Positions 1 through 64,000 of a DNA stretch of 64,000 nt are shown here, piece by piece. A program made the translations under genes and the position numbers. How positions within the stretch are numbered: the stretch's first letter is position 1; each line of letters begins with the position of its first letter. The stretch comes from Sphagnum magellanicum (lineage: Eukaryota; Streptophyta; Sphagnopsida; Sphagnales; Sphagnaceae). The stretch lies in NCBI GenBank assembly GCA_021904315.1, contig CM038916.1, forward strand, positions 5,793,065 to 5,857,064, in the 5' to 3' direction. The notes beneath the pieces are model-generated. The model had not been told where the DNA came from and made no database searches. It was given only the letters and a program-made list of their open reading frames with translations.

Positions 1-947
1 TATTGATATTTGTCGAAATTGTTGAGAATCAAACTCCCAACTTGTGAAAAAGTATTGTATCATCCCAACCAGTGGGTCACTTTACAAATCCAAAATAAAA
101 GGGGAACTTAAATTTGAAACTACCTAACCTAATTTTTTTAAATAAATAAATATTTGACAAAGAAGTGCAAACATCAATTGTACATATGATATTTAAAATT
201 TTGAAATTGATAGTTCTTTCTAAAAAATCAAATACTTGCATAACAATGGTTACAACCAACCACATTGGTAACATGTAATGTAAACCCTCCTACTTCCCGC
301 TCACATTACTTAGGCAACTACTAGTGTTGGCTAGTTACCCTTTTGTTTAAAAAGAGAACCCAAGGTGATTCGGGTTTTGCCATTATTTTTATTTTTATTT
401 TTTTGGCTACGTTCACTGGTGTGACTTTGAACTTCATTCTTCAAATTTTCTAAATCATGTGCTTCAAATTTTTGGCATTTTTTTTTTTCAAATTCAAGAA
501 TCATCGAGCTTATTCAAAAATCAAATTCAATTGTGACTTCAGTGAACTAGCACACACCAGCACACCATGAAGGATGGATGGTAAGGATGGATATTCTTGT
601 AACTTGTAGCAAAGAATTACTAGTCCTTCAAACCCAAATGTCAATAACCCAATGAAGCTTTCAAAACTGTGACTTGGGTACCCCACCAAAAAATGAATAC
701 CAATACAAATACACTTGTAGCATGAATAGGGTCAACTTGATTCCCTTCATGTGAGGAAATCTGTTGATGGTTATGTTGTTAAGGACAAGCCTTTGTCAAA
801 TCATCCTTCAATTGTGAAGGCCAAAATGACTTTCTTAAATTCTTAAATGAGAAATCCTTTGGTTCGACCCTCCATTGCTTTGTGAGGGGATGGGGGCTTG
901 ATGAGTGGATTGACCCCTCATTCACCCTTCATATGTGATATGTGTGA
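1..947. other. AT-rich intergenic DNA, no gene seen
   Basis: No reading frame here has coding character; the open frames are short and AT-driven. Poly-T and T/A runs are common (for example 385-410 and 478-492). Nothing else is recognised. Confidence 0.6.
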
Positions 948-1430
948 TGAACAAGCAACATTCATCACCCAAGTCAGAATTTTGGATTTGCAACAAAAGT
1001 TCTTTCAAAATGGGAGATTGGGTAGCTCACTGAAGAAAATTTGGCCTCCAACAAAAGTTGTTTCAAAGTGGGAGATGGGTAGCACTGAAAAATTTATGGC
1101 CTCCAACAAAAGTTCTTTCAAAGTGGGAGATGGGCAGCACTGAAAAACATTTGGCCTCCAACAAAAGTTCTTTCAAAGTGGGAGATGGGTAGCACTGAAA
1201 ATTATGGCTTCCAACTGCAGAGCTTGTGTGATGCCTAAGCAAGGTCACCCAAAGTAACAATTTTAGGGTTTGCAAGAGTACTTCTTTCAAATCAGGGATG
1301 GCTTAGAAGCCTATGATTTTCCATACCAATTGTAGCAATTGCCTGATGAGCAAGCAACATTCACCCCCCCCCCCCACAAGTCATAATTTTTGAGCTTGCA
1401 ACAAAAGCTCTTGCTAAAAGGGTGAGGAAG
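948..1430. repeat. Nested (higher-order) minisatellite
   Basis: An inner unit of about 55-58 bp containing CAACAAAAGTTCTTTCAAA and GGGAGATGGGTAGCACTGAA starts at about 991, 1049, 1104 and 1159. It sits inside a larger unit whose left edge (GCAAGCAACATTCA or a close variant) recurs near 950 and 1350, with a weaker copy near 1230. The short open frames here are by-products of the repeat. A run of C lies at about 1365-1375. Confidence 0.8.
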
Positions 1431-1611
1431 GAGGGCTTGAAGCAGCTTGAGAAACTTCTGTCTGTCCTGAGGATCAGGCACCATTTGTGGACAGCCTCTA
1501 GACTTTCAATGGCCCACAAAACTGCCAAATTTATCACTCTCTTTGGACCCTGTTGGAATGAAAGCTTCTTGTTGTGATTGAAAAAGAGCCAAAAAAAACA
1601 CTACACACACA

Positions 1612-1639
1612 AGGAAGGAAGGAAGAAAGGAAGGAAGGA
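1612..1639. repeat. (GGAA)n microsatellite
   Basis: Imperfect GGAA/GAAA repeats are read directly in the sequence. The flanking 1640-3650 is AT-rich and holds no gene that I can support. Confidence 0.8.
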
Positions 1640-3679
1640 TCACTCTACTCTTAATGTGTTCCACACTTTGACCTTACTTCCTCACATTTCTTCTCCTTTT
1701 GTAAAGATCCCACATGTAAAGCATTTGAAAATTTCTTAGCCTACTTGTAGGGCAACATACATGCTTGAATATCATATATGTATAAATGAGGTGGATCTTA
1801 TGCCTACTTATAGGTATCCATATATGCTTGAATATAACTAGGCATAAGATACCTATGACTAGGCATAAGATCTCCCTCACTTACACCTACTCTTACACTT
1901 CTAATAAGCAGATATAAAATCCTCCTCACTCTTGAGGAGTTCATACAAGAACCAGGTAACACTTGGGGAGAGCAAACAGGGCTCATCTCTTTCATGTATA
2001 TTATTAGCCTCTTGATTGGTGAGAAACTTATACACCCAATAAAGTGAATGTGATTGTGCTTGGAGTACACAAGACATGTAGTCCCACAAAGATGATGTGT
2101 TTTAGGCTTGATTCATGAAGGAGTATATTTTGGAAAAGCACTTGAACTGAGATGAGCTTGATGTGTTTCCCTTGCTTGTTCATCGTGTTAGTTGGTCGTT
2201 GTGTTACACTTCTCAAGGAAAATAGGACACAGCCTTAAAAGGCCTTATTGATATCATCTTCATTATTCATGCATTGCATTGGCTTTTGCTTGTGACACCT
2301 AAAGCATTTTAGTGATTAGATGTTGAAGCAAAATTGATGAACATATAGCTACGAAAGAATAGTGACATCTCTACAACAACAAATTTGAAAGTAATATAAT
2401 GATGAATGCAATCAATAATCTTGACAGTCACTTGACTCCCAAATGTCAAACCATCACTTTCATCATTTTGATGATTAGCCATGAATACCCACTAATTTCG
2501 TAACTCTTTTCAATGGGTGGTGTAGGTATGGTTGCTGTGGGTGTAGATAACCATATAGTAATCCACCCAAAATTCACACAAATTGAATCAACCGACAACA
2601 TGTGTATCTTGGTTTGCATAAGGATTAAACCTATCTATCACTTTCTTCATGTTTTTTACATTCAACACAAGTTTCCATGTTCTAAGTGCACTAGTGGGTT
2701 CTACATCACTTGTGAAATGTTTTTTTGCAAAGGCCCTTTAGGAGGACTTTAACACTAGAACTAACCTTCCTATCCACATGCAACTTTTGCAATGTGTTCA
2801 TTTTGTTATGCTTAGCACCCAAACAATTTACAACATATTATATTTATATTTCCAAATATCATCTAACATTACACCAAATTCGATTCATATACTATGCTTA
2901 CATTGGAAAAGTTATTGGGAACATGATCTTTCAACACTATGATGGGTCATTTGATTCATCATCAAATCAATTTAATGTTTCTTTAGGGGGGTTTGGCCTT
3001 CTTTCAATGGTTCAATTTGTTGTCCCCACTTTCTTAGGATATTGGCCTCCAATCACTCTTACATTTATCATTTGTTTCTAGTAAAATGATCGTCTTATTC
3101 TTCTCAATGCAATGGCACATATTCAAACAAACATTTTTCCCTTCTAGTTGGCACTACAAAATACTCAAACTTTATTACTATAGGTTGTCCGTTTTGAGGT
3201 CCCCTTTTTTAAAAGTCTTTTGAATCTTGTGTCACAATCGTCTCTTCATTTATAAGCTTTTTTGACGGATCGCCTACACTAGCATGAATTTGTCACATTT
3301 TTAATAGATACTCCTTCAAAGACCACATGAACACATCTCCAATCTTGTGTGGGTTTAGCCACAATGCTTAATCATTAACCCACCCTATCACACATGCATT
3401 TCATTTGCCTTTGGCTCATTTTCTTACAACATTACATACCATTTTTAACTTGCCACATCCCATAGTTGCACATCTTTCATGTTGTTAGTGTGGACATACC
3501 ATTGATGATTTGATATCCCTTTACTTTGATGCCCGTGCAAGATCAACACACTACAGCCCACGATATTTTGAGATATTGTTACAACTATTGTTTTGGAAAA
3601 CGAAGCATATGTACAAAGAGAGGTTTTTCACTTTTCCCCTTACCACATTTGACAATGAATTAATATTTTTATTAGCATA

Positions 3680-4110
3680 AATAGCTTTTGGGCCTCAACG
3701 AACGTTGTCATAACTAATCCAACCCACCCAAATATGGTACAACGTGCATTGTCCATGATAACACATGCAACCAAAGTTGTGATTCAGGAAAAGACACAAT
3801 CATACATGGAACATGCATCAAGAAATGACTTCATTCCCCTTGCCATAGAGATTTATGGTTGTTTTCATTCTTGTTTAAACTTATTTTCGATTTATTATGT
3901 TCAAACCATAGTCACAATGGGCTCGCCCCAATTGGGGCCCATGTCAACACCACCATGGAGCAGCCCCCATGTTGGCATGAATGGTACGACTTGAATGCCA
4001 ATCTAAATTCAACTCTTCGTGTGGTAAGCCATTGCTTAGCACAAAGGTGTGCAAAAATAAGTGGAGGGTTGAAGAGAGGCTTGGGGCCTCTCCAAAATGA
4101 ACCTAAAGGT
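3680..4110 (+). pseudogene. Decayed LINE-like retroelement fragment
   Basis: The plus strand reads PPKYG/MVQRAL, then THATKVVIQEKTQSYMEHAS and NDFIPLAIEIYGCFHS. The order 'THA..., QEK..SY, DFIPLAIE.YGC' resembles the segment after the reverse transcriptase domain in LINE-like elements widespread in plant and animal genomes; this is from memory of the family, not a search. A frame change near 3860-3900 leads into VVSHCLAQRCAKI, which could match the next block. No reverse transcriptase catalytic motif is visible upstream, so this is a broken fragment. Confidence 0.45.
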
Positions 4111-4565
4111 TAAACTTCCAATTAGGTTGCCAAATGGAGTTCAAGAACTTGTGGCAATGAATCCTTAGACCATTTGGGAAGTCCACATCCAAATTGAGTC
4201 CTTCTCGCTAAGGCAAAAGGAAAGGCCTTCTGTTAAAAAGTTAGTCCAAGATTAGGACTTTAAATAGGTGATTCACCAACATGTGGTTTGGCTAGTGTGT
4301 AGGTGAGTTAGAGTCATCTTAGGAGGTCAACAAGTGTAAAGATGTGTTAAGGGGCATCCGGAGGCAAAAGTTGGTATCATAATAGCACTCATCATTAGCA
4401 ATCCGCTTTAGTTCAATTGATGCTTATTTTTTATTATTGAAAATGTATGTCCATAGCCCTCCAACATGCGCAGGCCATTGTGATTTTGCAACGTGTTTTT
4501 GCTTAAGAAGCATTCTTCATCTCTTCCACACACCACAAGTGCGCCTTCATCACTAGCTAATTTGT

Positions 4566-4702
4566 GGTAAAAAACACCTCCTTAGTTTCCAGTCTTCTAT
4601 TTATTAGTGTACCAGAAGACACCTTTTTAGTTTACAATCTTCTATTTTATTAGTGTACCAAATGACACCTTTTTAGCTTACAATCTTATTAGTGTGTCCT
4701 GA
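4566..4702. repeat. Three-copy tandem repeat, about 53 bp
   Basis: ACACCTTTTTAGTTTACAAT followed by CTTCTATTTTATTAGTGTAC recurs with small differences three times, the last copy shortened. It lies in gene-free DNA downstream of the isopropylmalate isomerase gene. Confidence 0.8.
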
Positions 4703-5566
4703 TTGTTATGTTCTTTTGTGACATGTGTTCTCACGTTTTTATTTGCCTTGTACTTCTTGTGATTGGGTTCCCATCCCTGCCTTTTTTATAAACAGAGTTT
4801 TCCTTCTAATATACAAATTGTGCATCCTGACTTTCTGTATCATTTGCAGACACAACATGAAGATTTATTACAGTGCACCCAGAGCATATGAGACATGAAC
4901 CATGGGCTAATCGGAACCCCCATGAAACCTAATTGCAGTAGCACAAAGAATGGAGAATGATCCTCCCCAAACAGACCACATCAGCAATGTAGAGTTCTGT
5001 ACTCCACAGAGAAGAAAACTGTGAATAATGAGAGAGATTTCAAGGGACTAAGAAAAAAATCACACACCTGTGCTAAAATTTAGGTTTGCACCGTAACTGG
5101 AATCACCATGAAATCAGTTCTGCCAAGCCCAACAGCAGAAGCCAAGGGCAACTCAAGAAAGCAGAACATGGGACCTGAGGAGGAATGGAAGAGCCAGAAA
5201 CTTCCAATACCTAGGAAGGGGAAAGTCCAATACTAAGCAGGTACATAGCTCAATTTGCAATAACTCAGATGTGGAATTGCCATCCTCGGTATCTCTCATG
5301 CAAGTTGTTGTTGACAAAACTAGGTGAGAAAATGCATCATCAACTGAGAGGGAGATGACAGGAAAAGAAAAATGATCACCAGGGATGGCATCTGTTTGCA
5401 AAATGCATCAGGTATTCAGGTCACAGCAATTTGAAAGCTCTGAAAGTGATAATCATTAGAGCAATATTGCACTACAAAGTGTTTCCTTTCCCAGAACTCA
5501 CAGTATGTATAATCTAGCATAGACCTAATGATCAGCCTAGAGATTTCCAGGCAAGATGATGCATCA
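4703..5566. other. 3' flank of the isomerase gene
   Basis: This stretch downstream of the minus-strand stop at 5567 is less AT-rich than the DNA to its left and probably includes the 3' untranslated region. No other gene is supported here; the 5153-5401 minus frame has no recognisable domain. Confidence 0.4.
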
Positions 5567-6818
5567 TCAAGCTGTTGCTGGAATCATGCCAGTTTTTCGA
5601 GCATATGCAAAAATGCCTCCAGCATCAATGACTGGGCCAGCTTCCCCAATTGGCTTCAGTGCATATTGCTTCCCTGTGGTATGATTCACAAGAGAGCCAA
5701 GCTCCAAATCCACTGTCACATAGTCACCAGTTTTGTTCTCATCACAGATTCTGCCCTGTGATTCAACAGGGTAAAGCTCTCCTGTTGCAACAGAATTCCG
5801 GAAAAAGATTCTGGCATATGATTCTGCCACCACTGCTCGCACTCCAGCAGCTCCTAGTGCCACAGGTGCATGCTCCCTGGAACAACAAAAAAACCAATTC
5901 TTAGAATCAAAGCTTGTAGAGCAGAATCGGACATTGCTCCCTGGAACAAAAAAAAAACCTCTTCTAAGAATCAAAACTTTGTACAGCAGAATCATGCATG
6001 CTCCCTGGAACAAAAACAGTCAAAGCTTATACAGCAGAATCAAGCATGCTCCCTGGAACAAAAACAGTCAAAGCTTATACAGCAGAATCAAGCATGCTCC
6101 CTAGAACAAAAAAAACCTCTTCTACTAAGGATTAAAGCTTTGTAGAGCAGAAGCATGTATGCTCCATGGAACAAAAACCTCTTCTTCTTTTTCTTCTTCT
6201 TAGAATGGAAGCTTGCAGAGCACAAAAATGCTTGGCTCCCTGGACAATGGAGTACCTGGAAGATCCACAGCCAAAGTTTGCACCGCCAATCACCACTTTG
6301 TACTCAGTCTTGGACTTCCCTTCTTCGATGAAGCGACCCCACTTCGCTGGTAACCCTATCATGGCATAGCTCCCGAGCTTCTGGTACTCCTCGGGTTTGG
6401 ACGGCACGAGCGTGAGGTACTCTGCGGGGATGATTTGATCGGTGTCAATATTGTCACCAACGACAAAACACCGCCCATGGATCGTCGCTGCACTGCCACT
6501 ATTTGATCCCTCCGATTCGCCGTCTTCCACTGCCGCGGCCGCGCGCACTTGCAGCAGACCGCTCTTGCAGGAGGAGGACGGAACTGCGCTCTTTGGTCTA
6601 GCCACGAACTGCACATTGGAGCTTCTTCGCTCGCAGCCACCTGCTACTGCTACTACAACACGGTCGGCAGAAGAAGAGTTGGCAACATGGGACTTCAAAG
6701 CAGCAGCAAGTGGGACACCGCGAGAGCAAGAGAGAGTTGAGGAGGAGGAGGAGGAGGCAGGCGATACGGCTATGCCAGGGGAAGGCAGTGCTCGCATGAC
6801 TACTGTAGAGACGGCCAT
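5567..6818 (-). CDS. IPMI SSU: 3-isopropylmalate dehydratase (isomerase) small subunit, chloroplast precursor
   Basis: Small subunit of the heterodimer that isomerises 2-isopropylmalate to 3-isopropylmalate in plastid leucine synthesis; related plant subunits also serve methionine chain elongation. Exons on the minus strand are 6818-6256 and 5876-5567, giving 290 residues. Residues 1 to about 93 are rich in Ser/Ala/Val with few acids, as in a transit peptide. The swivel domain follows: VVGDNIDTDQIIPAEYL (119-135), then GGANFGCGSSREHAPVALG, the family's signature loop, then ESYARIFFRNSVATGELYP. The intron falls inside the signature loop, splitting the Arg codon of GCGSSR as AG|G. Donor is AG|GTACTC and acceptor CCAG|GGAGCA; phases agree. 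The partner large subunit is not in the window. The intron is filled with copies of its own acceptor (see the repeat entry). Confidence 0.95.
5873..6245 (-). repeat. Intronic tandem repeat carrying copies of the splice acceptor
   Basis: On the plus strand CTCCCTGGAACA or a close variant starts at 5873, 5937, about 6001, 6049, 6097, 6162 and 6236, with spacings of 64, 64, 48, 48, 65 and 74. Each unit also carries CAAAGCTT.TA.AGCAGAAT. Read on the gene's strand, the shared block is TGTTCCAG|GGAGCATG, which is the true 3' splice site plus the first bases of exon 2. The AG is kept in the copies at 5937, 6001, 6049, 6097 and 6236, and lost at 6162 (CCATGG). Confidence 0.9.
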
Positions 6819-7087
6819 GGCCGAGCAAACAACAAAACACCAAGAACAGGCGCAAAAACAAAAAGAACGTGGCAGATAACTACAGAGCTATGATAATTTG
6901 CAAGAAAGGAAAAGAGGAGGAAGAGAATGCAATGGAGATGGAGACAAAACAGAAAGACCAGCGTCACATGCGACGGAAACAGCGTGCTCTTGGAGTCGGA
7001 CGGAGATGCTCCACCTCTTCTTCTTCTTCGAGCCTAACATGGGCGTTGGGCTTCGCGCTGCAACAGCACATTACCAGTGACGATGAT

Positions 7088-7098
7088 AAACCCTAAAA
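7088..7098 (-). promoter_or_regulatory. Telo-box upstream of the isomerase gene
   Basis: AAACCCTAAAA lies 270 bases upstream of the start codon. Telo-boxes (AAACCCTA) are established promoter elements of plant housekeeping genes. The function here is inferred. Confidence 0.45.
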
Positions 7099-7154
7099 CT
7101 GAAATTTGATTTTATGGAAATTAAGTCCCATTCACAAGCAACTTGAATTTTAAA

Positions 7155-7181
7155 TTCAATTCAATTCAATTCAATTCAAGA
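7155..7181. repeat. (TTCAA)n microsatellite
   Basis: About five perfect or near-perfect TTCAA units are read directly. Confidence 0.8.
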
Positions 7182-10100
7182 TAAATCTGCTCATTCAATA
7201 TGGTGTTGGAAAAATAAAATAAAAATAAAAATAATGCCATAAATTGAAAAAAAAAATCTTTTTTAAAAAATTGGAAAAGATGCATTTTTATCAAAAAATT
7301 TACTTGGGAATCGATTAAACATATTTTAATTTGGAACTATCATCCAAAAGGATGACTTATGGAATTTAAAGTTACTCCTCCACCTAAATTAGTTTTTAAT
7401 GAATTATCATTAATGAAATTTTGGTGGCATGGAAGAAGATCTCACATCTACCATCATCTTGACACAAATGGTGAGCTTCTTTTTTTCTCTATGAGCGAAG
7501 TTGGTTGCTAGTGGTGTATAATAACTTAAGGCGACTTGTATGGTACTTTTAGGCCTCTTCTTCTTTATCTTCCTTCTTTCATAGTTGCAAAGCTAATTAT
7601 ATTTCTATCTTGAAGACTTGTTTTATTCCTTTGCATCTAATATGCTAGGGATGTTTTGTGACTAAGGAAGAAAACCTTACTATTTTGAAGTTGATTTGCA
7701 AAGTTCTCGATAATTGTTTGTCAAAGAACGTCTAATCAACACATACATGTTGAATCCATTCTTGTCGTACAAGTAATCCTTCTCTTGACATGATAGTCCT
7801 CATCAGCATCACCTCCATTCTTTTCAACAAAATTGTCAATGTTGCATAATTGAATAACACAGTTCTTTGTCTTAACTCTTCCAAAGTTTGTTTGGATGAT
7901 GTAAATGTGGTTAATTGAACAAGTTTTCATGGTTTCAATCTTGCATCAATAAAAAGCCTTGTTAGGATATATGGTTGAGTGAATACAAAACAAGATTTTA
8001 AAGGCCACAAACAAAGAAAAATATTTCTAGTTGGAGAAGTTGGATTATTGCCAAGCACTTGCAAAGTAGTAAGTTGTATAATATGACCAATCCTTGAGAT
8101 CTAACAATGAAGACCTCCTCATACTTCCTCTTCCTTGATAACATCTCCTTCTGATACACCTATCTATAGGTTTTCAAGGGTATTGTTTCGGTCTATGGGA
8201 TTGTCCATTGATTTTTAAATAGTTTGTTGCTACCTCTTATGTCTAAGAAAAAAAGTATACAAATTGTGCACACGTTCTTCATCTTTGCATGCATGCTTTT
8301 GAATGAAAGCATTTCTATCTTGGATTGGATTTTCATCACCCTAGCAATAGTCTTTAGTTTTTAGAAATCATATATCTTTAATCTTGGGTAGTATTGTGAT
8401 TATTGTACATGACTTACAACACGTATGATCAACTATTACACATTGTGCACCAATTATTACAAATTTTTGTTGTTCAACTCCTTAATTTTTTTCTGACAAT
8501 TTTTAGCATAACAAACCAATTTTGGTGGCAATATCATGTTCTTAATGTACATCTTATAGTTTATTTTTGAACTTGTAATATTTTCCCAACTATGTTTGTT
8601 TGGGTGCCAAGTTTATGTACAAACTTGTGCACATATATGTACATATGCATATATGATTGACTTTTGTTGTTTATGTATGTTGATCCATGATTACAACCTA
8701 AAAAGGATTTGAAAGTCATACCAAAATTACCACCACCTCAAGCTTTTGTTAATGAATTCAGTTTTGATTTGACTTTGAATCTTTTCTATTTTAATGTACC
8801 ATCCCAAAAAAATTCATGATGAAAAAATTTCGTGGATCAAGAGGAATAATTTGTGAACTTGTTTGCTCAAAACATTTGCTAACTTAGAATAAATCCACCC
8901 ACATCCAATATATGAACTTCTACCAATGACATCTAGAATAGAATGCAAGTAATTTTTGTTAACATGAAATATTGAAAAATATATGACAAGGATTAGTTAA
9001 ATACCATCACAAAGGTCAATCGTTATGATTTGCCAATCAAAATCAATCAATTTTTTTACCAGCCCTTTTGAAAAACATTGTATCATATGTAAATTTTAGG
9101 TCCAAACATCCAAACTCAATTTCATGTTATTTGAAATTTGAACTTCATCAAAATTATAGTTTTCATGTTATTATATAAGTATTAATTACCAACCAAGTTG
9201 CTCCCAACCATTTCCATTTGGTTATCTATGTTGAAGTTTCACAAATGTTGTTAAGATAATTACAATTTTAGAACTAGGAACACACAAAGTCTTATAACAC
9301 ATAAGAAAAGTTACCTATCATGTGCAATAAATGGAATATGGTCAAATTATTTGATCATACATTACACCTTGCTTTTGGCTTGATTTTTTTTTGATGATGT
9401 GTTTTGAATGTGCTACACTTGTGAAGTTTGACCAATAAATTTGGTGTTCCTATGGATTGTAAGTAAACATTTCCAATGTGCTAGTGGATGTAGAAGGCTA
9501 TTAAAGCAAACAATGAATGAGCTTGAAACATAAAGTAAGATCTCATATACAAAAACATGTGGTTGCACCATAATTTATACTTTAATGTGGCAACCATAAA
9601 CCTCTTCCTCAAGAAGAGGAAAGCACCTTACAAACCCTAAAAGCCTTCTACTAGAAATGCAAAACCCTTATGCTTAAGGTATTGTTTTCATGAAGGTAGC
9701 CTTGGTTTAGGCTTCAAAAGAGTCATACTTTACAATTTTAAAAATTAAAAAAAAAATCGAATCATATGTTATAATTTCTTTTATGGTTGATTCCCAACAC
9801 AAAATGGCATCTTGTGTTCAATTTGAAATTTAGTTTAAATTACCAATGTTTGAACGAAAAAATTAACCTACCATTGTTACTATAATCCAAATCTTCCATC
9901 AAATCCGAATTTCCTTGGGCCTTTTTTGAAGGTTTATTTTGGATTCCTAACAACAAACACAAAAAGGACCATCAAGGAACAAAATTTTATACATGATTTG
10001 CATGCTACCTATAACTACTTGTTGCCCAAATCAAATCACAAACTCCATTATATATCCTTTCATTTTGGTACACATGGTTTTTGCCTATATCAAATGACAA

Positions 10101-10214
10101 ACTCCATTGTCTAAATTTTCATCTTTGTACACTTAATTGAAAGACAACTTACATTACACCTTTTTGGTGCAACTATTTACAATTGCAAATTGAAAACCAT
10201 ATATAAGGCCCAGG
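7182..10214. other. AT-rich gene-free DNA
   Basis: No spliced or unspliced coding region is supported. Open frames are under 65 codons and compositionally AT-driven. No transposon protein is recognised. Confidence 0.55.
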
Positions 10215-10550
10215 GAAGGACACTATTCTTTGAATTTACAAAATACATGAAAAAAAAGTAAAACCCTACATATTGGTTGTTGGATAAGAATTATAATTTA
10301 ATTAGTTTTATAATATAATTATTTTCATTATCAATATATAATTAGTATAAATTATTCATTGATCTTCAATATTAGGAACAAATAGAAAAATAAAACATAT
10401 GTAATAAAAAATTTAAGTATTAATTGTTAGTAGATTCAATTAATAGGTTAGCAAGTGAATTATTATTAAAAATTTGAATTAGTAATATTAAGTTCAATAG
10501 GTTAGTAAGTGAATTAATATTAATAAAAAAAATTGATAATCAAATTTGTT
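10215..10550. repeat. Dispersed repeat, copy A (LTR-like)
   Basis: Blocks GGACACTATTC, a CAAAATA.ATGA run, TTGTTGGATAAGAATTATAA and AAGTATTAATTGTTAGTAGA occur in the same order and spacing as in copy B (36030-36300). The pair is strongly diverged. The TGTTGGATAAG start resembles an LTR edge, but no target-site duplication or internal retroelement domain is seen. Within copy A, AATAGGTTAG.AAGTGAATTA is itself duplicated (about 10441 and 10497). Confidence 0.55.
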
Positions 10551-13500
10551 AAGTGAATGTGAAGGAATGTGAATGGAAGGGTCCTTCCACACCATTGACA
10601 ATTGAATCATTTTGAAAAAAATATATTAAATAAATGGATATTTTGTTCTACCATCTCCCAATTATCTAGTTGGAGGATATGTTAAATAGATATATGATAT
10701 GTCAATATAATAATAGTTTTATCACATGATCTAACCATGTTCAATTGAATCCCCGTCACTCCTCACAATTTCAAATATTAAAATATTAATATGTGCATAT
10801 TAAAAACATTTAGGTAATAATAGGATGGGAAAAATGGTTCCTTCACATAACACCTTCCAAACAATGCATTGTTTGACACAAGTAATGTAAAATTTTATCA
10901 AATTGTAATGTCCCCCCTTAGGCGTAAGATTTCAAAACTCCCAATATCAATAGCTTGCATGGGGTAACACAATTAAAATGAGGGATGTTTGAAAAGAAAA
11001 TCATGGCAAAGGTAAATTGTATTAACAGGGCCATCAACTAATTAAAAATGTGTTAACTTATCTAATTGTCAATATTGCAAGAATTTTCCAAACACATGAA
11101 ATTGGTTATGTTCAATTATGCATATGATTAGTGGACCTTAGGGAATTTCCTTTTCTTCTAAAAGAGTTGGCTTGAATTTACACCATTAAATTGACTCTTC
11201 AAACACCACTACAATATTTCACAATTGTGCCAATGAAAAATGGATAACCCCACACCATAATGTTTGTTTTCGCACTTGTCTTTCCCAATAATTCCTCTAG
11301 CCATCCATTTCATCCAACTAAACACAATAGAAATATTGTCACACAATCATTTTTTTTCTCATCATCCATATTGCTCTTAAGTTCTGTTGTTGCAATAATT
11401 GTGATTTTAAGTCCCACCACAACAATAATCAAATGTCCACAAACATCATCATCACTACATCCAGTCATTGCTTCATAGATGTGAATTTCACCTTAGATCT
11501 AGCAAATGTACCCATAAATTAAATACTTCCAAAACAAATCTCACATCTATTAGGTTAGTAACATATCACAAAATACAAAAACTTATAAAAAAATGATATA
11601 TGTTCCCCAACAACATTAGGCCTCTATATACTTTGAGAAATAAATTTTAAATCTATTGGGTTAACAACAATATGCCAAATATAAGCCCCAAAAAAACAAA
11701 AACGAAACTTATTAAAACCAACAACACCATGTCTTTACAAACATAAAACATTGGGACTTTGAAAAAAAATTTAAATATCATATATCAATAACATACCACA
11801 TACTTAAAATGTTTGTCAATTTGCTTCCATGTCCTTATTGATCAAACAATTTCAATTTATCATCAAGATTATTTTTTTTGGTAAGATATTATGCCTTTTC
11901 ATCCTTCCCCCACCTATCACATCTTTCTTTCACCATTTCTTTTACCTCCATCTTATTCGAGCTATCCATTCCTTCATCTCACATGTCCTTTAAACCTTTC
12001 TTGTGTAGGGTGCAATATTGCGCCAACTACCAAATTAGTTGTCCATTGGCAATCTACATCTACCATCATTGATCATTCCATGATCAATCTTTTATTAAAA
12101 AGAAAATGTAGAGTGTGGTCTTTATGTGAGGTAAACCCCTAAGATGAAAACATCGCCAAAATAAAGGGTATGCCTAAGGTGGTAGCTAAAGGGGTGTCCC
12201 AAATTTCAATGATGTTTTATAGGTTTACCCTACATTTTCAAGCATAGGTCCAATGGATAGGGCATTAGAAAAAAGGTATATGTTATGCCTTAAGATTTGA
12301 GCTTGTAGTTCAATTTAAACAAAATTAAATCCTCCACACATTGACATAGTTTTGTCTATTTACAATAGAAAGATATGCAAAACACATGTGAAAAAATGAA
12401 ATGTTTGTTCGACATGAATTATGCACATTGATTAACCATTTCATAATCACCATTGTTGGGTATGAAATTGTCACATCCAACTTGAAAAAAAAATGTTAAA
12501 CATATGAATTACTACAAAACATTCTATACAATGATACATCAATGGATAATTATAAAATATGTTACAACCTAAATGATTAAAAACATCAAACTTGGAAGTT
12601 CCAAAAGAAAATAATTGAAATCTATTTATATTTATTCGTATCAATCTATTTTGGTAAATTTTAATGGCCTAGTTGAAATTATGGTCAATTTTTGTGAATG
12701 CCTCTTGAAGTGTTTTCTCCTTTTTTAACCTATGATTTTATAGAAAAATACTAATGCCATGTTCAACTATACAACTTGTGAAATGCCACCCATTGGTTCA
12801 ACTCATGACTTCACAAAATAAAAGCCTATATCCAAGTATGTGCATCACTAATATATGAGAAACCAAAGGTGTACCTAGATAGTAAACCTTCTTGTCACAT
12901 GTATTTGCAAACATCTTCAAAAGTCAATTAAAGTAGGTACTAGTTTTTTCAATTATTTAATCTCTAGTCACCTGAATTGAGGTTATGTGGGTAGAAAATT
13001 GACCAAGGAACCTTTAAAAAACCATTGATGAAATCAAACTTGGGTGCAAAATTAAAAGTTGCATTTGATCTATTTTGAGGATGTACCAAATAATGACTTT
13101 CAATCTAAACATTCATTTATAGTTTGGTTAAGTTTTTCATGTGTGAAATGTTTTATGATAATCGATTCTTGCAATGTGTAATGGGTTGGTTTAAACTTGC
13201 ACATGTTAAAAACCTACACACCCAAGCATAGAATCCATTCATGACATTTCCCTATAAACGAATGTAGGGGTTAAATGCTTGTACTCTAATTTAAATATCT
13301 TGCCTCAACCATTACTTGCATTGGCATTTTAAAATCTTTGAAGAATCGAGAAGTAAAGGTTGTTATTCAACAAACAATGAAAGCTTACTACCACTTCACT
13401 TACCAAAACAAGAATGATAGAAATTGAAAGCTTCCATTTATCCTTGAACACAATCAATCTTCCACATGTTCTATGACAAGATCAAGTAGCCTTGCTCACC

Positions 13501-14035
13501 TTGATTCTTTTTTGCAAATAGGTTAAGTTCTCCAAAAAAATTCAAAGCGAAAACCTTCAATTTGGTGAAATCATTAATTGAAAATGTGGCAACCATTGAG
13601 TCCTAACAAAGCTAGTTCTTACAACATGTTGGAAGCATTAACCAAAGGTACATACACCTAACTATTTCCCTCTAGTTTTTGTTGAGAAAAAAAAAACCAC
13701 CCATCATTGATATTCACCTTTTGATATGTGCCTATGGTCGTGAACAAAAATGGAAACACAATGTTGTGTGGAATGCCTTTGTGTATATCGTTTGAAAACT
13801 CAATTTTTTTTATCATATGATAGGTGCATGTGTTATTTTCACTCACATTTTAGTGCTTGCAAAGCAGAAGATTTAGCCCCTTGTAAACACCATTATTTCT
13901 AATTTCACATGAAAATCAATCTTCTTCCTTGGTTAGTTTTTATGAAAGGCATAACAACTTTAAAAATGACACAAATAAAAGGAAATAACTACTATGGTCA
14001 AGACTTTATTCAATTGTTTTCATCAATGAACAAAT
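10551..14035. other. AT-rich gene-free DNA
   Basis: No gene is supported. A short perfect inverted repeat (ATTGATCAT, 3-base loop, ATGATCAAT) lies near 12066-12086. TGTAATGTCCCCCCTTAGG near 10905 resembles an LTR start seen in some plant retroelements, without other support. Confidence 0.5.
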
Positions 14036-14042
14036 GATTTCA

Positions 14043-14044
<2 letters not shown>

Positions 14045-14079
<35 letters not shown>
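14045..14079. repeat. (AT)n microsatellite
   Basis: A perfect or near-perfect AT dinucleotide run of about 35 bases. Confidence 0.9.
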
Positions 14080-14082
<3 letters not shown>

Positions 14083-15084
14083 ATATCAAAACTTGAAATA
14101 CCAAATGCATAAAAAGGCTCCCCTTTCTAACTTGAAATTCAATAAATAGAAAAGCGTTCCATTTCAAGTGAGAATTATAATAATGTGAATGATTACTTAT
14201 CATTATTATTTTTATCGGTTCATGCCTTTAAGCAAATACTAGGCATTCACTTGGCTCTACAACACATGAATGTTAGAAATAACTTACACCTTATGGACAT
14301 AAATAGGTGATCCTCAATCGCTCTCTTTTATACATCACCTAAAAGTTCTTAGTACCAAATGTTTGAAAAACTAAATATTTTATAATAAAATAACGGGAGG
14401 CAAATGATTCCATGTATTAGTTATTTCAAAGTTATATTCCATTGTTTATATGCATTTCATTTTATTTCATGCATGCAAAATTTTGGTTTAATCTTATGTT
14501 AAGGAATACAAATTGTCATGTATAAAACAAATGAAGTAATCAAAAATAAAATTATTTTAAATAAAATGAAAATATTCTAAATATTATGGCATGCATGGAA
14601 CTCATGTATTTTACACACCTTTACTATTTGGCCATGTTTTTAAACAAAGATTATGTATTTCACTTGGCTTTATAACACCTTAACACTAGAAATATAGCTT
14701 CACTTCATACACAAAAATAGGTGATAAAACACATGTACAAAATACATGGTAATTTATAAATAATTAATTAAAAGACCATGTATTTTGGACCTAAGTCTCT
14801 AGAAGTAAAAGTAAGTGAAAACAAATGATTTGTTATTTTGTTTATTTCAAAGTTTAATTATATATATTGTTGTGCCTCTTATTTTGTTTCATTCATGCAT
14901 AATTTTGGGTGGAATTACAATTTTATTTTAATGAATGTAACACCCTTGGCCTTAGGGGCAAAGTTCTCTTATGTTCCCATATGGTCTTAAATAGGTTATA
15001 ATTATTTTTAATTTTAATTTTAGGAATTATTAAATTCAGTGTCAGGTACCATAATCCAATGTGAAAATTATGTTTAAAATTAAG
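14080..15084. other. AT-rich gene-free DNA with a possible LTR edge
   Basis: No gene is seen. TGTAACACCCTTGGCC near 14937 matches the TGTAACACCC start common to many plant Gypsy-type LTRs, but no internal domain follows before the hydrolase promoter. Confidence 0.35.
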
Positions 15085-15109
15085 ATATATATATATATAT
15101 ATATATATC
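15085..15109. repeat. (TA)n microsatellite
   Basis: A TA dinucleotide run about 380 bases upstream of the hydrolase start codon. Confidence 0.85.
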
Positions 15110-15205
15110 ATAGCATGGATCTCATGGGTCCCCCTTCCCCCCGCCACCGGGTCCAAAGGGAAACAAGTCTGTCCATAGGACTATAGACTATACCTCTGGA
15201 ATTTT

Positions 15206-15213
15206 CCACGTCA
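15206..15213 (+). promoter_or_regulatory. ACGT-core (G-box-like) element
   Basis: CCACGTCA sits about 275 bases upstream of the hydrolase start. ACGT-core elements bind plant bZIP/bHLH factors; one copy alone is weak evidence. A GA run at 15397-15413 lies in the likely 5' untranslated region. Confidence 0.3.
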
Positions 15214-15487
15214 GCTAAATTGCCATCGGCACCTTATCTAGACCGTGGGGCCGTGGGGTCTGAGGATGATGTGTCAGTCTCTCACTGGTTGGGTTTTGTC
15301 TCTCGTCCTCTCATCCTTGTCGTTTCCAGAGCCCAAATGGAAAACAGGTTGAGAAGCGAGAAGCGACCTCTGGAAGAAGACGCAGAGAAGAGAAGAGAGA
15401 GAGAGAGAGAGAGCGTGCGCGAGGCTTGTGGTCGTGGGGTTGCGGGATTTTCCAGTAGCATCATCAGATCGCCGGGGGAAGGAGGCG

Positions 15488-18069
15488 ATGGCAGCCTCTC
15501 TTCGCCTGCCATCAACATCTCTTTTGGATGTCAGAAGACCTGGTACACAACTTTGTAGCTCGCGATTTGGTCAACATTTGCAGCAGCTACAACAACAACA
15601 ACAACAACAACAAGTTTCGTCTCGGTTTCGCTCCTGTGCAGCTTCTCTTTCTGGTCAGTATATGAATTGTCATCGTCGTCTTTTTTTTTTTTCTTTCTGA
15701 TTTCCACCTCCTCATTGCTAACCTTTTTCTTCGAGGAAGTATAGAACTTTTTCTTGTTAGGAAAGATGACCGGCTTCGCTCCCGTGCTTCTCTTTCTGGT
15801 CATCGTATTGTCATCCTCGTCTTTTTCTTTTTCCACCTCCTCATCATTAACCTTTTTCTTCGAGGAAGTCTCGAATTTTTCCTTGTAGGAAAGATGGCCG
15901 GTTTCGCTCCCGTGCTTCTCTTTCTGGTCATCGTATTGTCATCGTCGTCTTTTTCTGTTTCCACCTCCTCATTGCTAACCATTTTCTTCGAGGAAGTGTT
16001 GAATTTTTTCTTGTAGGAAGATGGCCGGTTTCGCTCCCGTGCTTCTCTTTCTGGTCATCGTCGTCTTTTTCTGTTTCCACCTCCTCATTGCTAACCTTTT
16101 TCTTTGAGGAATTGGAATTTTTCTTGTAGGAAAGATGATAGTATTTTGGTTTTCGCAAGGAAAAACAAAAATAAGCCGTGCTCCTTCTTCTCCTTCTTCT
16201 TCACATTGTTTTCGTTTTTGGTCTGGATTCGGTGCTTGCAACTACCTGCATCCGTTTGTAAAATCCGTGAGTGGAGATGGTCCGGGTTTGAAACTGGTGG
16301 TTGTAGTCACGCTTGTCACTCAAGAGAGCTGGCGGGCTAGTTTTCCTTGTTTACAATTCGCAGACGGCGCTCTCGTATTCTTCTTTGGTTCAATACCTTT
16401 TCTAGAATGAAAAAAAAACAGAGATAACGTCAGTGGTTCTTCACTATACTAGAAACACTCAGAATTGTCAGTCGACTTTCAAGTCCGGATGATGACATTT
16501 CTGGTCCCAATTTTCAAAGGCAAGATTATGAGAATTTCTTAGCCAGGACTTCCTAGTTCAACAAGCTTTGCAGATTTGTGCAAGAATCGAGAAGCTCTAG
16601 CCCAATCTTAAACAAGGAACTTATATCAGAAGAACAAAGTTCAAATGGACTTCCTCACTAAGGGTAAACAAGCTTTCAAAAAAGTTCTCTGTTGCGCAGA
16701 TGTGCAATCTGTTTGGATGGCTATGCATCAGAAACTCATAGGTCTTTTTGTTATGCACCTTCTTTCAGATCTCTCGGGACAAAATATCACACTCAAAACC
16801 ATCAAAACCATGTCAAACATATGTTGAAAACAATATTCTCAAAATCTTTTGTGGTGTTTTGGTGTTGTATATTCATTTCTTGAACTTCAGTTTTCTGATT
16901 GACAAATGCAGTGTGTGCTCAAAGGCAGTTGTCAAAGAGAATGTGGCCAGCAAGAGTAATCAAAGTGAAAGCCCAGACGGAGCAGAGCACTGAGCAGGGG
17001 TCAACAGCAGCAGATGATGAGGTCTGTGAGCTGGTGAATGGAACTGATGTGGAGTTGGGTGAAGGCTCTGAATCTTTCCAAGCCTACTTCATTCAGGCCA
17101 TCAAAAACAACAATGGTGCAGGAGTCCTTCTGTTAACAGATGTCTATGGCCACCAACACAGTCCAACTCGAGATTTTGTGTACCGTCTTGCCTGCTTTGG
17201 CTACAAGTGAGCCCTGCTGGAGATTTCTTCTCTGTTCCTCTTGGTTCAGTTATGCCTTTCAAGAGCTTCAGGAAACATCTGGTTACTATGCTATTTACTA
17301 TATTAGACAATGCTATTTTTTCAGTTCAAAGCCTGGCAATTGTTAGTACATAAGACTTGAGCTCAAAATATGGTTACTTATTATCAAACATGCTGGCAGG
17401 AGATGAAAAGTAACCTGATCTGTTTTGTATACTGCACTTGGCTACTATCATGCTCACTTCAAATAAATTTGCAGTCAAGCTTTGCACAACCCAACTGTTG
17501 ATATGAGTATTTATGAGAATTTTCCTGGCTGTGTGTTTTGCAGTGTACTTGTTCCAGACCTCTTCCGTGGAAATCCATGGAGCAAACAGAAATCCAAAGA
17601 ACAGTTTGAAGAGTGGCGTGCAACTCATCCTCCAGACAGACTTGAAAATGACATAGACACATCGGCAGATTGGTTATCCCATGCACTATTTGAAGAAGGT
17701 GCAGTAACTAAGGGGCTGGGAATTGTAGGATTTTGCTTTGGAGGTGGTAAGGTGATTCAGGCTTTGGCAAGAGATACAAAAGGCAGATATACAACAGGAG
17801 TAACTTTCTATGGTACTAGGTTTGACCCTGCACTGGCAGTGCAGATAAAAGTGCCATTGCTTCTCATAACAGGAGATAAAGACCCATTATCACCGGTAGA
17901 TGTTGTTCGTCAGGTGGAAAGCCAAGTGAAGGGCGCACAAGCTCGTGTGTACAAGGGGCGTGGCCATGGATTTGTCCACATGCCTGAGAGTGTTGAAGAT
18001 GATGAAGATGCAGAAGATGCCTTTGAAGCAACGCGGAACTGGCTGCATGACCACTTACTTCCACAATAG
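15488..18069 (+). CDS. Dienelactone hydrolase family protein (carboxymethylenebutenolidase-like), likely chloroplast
   Basis: An alpha/beta hydrolase of the DLH family; the physiological substrate in plants is not established. Exons 15488-15653, 16912-17206 and 17544-18069 give 328 residues; the phases (G|TG for Val, AA|T for Asn) agree. The first ~70 residues look like a transit peptide (MAASLRLPSTSLL...) interrupted by a CAA-coded Gln run (about residues 37-44). The catalytic set is visible: GFCFGGG with Cys218, GDKDP with probable Asp267, and GRGHGF with His295. LLLTDVYG precedes the TRDF.YRLA segment that is typical of the family, with Asp where bacterial DLH has Glu. VLVPDLFRGNPW opens exon 3. 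A shorter N-terminus beginning at a later Met is possible but would drop the putative transit peptide. Confidence 0.93.
15587..15613 (+). repeat. (CAA)n run encoding polyglutamine
   Basis: Eight to nine CAA/CAG codons lie in exon 1 of the hydrolase, within the predicted transit-peptide region. Confidence 0.85.
15626..16140 (+). repeat. Tandem repeat spanning the exon 1/intron 1 donor site
   Basis: GGTTTCGCTCC.GTGC...TTCTCTTTCTGGTCA recurs at about 15626, 15774, 15902 and 16029 (spacings 148, 128, 127). Each unit continues with CATCGTCGTCTTTTTCT, CCACCTCCTCATTGCTAACC and CTTCGAGGAAGT, and the later units end with AGGAA(A)GATGGCC. The first copy contains the end of exon 1 and the working donor CTG|GTCAGT; later copies read CTGGTCATCG and lack the donor consensus. 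Later copies also lack three bases (AGC) present in the exon copy. Confidence 0.88.
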
Positions 18070-19840
18070 AGCTCAAAAAGGAGGTGTGTAAAGCTTAACA
18101 TAGACAACCTGGAATAATCTTGGTATTCTGATGTAAATGCATCAGAAAGGTGTGTGAAGCTTGAGTGAACCCTCTTTCTTCATGTTTGAATGCTTTCTTG
18201 CCATGAATTCTCAAAGTTTGTTCATGCCAGTCTATCTGGTGGGCACATTCCTATATTTGTTCACAAGCCAGGTATGATCCCACTATTTGGAACCCTTAGA
18301 TGCCTGCCATGTTTCTAGACACTTAATTTCTGCACATTTGTACATTATTTTTTTCAAGCTTACCATTTTACACTAAGAATTCATGTGTATATTATTTGAC
18401 CATGCAAACTTGAACAGCTACCAAGGATTGCCATGGAAGGTTTAGAATTCCATTGTTTGTCACAAAGGTCAGAGCCAGTGTAATCAAGAGAAGCTTCATC
18501 AGATCAAGGAAAAATTGGGCTCTTCTGGGTACCTCTCCTTTTTTTCTTACTGCCACAAACTCTAGTAAGGTTGGATCAGATTTGAAATGTAATTTACCCT
18601 GTTTTTTAACAGTTTTTTGAAGCAGAGTGTTGTTGGAGGTGCTGTGCAAGAGCTTATGAATGGAGCAGATAAGAGTCATGTTCATTCTTACAGCACTCAA
18701 TTTTGGTGCACAATTCAAGGAATTTGCATTGAGACTTTTCTGTACAGGATCCAGAATTTGTTTGTAATGTATGCAAAATGAAATATGGTTTGATAGTTCT
18801 CCCTATGTGGTGAGTAAGAGAGCATCCCCATCCATGCACTGGTAAGAGCATGTTTTGGATGTAGAACAGAAAAGCACTTGTTGGTTTGGTTCAAAAAAAT
18901 GGTTTTGGGACCAAACATATTTCCACAGGATGTGGTGGTTGGCAAAAGCCACAGCACGGTCTAGATCTTGTTGTGGATTGGCTGGATTGCTTGATTGGTC
19001 CCCACAGCACAATCTCTCACTATTGTAGATTGGTCAGATTATTCAATTGGTCCACTTGGTTTGCTATTTCAATCTATCTCTCTACGCCCTCGTTGAATCA
19101 AAATTCTGCAGACCCTGACCCTTCTAAGTTCTTATAAATTGGTCCATTACCATCTCTAAGCCCCGAGTGCTTTTCTAGCATATAATACGAGAGCTTGAAT
19201 TGCATCTTATTTGAATGCTTTGTGGAGTGTTGTGAACATGCCAGGACTGTGATTTGGATCTCATCTTCAACTACCACAAGGTTTGTCACCTTATTACCAC
19301 TTATGGTCCCTTAGTCTCAAGCATTGTTTTGTTTGTTTGTATCTTTGGAAGATTCTTGAAATAATGATGCCAATTAGCAGCAACTTTGGGATGGAATCAT
19401 GTTTCCTGCACTTAGGGTTTGATTCTCTCAAGTTCCAGAGCCTTGCAGTTCCTCCTGACTGCGGATTTTAAATTTGATCCATTCTAGTGATAACCAATCC
19501 ACACGTGTATTGGCAAACCCGCCTCTCGTATGATTGCTTACTATGTCTATAGTAATGTTGATGCTATGTTTATTGTGCAGTGAAATTGAAAGTTCATTTC
19601 ATCTTGCTTGTGCAGTGCAAGCTATAATGATTTGAAGTTTAGCCTGATGAGTCACAAGTTACAACCTTATTGCAAAAGCTTTAAAAATGAGATTACTATA
19701 GATATCCGTTATGTCTCCCGAGAGCTAGCTGACATCATCACCAATAAGTCTTCACAATACTTCTGAAATCACCTTCCCAGTAAGGAATGAACTCATTTCA
19801 CCAGAATTTATGTGCAAAATGGTGTAAAGGCATTTTATGT
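18070..19840. other. 3' flank of the hydrolase gene and spacer
   Basis: Nearest part is probable 3' untranslated region. No further coding exon is supported; the open frames on both strands lack domains. The composition is less AT-rich than the gene deserts. Confidence 0.45.
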
Positions 19841-19844
19841 ATTG

Positions 19845-20110
19845 GTAAGTAGATACTTCCAGAGGCATGCCTAAACCCTAAACCCAAAACCCAATATCAT
19901 CACTAAGTCTTCCCAATACATAAAGGCTCATGACAATGGAAACTATGTCCAAATGATCATAGTGGTTCTGATTCTAACTGTTGGGAAGTAGGTACTTTCA
20001 GAGGCATGCCTAAACCCTAAACCCTAAACCTAACATCATCACTAAGTCTTCCCAAATGCATAAAGGCTCAAAACAACAGAAACTATTTCCAAATGATCAT
20101 GTGGTACAGT
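19845..20110. repeat. Two-copy direct repeat of about 139 bp with telomere-like motifs
   Basis: GAGGCATGCCTAAACCCTAA starts at 19862 and 20001. Both copies continue through ATCATCACTAAGTCTTCCCA, CATAAAGGCTCA and TTCCAAATGATCAT (or close variants). A partial earlier copy (CATCATCACCAATAAGTCTT) lies at about 19733. Each unit carries one or two AAACCCTAA motifs. The repeat ends about 180 bases upstream of the WD40 gene's start. Confidence 0.88.
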
Positions 20111-20233
20111 TTTTGAAGGCAACTAACTATCCAATCTAAGGAAATTACATGCTCAAGAGCAGTTTCCACACAGATGGGATCATGGGTTTTTTAGATCAAT
20201 TGGGCATTTGAATGGAGCTGAGAGGTATGAGAT

Positions 20234-20246
20234 CCCTAAACCCTAG
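20234..20246 (+). promoter_or_regulatory. Double telo-box just upstream of the WD40 gene
   Basis: CCCTAAACCCTAG lies 48 bases upstream of the start codon, probably in the 5' untranslated region or core promoter. More telo-box-like motifs lie in the repeat upstream and in introns of the gene (near 20970-20995 and 21410). Confidence 0.5.
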
Positions 20247-20293
20247 AATGAGTTCTCTTCTGACATTCTCATCCTAGAGCCGCACCAAGAATC

Positions 20294-22578
20294 ATGGGTC
20301 CGAGTGTGGCACTTCCTACCAAGGAGGCAGCTGTGCTGCGAGGCCATGAAGGGGCAGTGCTGGCAGTGAGATTCAACCATGATGGAAAGTACTGTCTGAG
20401 CTGTGGCAAGGACCGCACCCTTCGGCTATGGAATCCTCACAATGGTCTCCACATCAAGACATACTCTGGGCATGCTCGTGATGTTCGAGATGTGGCTGTC
20501 TCCAGGTACCCTAATTTTTCTCTTTTCTGATCCAGTTTTTTCCTGAAATCAGGGGATCTGTATTGTTGCCATCTGTTCTGTGATTTCTTCTTCTGCTACT
20601 CCTTCTGTACACAGCTCAGTTACAGCTCCATGAACAATGACTTTGAATCTTGTCTTCTTCGGGTGGTGGTGACAAAAGTGACAATGCAAAGCTGAGCTCA
20701 TGTGGAGGTGATCGCCAGCTTTTCTATTGGGATGTCACCACTGGTCGTATCATCCGCAAGTTTCGAGGCCATGACAGTGAGGTGTGCTTCATCACCAACT
20801 CTGACTGTCTTCTCAACCCACATGATGAGATTGGTCCTCTGAGTACATGAGTGTATCAGAACAGGAAGTCCGTTCCTTCCTACTTGCCTCTCTTGACATT
20901 CTTCATGAACTTTCTATTACTTAAGCTTATGGCTCACAGTTTTAAGATCTGAGCAAGTGCAGCTCAAGGGTTTTAGGGTTCTTCTCCTCTAAACCCTAAT
21001 CCCTCGAGCATGTTTTAACATCAAATTGTCTCTAGCTCTGTGAGCACAAGGTTTTGGCAAGCAAGCTTTATGAAGCACACAGACACTCTGATTTATGGTG
21101 GATTGATTTTTCCTTCATGCAGATAAATTCTGTGAAGTTCAATGAGTTTGCGGCAGCTATCATATCAGGAGGGTATGACCGCTCTGTGCGTGCATGGGAC
21201 TGTCGGTCTCATAGCATGGAACCTATACAGGTACAACCTTCCAAATTGTGCATTATTAACTGTAATTATGTAGGAAGTTCATTGCATCCACCTCCCGAGT
21301 ATCCCAACTTGCATGTCTGATCATATCATTAATTCAGTCATACTTTTATTCAGTTTGATCTGGACCTGCCTGAATGAAGCACTACTGTTGTCTGTGGCTG
21401 CTCCTTGGGGTTTTAGGGTTTGAACTGGTTTTGGTTTGGTGGGTCACAAATGCTGTGGAAATTTGTCAGATTATCGACACATTTGGTGACAGTGTGACGT
21501 CAGTTGCAGTGACAAAGACAGAGATTATTGCTGGGTGTGTGGATGGAACTGTTCGCACCTTTGACATTCGCAATGGCAGGTATAAGAGTTTTACACCTAT
21601 TATCTCATGTCTGTAGTGACTGTGTTCACAAATCATGATGTGACCTGCATATGATCTATACTGAGTAATCTCAGAGTTGATTGGCAGGGAAGTGGTGGAT
21701 GAGCTAGGGCAGGCTGTTAATAGTGTGGCATTGTCTAATGACGAGAACTGTGTGCTGGCAAGTTGCTTAGATTCCACCATTCGCCTCCTTGACAGGTGCT
21801 CTCAATATCCTGCTCTCTTACATTGCTGTAAAGCTGATCATTTCTTTTAGAATTCTTATGCTCACTACCGCCTGTGATTTGGTGTCATTTTTAGGGCATC
21901 AGGGGAGCTTTTGCAGGAGTACAAAGGTCATGACAACAAGGTTAGTCAGTCATCCTGTTATAGCAAAGCTTGGATGCTTTTATCCTTAACCCTGTATCAG
22001 AAATACTCATGATCAAGCCTGTGAGTGTGGCAATGAAGCAGACTGTGACTCACAATTTGATTTGTTGCGTGTTTTATTCAACAATCTGGGGTACTGTTGC
22101 AGTCATACAAGATGGATAGCTGCCTTACCAACTCAGACGCCCATGTTGTGAGTGGATCTGAAGATGGAAATGTTATTTTTTGGGATCTGGTGGATGGCTC
22201 CATAGTTGCCTCCTTCAAAGCCCATCCCTCAGTGGTAATGCTGGTCATATCCTTTTTGGAGCACCTGTGTTGATAATCAAAGTAGAAGGTGTGCTCTCTG
22301 ATATTTTGGCACTTTTGAGGAAGCAGGAAGCTAGCTTGATGTGTACAACAACCATCTGGCATAGAAGTAGTTTGCCAAAAATCATAGAGAGGCCTCACAT
22401 TTGTTCAATCCATGTTCTTTGTGGAAAGTAAGTACAACAGATATAACTTTATATTTTTCCATTGATAGTGGTGATGGTTGAATTTTTGTGGCAGGTAACA
22501 AGTGTGTCATATCACCCAAGCGAATCTCGCATGCTTACAGCTTCAGTTGACAGCACTGTCCGAGTCTGGAAATCTTGA
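20294..22578 (+). CDS. WDR83: WD40 repeat protein, WDR83/MORG1 type
   Basis: A seven-bladed WD40 scaffold. Animal WDR83/MORG1 is known as an ERK-pathway scaffold and spliceosome-associated factor; the plant role is inferred from orthology. Exons: 20294-20505, 20679-20781, 21123-21230, 21470-21579, 21688-21795, 21895-21940, 22103-22234, 22495-22578. All phases agree and give 300 residues, close to the Arabidopsis orthologue as I recall it. Diagnostic blocks are LRGHEGAVLAVRFN, GKDRTLRLWNPHNG, SSCGGDRQLFYWDV, IRKFRGHDSE, GGYDRSVRAWDCRSHS, TKTEIIAGCVDGTVRTFD, LDSTIRLLDRASGELLQEY, SGSEDGNVIFWDLVDG and VTSVSYHP, ending DSTVRVWKS. The exon 2 acceptor AAAAG|TGACAA is non-ideal but is the only one restoring the family sequence SSDNAKLSSC. 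Confidence 0.95.
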
Positions 22579-23390
22579 TACTGGACTCTTGTGAATAATC
22601 CCTCTCTCTTTTAGCTTGCCAACAGAGGATAGGAGAATGTACCATAATGCAATCACATACATGGAGTTGGATGTTTGATGATGTTATTATTCAGGCCTTA
22701 CCCTCACAAGTAGTACTGTCTCTCTCGTGCTTCAAGACTGGGTCTTCTCATTGCTTCCAGAGATGTGACAGAAAAACTGAGGATGCAGATTTTTGTATGA
22801 CTCTTTGCCTAAAAATTTGAGCAGATTATTATATAATTGCATCTCTCCTTCATCTGTTTTGTCCTTTGTTCTTCTCTTTCTTCTTGTCCTTTTCATCCTT
22901 GGTAGTCTCATCTTTCTTGTCCTGTATGATATATGTCAAACCCAATCTCTTTTTAAGTATTTCCTACTCCAGCAGTTCTTCCAAGATTGGTGTGAGTTTC
23001 CTTGGCTCTCATAACATTGAACACCTCCTCCTCCTCCAATGTCCTAACCTAGGTTAGTGTCAATTCCTGTGAAAAGAAAATTCTGAATTGTAAGAGGATA
23101 CTATATCTGCTTGACTTTTGTATTGTGGCCTTATAACCCTGCAATGCTCTCGATATGTTTGACTAAAAGCTCTTGGTGGGATTTGATTTTCCTTGCTGGC
23201 AGGAGCTGGTTGAAATGAAAGAGGAGATCCCTACCTAGTACTTAGGTAGCAGCCTTACCTATAGGCTGCACAGCCTTCACACTGTATCGCCATCTTCAAA
23301 ACTAATGTCTTGATCCTGGACCTTGCAGTCTGCTTCTGATTGTCTAATGTTCATGTCATGTACAAACCAGTCTGGGGTGGTTCTTTGATT
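22579..23390. other. 3' flank of the WD40 gene
   Basis: Probable 3' untranslated region then spacer. A GCAG followed by a short open stretch near 23201-23237 was considered as an exon but lacks support. Confidence 0.4.
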
Positions 23391-23394
23391 TTTC

Positions 23395-23585
23395 AAAGAA
23401 ACACCGGTTCTGGGTATTTCAAAAAATCAGAATCAAAGAACTGATTGGTTCTGGGTATTTCAAAAAATCAGAATCAAAGAACTGGTTGGTTCCTGGTATT
23501 TGAAAAACATCAGAATCAAAGAACTGCCAGTTCTGGGTAATTTCAAAACCCTCAAAGAACTGCCAGTTTTCTGAAAGAACCATGT
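23395..23585. repeat. Tandem repeat, about 52 bp, four or more copies
   Basis: GGTTCTGGGTATTTCAAAAA followed by ATCAGAATCAAAGAACTG repeats with drift; the last copies are shortened (GCCAGTTCTGGGTAATTTC). A related GGTCAGTTCTGGGGG motif occurs twice just downstream (about 23612 and 23653). A hairpin, GGTTCTTTGATTTTTCAAAG, opens the array. Confidence 0.8.
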
Positions 23586-23785
23586 TCTTTGACTTCATAA
23601 ATTTTTGCTGGGTCAGTTCTGGGGGTGGGTACCATGAAAAATTTATTTGCCAGGTCAGTTCTGGGGGCGGGGTTTTTGTGAGATGGGAACTGCTGGTGAT
23701 ATACCTATGTATCCAGTCTGAAAACTGGCAAAGAACCAGTGCTGCCTGAAAGAACTGCCCAACACTGGTACAAAGCAGAAATCCA

Positions 23786-23935
23786 TCATGCTATCTCTAC
23801 AGGTCCATGCAGGATATATACATTTCTCTGGTGTTGCTTCCCAATACCCACAACTGTATCATGCTATCTCTACAGGTGTACGGTGGATATATACATTTCT
23901 CTGGTGTTGCTTCACAACATCCACAGCCATTACTC
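23786..23935. repeat. Two-copy direct repeat, about 73 bp
   Basis: ATGCTATCTCTACAGGT, then GGATATATACATTTCTCTGG and TGTTGCTTC.CAA occur twice, starting near 23788 and 23861. Confidence 0.85.
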
Positions 23936-24934
23936 AAGATTCTTAGCTGATTGATAAGGGTAAATGAACCTGATGTGAATGACTTAGTTGGAGAATTTTT
24001 GTTTTCTCTCAGCAGCTATTTAAGTATGATAGGATTTGGAGTGAGAAGTGAGTGTATAGATCTACAGTTTTCTGGATTCAATTCACTATTTGTAATTTCA
24101 TATGGCTTCAGCATTTCAGTATCTGTTGTGTCATTGAATCTTGGGTGGCAATTTGAATGCTGTTGCTGCTGCACAAATGTGTGCAATGGTGTTGTATGGG
24201 AAGATGCAACGATGCCTACATTTGGTTTTCCTCACATGGTGTTGTTTGAAGGATGGATTTGGGATTGCCAGATGATGTAATATGTGTATCTTAACTCCTT
24301 AGTCTCTCTCTTGTCTTCTATACTGTGCAGGAAGGCAGCAATGTTGAATCTCTGAGCACAGAAATTTCACTGATGTCAGGATTTTTCTGCAGGATAGAGG
24401 AAGAAATTTGGGCTGATTTTCTGCTTCATGGAAGATGAATGTCCCATGCTAAAGCTCATGCCCTGTGACCAACAGCAATTTTTGTTTTTTGTTTTTGCAG
24501 ACCAGTGCGATTTGAATGCCATCAGAGCAGGTCTGGTAAGATTGCACCATTAAGACTATGTCACTTCAGATTGATTTATGCTTATTCAACTTATAGTTTC
24601 CTACTAAGTCTTTATAAAAGGCTACTAGGTGCAGCTGATTCTTATCCAACTATATACAACAGAACAAAAGTAGCAAATTGATGTCCATCATCATCTTTAG
24701 CTATTGTAACAAATGCCTAGTTTTTGCACCCCATAACTTGCATCAGATTTCTTAGTCTTATAACTGATAGTAACAGAAGGGTTGCCAGTTTTTAAAGCTA
24801 TGTGACTTGGTTTTCATCTTCTTAAGGAGTTTTGATGCTACGCATGACATGAGGATTGATGCAAAGTTTGACAGACTTTGTTTCTATGATAGTCCCTATC
24901 TAAAAGGGCTTCACCCAGCTCAGATGAAGCTTAA
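23936..24934. other. Spacer and 3' flank of the HMA gene
   Basis: No coding region is supported. The part nearest 24935 probably includes the 3' untranslated region of the minus-strand HMA gene. Confidence 0.4.
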
Positions 24935-26541
24935 TTAGTAGTAGAAGTATCTAGTATAATCAGGACCAAGGGCAAATGTTACAGGATAGAGGTCTTCCTT
25001 CGGCTCTTCAGGCTTCTTTGCCTCCACTTTCTCTTGTGCTTTGGGCTCCTCCTCCTTCTTTTCCTGTTTTTCGCCTTCTGTTTTTGGAGCCTCCTCTTCT
25101 TTCTTTTCTTCCTTAGGTTCTTCTTTTTTCTCCTCCTTTGTTCCTTCTGTCTTCTCCTCTTCCAGCTCGGCCTCTTCCTTCTCTTCTTCTTTCTTCTCCT
25201 CTGCCTTTGGATCCTGTGAGACATCATCAGTGATCAGTAAACACATCAGGATCCTCTCTGAACTTCCAGTAGAAGTCAGTCCTTTATGGGCTGTTTTCAC
25301 TGTTTCTCAATTCAACTGTTTCTTGTGGGTTCTACTCCTATCTGATGATGGTCTTTGTGCAAGCATGAGGCAAGACAATATTAGTATTCTCTGTTTTGAT
25401 TTTGACTCTAAAAAACATTTATAGCCAAATCCTGAGAGTTTTTTCAGACAATTCATACCTCTTTTGCCTCCTCTTTGTTTTCTTCTGCCTTAGGGGCTTC
25501 CTCCTCCTTCTCTTGTGTCTTCTCTTCAGCTTTTGGGGCCTCCTCCTCCTCCTCCTCCTTTTTCTCTCCCTTCTTTTCCTCAGGTGTCTCTTTCTTTTCT
25601 TCTTCAGCAGCACCCTTCTCCTCCTTTTTCTCTTTTGGGTTCTCCTCTGCCTTCTCCTCTTTTTTGTCTTGTGTTTTCTCGTCTTTCAATTCCTGCTTAG
25701 GCTCTTCCTCCTTCTTAGGCTCCTCTGGCCAAAATGATGTAAGCTTTCCAGATTTGGAAACTCGTTTGAATACATCATTTGGCTGCACGGCACCTGTGAC
25801 TGTCACTTTCTGTGCAGGAAAATCAATTGTGTACGAGATTACTCCTGCCAGAAAGGTAATGCTGTGAATTTGATGACCAAGGATCGTCTTAACAATAATC
25901 TTGTATCCAGGGTCAGTGAATCCACCGATCAAACCATTTTACAGCACAGTTCTTAGACTGTTCTGTTCCTTGATCAGTTTATAGAGAGAGAGAGAGGGAG
26001 GTTGGGAATTGATGTAATCTAATGTGAGAGAGTACCCGGTATTCGTTTGACAGCACGCTTGACAGAGCCTGCACACCCTTCACAGTGCATTATCACCTTC
26101 AGGATCACTGTTTGCACCTCAACTATCTGCACAAGAGATGTATGATCACCACCCACCCACCCATGAGACTGTTTATCTGCAGTGATCAAATCAATTCTGG
26201 TGGAAACAATTCTGGAGACTGAAGATGGAGTATGATGTTACATGAAGTTTCACTCTAGTAGCAGCAGCTGGTTAGCCAGCGACTTTTTTTCCATTCAAAA
26301 TTGCAACTTGGGTATGTGATTCCTAGACCCTGCAGGCACTCTTCCATTCAAGATTGCAACTTTGGTATGTGATTCCTGGACACTGCAGGCACATTTTCAT
26401 TCAAGATTGCAACTTGGGTATGTGATTCCTGGACATTGGAGGCAAAGAAAAATTGTTGATGATGATGTCCAAACTTCAAACAAGTCTAAAAACTGGAAAG
26501 GAGAGAAAGAGACACACTTGAGCAGCAGCAGCAGCAGCCAT
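24935..26541 (-). CDS. Heavy-metal-associated (HMA) domain plant protein with Lys/Glu-rich tail
   Basis: Minus-strand exons 26126-26036, 25844-25459 and 25213-24935 are firm; a first exon 26541-26518 (MAAAAAAQ) is inferred from an ATG and a CAA|GTGTGT donor whose phase fits. Total 259 residues. The HMA fold reads VQTVILKVIMHCEGCAGSVK with the metal-binding MxCxxC (Met21, Cys23, Cys26), then IDFPAQKVTVTGAVQPNDVF. From about residue 75 the protein is almost all Lys/Glu/Pro/Ala, split by an intron, and ends LGPDYTRYFYY. In plants this architecture belongs to the HIPP/HPP metallochaperone-like families, which bind Cu, Zn or Cd and act in metal handling and stress. No C-terminal CaaX is present, so isoprenylation is not predicted, unlike typical HIPPs. 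Confidence 0.86.
26289..26442. repeat. Three-copy 53-bp repeat in intron 1 of the HMA gene
   Basis: TTGCAACTTGGGTATGTGAT then TCCTGGACACTGCAGGCA recur at about 26301, 26354 and 26407. They lie between the inferred first exon and the HMA exon. No clear splice-site copy was found in this array. A short (CCCA)n run lies at about 26150. Confidence 0.85.
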
Positions 26542-27141
26542 GGTGCCAACACACTTTGTTGGAATGTGAGAAGTTGCACAGAGAGAGAAAGAGAGAGAGA
26601 GCTTCTTTGGAGTGCAGATCACTCCCCAGCTCAATAACAGATTCTAACAGTTGCAGCAGCAGTAGCTTCTGTCTCCTGATATTTGAGTCAGCTGCTGATT
26701 GCTAAAAGGAAAATGTTGTTGGGATTGTGGGTTCTGTTTGAAGTGGAACTGCTTCAAGAAAAACAGGAAACTGGGCCTTCTTCACTCTTCCCAACAAGGG
26801 GAGCTGTTGCTGTTGATCAGCACTACTGACTGACAGACTGGGCCCCTTCTTCTTCGTCTCCACAAAGAGTCATCCTTTCTTGAGCTTCTCTTGACCATTT
26901 CTGCTTTAAGATAAGCTCCTTCTCTCTCTGCTTTACTGTTACATCATCAACAGGCAGCTTCAGGCACACTGTCCAACAGCATGCTACCAAACACTCTTCT
27001 TCTTTCTACTCTCTCTTGTTTCTCTCCTTCCTCTCTCTGCATATATGTACATTTGCCAAACCATTTGCCATTTCCTTTGGTTTTTTGGTCCAACAAAATG
27101 GGGGACCCACTGTTGTGTGTCATTTGCTGAGCATGTGCATT

Positions 27142-27144
<3 letters not shown>

Positions 27145-27183
<39 letters not shown>
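27145..27183. repeat. (CT)n microsatellite
   Basis: A perfect CT run of about 38 bases. A complementary GA run lies about 940 bases downstream. Confidence 0.92.
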
Positions 27184-27187
<4 letters not shown>

Positions 27188-28116
27188 TGGGGAGGGAGGG
27201 GTATGTACTTTGGGCAACCCCCTTCCCCCACCTTCTTCAAAACAAATACATGCAGGCATTTTTTTTCTTTACTTTGCCTGCAAAGCCCTCCAGCTTCCCC
27301 CTCCCTCTACAGATGTTTTGTTTTGCATCTGCCCTCCAAGCATCTGTTCCATACTTCCCAGATTCAGACACACACACAGTCCAACAATGTCATGTATTTT
27401 GCATGGTGGGGAAGAGGAGGAGATTACTAGTAGTGTCATACATCTTGCATGGGTGAGAGGGGGAGGAGGAGAATATTTTTGCAGGGTGGTAATGCAGATT
27501 TTTGCTGCAGCATCAGCAGCAGCTGGTGTGGATTGTTTTTCTGAATGGAAGTTTGTTGTTGTCTGGATTTTCTGAGCTGCTAATCTTGTCCTGGACAATT
27601 GGGCAGTTAGTAGAAGAAGAAGAGAATTCGGTCAATTCAGAAGTTAAGGAAGGGCAGATTGCAACAGCAAGCAAGTAATGTTTTCCTTCTCCTTCTTTTT
27701 CTTTCACAACAATTGTATGTTTTGAGGGACATGTAAGTACATGTATGAATGGTTTTTTTTTGTTTTTGTTTTTGTTTTTGTAGGTGTGTATTGCAATGGA
27801 AGTATTCGATTTCAACTCATCAATACTGGAGCTTTGTTTGATTGATACAGAAGCAGGAATTTCTGCAGCCGCAACAATCACACAAGGTACAATAATTAGA
27901 TGCTGATTGCTCCAGGGAGAATTTTTTAAAGTTGAATAAATCTGGCAGAGAGAGAGGGAGAGTAGGTATGTACGAGTCTTTTAGAAATTGTGTGCACATA
28001 ATGTGTTTTTTTTGTAAAAAATCTTTTAATTGCTCAGACACTCTCGAGAGTGGACCAAAAGGTTGAAATACTTCCTTTTTCTTTTCCCTTTTTTTTGTTC
28101 TAAAACTCCATAAAAG

Positions 28117-28120
<4 letters not shown>

Positions 28121-28160
<40 letters not shown>
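28121..28160. repeat. (GA)n microsatellite
   Basis: A perfect GA run of 40 bases, in inverted orientation to the CT run at 27145. Confidence 0.92.
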
Positions 28161-28162
<2 letters not shown>

Positions 28163-28484
28163 ACACAACTACTAATAAGTTGAAATTGTGATTGCACCCA
28201 AATGTTGAAAGGCAAAAACCCAAAAGGCAAAAAAAGCTGCAGGAATGTGCACAAGTTGAATCATTCCATGAAGGAGGAGATAGGACTGTCCACAAGTTAG
28301 ATTTACTTAAACCCAAAAAAGCTTTTAGTACTTAGTAGGTGAGAGAGACACACTTGAGTGGAAAATAAGCATGAATGTTGGCACACAACCTGTCTGAATG
28401 AGATTTATTGGCTATGTCCAAAACTTGGGATAGAGGCATTGATGATCATCATTGGGATAGAGGCATCAACAATGAACCCTTGGG

Positions 28485-29345
28485 AGCACATTGCAGATCA
28501 CATCGTATTTAATTCGTTGCTATTGTTTAGTGTTTGCTTTTGAAGGAGCTCTTTTTGGGTGGGTATAAGTAGAGGTGAAAAAACAAAAGTTGCAAATCAT
28601 ATCGTATTTAATTCGTTGCTATTGTTTAGTGTTTGCTTGAAGGAGCTCTTTTTGGGTGGGTATAAATAGAGGTGAAAAATCAAAAGTTGCAAATCATATC
28701 ATATTTAATTCGTTGCTATTGTTTAGTGTTTGCTTGAAGGAACTTTTTTTGGGTGTTTACTCTTCTTGGGTGGGTATAATTAGAGGTGAAAAATTAAAAG
28801 TTGTATCTCACGATCGTATTTAATTCGTTGCTATTGTTTAGTGTTTGCCTAAAGGAACTTTCTTTTGGGTGTGTATTCTTTTTGGGTGGGTATAATTAGA
28901 GGTGAAAAATCAAAAATTGTAGATCATGATCGTATTTAATTCATTGCTATTGTTTAGTGTTTGCTTGAAGGAACTTTTTTTTTGGGTGTTTACTCTTCTT
29001 GGGTGGGTATAATTAGAGTGAGAAATTAAAAGTTGTAGATCATGATCGTATTTCATTCGTTGCTATTGTTTAGTGTTTGCCTGAAGGAACTTTCTTTTGG
29101 GTGTGTATTCTTTTTGGGTGGGTATAATTAGAGGTGAAAAATCAAAAATTGTAGATCATGATTGTATTTAATTCATTGCTATAGTTTAGTGTTTGCTTGA
29201 AGGAGCTCTTTTTGGGTGCATATAAATAGAGATGAAAAATCAAAAGTTGCAAATCATTTCATATTTAATTTGTTGCTATTGCTTAATTTTTGCTTCAAGG
29301 AACTTTTTTTGGGTGGGTATAGATAGAGCTAAAGAATTGAAGGTA
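28485..29345. repeat. Eight-copy tandem array with two unit lengths (about 97 and 116 bp)
   Basis: TTGCTATTGTTTAGTGTTTG (or a one-base variant) starts near 28517, 28616, 28713, 28828, 28944, 29060, 29176 and 29273, giving spacings 99, 97, 115, 116, 116, 116 and 97. Long units carry about 19 extra bases (near GGGTGT.TA.TCTT). Each unit contains GGTATAA.TAGAG.TGAAAAA, a TATA-like run, and a GATCATGATCGTATTT or similar block. No coding potential. Confidence 0.93.
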
Positions 29346-31760
29346 GGTTGAATGTATGAGCCTTAGGCAAGAGAAGTTGGAATTGCATTAAAAATAAATT
29401 AAAATTTAGATAAGTTAAAATTAATCCTATTCTTGATACCATCATATTTTATCCCTTATGTATTGGCTAGAGTTAAATTCTCATCAACTATATAATTGAG
29501 AATTTCAGTTTTCAATTTCAATATTATTTACTCCCTCTTTTCTTTTTTTTGCACTTTTCTTTTTTTTCTGTTTCCACAACTTTTTGGAAATTTTGTCCTC
29601 AAAGTTTTTTAAATTTGTCCCATCGGGTTCCATGTGTGATACACATATCTCATTGACACCTTCAATGTTTTATCATTCGCAAATATTGCTAGACAGTTTG
29701 GAAATATATGCTTTTCAAAAGTGGTAGTTGCCTATTGCTCATTTGATTATTTATTTATTTATCTATCTATCTTTTTTTTCCTATTTCCATTATTCAAGGG
29801 AAAACTATCGGGCAATTGTTAAATGTTATTTTCTTTTTTTTGCAGAATTCACATATAACCAATGTTCTTTTTCAAAAAAACATTCTAGACATTTCATGAG
29901 AAAGCTTATACTTTTTTTTGTTTTGTTATTTCTTTTTTCTTTTTTCTTTTTCTTTTGAAGGATGGGGGGGGAAATCAGGTCTCATTTATCTTTCTTTATC
30001 AGTAGCAAAAAGAAATATTGAAAAATAAATAAAGATTGAATCAAATTGTAGCTCATTGAGAAATAAATAGATAAATGGAGTACCACCAAAACATGGGATG
30101 GGAATAGGAAATATAGTTTCATAAAATATTATTTTGCAATGAAACATTTGATATATGCAACCCAAAACAATTAGATTTCTTTTTATAATAATTTTTTTGT
30201 GGGAAAAAAATTTCCACACAAGTGATGAAAATTTTGATGTTTTTATCAATTTTCTAATGCATCTAAGTGAAAAGAAAATAAAAATAATCAATTCAAAAGT
30301 GAAAAGTAAATAAGGGTTTAAGGTTTTTTTTTTTTTGGGTTTGTTGCATACTTGAGATTGAAGCATTGTAAAACTCTTTTGGAACCACCATATGGTCCTA
30401 AAGGTTTTAGAGTTTTGGTATTGAGCACAAAATGCATGGTTAAAACCCACAAGTAAACAAAAGGAATAATATCTTGGGTAGTTGCTTAGCAGTCGAGTCA
30501 TGAATAAGATTGTTTGGATTTTTATTGAAATCAAGATTGATAAAAGTTAATTATTTTTAAAAATAGTAAATGGTTTAAGTTTAAGTGCTTAACCAATTCC
30601 AAATTAAAGCATTTAGGAATTGTTATCTTTGCTTCTTTAATACATTGCACTTTGTGTCTAGCCTATGTTTTCATTTTGCATTATTGATTTTCGTTGCCTT
30701 TGCAAATGTGTGTTTTTTCAAGGGCATTTGCTTTGTTGCCTACTTTGTTAATTGTCAAATTGATGATGGTAAGTTATATTTACATTGTTTTTCATGGGTA
30801 ACAATTTCAAAACAAAGTATGAACAATTTCTAGAGACATACAATGGAGGCCAATGCAAAATGGTTTTAATTAAGAATGTGACAACAACCTCCAAAATAAA
30901 CCATTTTTTGAAAGCACAACATTCCATAATTTCTAACAAGGTGATTGATGAAGGTGTTCAACCTCACCTTCCTTACTTGCACAACAAACTATCAAGCACT
31001 AGGCTAACACTAAGAAAGGTAAATCTTTTTCCTCATTTGCAATAGGAATTTTTTTGTTTTTTCAATTCTAGGAAAAAGTAATAAGCAATTGCTCATTGCT
31101 TATGTAATGGGAGATTAACTACGTAATATTAAATACATATCTAGATAATAACCAAATCAATAATAAAAGAACGGAAACAACATTGGTCAACTAGCCTATT
31201 TTTTGAACTCAAGTTTTTTTTTAATTCTATAAAAAAATTGGAATTCTTGGAAAATCATATCAATCACCCACCTGATGACTTTCTCTTGAATCTAGAAAAA
31301 AAAATATTAAATGGTTGTTTGAATTTTTTTTGCAAATGTCAAAAAAATTATTTGGGTTTTTCCAAGTATTTTTCGCAAAAAAAAATTTATTTTTGTTTGT
31401 TTGAAAAAAAAGTGTTGAACAAGTACTTCAAAAGTTTCACAAGTTTTTTTTTGGATTTTTAATCTCCAATGTTTCAAATATGTTTTTCCCCCAAAATCTC
31501 TAAGGAAACTCGACAAGTGGCTAATCAATGTTTTTCTTCCAACATATCATACAATGAGCCTCAAATGGTTGTTTGATATTACTTTTCATCCAACATTTGG
31601 GAAGAAAATCACTAAATGGACACCTCATGTTTCTTTTTTTAATCTTAATTATATTTTGGGTTTTTTTTTTTTTTTAATTGAGGAATAAGAGCACCATGCA
31701 ACCATTTTATGTTCTTGTGACATTTAGGAAGAAAATTATCAAGTGGTTGCCCAATGCTTT
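29346..31760. other. AT-rich gene-free DNA
   Basis: Long poly-T/poly-A runs and AT-driven open frames, including a 182-codon minus-strand frame at 29986-30534 with no recognisable domain. No gene is supported. Confidence 0.5.
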
Positions 31761-32150
31761 CACTACAAGAAATCATAACCTTTCAAAAGGTTGAATTTGA
31801 TTAAGATGTTTATAATTATCAAAAGGGATGTCCATCTTGACTAAAGGCTCAAGGCATGAAAAATGCATGGTTCTTCTAATGAGAATTATTTTGATTAAGG
31901 TGACCTTTTTTTAGTACGTGTCAATCCAAACATTTAGTCAAAAGGGACCAAAAAAAAGGGGCTCAATCATGATGGCCAAGGTTTAATCAAATTGACCATA
32001 CAAGTGGACCTCTATAATAATAATATGACATTTGATAATATAACCTTGATTATGTGACACATTTTCACACAATCAAACTATTTAAATGTTAAATCCCTCC
32101 TTAATACAAATATGGCCCTCAATTATATATGACAAATTGAAACCCCCCCT
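31761..32150 (+). mobile_element. CACTA-type transposon left end (candidate)
   Basis: CACTACAAGAAAT at 31761 matches the conserved terminal inverted repeat of plant CACTA (En/Spm) elements. About 400 bases inside it hold repeated direct and inverted short motifs (TTTGATTAAG at about 31797 and 31890, TTTAATCAAATTGACCA near 31981, CTTGACTAAAGG near 31835, TTTAGTCAAAAGGGACC near 31935), as expected of CACTA subterminal repeats. The matching right end (TTTCTTGTAGTG) was not found, so the element is truncated or eroded. Confidence 0.5.
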
Positions 32151-33004
32151 TTGGTCATATTACAAAGGTAATTAGTTGTATGAAATTGATGAAACCCATA
32201 TTATTCTTAAGGTCTATGTGTGCATGTATGTACATGCCCAAGTCTCATAGCTTTGTTATGTAACATCAAAATCCTAAAGTGGTAGAATAGCCTTCCTACA
32301 AAGTCCATTAAAAGAACTTAAATTTGTTTTATTTTCCATTCTTCACTTATCCATAAACCTAGCAAAACCTTTTCAATCTTTTGGTTTTCCTTTTAGATGT
32401 TCAAATGGGATTGAACTTGGAGTTTCTCCTCTTGTCCTCGAGATACCATACAATGTTGTATTTTGTCCCACACTATATTAGCACTCATTTACAAGTGTGT
32501 GAGCCACAAAGCTCCTTGGGCCTCAAGTCTCCACCTTGGTCTTGGCTCCTTACATATCTTTGTTTATATTTTATTGTAGGTACATTCCTCATAGTGTGTC
32601 CTTGCCTTGGCTTTATGACGGCTCACATATCTTAGTTTAAGTATAATTTGTTTTTAGGAGTTGTTTTTTCAAGCCTCTTTAGTACATCCTTGCTTTGATT
32701 TTGTACATTATCTTTTATTACCTTTTGGGGGGGGCTTTTTATAAATGAAAGCTTGGAGCCTTTTCTTTGTTGTCTAATTTCAACAAGGTGTGGGGTCCTC
32801 GGCATGTCATGTGTTTGAGAATGGCTAGTTTTATGGAAATTTTGAAGGCTTAAGGTTGAGACTATTAGGTGATGTTTTTGTTACCTTATGCCCCCTTGGA
32901 TGAAGCCCCTAGTTATAGCCCAACTTGGTTGTTTCCTTTCTCTACATCCTCCCCCTTGCCAACCAAAAAAAAAGAAGTGGAACTCAATGAAGCTTGTGCC
33001 TAAA

Positions 33005-33350
33005 TATAATTGGGCTTTGAAATTGCTAATGGGTTGAGTTCAATTGAACTTATGTCTAAGCTTTGAAATTGGTGTTGGTTGGGTTGATTCAAATGAACTT
33101 CTATCTATCCTTGGGGTTTGAAATTGATGTTATGGTTGGATTAATTGAACTATTGATTAATGTTGGGTTTCAAAATTAATGTTGGGTTGGATTCAATTAA
33201 AGCCTCGATCAAGTACATCTAGGCTTTGAAATTGATGGTGGGACGTTGTGTTCATTTAAACTTTTATTTAGTCTTGGGCTATGAAATTGGTGTTGGAAGT
33301 TGGGTTCAATTGATCTTTTAGCTATTGATGGGCTTTAAAATTGGTGATGT
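33005..33350. repeat. Degenerate tandem repeat, about 50-60 bp
   Basis: GGGCTTTGAAATTG.TGTTGG followed by GGGTTCAATTGAACTT, with drift, recurs about seven times. It ends exactly where the transposase relic begins. Confidence 0.75.
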
Positions 33351-35430
33351 TTTGTCCCATAACAAGCATTGGATCAAGGAATTTGAAGAGAAAAAAGATT
33401 GGTGTGACAATTGAAGAAAAGAGGGAAATCAACATAGTACAAAAGGACAATCCTTCTTGCTCTAAATATGCAATTGCACATGAATTCAATAAAATGCACA
33501 AAGGGGAAAATGTTAAACATAATATTATGTCAATTGCGTTTAAAGGTGCTTCCACCATTATGGCTATCAACACAATAACAAGCAAAAGCAAGAGGAATAA
33601 AAATGTTATGTATTTGGGTCAAAACATGATTGGGGCATCGCATTTGAAACACAAGGACTCCTACAACTCCTAAACTTACCTTTTCACAAAACCTAAGATG
33701 TGTCTTCAATTTCTCCCTAATTTTTTATGTCAAATGAAATAAATTTCCTTCAAATGTTATAGAAGCATTTAGAGTATCTATTGTTATCACATATGAAAGT
33801 AAGAAAAATGAAATTTATCTAATGTGGGCCATGTTTTATAAACGGCCCCAATTCTCAAAAATTTCACCTTTTGGAACCTTATACATTGTAACATGAGATT
33901 GTTCCTTATCACACTTGAATGTTTTATACACACTAACACCTAAGGTATTTGTGGTAAAAAAAAGGCCAAAATAATTTGTGTGCACATTCCTAATGAGTCC
34001 TTGAACATTTTTCACTCAATGAAACAAAGTCCTAAAACTTTTCCCAATACTTGTTAAGAATGCTTAAACTTGTTCAAATTTAAAATGGTTTGCAAAAAAG
34101 TAGTACCTTAATATTGTATGCATCTATGAAATAAATAAATAAAACTTTCAATATGAGTGTGTCACTAAGTTTTAGAGACATGTTTACTCAAGGGGGTCCA
34201 TTCAATAGTTTGCAAGACATTCATTTTTGACACCCCAACAATGCTTGGACCCATATAGAAGTTTTAAATGTTTTGTTGGCATGGTTCAAGTAGGTCGTAC
34301 GTTTGTACAACCTTGTGCATGAAGTTTCATTGAAATAAATTTGTGAAAACTACTTAATCTTCATTTGCTATTCAAATGTTTTGAAGTACATATCTAACAT
34401 TAAATGATTTGGGCATAGCTTCGTTACAAAGGAAGGGATGTTGAATGATGAGATGTTTGTGAAAAACCCAATAGTATTGCAAGAATTTATTGTCCAAAAA
34501 TTCACAAGTACGAATCAATTGGACAAAGTAAAAACATATAAAGACTTCAACATTTCCAATGGTTGATTGCAAAAATTTAAAGTTTTACATGCCATTTCTA
34601 GGTATGATTACATTAAAAATTTCTTGTACTAATCAAATTTATTATGCATCATTCTTTATATATTGATTAACTTTACTCCAATGGTTTGTGATTTTAAAAT
34701 GTACATGCATAGGTGAAAGCAAAATACATTGACCCTTTTTATGTAGTCACATTGTATTGTTTTCATTGGTGGGAATTTTTAGCCTAACCATGTCAACACC
34801 AAAAAAAAATTCACAATGCTTTTGCATATTATGACAAAGCATAACCCAAGCAATATGATAAATTATTTTTTCTATTTATATCATGGTGCATTGGAGTATA
34901 TTTGTATGAAACATATACATGTAATGTGTATTGAAAAATGCAAATATACTCCAAAAACATTTGAATTATTTTTAACCTTCACGAAATTTATAATATTTAT
35001 TTCACATGCAATTCCACATATTTTGAACCATGTTAAGAGTTTGATCATTTTCACCTCACAAATGGGGTTTTTTAGGGCATTGACCAAAATTATGTGGTAA
35101 ATTGAAATTTTGATAAACAATCACTTGGAAATGAAAGGTGAGAAGCATTGTGAGTTAGGCCAACACATAAAATCCATTTCAACCACTTTTTCAATGATTG
35201 ATGATACCAAATACCTTGTGCAATTTGAAATGAAAAATATTTTTTGTCATATTATATATACCATAAATATACCCATTGTTTTTTTTATTTAATGTTCCAT
35301 AATATTTTGCAAAGTGACTCACATGGATTCAAAGCTTTTGTTTCAAGTAATCTTACAATTATTTTTGTTCCTTTGAATGTGACTACCATAATACTTAAAC
35401 AATTTCAGCATAAATTGAATTATTTTTAGT
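33341..35430 (+). pseudogene. Relic of a CENP-B/pogo (Tigger-like) DDE transposase
   Basis: Three blocks occur in the order expected of the family. Near 33370-33490 the frame reads LKRKKIGVTIEEKREI then NPSCSKYAIAHEF, a CENP-B N-terminal helix-turn-helix pattern. Near 34420-34610 it reads KNPIVLQEFIVQKF ... KDFNISNG*LQKFKVLHAIS, matching the second (Tc5-type) helix-turn-helix end, usually SNGWL..FK; the Trp codon has become TGA (34564). Near 35335-35430 it reads SSNLTIIFVPLNVTTIILKQ, resembling the FLPPNTTS.LQPLDQG segment before the last catalytic residue. Between blocks the frame is broken and no intact catalytic core is visible. Family assignment is by pattern recall. Confidence 0.5.
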
Positions 35431-36029
35431 TTTCCTGAATTTTTTGAAATTTTATCTATTACTTGTGTTAATTTTTTTTTATAAAAATAAGAATTTGCTA
35501 GATTTCAAATGTCAAGTTTGAAATGCAAACCTTAAAGTTCAAGGATTAAACACACTAAAATGTCCCATAAATTTGAAGAAAATATGTTTATTATTTTTAA
35601 TAACAATTCCTTGCCAAAAGTTTCAGAATAAAAAATCCAAGTGCTGATTTTAAATTTAAAGTTTTTTTTTTTTTTTGATAATTTGTTGCTAAATCTGATT
35701 AGGGAATGCGTTAATGCAGTTTAGGATAATCCCCAAGAGTTTGGAGAATTAGAGGTGATGAATATTTTTAGTTTTTCAAGCAAACTTGATAAAAATGGGT
35801 ATTGCAAGCCTCAATAAACAACATCAAACATCTTTGAGATCTTATTTTCAGTAATAGATGCCTATATATGATGTTTGATCCATCTTCCATTTTCCTTGTT
35901 TTTTTTTTTCTTATCTTTCATAATTGCTTATATATATATATATGGGAAAACTTTAAATGTGAAAAAAAACACCTTTTTTATCAAAAAATTACATTCCCCT
36001 GATAATATGACATTATACCCTCCCCAAGG
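35431..36029. other. AT-rich gene-free DNA
   Basis: Poly-T and TA runs (about 35930); no gene is seen. Confidence 0.5.
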
Positions 36030-36300
36030 GGACACTATTCATATACCTTTCAAAATATGTGAGTAAAAATATAGGGTGTAGTATATTAGTTGTGGGATAA
36101 ATATTATAAGTTTATTATTTGAAATGTAAGGTTATTTATATATTTTTAAAACCAATTTATAAGTAATACGAGCTATGTGTAATCTTTGATAGTGTTTTAA
36201 AATAAATAAAAAACATGTGCATTAAAAATTTAGGGTATTAGATGTTAGTAGGTTCAATCAATTGTTAAGTAATGTTGATTAAGTTGGGTTGATAAATTAA
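36030..36300. repeat. Dispersed repeat, copy B (LTR-like)
   Basis: GGACACTATTCATATACC, CAAAATATGTGAGTAAAAAT, GTTGTGGGATAAATATTATA and TTAGATGTTAGTAGGTTCAA align in order with copy A at 10215-10550. It is in the same orientation and strongly diverged. Confidence 0.55.
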
Positions 36301-37139
36301 ATTAATTTTGGTTTTATGACATTTAAATGGGCCAAAAAAAAAAATTTAAACATTTTTCTAACATGTAGCCATCAATTGAGGGTTTTAAGGTTAGTTTTGG
36401 ATGTTAGGGTATAATTTTAAGGTTGCCACATAATCTTCCCAATACATGTTTGTTAGACTTAGGCAATGATTGTGGGGTGTACTTTGTGCAAGATAATAAT
36501 AGCCAAGATGGTTCAAAGCAACAAGTTGGTAAAAATTCCAATGTAAAAAAACCCATTTGTATATCTAATGCCACAAGTAGTGGAACATGGTGGTTAAGGA
36601 GAATGCAAAGAATTATGAAAAGTTGGAAATAAATGGGGATTTTCAAAGCAACCCATTGACTTGATGAATAAATTTAATGTTGTAGCTAATAACATAACTG
36701 GGGGCCCAATTATAATGGTGTTATTAAATTGGTTTAATAAATCTTGTGGTAATTTCAAATTTAAATATGATATGACCGATACCAATTGGGTGGACATTTG
36801 ATTCCATTATATCTATTGTCACCATGAATTATGAGAAGGAAAAAGATATATATTGGTTAGATTGTTTTAATGTAGTTTTTTTGGATGAATTTGTAACCGA
36901 TAAAAATTTGTAAATTGCATTTTCATTTATATATACATACATACATGCACTCCACATACACTTTTCAACCACAAATCTTTTATTTCTAAGAATTTAAATT
37001 AATATCAGGTATCAAAATTGATTGAAATATATATAAGGTGGTTAAAATATCAATGGTATAGGTAATAATTATATTTTAATCATAATATAAATATAATTAG
37101 CCTAGATAATAATTATATAATTATCATAATATGAAAATT

Positions 37140-37910
37140 GTAATATAATGGCTAACCTAGCCTCAATAACCTACTCACTAGGCCTATTTGTTGCTAGGCC
37201 TAGTTAATAGGCTAGGTAGTTATGTCAAATGGGTAGGTAACCCAGGCCTAGCTAATAAGCTAACTCGTTAAATTGAGTAGATAACCTAACTTAGGTCTAA
37301 CTACTAGGTTATTAGAAGGTTAAATAGGCTAGGCTCATAACTAGGTTAGGTTTTGGTTACATAGGTAGATGAATAGGCCAAGCTACCTACCTAATCCACC
37401 TACTTTTTGTAATAGGTAAATAGGTAGGTGGGTAGGTTAAGTAGGTTAAGGTTATGTTATGTGGGTAGGTAGGTGAAATAGGTAGAAGGCCAATACACCT
37501 ACCTACCTTGATCCAACCTACCTAATGCCTATCTTTTATTACCTACCCACTTACAACCAACACATCTTGGGTTTTGTGATTTGGGTGGTTATTTATGACT
37601 TGGGTCTATTAACTTGGCTAATTATTATACCCAAGCACAAATACGCCAACAAAGTGTTATAACCCAATATGTGTTGTAATGTTATCCACCTATTATGTAC
37701 CTATCTAGTTACCTATTTTCAACTTAGCATTATTCCATACCCACATACCTACTTATGTACCAAGATTTGGAATAAACATGTAAAATGTTGAACCTATATC
37801 AACCTATTCACATGCCTAACTAGCTAGGCTAGCCAAGATATGTTAGGTAACCTACAACAAAGTTAGGTGCCTACTTATTGACCTATTACCTATTTACTTA
37901 TCTACCACTA
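37140..37910. repeat. Degenerate TAGG/CCTA-rich low-complexity array
   Basis: TAGGTAGG, CCTAGCCTA, ACCTACCTAC and variants dominate the block; part is G-rich on the plus strand (about 37370-37490) and part C-rich (about 37490-37560). It looks like an old tetranucleotide tract decayed by mutation. Confidence 0.7.
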
Positions 37911-40035
37911 ATAATTATTATCAAAATAATTTAATAAAATATTAATATTATCATTATTACTATTTAATAATGAATGGGGGAAACAATTATGTTTTTCGAC
38001 ATATCGATATATAGTCATAACAATGGTAAAAAAAAAGACTAGTCAAAATGGATGGGTCCAACTTGTTGAAAATGACATTTTGGTCAAGTTGGACAAAGGG
38101 GCAAAAAAACCAAAAGGGGGGGCTTTTTTTTTATTGATTATAAATTGTAGGAAAATAATCATGATTTTTTATAATGTTTCCTCCTAGGGATATCTTATGT
38201 TTTTCTTCCCAGGGAAAAAAAACATTTGGGCAATTGCATGATTTATTTTCATTTTGTATAGACATTTGAAAAAAAACACTTGATAAAAAAATCATTTATT
38301 TTTGGTTGTAAGATGTTTGAGAAAACATATCAAATAATTAATTTTTATTTTTTTAAAAAAACATCAAAATTTTACATGAGTGTATAGATTTTTTAGATCA
38401 ATTATAATAATGTGTTGTTTGTTCTTAATTGAGATCCACAATTTTTTCAAGTTAACAAGGTGTTGTCCATATCCAACCATGCAACACCATCATTCTAAAA
38501 AGTTTGTGGGAATTATCATGTAGTGGATATCATCATCTCTCCAAGTAGCAATATGCATTGGAATGCTTGTGATTGAAATTGAAGGTCCATAAATTTGGCT
38601 TTCTTCGTGGTACATTACAACTAATGACAAACATGTGTTGTCAACCATTGAAGGCAAATGGTTGGAAGCAATTTCTGCATATGATGGAGTCCACATTCTT
38701 GAATTTGCCTCATTTTAAACAAATTCATCTTTTTCATCTCAATTTATATTTGTGATAAATTCCTATTGTTGCATCCATACACCCTTGTTGGTTTGAGCGA
38801 GAATATTTAACAATTTATTCTCAAAGCAAAATGTAGATTGTGTGCTACAAATTTGGTTGTAACTTCTTAAATAGTTAGGGGACATAATGAATTCATTAAA
38901 TTTATTGTCTAGTGAAATTAAAACAATTTCATTGAAAACCTAATGAAATTCCTAATGAACTTGGTTGCATCCCCTTTAGTGCTTCTAGGTTTATTTAAAA
39001 ATAATATTCGAAGGAGCTCAATTTTCTAACATCGTTTTATGGTCAACTTTGATAGTTTTGTCACAATTTTTCATATCAACAAACAACTCAATGGAAGTTA
39101 CTTCATAAATCCGAACCTTTTTAAACCAATGTTTCAAACATTTATTTAAAGTTGTGAAAGCCTCCATTCAAGATGTCATTAGTTTAGGTTGGATGTGAAT
39201 TTGAAAAGGAAACAATGGTAGAACATTAAAAGGTTTTCAAGTATGAAATAAACCAAACTTGGATAATATTGTCAAATCATATTTAAATTACCATGATTTG
39301 GAACCAAATTTAATCAATATAATTTGTTGATCAATCATAAACAAATATATTAGTTGCCCTAGTCATTTGAAATCCTTATCATTAACAAAGTTTTTTTCGT
39401 CTTATAACATTTAAAGAAAAATGTTGGAACATCACAAACCCCAAATTACGAGGTTAGCAAGTGTGATAAATATATAAGTATTGAAAATTGGTCAAGATAG
39501 CAACTTCTGTTGTATTCAACATTTGAAAATTTAGATAAAATTAAATTTATTTTAAATAAAAATTTATATCCAAATACAAAGGAAATAGATGGTTCAATTG
39601 ATTCAAAATAAAAAACAACACATCCAATTGATATTTGGAATGACAAACACTAGGACAAATTGCCACCTTTTTAGCCAAAAAGTTTTTAACTATGTTGCAA
39701 TGAGCTATTTTTTTGATATTTACAAAAATTCCATGTGATTATCGAGTAAGTCAATCCATCTACTAATTCAATGGAAAGTTGAAAATGGCCTTCAATTGAA
39801 AGTGACCTTCAAAATATTATTGGGATTAACAAACTTTCCAATTGACTTTTAATCAATACATTGATTAGAAATATGATGTTATGAAATGTGATGCCAATTA
39901 TCAAGTGATGTGGTTACATCACAAGTTGTTTGTTTGACTATTTTTGTAATCTTATTTTAGGGATGAATGAAAAAATATCAGCCTAGATGGATGAAACATT
40001 GTGCACATTCGCAATTTTGCATCCAAATATATTGT
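37911..40035. other. AT-rich gene-free DNA
   Basis: No gene or recognised transposon protein. Confidence 0.5.
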
Positions 40036-40350
40036 TTTAAACTGATTTAGGTTACTTACACACCTAGCATAGGTATACATAAGTCCATATATGCTACATG
40101 TATATTTAGCCTATATACTTAAGTTACCTATGTATATATATTTAACTTACGTATGTGGGTGGTTTAGCCTAGTTTAATCTAGTCTAGGTTTATAAATAAC
40201 TTAACCTAGGTATGTAAGCTAAATACCTATACACCTAAGCTTAAGTATGTATGTCAAGTGTGGTATGTAGGTGGTCTAGGTTGCTTATAAGTAGCCTAGG
40301 TATATACCCTAGGTATATACCTAGGGTAGGCTACCTATACACATAGGCTA
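40036..40350. repeat. Degenerate ACCTA/TAGGT array with palindromes
   Basis: Mixed TAGGTATA and CCTAGGTATATACC motifs; 40297-40328 contains nested palindromes based on CCTAGGTATATACC. Confidence 0.65.
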
Positions 40351-40769
40351 TGTTATTAATGAATCGTTTAATTACCTATTTAAGATATGTTAATTAGTGT
40401 GTAATTATGTAATTAGGTATTAAATATACTGTAACTAATCTTACATAGTCATAATTTTAATGTATCTATCTACTTACTTTTTATTTACTTGCCTACTTAG
40501 TTAAAGCACACCTCTCCTAATTATTTACCTAATTAATGTACCTACTTAACTACCTATGAATAATGTTGTATGGGATAAAAGGCTCTATTAATGTTATATG
40601 GGATATGGGAATGTTTATCATTCTCAAAGGTTTATCCCATCTTTTTTGTTATCCTTTCAATCTTGTAAACAATAAAAATGGGTGCATTACAAGCATCCGA
40701 AAACACAAAAATAATAATAATTTAAATGTTATAAAAATTCAGCCTCGATGGTTCAATTCAAAATGAAAG

Positions 40770-41000
40770 AAGCTAGGCATCAACTAGGTCTAAGCCTAGC
40801 CTAGATGCCATGTGGCCTAGGTATAGGCATAACTTAGGTGCCATGTGGCTTAGATTTATGCCTAACCTAGGCTTTTGAAGCCTAACCTAACCTAGGTGGC
40901 CGATGATTAGGTGTCACATGGCCTAGCCTAACCCTTTAATTAAGTATCACATGACTTAATCTAACCCTATCTCTAGGTGGCCTAGCCTATGGATGTGGAT
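40770..41000. repeat. Degenerate array of CCTAGCCTA with GCCATGTGGC blocks
   Basis: GCCATGTGGCCTAG at about 40807, GCCATGTGGCTTAG at about 40841, then weaker GTCACATGGCCTAG and ATCACATGACTTAA copies, all embedded in CCTAACCTAGG-type sequence. Confidence 0.65.
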
Positions 41001-44000
41001 GTGCCACATATAATTAAACTATTGGCTAAACCTTTTACCCACCTTAGTTGCATACGATATTTGATGACATCATGAAGTGCATGTCGATGAAGTTCATTCA
41101 TTAATGGGTTATAGTTGAAAATGACTTTTGATTTTAATGGTAAATGTCAGTTGCAACTAAATTGACTATTGTCATGGTGTTGATATGTGCTTGTCACTTT
41201 CAGCTGAAATGTTGTTTTTGACTTGTAAATTTGTTGATTTTTCAATGTACAATTGCAAAAAACATGTTTTAATTGCAAAAAGACACTTTGTGACTATAAC
41301 TATTATTTTCAATTACATTTATAGTTGAAGGTGCATTGAATACATTAATTGCAAATGTGGGGTTTGTTTCCTAATGAAGACAAATTATGTAATAAATGAT
41401 TCACATTATGTGGTTATTATAATAAACACAATCAATATTGAATAACGTGTTTTACAATCTAACATTGTGATTCAACTACATCATATATATTAAACCAAAT
41501 ATCACAAATGACAACAAGCAATCTTGTCCTTTTTCTACCACCCAAATCCATTTAAATAATGAAATTTGACATTTCCACTATTTTTTTACTTAATTGGTTT
41601 TCGTGCAAAAAATTAGCTCATTAAGACATTTTTAATGGGACCATGTTTGGCCATTTTGGGTAGTTGCATGTTGCATTAGGGAATTTCATAACTATATTTA
41701 TAATTTGAATTTTTACACTTCAAGATTTTATCATTTTTTATCCCATGAAATCTATTCCCAAGATAAATATTTTTTTTTCAAGAAATCCATGTGGCATCAA
41801 CGATCAAAGCCAAATGTCATCCATTGCAAGAGCCATGTGTCATACATATGTTTTCAAAAATACATACATATGTGTATTATGTGTGCACACATGCACATGT
41901 TAATGTACATATACAAACATCCTACATTGGACCCATAACCTTGTGGAGAACACCTAAACCATAAAGTTGCACAAGTGGGAAATTTTCTGACTTTTTATGT
42001 TTAATGGAAAAACTTATTAGGAATCCAAAAATAATGATAACATCAAATAATTTACTTGAGTTTTTTTAAAGTATTATAAACAAAATACATAATGTTTTGC
42101 AAAAAATACAATAATTATTTATGATGTAACATTTATAATAATCCATTTAAAACTTAAATTGTTAAATTATTTTATTTATTATTTATTATTTATTTGGGAA
42201 TTTTTTAACATAAATGTTATATGTATATATAAATGATTTAAAATATTTATGAAGTTTTTGGTTGCTTGTCATGTTTTTGTGGTAATGATAAATGTAATTA
42301 AATTTTTTTTCACAAGAATGTTAAAATTTTATTTAATATGCACAAAGCTACATAGATGTCCACCTTGTTAATTTATGATCATTCAAAAAAAAAACATTGA
42401 AAATATTTTTAAAATATTTTTTGTTAATATTGTGACTTGGCCTATAAGTTCAAATATAAATTCTTTTAGTTAAATTATTTTTACATGTGAAATTGTATTA
42501 ATTTGAAATATTTATTTCAATAATCTCAGTGTAATGTCTTTAAGTACAAATATATTCCTACATGTCACATTTTATAATTTAAAAGTTTTTAAAATTAAAT
42601 TAAATTATTATTGATTATTTTTGTGCATTACTTAGTGAAAACAACTACATAGTGAAAATGATTAAATTGGGAACATTATCACAAATTGTCATGACCATGG
42701 ATTCATGTTTATCATGTAATGTCATTTCTTATTGTTATTGACAATCGACACAAAAATGGTAATCATATAATTTATTATTTATGTTGGTGTCAAAAACATG
42801 GACAACATTGTTTTCCTTGACATAATGCATACATGTCACCTAAGATTATCCTTGCTTACATGCCCCTAAAGACTAAAACCCATAAACAAACATGTACAAA
42901 ATGATGAAAATCCAACCCATCGTTTGTACAATATTCCTTTATATATATTAAGAAATGTCAAGTTGCAAGTTGTTGCATTTGAATCACATATATACCTTAG
43001 TGGATGCAAAGTGTGTCATATTGGTGACTAGACCATTTCCCTGTGCATGAATGGATACACGTATCATGGTCATATGTTTCAATCCATGATAATTATGGGT
43101 TAATAATGATGAATGACATAGATGCACTTGGATTCTTCCAATACAACAACCAATGATGGTTCAAAATACATGGCAATAACATTTCATATTAATAAATTTT
43201 AAGAAATACATATTGTATGTGTGTATAAAGTTCATTCATGTTGGATGTTTAAATTCTTGAACAATTTTCAAACTATAATTCAATGTTTATCAAAACATTA
43301 TCCAATCATCATTTTAAAAGATTTAATGTTGACATCCTAGAAAACAATAATCATGTTATATATATAATTTCATGGAAATTTGAATTAAAATCACAATTTA
43401 GTGGAAACACTACAAAAACGAATTTTAATTGGACAAAATATGTCCTTGGAAATGAATGCAAATATAACATAATAAAAGCATTGGCTAGATTTCCACAAAC
43501 CAATTTATATATTACATTCGAACCACCAAAAACACTTTTAATGTGTAACAAAAAACATTAAAATCTCAATTTTTCTAAAGTGCAATGTGTGTGTACACGT
43601 GCATTTTCCATTTGGTGACCCCCAAATGGTTTCACCATGTATTGCCACTAGATGTTTCATCATTTATTTCACAAGGTGCCTATTAATCGTTAAATGCAAA
43701 CTTCAAAGGACCTTGTTCCCCAATTGTTTCTTTTTATAGAATGTCAAATGCAAAAAACTTTTTCATCTAGTAGCCAAAAGATAGGAAAAAAAATCTAAAT
43801 ACTTTTCTATCTAGGTAGACTCACCAATCACGATAACAAAACAATGACAACCATTGTTCATTCAAAACCCTACACCCAAAATGCAACATAGAAATACACT
43901 ACATTATTTCAAAGTTGCTAAATCCTTAAACAAATTACCATTTCTTGCAAGCATTTAGGTATCTAATTTTGCATTATGCATAGTTAATAACCCTTCAAGA

Positions 44001-44670
44001 TAAATTGCTTACACTTGCAAAAAGAAATACTTGGCCTTTTTCCATAAAACTAACAAATTCTTAATTCATTTAACTTGAGTTCATAATAATGAAAACATTT
44101 ACATTGCAAGTTCTTATAGGTTTAAATATAAAATATTATTTTAGGATAATACATTTCATGGCATAACCAATTGTTGTCTATGTTTTGCTTCTACATTTTT
44201 GTACTATAAAGCCACTATCACGTGGATTCAATCCCTTTTCTAAGGATAATAATATTTCCACTAATTTTTTTCACGGAGAATGGTTCCAAACAAATCGCAA
44301 TTAGGTTATAATTTAGATTAGAAAAGAATCAAGACGATTTGAATTTGTGTAGGGTAAAACTTGATTGCAAAGGCATTACCAAAATAAGGGGTGCAAGATG
44401 AGAGCCAAGTACAATTTTGAATTTGGTAATGTATTTGCCCATGGGTTTTACACAACATGCAAACTAATGCAACCTCAAGAAAACAAAAAAATTATGCTTT
44501 CCTTGAAGCCCATTGTGAAAACATAATGCCTACTTTTGGGGTGAAGGAATAATTGTGTGTTAATGTGTCATCCACTTACATTAGAAAAACATATGAAATT
44601 TTTTTACATGTTTAAAGTCTTGGAGTTTTTGTAAATTATATTTTCATCAATGAATATGCACATTATAATT
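41001..44670. other. AT-rich gene-free DNA
   Basis: No gene is supported. CACTACAAAAACG near 43408 resembles a CACTA-type terminus but has no subterminal repeats that I can see. Confidence 0.5.
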
Positions 44671-45040
44671 GTCATGCCTTCAGCCTTGGGCTATGGTCGT
44701 GACCAAGGTTGGAGCAAAGTAAATATGAGATGGGCTAAGAACAACATGAGAGATTTGTAAACACATTGTGGGAGTCAAAGGGAAACATTCATGGGACTTT
44801 TGAGATGACTTCCTTTTTTGGGAGTTGGGAGTTTTGGAATGTCCCAAATATTTGGGACAAACATGTAGGTGGTAAACCCTGTCCGAATCAAAGTATACCA
44901 TTGGAAAGTTTTCAAATTGTAAATGTTGAAAGTGAGTTTGCATTCTCCACTTGAAATTGGAAGATGGAGTTATGGCCAAAAGAAGGGTTGGGAATCAAAT
45001 TAGTAGTATGATTCCCAACCATTAAAATTCAAAAAAATAG
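44671..45040. mobile_element. LTR-like retroelement fragment (candidate)
   Basis: TGTCATGCCTTCAGCC, then GGAGCAAAGTAAATATGAGA, and CATTGGAAAGTTTTCAAATT followed by TTGGAAGATGGAGTTATGGCC resemble the non-coding LTR text of plant Gypsy/Copia elements. A related GGGTGCAAAGAAAGTGTGAG block occurs at about 47847. An inverted repeat, TTGGGAATCA/TGATTCCCAA, lies at about 44989-45019. No coding domain is present. Confidence 0.3.
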
Positions 45041-47285
45041 GGGTCAAATGACCTTTGGTGGAAGCTTGCAACATTGAATTGAAGAGATTTGGTTTAAGGT
45101 TACAATTTTCTAGTCCGAAGCCCTTCAATTAGAATGCATATGAGGAAGTTGTGAACTTGCAAAATTGCGAGATTCGTAACTTGGGAATTTTGGGATTCTC
45201 ACTTTGGAGTCCTAGGCATTTTAGCCATTTCAATGTAGTTTTTTTGACATGATTAAAAATATATTATAAAAAAGAGGGTGGTGGTCTCCTCCCAAGTTTG
45301 GGCCATGTGAATGTATTAAATCCAAAGTAAATTCATGACCCAAAATTGACTCCATTTGCACTAACTAGTTGCATTGTTTAGCTTGTGTAGGTCATGCTTG
45401 TCCATGAGGTGTTCATTTAACTTGTTATTTTATCTTAAACTAATTCCCATCCCATAGCTATTACACACTTTTCTTTTCTAAGTGCATGGAATTACGGAGT
45501 GTGCCTCCAAGTTTTCCTACTTTCTACCTAATTCTTTCCGTTGTGTTATTTCAAAAGTTCATCTCTGAAGGTTCAAAACAAACTTGAGGCACATCAACAA
45601 TGTTATTTCTATCTTCTTTTATCAACTAATTTTGATAACTAAAAGTTTAAAAACATTAATGTGTTATATTACTTCATTCCTCTTTGTTCATTATTTTACA
45701 TTAATTATGCTTGGCTACATTTTAAAACATCTTTATTCATCTACCAAGATTATAGGTTCATTCTTCATTTGTTAGGTTAACATAGGTCTACAACCTCACT
45801 ATTAATCAAAGATAAATTCACTTTTCATCATTCTTTTTTATTTATATGTCACCCTTGTCAATCATAAAACTAGTCCCTTGATGAATTTGGTTTTACAAAG
45901 GATATGACCAATTTGGGTGTGAGGCATGATAATCCATATGATCATTGTTTTTATATAAGGGAAGGTCAAATCCTAAGGGCCTCCCTTAAATTCAAGGGTC
46001 AATCATAGCCTTGAGAGTGTAGGCCCAAAAATTAAGGGAGGCACACAAGAGCTAACCTTCCTTAGAAATAAAATTTTGCAAGGTTTTTAACTTGTTTATA
46101 TGCCATGCAAATGGTGGAAGGTTTGAGTGTAGATGGAGAAAGGTCTTTTCAACTAATTAATGCATCTTCTAGGCATGGAGGTGCTTTCAAATATTAAGAA
46201 GAAAAAAATAGTGTTGGGTGGTTGCCCAAATTAGAACCATTGGTTCCAAATTCAATTACTCAAAATCAAGTTTGATTTTTGGAATTGAAACCAAGTATAA
46301 AACTAGAGCCAAAGGTTCTTCATAAAAAATGGGTATAAAACTAAAATAAAAAGGTGTTTTTTCATACCTAAGTAATATAGACATTCATGAAACAACTATA
46401 AGTTGTAAGTTACACAATTGGTTTGGTCCAAATTAGTGTTGTGTGTAAGTGTAAATGATCATATATTCAACATGTAAACCCATGTGTGTGTAAATCATTT
46501 ACATTTAGACACCTAATTTTTTACACTTACACCACCTATCGTGTGGGTGTGTGTCTATATATGTATAAGGGTAATGTAAATGATTGTCAAATACACTTAT
46601 ACAATGTCAAGTAAATGTAAGCATATTTATTATATAACTTTAATGATTATACCTATTTACAATCCATATTAATTACTTTTGGGTGTATCCCAAAACTCAA
46701 TGATTCTTTTGCAATGGGCCACTTTGATTGGTCCTACATTAAAAAATGGTGCACATAAAGTAAAAGCTTCTATTTGGGGAGCTTTTACTATTGGTATAGT
46801 ATTATGAAAGTGCTTCCCTTTAGTTAAGCTATACACAATCTAATCACAAAACTTTAGGCAAAAGGATAGCTACAAACTATGATGCTATTAGTGAATACAT
46901 TGGGTGCACATTCCCCCACATTGTTGCTTGGGTAAAATTTTCATTTTTAATGTTATGCATCACCATAGCTTAGGCTTTTAGAAACTCCTCCACCTCGCTC
47001 CCCAATAGAAGTGACATTTTAACATTGTTTTACACGATATAAATGAATTTACATGGTTTTATAGTTACACATCTTGTGTTATACATTTACAAAGTTGTAG
47101 GTGAGCCTTTTACACTTACACAAAATGCAAGACTTGAAACATATACAAGGATAACACTAGTTTAAACTAGTGGCAAGACCCAAAATTAACAATTACCATT
47201 TTGAACTTTTAAAAAAAATAAAAAATAAAAAAATTCGACATTAAACTAATTTGGTCCCCAATCCATGTGTTTCACCTTTTGTGTT
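45041..47285. other. AT-rich gene-free DNA
   Basis: No gene or clear repeat is recognised, apart from scattered short duplications of ATTTACAC/GTGTAAAT around 46430-46620. Confidence 0.5.
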
Positions 47286-47289
47286 CAAA

Positions 47290-47720
47290 CCAACTTGGTT
47301 AAATAATCTAAGTAGGTGGGTAGCTTAGGTGTGTAAGTAATATAAGTAGGTGGGTACATAAGTGGGCAAGTAAGTAGACCAAAATAAGTAGGTAGGTACA
47401 TTAGTAGGTAAGTAAATAGCCTAAGTAGGTAGGTAGATGAAATAAGTGGGTTGGTAGCTTAAGTAGTTAGGTAGGTAGGTACACTATGGACATGGGTAGA
47501 TAGTTTTAGTAAGTAGCTAGGTTGGCAACCTTGGTAGTTGGATACATAGCCTAGATAGTTAGATACATTAGGCAAATGGTTGTGAACCTAAGTAGGTACG
47601 TAGCCTAAGTGGGTAGGTAGGTTGATAACTTAAGTAGTTGGGCAATTGGTTAGGTAAGTAAGTAAATACATTTGGTAGGTGCATACATAGCCTAGGTAAA
47701 TATTTAATTGAGAAATAAGT
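47290..47720 (+). repeat. Degenerate (AAGTAGGTAGGT) array
   Basis: AAGTAGGTGGGTA, AGGTAGGTA and TAAGTAGG occur with clear four-base periodicity over about 430 bases, G-rich on the plus strand throughout. Confidence 0.8.
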
Positions 47721-49885
47721 AGACCCATAAGTAGGCACAAGGTCTTTAGGTACAAGCTTTTCAAAAAAAAAAAAAACAACTATGGTCAAAATTTTGGGAG
47801 CTCTACTTTTGAGCTTTGGGTCCAAGTTTTGGGGTCTTTTAAGGATGGGTGCAAAGAAAGTGTGAGATGGCCAAGTGAAGATGAAAAGGGTCATAGGAAT
47901 GGGTGCCACTTTATGAATATATGTACTATGTACATTAACATGTTCCTATCATATGGTTCTATGGGGCAATTGACAATTTTTTTAAAGAGATTATGACATT
48001 GTGGCCCCATTGTAGGCTTATTCAACTCCAACATCAAGTTATTTGTTGTATTATAAATAAAATTTTGTCCAAGGTTGGATGTTGTTTGAAGGTGTTCATT
48101 TGGTTTAAAATGACCTATTAAAATCATATATGACGTATGTAGAAGGTGTTTCACATTGTTATCAACCAATTTGTTTATAATGATTTTGCAATTGGAGAGA
48201 TTTATCAATAATGAATCACTCTTAAATGTGCACCCATAGATATATTGATTATTGTAGTACCTTGGCCACTACAACACATGTTTATTGCACAATTAATTAA
48301 TTTTGAGGATTCCATTTTGACAATTGATATATTTTCAAATATTCTCTCATATTTTTTTTGTCTTTCTTTAGAAATTTTTTTTTTGAAAATTTCAACATTT
48401 AAGATAATAGTTTAATGTTGAATTGGCCCACGTACCATGATATGTGATTTTGAAAATGGAAAATTCAATTTTTTAATCTTTGTAAATTAATGCCTTTGCT
48501 TGTTCGCAAGCAAATGTGCATATACTTTCATTCAACTTTACTTACTCACATATTTGAAGAAGGCACAAAGTATTGCAATTCTCACAAAAGTGGTGTTAGC
48601 CATATATCATTTAGCTTTTTTTCTCTACTTGGAAATATATTCATAAGATGGCAATGGTAGTGGGTGGACAAAATAGGGGGGAATTTATAAATATATATCA
48701 TGTTCCTTCCAAATTGTTGGATTGAAACTTATGTTTTGTCGCAATACAATTATGTGCTCCATGAGGTATTCAATTCCAAGACATGCTGCCAGATTAATGT
48801 CTTATGTGTTAGGCGATTGCTTAAAAGCCCATGCAAGGACAATTAAGGTCTAGATACATGAGTTAGCTCAATTGTTTGATGCACCATTTCATGTATCATG
48901 TTTCATTAACATGGCGATTATATTGTGCAATAATAGGTTACCTAGCAATTTTTATAAAAAAAAAAGAGGCATCAACAACAAAATATCAGCTATGTTATTG
49001 TTGCTCATACATCAAATTGAGCACACGAAGGTGATTGGCCATATGGGCGAACTACATGGATGAACTTTGATAACATGGATGAAATTGAATATTGAAAATG
49101 AAATTGACCACAAGGGCAACAAATGGATGAAATTGATGGCACAATTGAGCCATATGATATGACATGGATTTTTTTAAAGATGTATATTTTCATGTAATTT
49201 ATCATGTGGATGAAAACAACGAATCTCACCTTAAAAATTCACATATTGATGAAGTTGACAACATTGATGAACTTCCCAACTATGGGGGGTTTTTTTTTTT
49301 TTTCTCTTTTCTTTTCAACTTTGTGATATCTAGAATTTGGTGAATCTCTCACAAAATTATCAAAATCAAAGATTTTCTAAGTGGTTTCAAAGATTTTCAT
49401 TTAGTACTTGTAAATTGCCAAGTTGTATGAAAGTGTTTCTCAAAGTATCATTGTGTCCAAGGCAAAACAATTATGAAGGAAAAAGAACACGAGAAAATGA
49501 AGTTTAGGAGACTAAGTTGTCAATTCTTTCAATATTTTAATGTATAATAAATAAGGCAACCATTTTCAAATTTCACCCATGGAAATTTCATGTCCTGTTT
49601 TTTTATTCAAATCTTAACATGTAAAACGCACATTTGTAAACTTGATAAAACTTAAGCAATTCTTTGCTTTTGAATTCATAATCAATATTTTGAACTGGTA
49701 ACACAAAATAACTTCTCAAATTTTAGGGTTTCCCAAACTTCATTGAAAAACAATTTAAAACAGTTTTCCACAAGATCAAATACCAAATGTATTTTGTTGG
49801 GGAAACTCTTAATTCGGAGAGAACTAAAGTGATAACAAAAGCTAAAGGGATTTTGGAGAATTGTCGTTCCCATGAATAGCCCATT
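47721..49885. other. AT-rich gene-free DNA
   Basis: No gene is supported. Poly-T runs (about 49288-49303). Confidence 0.5.
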
Positions 49886-49889
49886 TTAT

Positions 49890-49963
49890 TGTAAGAGCCC
49901 AGGATCAAGAGCTATGAAGATATCTTATCAACTTGGGAAGCTCTGATATGTTGGGCTCTTACA
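49890..49963. ncRNA. Foldback hairpin (possible small-RNA precursor or MITE-like end)
   Basis: TGTAAGAGCCCA (49890-49901) is the exact reverse complement of TGGGCTCTTACA (49952-49963). Further in, AGAGCT pairs with AGCTCT, leaving a loop around GAAGATATCTTATC. The stem is imperfect in the middle. It lies about 1 kb past the SCAB stop codon. Whether it is transcribed is unknown. Confidence 0.35.
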
Positions 49964-50974
49964 GTAACCTGATGAGTGATACAAAACTTCTATTAGGTAA
50001 TCAACTTGCTCGCTGTTGCCAAACTATACCAACCCACCACATGCACAGATTGGATGAACCCCAAAAAGTTGACTGTAATAGAGAGACGGGTGCTCTGCAA
50101 ATTGAGCGAGTAACAAGCTTTTAACTTCTCAAACACTCTTCAATAAATTACAAAGTATTTAGACATGTTGGGTTGCATCTCACCTTTCTGTGTAAATAAA
50201 TAGCTCTCTCTTCTTGTCCCACATTTTGATAGAATACCCATATACTGCAGGGACAACAGCAGCTCACAGTATTCTCAGATTCAGTTGGAAATCCAACCTT
50301 TACTAAAGATGCTGAATAGAGGAGGACCAACCCTGCAGTCATTTACAATGTCTTTAACTTCTAACTTCAAACCTACTTTTTTAAGGGCTCTACCTGCCTG
50401 TGAGCAAAAAGGGTGTTTCTTGTGTATGTGGCACCATGGGCACTTATATTATGTGTTGGCCTCTGATTTTAAAACTAAGTACTATGAAGAGCAGCAAGGC
50501 ATACATTGGTACTATACTACCGGGGAGCCTCAGAAAATCTCCAGCTCACACATTACATTTATAATATAACCCCTCAAACATGTTGAAAAAACATTCAGGG
50601 AGATTTCAGAAATTCTAGGGATGTGGCATTCCCCCATAAACCCTAAACCTATGGTGTATATAACTTGCACACAAGAAAACCCAAACAAAGAAATTGGAGA
50701 AAATCAAAGTGGGTTCACCAGGATGAACTGCAGCATCTTAAGTTGGAGCACGCACTTTGACAAGGGTGGAACCTCATGTAATTTGGGTCCATGTCAACAA
50801 TCATCAGGTCCCCCGAGAATTATCTGCAGCACAAAATTATAGCATACCCACTAATGGTGAACCCCACATTCAATGTGCCTATTGAATAAACCCAAAAAAT
50901 AGAGAGACTCAAAAAAATAAAAAGGCCATTGATTGTTATTCTTTTGTGTGTTACACTTGCAGCAACATGGAATC
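49964..50974. other. 3' flank of the SCAB gene
   Basis: Base composition is gene-like rather than desert-like, so part is likely the 3' untranslated region. No separate coding region is supported. Confidence 0.4.
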
Positions 50975-53900
50975 TCAGTTAGCAAAATGAAGGCGCAACA
51001 ACAAACATACATTGCAATCAAAGGCAAACCGTCTAGCCAACATAATGGCAGCATTCCGGTCTCTTTCAGTTTCCAACACCAACATAAACTGCACACCTCT
51101 GCGTGGTGACCAGTATAAGCTCCTTGCTGCTGCGTCACCTCCACCTCTTCCACCACATAGCTGCCCCACATCAATTAAGCTTTAATCCAAAAGACTTCTT
51201 TTCCTACGATGTATCCCCAATTTTAAAGTTTTCTTGGAAACAATTGAAAAAATTAATGATTCTAGGTGTCACAGAAAGTGAGTGAGGGAGGAGACAAGTC
51301 AAACATGTGAATTAGAAATCCCTACCTGCATTGCTGACGAGTAATCTTCCTTGGCCTTTGTAGAGCGGCCTTTGGAAAGTTTGATTCTCATCTTATCAAC
51401 TAGAAACACCAAATGTGGCGGTTTCTTAACAGCCTCTCCATTTTCTTGGAATAATCGAGCCTTCAACTCCCAAAAGAAAGACAGCAGCATAATATCATGT
51501 TAATTACCCCTTGCAGATACAGAAGATATATATTCTCATGAAAAGATGATATCACGCAAGGATGGATCTTCATTGCAACCCTAACTTTGAAACATGCAGA
51601 TTCTAAAGATATACCCTAAACCCACAAACATAATCTCTAAGGTAACTAACACTCACATTGAATTCAGCACTGCCCTTTCTTGCAAGAGTTTCCACTTGAT
51701 TGCCTAGTCCCGGTGCTACAACAACAACCACCCCAAATAATGGTGAAAAACTGGATCTGTTTTCACTAATTTTTTATACAAATGGCAGAATTTCAGTTTG
51801 GTATCTGCATGTTCTGGCAACAAAAACCCCACCAGAAATCACAAAAAAGGACTGTAGTAGTAGTAGTAGTAGACAACAATAAACTCACATACAAGATCCA
51901 TCCTCTGCATGGACCTATACATATAGGAACATTTTATTTTATTTTTGGGTTTGTCACCTCAGAAAATGGACATACCTGCATCCAAAGGTCCTGAGGTGAA
52001 AAGAGTGTCTAATCGGCCATCAGGGAGGCCGATATCTACTCGTAAGAGTTTCCCAACATCAAGTGGTTCTGGAGCATACTGAGGCTTGGTTGCACCTGCA
52101 GGTAGCAAAACTCATCCAACCAACTATCACATACAAAACCCTAAAGGATCAAAAAATACACTGGCCAACCACGAAATACATACAGTTCTGAAAGAGTCAT
52201 TCCTCTAGCTCAACTCTCTCAGCTCAAGAACTGGTGTCTTTGAATCATAGGTTAATTTATTATTCCAGCTCTCTTACGTTTTATAGCCTCCACCTTGCTT
52301 CCATCATTTGCAGAGATACTGTACCACTGGATGATGCATTTGTTAAGCTCAGGAGCATTGTGGGCACAAGGAGTGATGGCCAAACAGGCACCCAGACGCT
52401 CCTCTCCTTGGATCTCAAATAGAGTTGGTCCATTTGTTTGCATCTTTTCACCTTCCAACTGATAAGATAAATAATGAAGCAGCACTTAAACTCTTTGCAT
52501 ATTTAGATTGTGGCAACCAGACTTTTAAAGCTGCATCTCTCTCTCTCGCACTGTTCTGAGGCCAGATTTGCAGTTGATACCCAAACTAAATAAGGGCTAG
52601 AAATTATAGAGAGGAAAAAAAAACACCACATGACCCACCTTCTTCCGCAATTGTACAATCTCCAGAGTTTTCTCTGTGAGTTGTTGACGTAACCCTGCAA
52701 TCTCATGCTCCATATCCATCACCTACAATATATTGTTATGTGTCACCACACCTCTGTAAGTAGATTGTATGGAAAGATCCCACCAAATTGGTGTCTGGAA
52801 GCAGGTACTGGTAACCATATTGGCTTGCTGATTAATCAAGTCTTAGAGCTCAATCTCACCTTACTTGGTGCATGAAGCATTGTTATTCTCCGAGCTTCTT
52901 TGACTTCCCTTCTCAATTGTTCAAGCTCCTGCCAGCAGCAATCAGATTTGTTGTGAGATTGTGAAGTAGTACATACTTAAAAGGGCAAACATCTTTTTCT
53001 TCTTCTTCTTCTTCTTCTTCTTCTTCTTCTTCTTCTTGTCTGGCACTGCAGAAGCTCTTTATTCGTAGAAGGAAAGGATCCACAGCATGTGTCACAGGTT
53101 TTCAAAGTGAACAAGAAAATTAGAGTATCCAAAAATAGAGTGTGAAGAAGAAGGGTGATGGCAGTGAGAACTTTTACCCCTTGCTCAGCAGCACTCAGAG
53201 ATTGGGCCTGCTGCTCAAGAGCAGCTTCAACACGCAGTGTAGCAGCATGTGCAGATTCAATTTCCAATTGAGCTTTTGCTCGTTCCTCATCAATCATTTT
53301 CGTTGCATCTTCTGATGCCTAGTACCCACCATCAATCCATCCCAACATGAAAGAAACCACATGATCGATCCTTCATCAACCCCAATTCTCTCTCATGTGA
53401 GTGAGTGAGGACCACCAGCTCAGAAAGAAATTTAGGCATGATGAGTCACCAAACCCAACAGCTCTCAAAAAGACATTTCCAAATAAGACAAATCATTGGA
53501 AATAGAGCTGCTGCAAACCCCACCCCCACCTGCTTGAAAGTGACAGCCATTTGTCTGATCTCCATCCTCTCATGTGCCAATTCACTTTCTCTTTGAGTCC
53601 ACTGTGCCTCAATCACCTCAACCTGCCACCACCCAAGAGACAGAAATCACAATCCCACAACCATAGAAGAAGTTTTGGGTTTCAGGAATAATAAGCTTTT
53701 GTGCATTTACAACACTAGGAATCTCTTGAGCTGGACTTGCAGGGTAAAAGCCAAGGGGAGGGGGAGAGAGACAGAGAAAGAGAGGGAAAGAGGCTTCAAG
53801 AGGAGGAGGAATGCAGTACAGCAATGAGAGCATCTGAGATGTCATCCTTGTTCCTTCCAGCAACACGCCCAGCCAATTCTGACAGCAAACTCCGCAACTT

Positions 53901-54345
53901 GTTCAGTAAGCCTCGCTTGTCAAGCTGTGCAACTTCCTTCAACTTTTGCTGAGACAACAATTGCACCCCCACCCCAACAAGAACAAGAACAAGAAGAAGA
54001 TTGGTGACTGAAGAAAACCCAATTATTGCTATGAAAGAAAGACAGAAAACAATAAGAGATTTGATGAGTGGGGTATGTATGTACATGTGTACATACATCA
54101 TGAGCAAGTGCGGAAGCAGCAGCAGCATGAGCTGCAGCTTGTCCCCGTTCGAACTGGCTAGCCATTTCACGCACCGAGAGCCGGCGCTGAAACAAATCGG
54201 CTTTGGCCTTCCCCACCACTTCCCGTGCCGCACTCATCTGCTCATCTCCAGTAGCACTCGTATTATGCACATCCATCACATCAGCTGCCACCCCTTCCTC
54301 CTCCTGTTGCTGCTTCACCATACTGTTGCGTGATGATGCACTCAT
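50975..54345 (-). CDS. SCAB1: SCAB1-like plant actin-binding and bundling protein
   Basis: SCAB1 binds, bundles and stabilises actin filaments and regulates stomatal closure in Arabidopsis; family architecture is actin-binding region, coiled coils, and a fused Ig-PH domain. Minus-strand exons: 54345-54097, 53948-53820, 53622-53530, 53318-53178, 52928-52860, 52722-52639, 52458-52278, 52095-51976, 51703-51657, 51466-51326, 51160-50975. Phases agree and give 479 residues (Arabidopsis about 496). Blocks: RRLSVREMASQFERG; GRVAGRNKDDISDAL; long coiled coil through DEERAKAQLEIESAHAATLR and VKEARRITMLHAPSK (residues ~84-255); ERLGACLAITPC.HNAPEL and IQWYSIS (Ig part); MRIKLSKGR, SSAMQLCGGRGGGDAAA and ERDRNAAIMLARRFAFDCNV (PH part). 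The tail ends CLLLRLHFAN. The exon 10 acceptor (GGGAG|TTGAAG) is the least certain junction. Confidence 0.94.
52994..53037. repeat. (CTT)n microsatellite in a SCAB intron
   Basis: A run of about 14 CTT triplets lies in the intron between exons 4 and 5. On the gene's strand it reads GAA. Confidence 0.92.
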
Positions 54346-54845
54346 CTCGTGGTGATCAAACCATTACCCAAAACTCCTCACAAACTCATACAACCCAAAG
54401 ATTTCAGCACAAATTCCAATGTTTGTGATGACCAGCGTCCTGTCTGTGCGATCTGTGTGTCTCTGTGCTCTTGGAGATAACCAGAGTCCTGGAGACTTGC
54501 AAACTGCTAGGCAACTGGGGGCCCGAAAGACCTTGAAGGAGCTCGACGGAACACAAAACTGAAGAATTGGGTATTGATTCCTATCCTCTTGAGACACAAA
54601 CAATCTCCTCATACAGACAGAGCTCATGAGAACCAACCAAGCCTGGGGTCAGTTTTCTCCTCCTCTTGATCCTCCAGCTTCTACTGCTGATCCTACTGCT
54701 GCTGCTGCTGCATGTGGATTTCCCAAAACAAAATCCATCAATCAAGCTCACTCACAACTGACTCTTTCTACAAAACCAGAAGAAGAATCAGACCAACAAT
54801 AAAGCTAAATTACAGCAGCAACAAATACAAACAAAATTCCAAACT
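54346..54845. other. 5' flank of the SCAB gene
   Basis: Probable 5' untranslated region and promoter on the minus strand. GCTGCTGCTGCTG-type runs lie at about 54695-54712. No other gene. Confidence 0.4.
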
Positions 54846-54849
54846 TTTG

Positions 54850-55095
54850 GTCTACCTACTTGGAAAGATTCAATCCACCTTGCACATACAACAAAAACAG
54901 ACAAGCGAGCAAGCAAGCAAACAAACAAACAAAAATCAATATCCCAAAACTAGCACCCAACAATCCCTTCTTCTTACCTACCAAGAAAAATTCAATCCAC
55001 CTCACACACGCAACAACATACAAGCAAACAAACATACAAAACCCAAAACAAGTACCTACAAATCCCTTCTGCTTCTTCTTCTTCTTACCTACCTA

Positions 55096-55126
<31 letters not shown>

Positions 55127-55365
55127 CTACCTAGGAAAATTCAAGCCACCTCGCATCCACAACCAACAACATACAAGAAACCCAAGAAAAACACAAAACC
55201 CAAAACAAGTAGTTAGCAATCCCGTCTTCTTACCTACATAGAAAAATTCAATCTACCTCATACATACACACACACACACATGCACACATGCACACAACAA
55301 CATCATCATCCAAGCAAGCAAGCAAACAAACAAATAAAACCCAAAAAAAAGGTACCTTACCAATC
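54850..55365 (-). repeat. Four-copy diverged tandem repeat upstream of SCAB with donor-like motifs
   Basis: TTCAATCCACC or a close variant occurs near 54869, 54991, 55140 and 55247, each followed by a CA-rich stretch (ACACAACAACATACAAGCAA) and CAAATCCCTTCT, with CTTCTTCTTACCTACCT in between. On the SCAB strand the last block reads AGGTAGGTAAGAAGAAG, which contains the splice-donor consensus AG|GTAAGA, repeated in several units. An intron in the 5' untranslated region is therefore possible. Confidence 0.7.
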
Positions 55366-55545
55366 CCTTCTTTCTTCTTCTTTTTTGTTTTCTTCTTGTT
55401 TTTACTTCTTCAATTCTCCATTTTGAAAGCTCATCCTATCTCTCTATACACTAGGTAATTCACAACGCATCATCATCAACACCATCACAACGCAACAACA
55501 CCATGCAAATCCTTTGCAAATCCTTGAAAGAGAAAACAAGCCCCC

Positions 55546-55564
55546 AAAAAAAAAAAAAAAAAAA
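55546..55564. repeat. Poly-A tract
   Basis: A run of about 18 A, flanked by two copies of CATGCAAA.TC(T/C)TTG.AA (about 55502 and 55566); a third CATGCAAATCCTTGGAA lies near 55616. Confidence 0.8.
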
Positions 55565-58010
55565 CCATGCAAAATCTTTGAAAAAGAGAGTAAGAAAAAG
55601 GCCAACAAAGTTCTCCATGCAAATCCTTGGAAGAGAAAAAGTCCAAGAGAGAACCCAAAAGAAGAACCAGCTACAGTGGTCAGGAGGGCGAGGACTCAGT
55701 CAGTCTGACTGGTCTGCGCTGCTCTGGTCAGGTCAGGTTAGTCAGGGAGAAAGAGGGTTATTAATTAGTTAGGGGGAAGGGTGGGTTGGTTTAATTAATT
55801 AACTAATTAACTAACTAATTAATTAATTAATTAAGAAAGTGGGTTACTAACTTGTGCCTAAGTTGTCATTCATTACCGTTAATGTTGAGTTCAGAGTTTA
55901 ATTTAAGTGCCCAAAATTGGCATCTTTTGTTTGGTCTGTGACCCTAATAACTCTCCACCCCCCCCAAAGTTTAGTGTTTAGTGCCTGCTAATTACCATTA
56001 ACAAACTGGGGACCTTGTCATTAGTCATTTCCTACCGTTTAATGTGTTGGGTTCACAGCTTCCTAGGTACCTAATTAGGTAAGGTAAGTAAGGTAGGTAA
56101 GTAGGTAGGTCAGTAGGTAGGTAGGCCTCCTCTTTGTTTGTCTGTCTGTCTGTCTGTCAGTCACCCTAACTCCAGTTTGTCAGGAGTTAACTCTTAACTG
56201 CTGGGCTTGGTTTGGTTTGGTTTACCCTTTTCTAAAGGGGGCCTAACTTTTTTGAACTGCTAAGGCTTGGGTTGGTTTTTAAAATTTTTAAAAAAAAAAC
56301 TTTTTAGACTTGGGATGGTTTTTTTTTATTTTTAAAAAAACTTTTTAAGGCTTGGGTTGGTTTTTTAAAAATTCAAAAAAAAAGTTTTTTTTTAAGGCTT
56401 GGCTTTGGTTGTTTTCAAGTGTTTGTTTGTCTGTTCATTCACACATAGTCACACTTGTTGTTTGCTTACTAATGTTATCCCTTGTTTCTCGACATGTTTC
56501 AATGAATAGTAAGTCTACATGGCATGTGTGACACATTTACAATTACCTTCTTGTCAGATTTGATGGAAATTAATTTTTAAAACCATATATGAAAAGAATT
56601 CTCAGAAATTTGCGTGGGTATTTTGATGAGTTTGATAGAAGTTTGTAATCCATTTAAATGAGTCCTTTCAAAAAATTTAAATGAGAATAATGAAAATGTG
56701 AAAATCGATCCATGTTTGTTTAATTACATTTTACAGGGGAAAAAAAAATGTTTAAGTCATCTAACAAGTTCACAATACAAGTTGCCTTGTCTCCTCCAAC
56801 CTTGCACATGCATAGAGCATCGATGCTTAGTTATGGTCCACATTTCATAGGAGGAGAAAGGAACCTATCTACTAAGGAAGGTAGGTTGTTCGTGTGGTAT
56901 GTTTTGTTTGTTGGCTTTGCCTACAAAGGCAAGGATATTGTGTTTAGATTCATTATAGAGTATAGTAGCTTGAGTGATTTTGGCCCCTAGGTAATAGGTT
57001 TATTTTTATATGAAGATTTTTGAAAGATGATATTTTGGCTTGTGTTGAAACTTGAGATTAGTTACAGAGTTATAATATCTTGAAGGATTTTGGTTTCTTA
57101 TAGAGGATTTTTTGCAGATTATATTTTTGCATGGTGAAATATTTGAGTTTCCATAATTCTTCTTTTGCCTTACAATATTTTTTTAATGTAAATGGCAAGG
57201 CCACTATGTGACACACCCCTAAGTTGTTTGTCATGTTAAGATTTCCCAAACTAAGGTGTGTGGAGCTATGCTTTTGTTGGTGTTTGGAAAACCTTTGATG
57301 AGTAGGAATGCATTCAAGAGGTTTTGTAGTGTTTTCAATGATTTTACCTCATGAGGTGAGATTCAAAAGCATCTCCTGTAAACAATCAGTGCACTAGTGG
57401 TTTGCAACAGGACTTAACAGCAGATTTTGGGTTCTATTTTGTATTTCTTACCACATGTTGTTACTTCATTCATCACCTCATTGTCCTAGCTTAAGAGCTT
57501 GTAATTGTCCCTAGAGTAGCCACAGACTGAGCTCATCATTGCAGCTTAAGAATTTCAGAATTTGCAGGCATTAGAGCTAAATATATGATTTTTTTCTGTC
57601 AGCAACAAGGAGACCTGTGTGATATGTGCAGTGATTTGTGTCTGAAAATTGCCTGTGATTTTGGATTTAACATATGATTCCTTCTCTAGACAACAATGAC
57701 ATTGACAAATATGAGAGAAGAAGTTCAGCAATTTGCATCTGAAAAACTTGCATGCAAATTCAGTGATTAACATCTGTTTCTTCAACAAAGAGAGAATTGC
57801 ATAAAAAAAGTTATGACTGCAACAAAAAACTTCAATTGTGCATAAACTGTGACTACAGAACATTTTGATTTTGCATGATTCTCTGGAGATAGACGTTCTT
57901 TCTGAGAGATAGAGAGAGAGAGAGAGGGAGAGAGGGAGGACAAGGAAGCAGAAAGTTGGAGGATTTCTCACTGTTTGTTTTGGATGATAGATTAGCTTTC
58001 CACAAGGAGA
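55565..58010. other. Spacer between the divergent SCAB and small membrane protein genes
   Basis: No gene is supported. Simple repeats include (TTAA)n at about 55789-55834, (AGGT)n at about 56080-56127, (TGTC)n at about 56138-56160, and a three- to four-copy repeat of CTTGGGTTGGTTTTT with poly-A/T at about 56262-56410. The 334-codon minus-strand frame at 57555-58559 is antisense to the downstream gene and low-complexity. Confidence 0.5.
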
Positions 58011-58230
58011 TTTAGGGTTTGAACTCTTCTTCTGCAGTGTAGAGCGCTTGTTTGATTGTTGCTTTGTTGCTTGTTTGCTTGGATTCCGCGCACGCAAACA
58101 TCCACGCCCTCTGTTTTCTGCAAGGAGAATTTTCTTTTTTCTTTTGCCGGATCCGTTGATCGAGGAGTCGCATTCGTGGTCTTGTGAGAGAGAGAGATAG
58201 AGTGTGTGTTTTCGTGTGGGTTTAGGGTTT
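58011..58230 (+). promoter_or_regulatory. Two telo-boxes in the leader of the small membrane protein gene
   Basis: TTTAGGGTTT occurs at 58011-58020 and 58221-58230, the second 13 bases before the start codon. A GA-rich tract (about 57906-57935) lies upstream. Confidence 0.5.
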
Positions 58231-58242
58231 TGGAAGGGTTTG

Positions 58243-59286
58243 ATGGCGCAGCAGCAGCAGCAGAAACCGGGGGAGAAATCCATGTCTGCTTCTTCACCCA
58301 GTGAAGCTCCTCCAACGGCTGCTACCTCCTCACGAGTTGGTGCTGCACAAGAGTCGGGTTGGGCTAGACCTCCATCTCGGATGCAACAGATTTTGTGGAG
58401 TGGAGATAGACGTGCTGTTTTCATCGGCGTGTTGTCTGTCTTTGCGCTCTCTTCTATTCCCTGGCTGTACTTCACTAGAAGTAAGTTTTTTTCCCCTCTT
58501 TCCCTCTCCTCCATCTCTTCCTCTTCTTCTTCTCTGTTGGACATGTTGACATGCATCATGCAGCTTGGAGTTTGCGAAAAACAAAAATAATTCTGGTTTT
58601 GGAAGCTTAGAGAACCATCCCTCCATGGCTCGACCAGCTCACTGACACCATCTCCAACTTTCTTTACCGTCCTTTGTTGATTATGTCAGATCTATTGCTT
58701 CCATTGTTATGGTGTGCATGGATTTTGGTAGCAAAAAATCTGCCTGCCCCCTGTGTTCATGCAACCATTGCCATATCCTTCTGATGCTTTGCACATGAGG
58801 GTTGTGGGATGATTGCATCCTACTCTGAGGAGCTTTGCAGGGAAGCTGCAGTCTCTGTATGTGCTTGCAGTACAAGAAATTTGGTTTTTGAGAGATTCTG
58901 AAGTAATATAGTTGCTCATCATGGATTTGCAATAGCTGGAATGTATGCATCTTGTGATATCTCAGGCTTCTGAAGGGAAAAAACAAAAGCTCCCATATCT
59001 ATAGCCAGACATATGGCTGTCTGAATTTGATTTTAGTCTCTTTGAACTGGATTGTAAGCTTTGGCTCCTTTCCAGTTATTGATCCAAGCACATATTGTGT
59101 GGGTGCCACCGCTGCTGATTGATTGTTTCCATTCTCAGCCAATTCTCAACACTCTACTGATGTCTTTTTGAACCTGAATGACATGCAGATGCAAAACATG
59201 ACTCACATGCAGACTACATGGATAGAGCAGAAAAAGCACGTCGTGAGCGCTTGTCTACATCACCATCAACTTCTACTACATCATGA
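58243..59286 (+). CDS. Small single-pass membrane protein, unrecognised family
   Basis: Exons 58243-58480 and 59213-59286 give 103 residues; donor GAA|GTAAGT and acceptor CAG|ACTACA join in phase to code Asn80. The protein starts MAQQQQQKPGEKSM (CAG-coded Gln run), has a Ser/Ala/Pro-rich region, then WARPPSRMQQILWSGDRRA before one hydrophobic segment (about residues 61-76, VFIGVLSVFALSSIPWLYF) and a basic/acidic tail YMDRAEKARRERLSTSPSTS. Arg/Asp before the helix and RAEKARRERL after it suggest a conserved organelle or ER membrane protein. I do not recognise the family and give no function. The second exon is short, so its boundary depends on phase and on the coding look of the tail. Confidence 0.7.
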
Positions 59287-60660
59287 TTATCATTGTGAAT
59301 TTGGTGGCTTTTTGATAGCATTTCTGTTTTGAGCAATTTTGCACTTGTGTGTAATACAAGTCAGCGATGTAGAAGAGGGCCAAAATAAGAATGATAAAAA
59401 ATCTGTGGGTGTGTGAATTGAGTGAGTCAGTACATTTTCAGATACCTATTATGTAGGCCTGTGTCATCATAATAAGAAGTCAAGGATAGTATTGCAATGT
59501 AGAAAGGCATCTGTGAATCAAGATATGTGCAAAACTGTGCTGCACAGAATTTAGGGGTGACAAGAGTGATCCATGCAAGTTGGGCATGATCATGTCTCCA
59601 GTTGCCCTCTAGTTCTGATGTGCAACGGAGTCACCATTGTATCCTCCTACTGCAACCATCTTGGATCAAATGCAAAGCAGGCTTCAGATTTAGATTTCAC
59701 ATCACAGTGATGCTTGGGATTCTACAATGCGTGTTCTTTGATCAGATCAGGATAATAATAAATGTTTAGTTACCCATGAATGTCTCAAGAAGAAGGCCAA
59801 GGAGGTCCTTTTTTCTGAATCCCACATGTTTCTTTTGTAGTATAGTGGTGGTGGAGTCATGGCTTTTGCATCTCCTGCACAAGACTGTGATTACTGTGTG
59901 ATTAAAACACCTTGCTTTTCCGACACTGAAACATGGAAGAAGAAAACCAGAAGATGATGACAAGCACATTCAAGAGTGCAATTTGACAGTACTATTCATC
60001 ATCCTCACCTTGCTAGTCATCCTCATCCTGCAAAAGTCTTGAGAAACTTTACATTTTTTGTTTTACACCTCCCTTCAAAGATCAATCTCCTTTGCACAAA
60101 ACACAAATTCCCTGGTTGACAACAGCATGGAATAAATTGTTCGGGAGATGGGACATGAGAGCCAAAACCTTGCCAAAAGCATTGAAGAAGGTATTGATTT
60201 GTCTTTGCAACCTAGTATGGAGAATCGGGAGGAGGAGAATATAAACATTTCTGATTGTGTTGCAACCCTAAAATAGTACCTCTGGAAAATCATGAATGAG
60301 AATGGTGAACTTGCAAACAACATGAGCATTTCAAGAGTTGCAACAATATCTGGGTAATGGATTTGCGATTACCGAGCAAGCTTGATGTGGAGCTTCCGAG
60401 ACACAATTAGGGTTTTCCTTGCCCTCCTTCGTTGCATTCACAATGGCGCAGCATAGAATGAACACTTTGTGCGGGAAGCGAAGAGTAGTTGCACTGTGCG
60501 TGTGCGCGCGCGCGCGCCCGGGGAGCAAATAGGGTTTGCAGCAGACTATGGAATCTGGGAAGAAGAGACGGTGATGATGATGATGCTCGCGCGACAAGCA
60601 CACACAATTGCACAACTCTTTGTGTTGTTTGAGGTTGCAGGGTGGAGGATTTGGGTGGTG
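59287..60660. other. Spacer with 3' flank and GC simple repeat
   Basis: No further coding region is supported. A (CG)n run lies at about 60504-60517. Short frames on both strands near 60407-60670 lack any domain; a GC-rich ATGGCGCAGC near 60442 could be an upstream start, without support. Confidence 0.45.
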
Positions 60661-60663
60661 GGA

Positions 60664-60675
60664 TTTTAGGGTTTA
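60664..60675 (+). promoter_or_regulatory. Telo-box before the GVLKKKKK gene
   Basis: TTTTAGGGTTTA lies 7 bases upstream of the start codon at 60682. A second motif (TTAGGGTTTT) lies near 60408. Confidence 0.5.
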
Positions 60676-60681
60676 GAGAAA

Positions 60682-61645
60682 ATGGAGATGGGGGAAGGAA
60701 GAGATGGTCGAGTGTTCACTGGAAAAGCTGCTGGCGTGTTGAAGAAGAAAAAGAAAATGCATGAATTGGAGCAAGTACGGGAGCTTCCTCCGCCTCCCCT
60801 TCCTCAAATCATCCCTCCGCGCTTCGGTGTCCTCAAGAAAAAGAAGAAGAAGGCGATACCTGAAATGGAAGAGGCAGAGGAGGATTTCGCATTTAGAGCA
60901 CTTTCTCCTCTTCCTCTTCCTCCTCCGCCTGCTCCTCCTCTTCGTGTTGCTGGTGTCTTGAAAAAGAAGAAAGTGAACAGACCTGTGCAGTTGCAGTCTT
61001 TTGTCAGAGGTACGAATTGCAGAGCCGAGCAAATCTGGTGTTCCACCTCCAATATTTTCTAGCCCTCTTTGTGATGTTGTTCTCACTTGTTGTAGGTCAG
61101 AGGACGTTTTCTTGTTGGAATTCATGGGGCACATGCAGGATCCATCTTTTTTTCTTGGTGGAATTCATGGGGCACATGCAGGATCCATTTTTTTCCTTGG
61201 TGGAAATCATGGGGCACATGCATATCCATTTTTTTTTCTTGGTGGAATTCATGGGGTACGTGCGTATTGATCTTTTTTTCTTGTTGGAAATTATGGGGCA
61301 CATGAAGATCCCGTCTTTTTTGTTGGATAAAATTCAGGGGCTGAGTTTGAAGGTGAGGGAATCAGTCGGGAGCATCCTGTTGCTGCAATAGTTCCATCCA
61401 AGCTTGTGAAGCAGGAACCTCGAATCAAAGGTGTCCTGAAGAGAAAGGCTATTATTCCTCGGGTAATAATACCTAAAATGGAGGGTAAATATTTTTTTTT
61501 GAAAAAGAAAAAAGAAAAATACTCATTAATATATAAAACCAAAGCAAAGGAAATTATCTATTGGGGTAGAAAGTGCAATATAATATTTGGAAAAATATCA
61601 CAAGTCCAACTAAACCAAAATAAGCTTCACGTTGTAAGCCATTAA
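60682..61645 (+). CDS. Unrecognised basic protein with repeated GVLKKKKK motif; 3' part uncertain
   Basis: Exon 1 60682-61009 and exon 2 from 61338 join in phase (G|GG) across a GT-AG intron. GVLKKKKK or variants occur four times: AGVLKKKKKMHELEQ, FGVLKKKKKKAIPEMEE, AGVLKKKKVNRPV and, in exon 2, KGVLKRKAIIPR. Proline runs (RELPPPPLPQIIPPR, LPLPPPPAPPLR) and an acidic stretch separate them. The Lys runs resemble nuclear localisation or nucleic-acid contact, which is only a guess. After PKMEG at about 61484 there is a possible donor (G|GTAAAT); the in-frame remainder to 61645 looks like intron, so the gene may continue downstream, or this may be a pseudogene. No family is recognised. Confidence 0.5.
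61113..61340 (+). repeat. Five-copy 42-bp repeat leading into a splice acceptor
   Basis: ATGGGG in GG(A)ATTCATGGGGCACATG occurs at 61124, 61167, 61209, 61251 and 61293 (spacings 43, 42, 42, 42), each preceded by a poly-T tract and CTTG.TGGA. The sixth position, 43 bases on (61336), is the intron's own acceptor, AAATTCAG|GGGCTGAG, also after a T tract. The upstream copies read CATGGGG where the acceptor reads CAGGGG, so their AG is absent. Confidence 0.88.
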
Positions 61646-64000
61646 TTAAAATAAATAAAATGATGTAAGTAAAACAAAATAAAAATATTGTGTCTTTGCT
61701 TTGCATTTCGATTCCTTACATTTGATTCGTAAAATAGGTAATCCCTTAGGCATGCAAATAGGTTATAAGTATGAAGAGTTGAATCCCTCACTTTCACAAA
61801 GATAAATTAAATCTTTAACCAATAAGGGTCCACATTTTCAAAATGTTTTTTTTTTGGCCAATTTATTCATGTTTATTTCAAATCTTAGTGAAAATCATTA
61901 ATGAAAATTCAAGGTTGTTAATGATTGAAAGTGGTAAAATGCAACTACCATAATTCCCATTAAAAAAATTTCTTCTTCATTTCATAATTCAAGTTTGCTC
62001 CTCCCTCTTCTTCATTTCTCACTTCACAATGTAGTTTTGTAACATTGTTGTTGTTTATTTTTCTTTGAGGTTTTGCAACATCTTCCTTTTCACAACATTT
62101 TAAGCTAATTCTCTATTTTTGCTCCAAGATTTTGTAACACCATTTTTCGTAGTACTTTTGATTTGCTTTAGGATTGCTTTGAGTTTTCGAAGCACCATCA
62201 TTTCATCATTATTTACAATTCCTTCGACCTATTTTCTGATTGTGTTCAAGCTTATGTCAACACTTCATTAATTCCAAAGTTTTGTCACTGGAATATATGC
62301 CCACAATGCAACTAATTGTCATTTGCAACTAGTTTTAATTGTCTTTGCAATTATTTTGCACCCTTGACCATTATTGCAACTATGCTATAACTACATAATT
62401 TGCAACTAATCATTTTTTCATTTTACATTTTACAATTGTTTTTATCCATTATCATGCCCATATGTCCCATTAGTTACAAATGGAACCAAATGTAGTGGCA
62501 CCACTAAGGTGTCCATATAACCCTTATTGGTATACATGGGTGTATTAAAAAACTTTTGAAAAGTATGTGCATTTTTGTTGAGTTCTATTATGGGTAGGAT
62601 TTGGGGGTATGTTCCCATTGGTGTAATAAAAATATTGTATTTATAGTATATAGGCAAATTAACTACCTACCTATATATGTTTGTTGACCTACCTATTTAA
62701 CCCAAGTTACTTAATTAATTATAGTAAACCACTTGCTTATTAATTAATTGATGATTAACAAGTTCCATTATTTATTTATTAATTAAATTTACTACTTATT
62801 ATTATTATTATTAAATATTAAATATTATTCAACATGTTATTAATTTGTTTTTTGTATATGCATTATTAATCAATTATTTATAACTAATTAATTTCTTGAT
62901 TATTATTTGATCCATAATTATCAATGAGTTAATATTTTAGTCATTTAAAAAAATATTTATGAACTATTCACCAACAATTCATAACTAATTAGTTCGTTAG
63001 TTAATTATTAGTTGGTTATTGATTATTAAAAATTTAAAATTTTAGTGAAATTTTATAATTAAGATGTTAATATATATATAATAATTACGAATTATATATT
63101 TATTATTTATGAATTATTATTTAGAACTAATATGTCAGTTAATTATTATTTGGATATTAATTATTTAATAATTAGGTATTTATTTTATGTTGAAATTAAA
63201 ATATTATTTAATAATTTACAATTAAAAGAATTAGCTAATTGATTACTATATAATAGTAAAAAAATTAATTAGTAATTTATATATTTAGTTACAAAATTAA
63301 AAATTAAAAATGGATATGAAATTATTATTTTTGTTATAATTTAGTTGTAACTACGTTTCAAATTCAATTTTTATTCCATATGTTTTGTCATCCACTTCCA
63401 TTTTGAAAATTATATAATGAAGAAGGTTGTCCTACAATCTCACATAAAATAAGACATGTCAATTGGGATGAGCCAATAAAAAAAACTTAACCTTTTACAA
63501 AGCTTAACCATAATGGTGAAACATAAAAGAAATTTTAAATATTTACTTACCTTTTTAACTTACCTACCTACCCAGTCCTACCTACTTAAATCGACCTACT
63601 TATCAAAATATTGATTTTAATTCATTTTGGGCAAAATTCAAAAAATGCCACATGGCATTTGCAATGTGTCATGTGATGTTTTTAAAATGAAAACCATCCA
63701 AAATAAACTACAATGTTTTTTTTTAATAAAAAATTAAAACCTTTTCATTTACTACATGTCATTATTTAAGTTGTTAATTTTTATGGTAATATACAAATGG
63801 CAAATAATAGTATATAGATGGTGAAATATTTGTTGATTGTTGACTTCATTCACATTTGGAACTAGCATTTTATGTAACGTGTTTAATGTAACTAAGCAAT
63901 TTTTAATAGCAAATGTCTTTTGTAATTAGAATATAGTTGCAAAGGATAATTGTTTTTTTTCCAATTTTCCTTCAATGCATGTAGGCAACTTGCATCATCT
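61646..64000. other. Extremely AT-rich DNA to the window end
   Basis: 62690-63340 is almost entirely TTAATTA/TTATTAT words. Short TAGG/CCTA-type tracts occur at about 62660-62705 and 63548-63600. No gene is seen; exons of the GVLKKKKK gene could lie beyond the window. Confidence 0.55.

Follow-up and report, generated by a model that had tools for sequence, protein, structure and literature searches.

Tandem arrays spanning an exon-intron junction in two genes of Sphagnum magellanicum

A stretch of 64,000 nucleotides from contig CM038916.1 of Sphagnum magellanicum (positions 5,793,065 to 5,857,064; hereafter, the window) contains introns in which tandem arrays lie on or beside a splice junction. 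The original prediction named three unrelated genes of the seven in the window, together with a fourth candidate upstream of SCAB, and attributed their arrays to a shared mode of intron growth. The locus raises the question of how such arrays arise, and whether splice junctions attract them. The features are collected in Table 1.

Table 1. Positions in the window of the arrays and of the neighboring exons, introns and shared segment
Feature	Positions	Strand	Remarks
LeuD exon 2	5567..5876	-	isopropylmalate dehydratase small subunit; first nucleotides are part of the repeat unit
LeuD junction-spanning array	5868..6250	-	six units of 48-74 nt upstream of the real acceptor
LeuD intron, 379 nt, GT-AG, phase 2	5877..6255	-	array fills nearly all of it
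LeuD exon 1 (coding part)	6256..6818	-	conceptual splicing
DLH (dienelactone hydrolase) exon 1, coding part	15488..15653	+	last 31 nt lie in the repeat unit
DLH junction-spanning array	15623..16137	+	unit of ~128 nt; four copies including the exon's own
DLH intron 1, 1258 nt	15654..16911	+	conceptual splicing
Region of irregular direct repeats upstream of SCAB, containing AGGTAAGA four times	54850..55350	-	
Segment common to window and C2	59193..61463	+	blastn; match stops within exon 2 at 61463
Exon 1 (coding part), truncated 61-kb gene copy	60682..61009	+	fuller copy at C2:23132931-23133711
42-nt array adjoining the assumed acceptor, 61-kb copy	61101..61341	+	C2 copy has this array too, without gaps

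Two arrays that contain their own splice junction

The LeuD array was located by TRF at 5869-6112 and extended by hand to the span in Table 1. Its unit consists of a T-rich tract, an acceptor motif (the AG of which is lost in one unit) and the start of exon 2, and most of the six units possess the acceptor together with 5-10 nt of the exon 2 start. The minus strand has motifs resembling TTCCAGGGAGCATGCA, which combine acceptor and exon, at positions 6245 (10/16), 6171 (14/16, AG lost), 6106 (14), 6058 (15), 6010 (16), 5946 (12) and 5882 (16), the last of these being the real acceptor. The prediction that this array holds the junction of its own intron was therefore confirmed, as both the acceptor and the edge of exon 2 belong to the repeat unit.

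Conceptual splicing of LeuD yields an intact frame for a protein of 290 aa with an Aconitase_C domain (2e-18), which scores above the cut-off for the LeuD/DmdB family and below that for the leud equivalog. The intron interrupts a conserved motif, GCGSSR|EHAP, and in the spliced protein GCGSSREHAP is continuous, as in PDB 3vba. If any of the six upstream sites is conceptually spliced instead, a stop follows 4-13 residues after CGSS. The upstream acceptors at 6101, 6053, 6005 and 5941 score 8.5, 10.9, 10.9 and 11.1, respectively, and the real one scores 10.4.

The DLH array (TRF 15694-16137, with the left edge extended by hand) has its junction at the other end of the intron. Its unit is made of 31 nt from the end of exon 1, the donor and intron sequence, and the exon end with its donor (15623-15657) is found three more times (15771, 15899 and 16026), differing by 3 nt, so that here, too, the array carries the junction of its own intron as predicted. 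The spliced protein contains a DLH domain (2.6e-28), and shifting the donor to a later repeat copy leads to a stop at codon 71; the ends tested were 3 nt beyond the GT copies, but in either case the stop precedes them. The sites chosen in the two genes would be the last acceptor in LeuD and the first donor in DLH, which on conceptual splicing give proteins with the expected conserved domains.

When the 42 junctions of 21 introns in the window were examined for an exon edge duplicated in the intron, two were found, the LeuD acceptor and the DLH intron-1 donor, each above chance at P 0.005, which is the floor of the test. No second copy in the same genome was reported for either gene. An exact search with a 24-base LeuD unit gave 0 matches each in the viral and the genome contig collections, from which the records of the source genome may have been left out, and Rfam gave 0 matches at gathering scores. 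As to Arabidopsis IPMI, PMC3946710 mentions an intron in one figure legend, with no position given, and no passage on intron structure was found in PMC7308503.

Origin of the LeuD and DLH arrays

The LeuD and DLH arrays are probably minisatellites of the mirage type, produced by tandem duplication across a junction, with the surplus copies spliced out as intron and the array lengthened later. A local tandem duplication would have copied a stretch across the exon-intron junction. The gene would have kept working because one outermost junction copy was still spliced and the surplus copies left with the intron, and later duplication between copies would have lengthened the array. Slippage or unequal exchange may have been the mechanism, and the duplications were presumably largely neutral. 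The proposal that introns lengthen by local duplication is supported as tandem duplication across the junction in two genes, and not as a shared process.

The view that this class has no established name has to be given up, as it is named in print (PMC3087553, PMC3902484, PMC2812944), the published names being "mirage" minisatellites, internal tandem repeats at exon-intron boundaries and tandem-duplication intron gain. The amphioxus mirage minisatellites, known in Adh3, in the globins BflGb6 and BflGb9 and in PGBD5 (PMC3087553, PMC3902484), are, as here, tandem repeats over a 5' or 3' exon-intron boundary; their units measure 10-160 bp, and many copies carry AG/GT signals, as they do here. However, the hosts described here are plant genes and the LeuD array occupies an almost entire intron; length polymorphism and normal splicing are reported for amphioxus, whereas one assembly and conceptual splicing are at hand in Sphagnum. 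Similarly, the internal tandem repeats of human paralogues arose by minisatellite expansion, with an average unit of 30 bp, that alters exon-intron boundaries and forms introns (PMC2812944), although that case concerns primate segmental duplications with transcript evidence.

Two further systems are partly comparable. The tandem-duplication intron of the potato RdRp gene (PMC4974935; review PMC3443670) obtained its splice signals, as may have happened here, by duplication across an intron-exon boundary, and also inherited the acceptor and the polypyrimidine tract (PMC4974935); it has two copies, and relatives without the intron exist, whereas the LeuD array has six units and was examined in one genome. 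Introner elements, like the LeuD array, build introns of repeats, but they are present in many genes (PMC3443670), whereas a self-search of the window matched the LeuD array elsewhere only through AAG-rich runs.

A different history for LeuD, tentative at best, is that its intron was absent before the array. Tandem duplication at CCAG|G, a proto-splice site in the coding sequence, would have generated two TTCCAGGGAGC copies, the sequence between them would have become the intron, and minisatellite growth would have multiplied it, so that the intron would now be seen at a multi-copy stage, where several acceptors are similarly strong and a working enzyme results from the last one alone. Once all array copies but one are removed, the LeuD intron is reduced to 16 nt, and it may therefore have been born as the array; an intron of 16 nt is too short for splicing. 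In line with this history, the first array copy begins 10 nt past the first base of the donor, TTCCAG, the end of exon 1, is exact in 4 of the 7 motif copies, and no second LeuD copy was reported in the genome. Furthermore, exon 1 and one unit match at 14/16 positions (GTACAAAGTTTTGATT), the distance being 48 nt to the end of the exon and, in the unit, 44 nt to the acceptor. However, this match between spacer and exon 1 is post hoc, and of the four copies tested it is confined to a single one (P values: u4, 0.01; u0, 0.03 in a different, gapped alignment; u1, 0.62; u5, 0.32), and it was dropped as proof because several copies and words had been tried. Of the intron sequence, the acceptor edge matches the flanking exon, and the spacer resembles exon 1 in that one copy only. 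Alternatively, the array may have engulfed an older intron of ~80 nt.

Placement of arrays relative to junctions

The third predicted gene, at 61 kb, does have an array, which abuts the assumed acceptor. The exon-side sequence of this acceptor was not found duplicated in the intron (acceptor test, P 0.27), so the array adjoins the junction, and the boundary-spanning unit that defines mirage minisatellites, present at the LeuD acceptor and the DLH intron-1 donor, is not seen in it. Because AGs inside the array (61138 and 61181) score 10.0 against 4.7 for the assumed acceptor, the latter is less sure. The donor set at 61484 falls past the end of the C2 homology and is unlikely to be real; the 45 junction sites of the placement tests include it, as does the donor matrix used for calling kinesin introns, whereas the 42 exon-edge junctions and the acceptor-scoring matrices do not.

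Nor is this host a third unrelated gene, as it is a truncated segmental duplicate of a locus on contig C2, elsewhere in the same genome, and no Pfam family scored above its cut-off in it. The shared segment, whose left end at 59193 is set by the limit of the C2 sequence compared, shows 97.3% identity over 2282 columns with 5 gap openings (blastn), and the host itself 98.96% over 863 ungapped bases. Array length is unchanged over these 863 bases in the C2/C10 pair, a comparison that covers the abutting array only. This array is the only one comparable between two genomic copies, and the turnover assumed for such repeats is not displayed by it.

The repeated AGGTAAGA proposed upstream of SCAB exists, at 54972, 55083, 55121 and 55228 on the minus strand, in direct repeats with offsets of about 107-157 bp and more, and nothing there indicates a junction. 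A TAGG array at 56064-56123 was considered as the AGGTAAGA array and ruled out, since AGGTAAGA sits at 54972-55235.

The three of seven genes originally counted are consequently two with junction-spanning arrays and one whose array only abuts its junction. Arrays are common here, as TRF yielded 17 merged arrays of period at least 30 in the window with stricter scoring and 33 with laxer scoring, and arrays of period at least 30 or at least 40, taken unpadded, showed no excess of junction overlap within the window (P 0.52-0.80). With the hand-extended arrays, 3 of 16 lie on junctions against 1.72 expected (P 0.24), again no excess. All three of those inside gene spans overlap junctions (P 0.56), and within collapsed introns the values are P 0.12 for 3/3 spanning and P 0.18 for 3/3 spanning or ending at most 10 nt away. 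These tests work at the scale of the window and on three arrays, and thus have little power.

A process directed at junctions, with slippage at splice sites, R-loops or nicks as its means, was among the sources first proposed for these arrays. One window does hold two junction-spanning arrays and an abutting one, and published tandem repeats of plants and algae are concentrated towards intron ends (PMC3887541). However, the overlaps fit random placement in the window (P 0.12-0.80 across the tests), and such a process is very unlikely to have made them; with few arrays and at this scale, the prediction of a shared process was not upheld.

Kinesin introns of the same genome provide a comparison. 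From 61 rows among the matches listed (172 reported), 22 merged segments and 30 introns were obtained, 3 of them doubtful owing to negative junction scores, in a sample biased towards conserved motor-domain introns and introns within 1.5-kb flanks. None of the 30 contains a TRF array with a unit of at least 30 nt, and in the exon-edge test P 0.005 was reached at 1 of 60 junctions, one with no array, which is as much as chance allows. Duplicated edges in 2 of 21 window introns against arrays in 0 of 30 kinesin introns mean that the window could be unusual.

Very unlikely, too, is the idea that the LeuD array acts as a copy-number dial, in which decoy acceptors would cause premature stops and nonsense-mediated decay and the repeat number would set enzyme output, for although four decoys score near the real acceptor and all lead to stops soon past the junction, the stop codon comes along with the unit itself and the amphioxus cases are reported as normally spliced despite their copies (PMC3087553, PMC3902484).

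As a shared junction-directed process, then, the finding does not stand here; the LeuD and DLH arrays add plant genes to a type of repeat known from earlier work on amphioxus and human genes. Arrays of the mirage type connect the turnover of minisatellites to the origin and growth of introns. For most recently gained introns the source sequence is untraceable (PMC4974935), and a plant intron visibly composed of junction copies would therefore be a useful test case.

Repeat units at the LeuD and DLH splice junctions

The original prediction placed intronic arrays across or against splice junctions in three genes. A junction within the repeat unit is confirmed for the acceptor of the LeuD-family gene and the intron-1 donor of the dienelactone hydrolase (DLH) gene, whereas the 42-nt array of the gene near 61 kb only abuts its junction, the exon-side sequence not being duplicated in the intron; the observation is thus partly confirmed. 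For this recurrence test, 16 exon nt and 8 intron nt of each junction were sought in its own intron, and the floor of P 0.005 was reached by two of 42 junctions, the LeuD acceptor and the DLH donor (next lowest 0.075). The genes used, at C10:5793065-5857064 of an assembly of 438,994,042 bases and 31 contigs, were these three (the 61-kb gene having no Pfam family above cut-off), a WD40 gene, which we take to be WDR83, an HMA-domain gene and SCAB, whose plant-specific SCAB domains identify the window as plant nuclear DNA. Exon borders were assigned manually, guided by reading frame, protein conservation and the GT-AG rule, which yielded 45 predicted junction sites and 21 complete predicted introns.

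Positions of splice sites and repeats (window positions unless a contig is named)
Feature	Strand	Position	Detail
LeuD exon 2	minus	5567-5876	
LeuD intron	minus	5877-6255	379 nt
LeuD real acceptor	minus	5877	score 10.4
LeuD upstream acceptor sites	minus	5941; 6005; 6053; 6101; 6166; 6240	scores 11.1; 10.9; 10.9; 8.5; AG lost; 4.0
DLH intron 1	plus	15654-16911	
Copies of DLH exon 1 end and donor	plus	15771; 15899; 16026	last 31 nt + GTCA
DLH acceptor-like sites	plus	15888; 16016; 16129	first two upstream of copied donor
Repeat upstream of WD40 gene		19842-20105	139 bp, two copies, with CCTAAAC run
HMA coding repeat		24993-25215	Glu/Lys-rich
HMA acceptor		25214/25213	
Array adjoining HMA gene upstream	minus	26289-26444	53 bp
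Array in gene-poor stretch		28491-29328	838 bp, periods 97-232 bp
Duplicate of C2 locus		59193-61463	true left end not reached
61-kb gene exon 1	plus	60682-61009	
61-kb gene array	plus	61101-61341	42 nt
Both 61-kb gene exons, second locus		C2:23132931-23133711	

The LeuD gene scores above cut-off with the LeuD/DmdB model and below it with the leud equivalog model. Its conceptual spliced protein is intact (290 aa). The acceptor is well supported because the exon join rebuilds GCGSSREHAP, which follows the small subunit in PDB 3vba without a break. The intron consists of a 10-nt start followed by units of 74, 65, 48, 48, 64 and 64 nt, the sixth of which runs into the real acceptor. All seven motif copies match (T/G)TC(C/T)A(G/T)GGAGC; the first copy agrees with exon 2 over 5 nt, the best over up to 10 nt. 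Acceptors were scored with a matrix trained on 20 acceptors from other genes in the window, and conceptual splicing at any of the six upstream sites leads to a stop 4-13 residues past CGSS. Full collapse of the array leaves 16 nt, so the intron may have arisen together with it; the exon-1 similarity supporting such a birth is weak.

The DLH repeat has steps of 148, 128 and 127 nt, and its copied donors score 1.9, below the 3.2 of the real one. The units also contain an acceptor-like TTTTTCTTGTAG|GAA (2.5, 7.2, 9.2 and 10.3); since the sites at 15888 and 16016 lie upstream of a copied donor, the units could be candidate mini-exons within the intron. For neither LeuD nor DLH did the genome search report a further copy, which leaves no paralogue to show the pre-array state.

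The 61-kb gene and other repeats

The 61-kb array extends to the assumed acceptor, which scores 4.7 against 10.0 for two AGs within the array. In a search of the same genome, both exons were also found on another contig (C2), with 98.96% identity over 863 gapless bases, array included and of equal length; the array was presumably carried along when the locus was duplicated. A longer alignment (97.3% over 2282 columns) ends inside exon 2, which makes the window copy a truncated version of the C2 locus. The surrounding segment is a recent segmental duplicate, about 97% identical, copied as DNA because the intron is retained.

The array upstream of SCAB had been proposed as a fourth case: four AGGTAAGA on the SCAB sense strand, each scoring 6.2 as a candidate donor (the median of the training donors is also 6.2), lie within irregular direct repeats that TRF did not call as one array. 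The units of the 53-bp array carry an acceptor-like TGCCTGCAG plus TCCAG, and judged by these motifs it could represent a 5' UTR intron case. The coding repeat of the HMA-domain gene reaches an acceptor under laxer TRF scoring; the intron contains no copy of the exon edge there (P 0.44).

Placement relative to chance

A shared process directed at junctions, as originally proposed, is not supported: arrays showed no excess over random placement within the window, all tests having low power. Circular shifts of TRF arrays (period at least 30, unpadded, the spans leaving out the exonic portion of the DLH array) gave one array at a junction (LeuD) against 1.6 expected under stricter scoring (P 0.80), and three (LeuD, HMA coding repeat, 61-kb) against 3.1 under laxer scoring (P 0.62); across all twelve settings, P lay between 0.34 and 0.87 when arrays were counted and between 0.58 and 0.92 when junctions were. 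After post hoc manual extension of the spans and inclusion of the SCAB array, 3 of the 16 non-coding arrays covered a junction, where 1.72 were expected (P 0.24), and independent placement of the hand-extended arrays in the window gave P 0.26. The three arrays, dropped randomly within gene spans, all fell on a junction in 56% of trials. Shifted arrays can land on exons, which selection would often bar, a constraint from which the within-intron test is free. One unit placed at random per collapsed intron gave P 0.12 for all three spanning a junction and 0.58 for at least two; when units ending no more than 10 nt from a junction also counted, P for all three was 0.18.

TRF arrays with units of at least 30 nt were absent from 30 kinesin introns of the same genome, called from 61 exon matches; in this small and biased sample, such arrays are therefore no general intron feature. 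Among the matches listed, some kinesin loci on separate contigs, such as C1, C2 and C5, form pairs or trios with identical matched profile ranges, which suggests gene or genome duplications usable for intron comparison.

Precedents and a likely mechanism

The original prediction knew of no established name for the class; it is already known, as mirages or as internal tandem repeats at exon-intron boundaries. In amphioxus, mirages are exon-intron boundaries duplicated in tandem, minisatellite-like, and proposed as an intron source (PMC3087553, PMC3902484), and human internal tandem repeats at such boundaries give rise to introns (PMC2812944). Intron gain via tandem duplication has been described (PMC4974935) and reviewed (PMC3443670), examples being a potato duplication that crosses a boundary and, in fission yeasts, multiple duplications of 24 bp (PMC4974935). 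In plants and algae, tandem repeats are commoner near intron ends (PMC3887541). We make no claim that plant mirages are unreported.

Short introns make junction overlap likely: in the calculation for LeuD, a 64-nt unit placed at random in an intron of 80 nt overlapped a junction in 88% of cases. A local tandem duplication would span the exon-intron junction and would be tolerated because one outermost copy still serves, the remainder becoming intron, after which the array would probably grow by ordinary minisatellite turnover.
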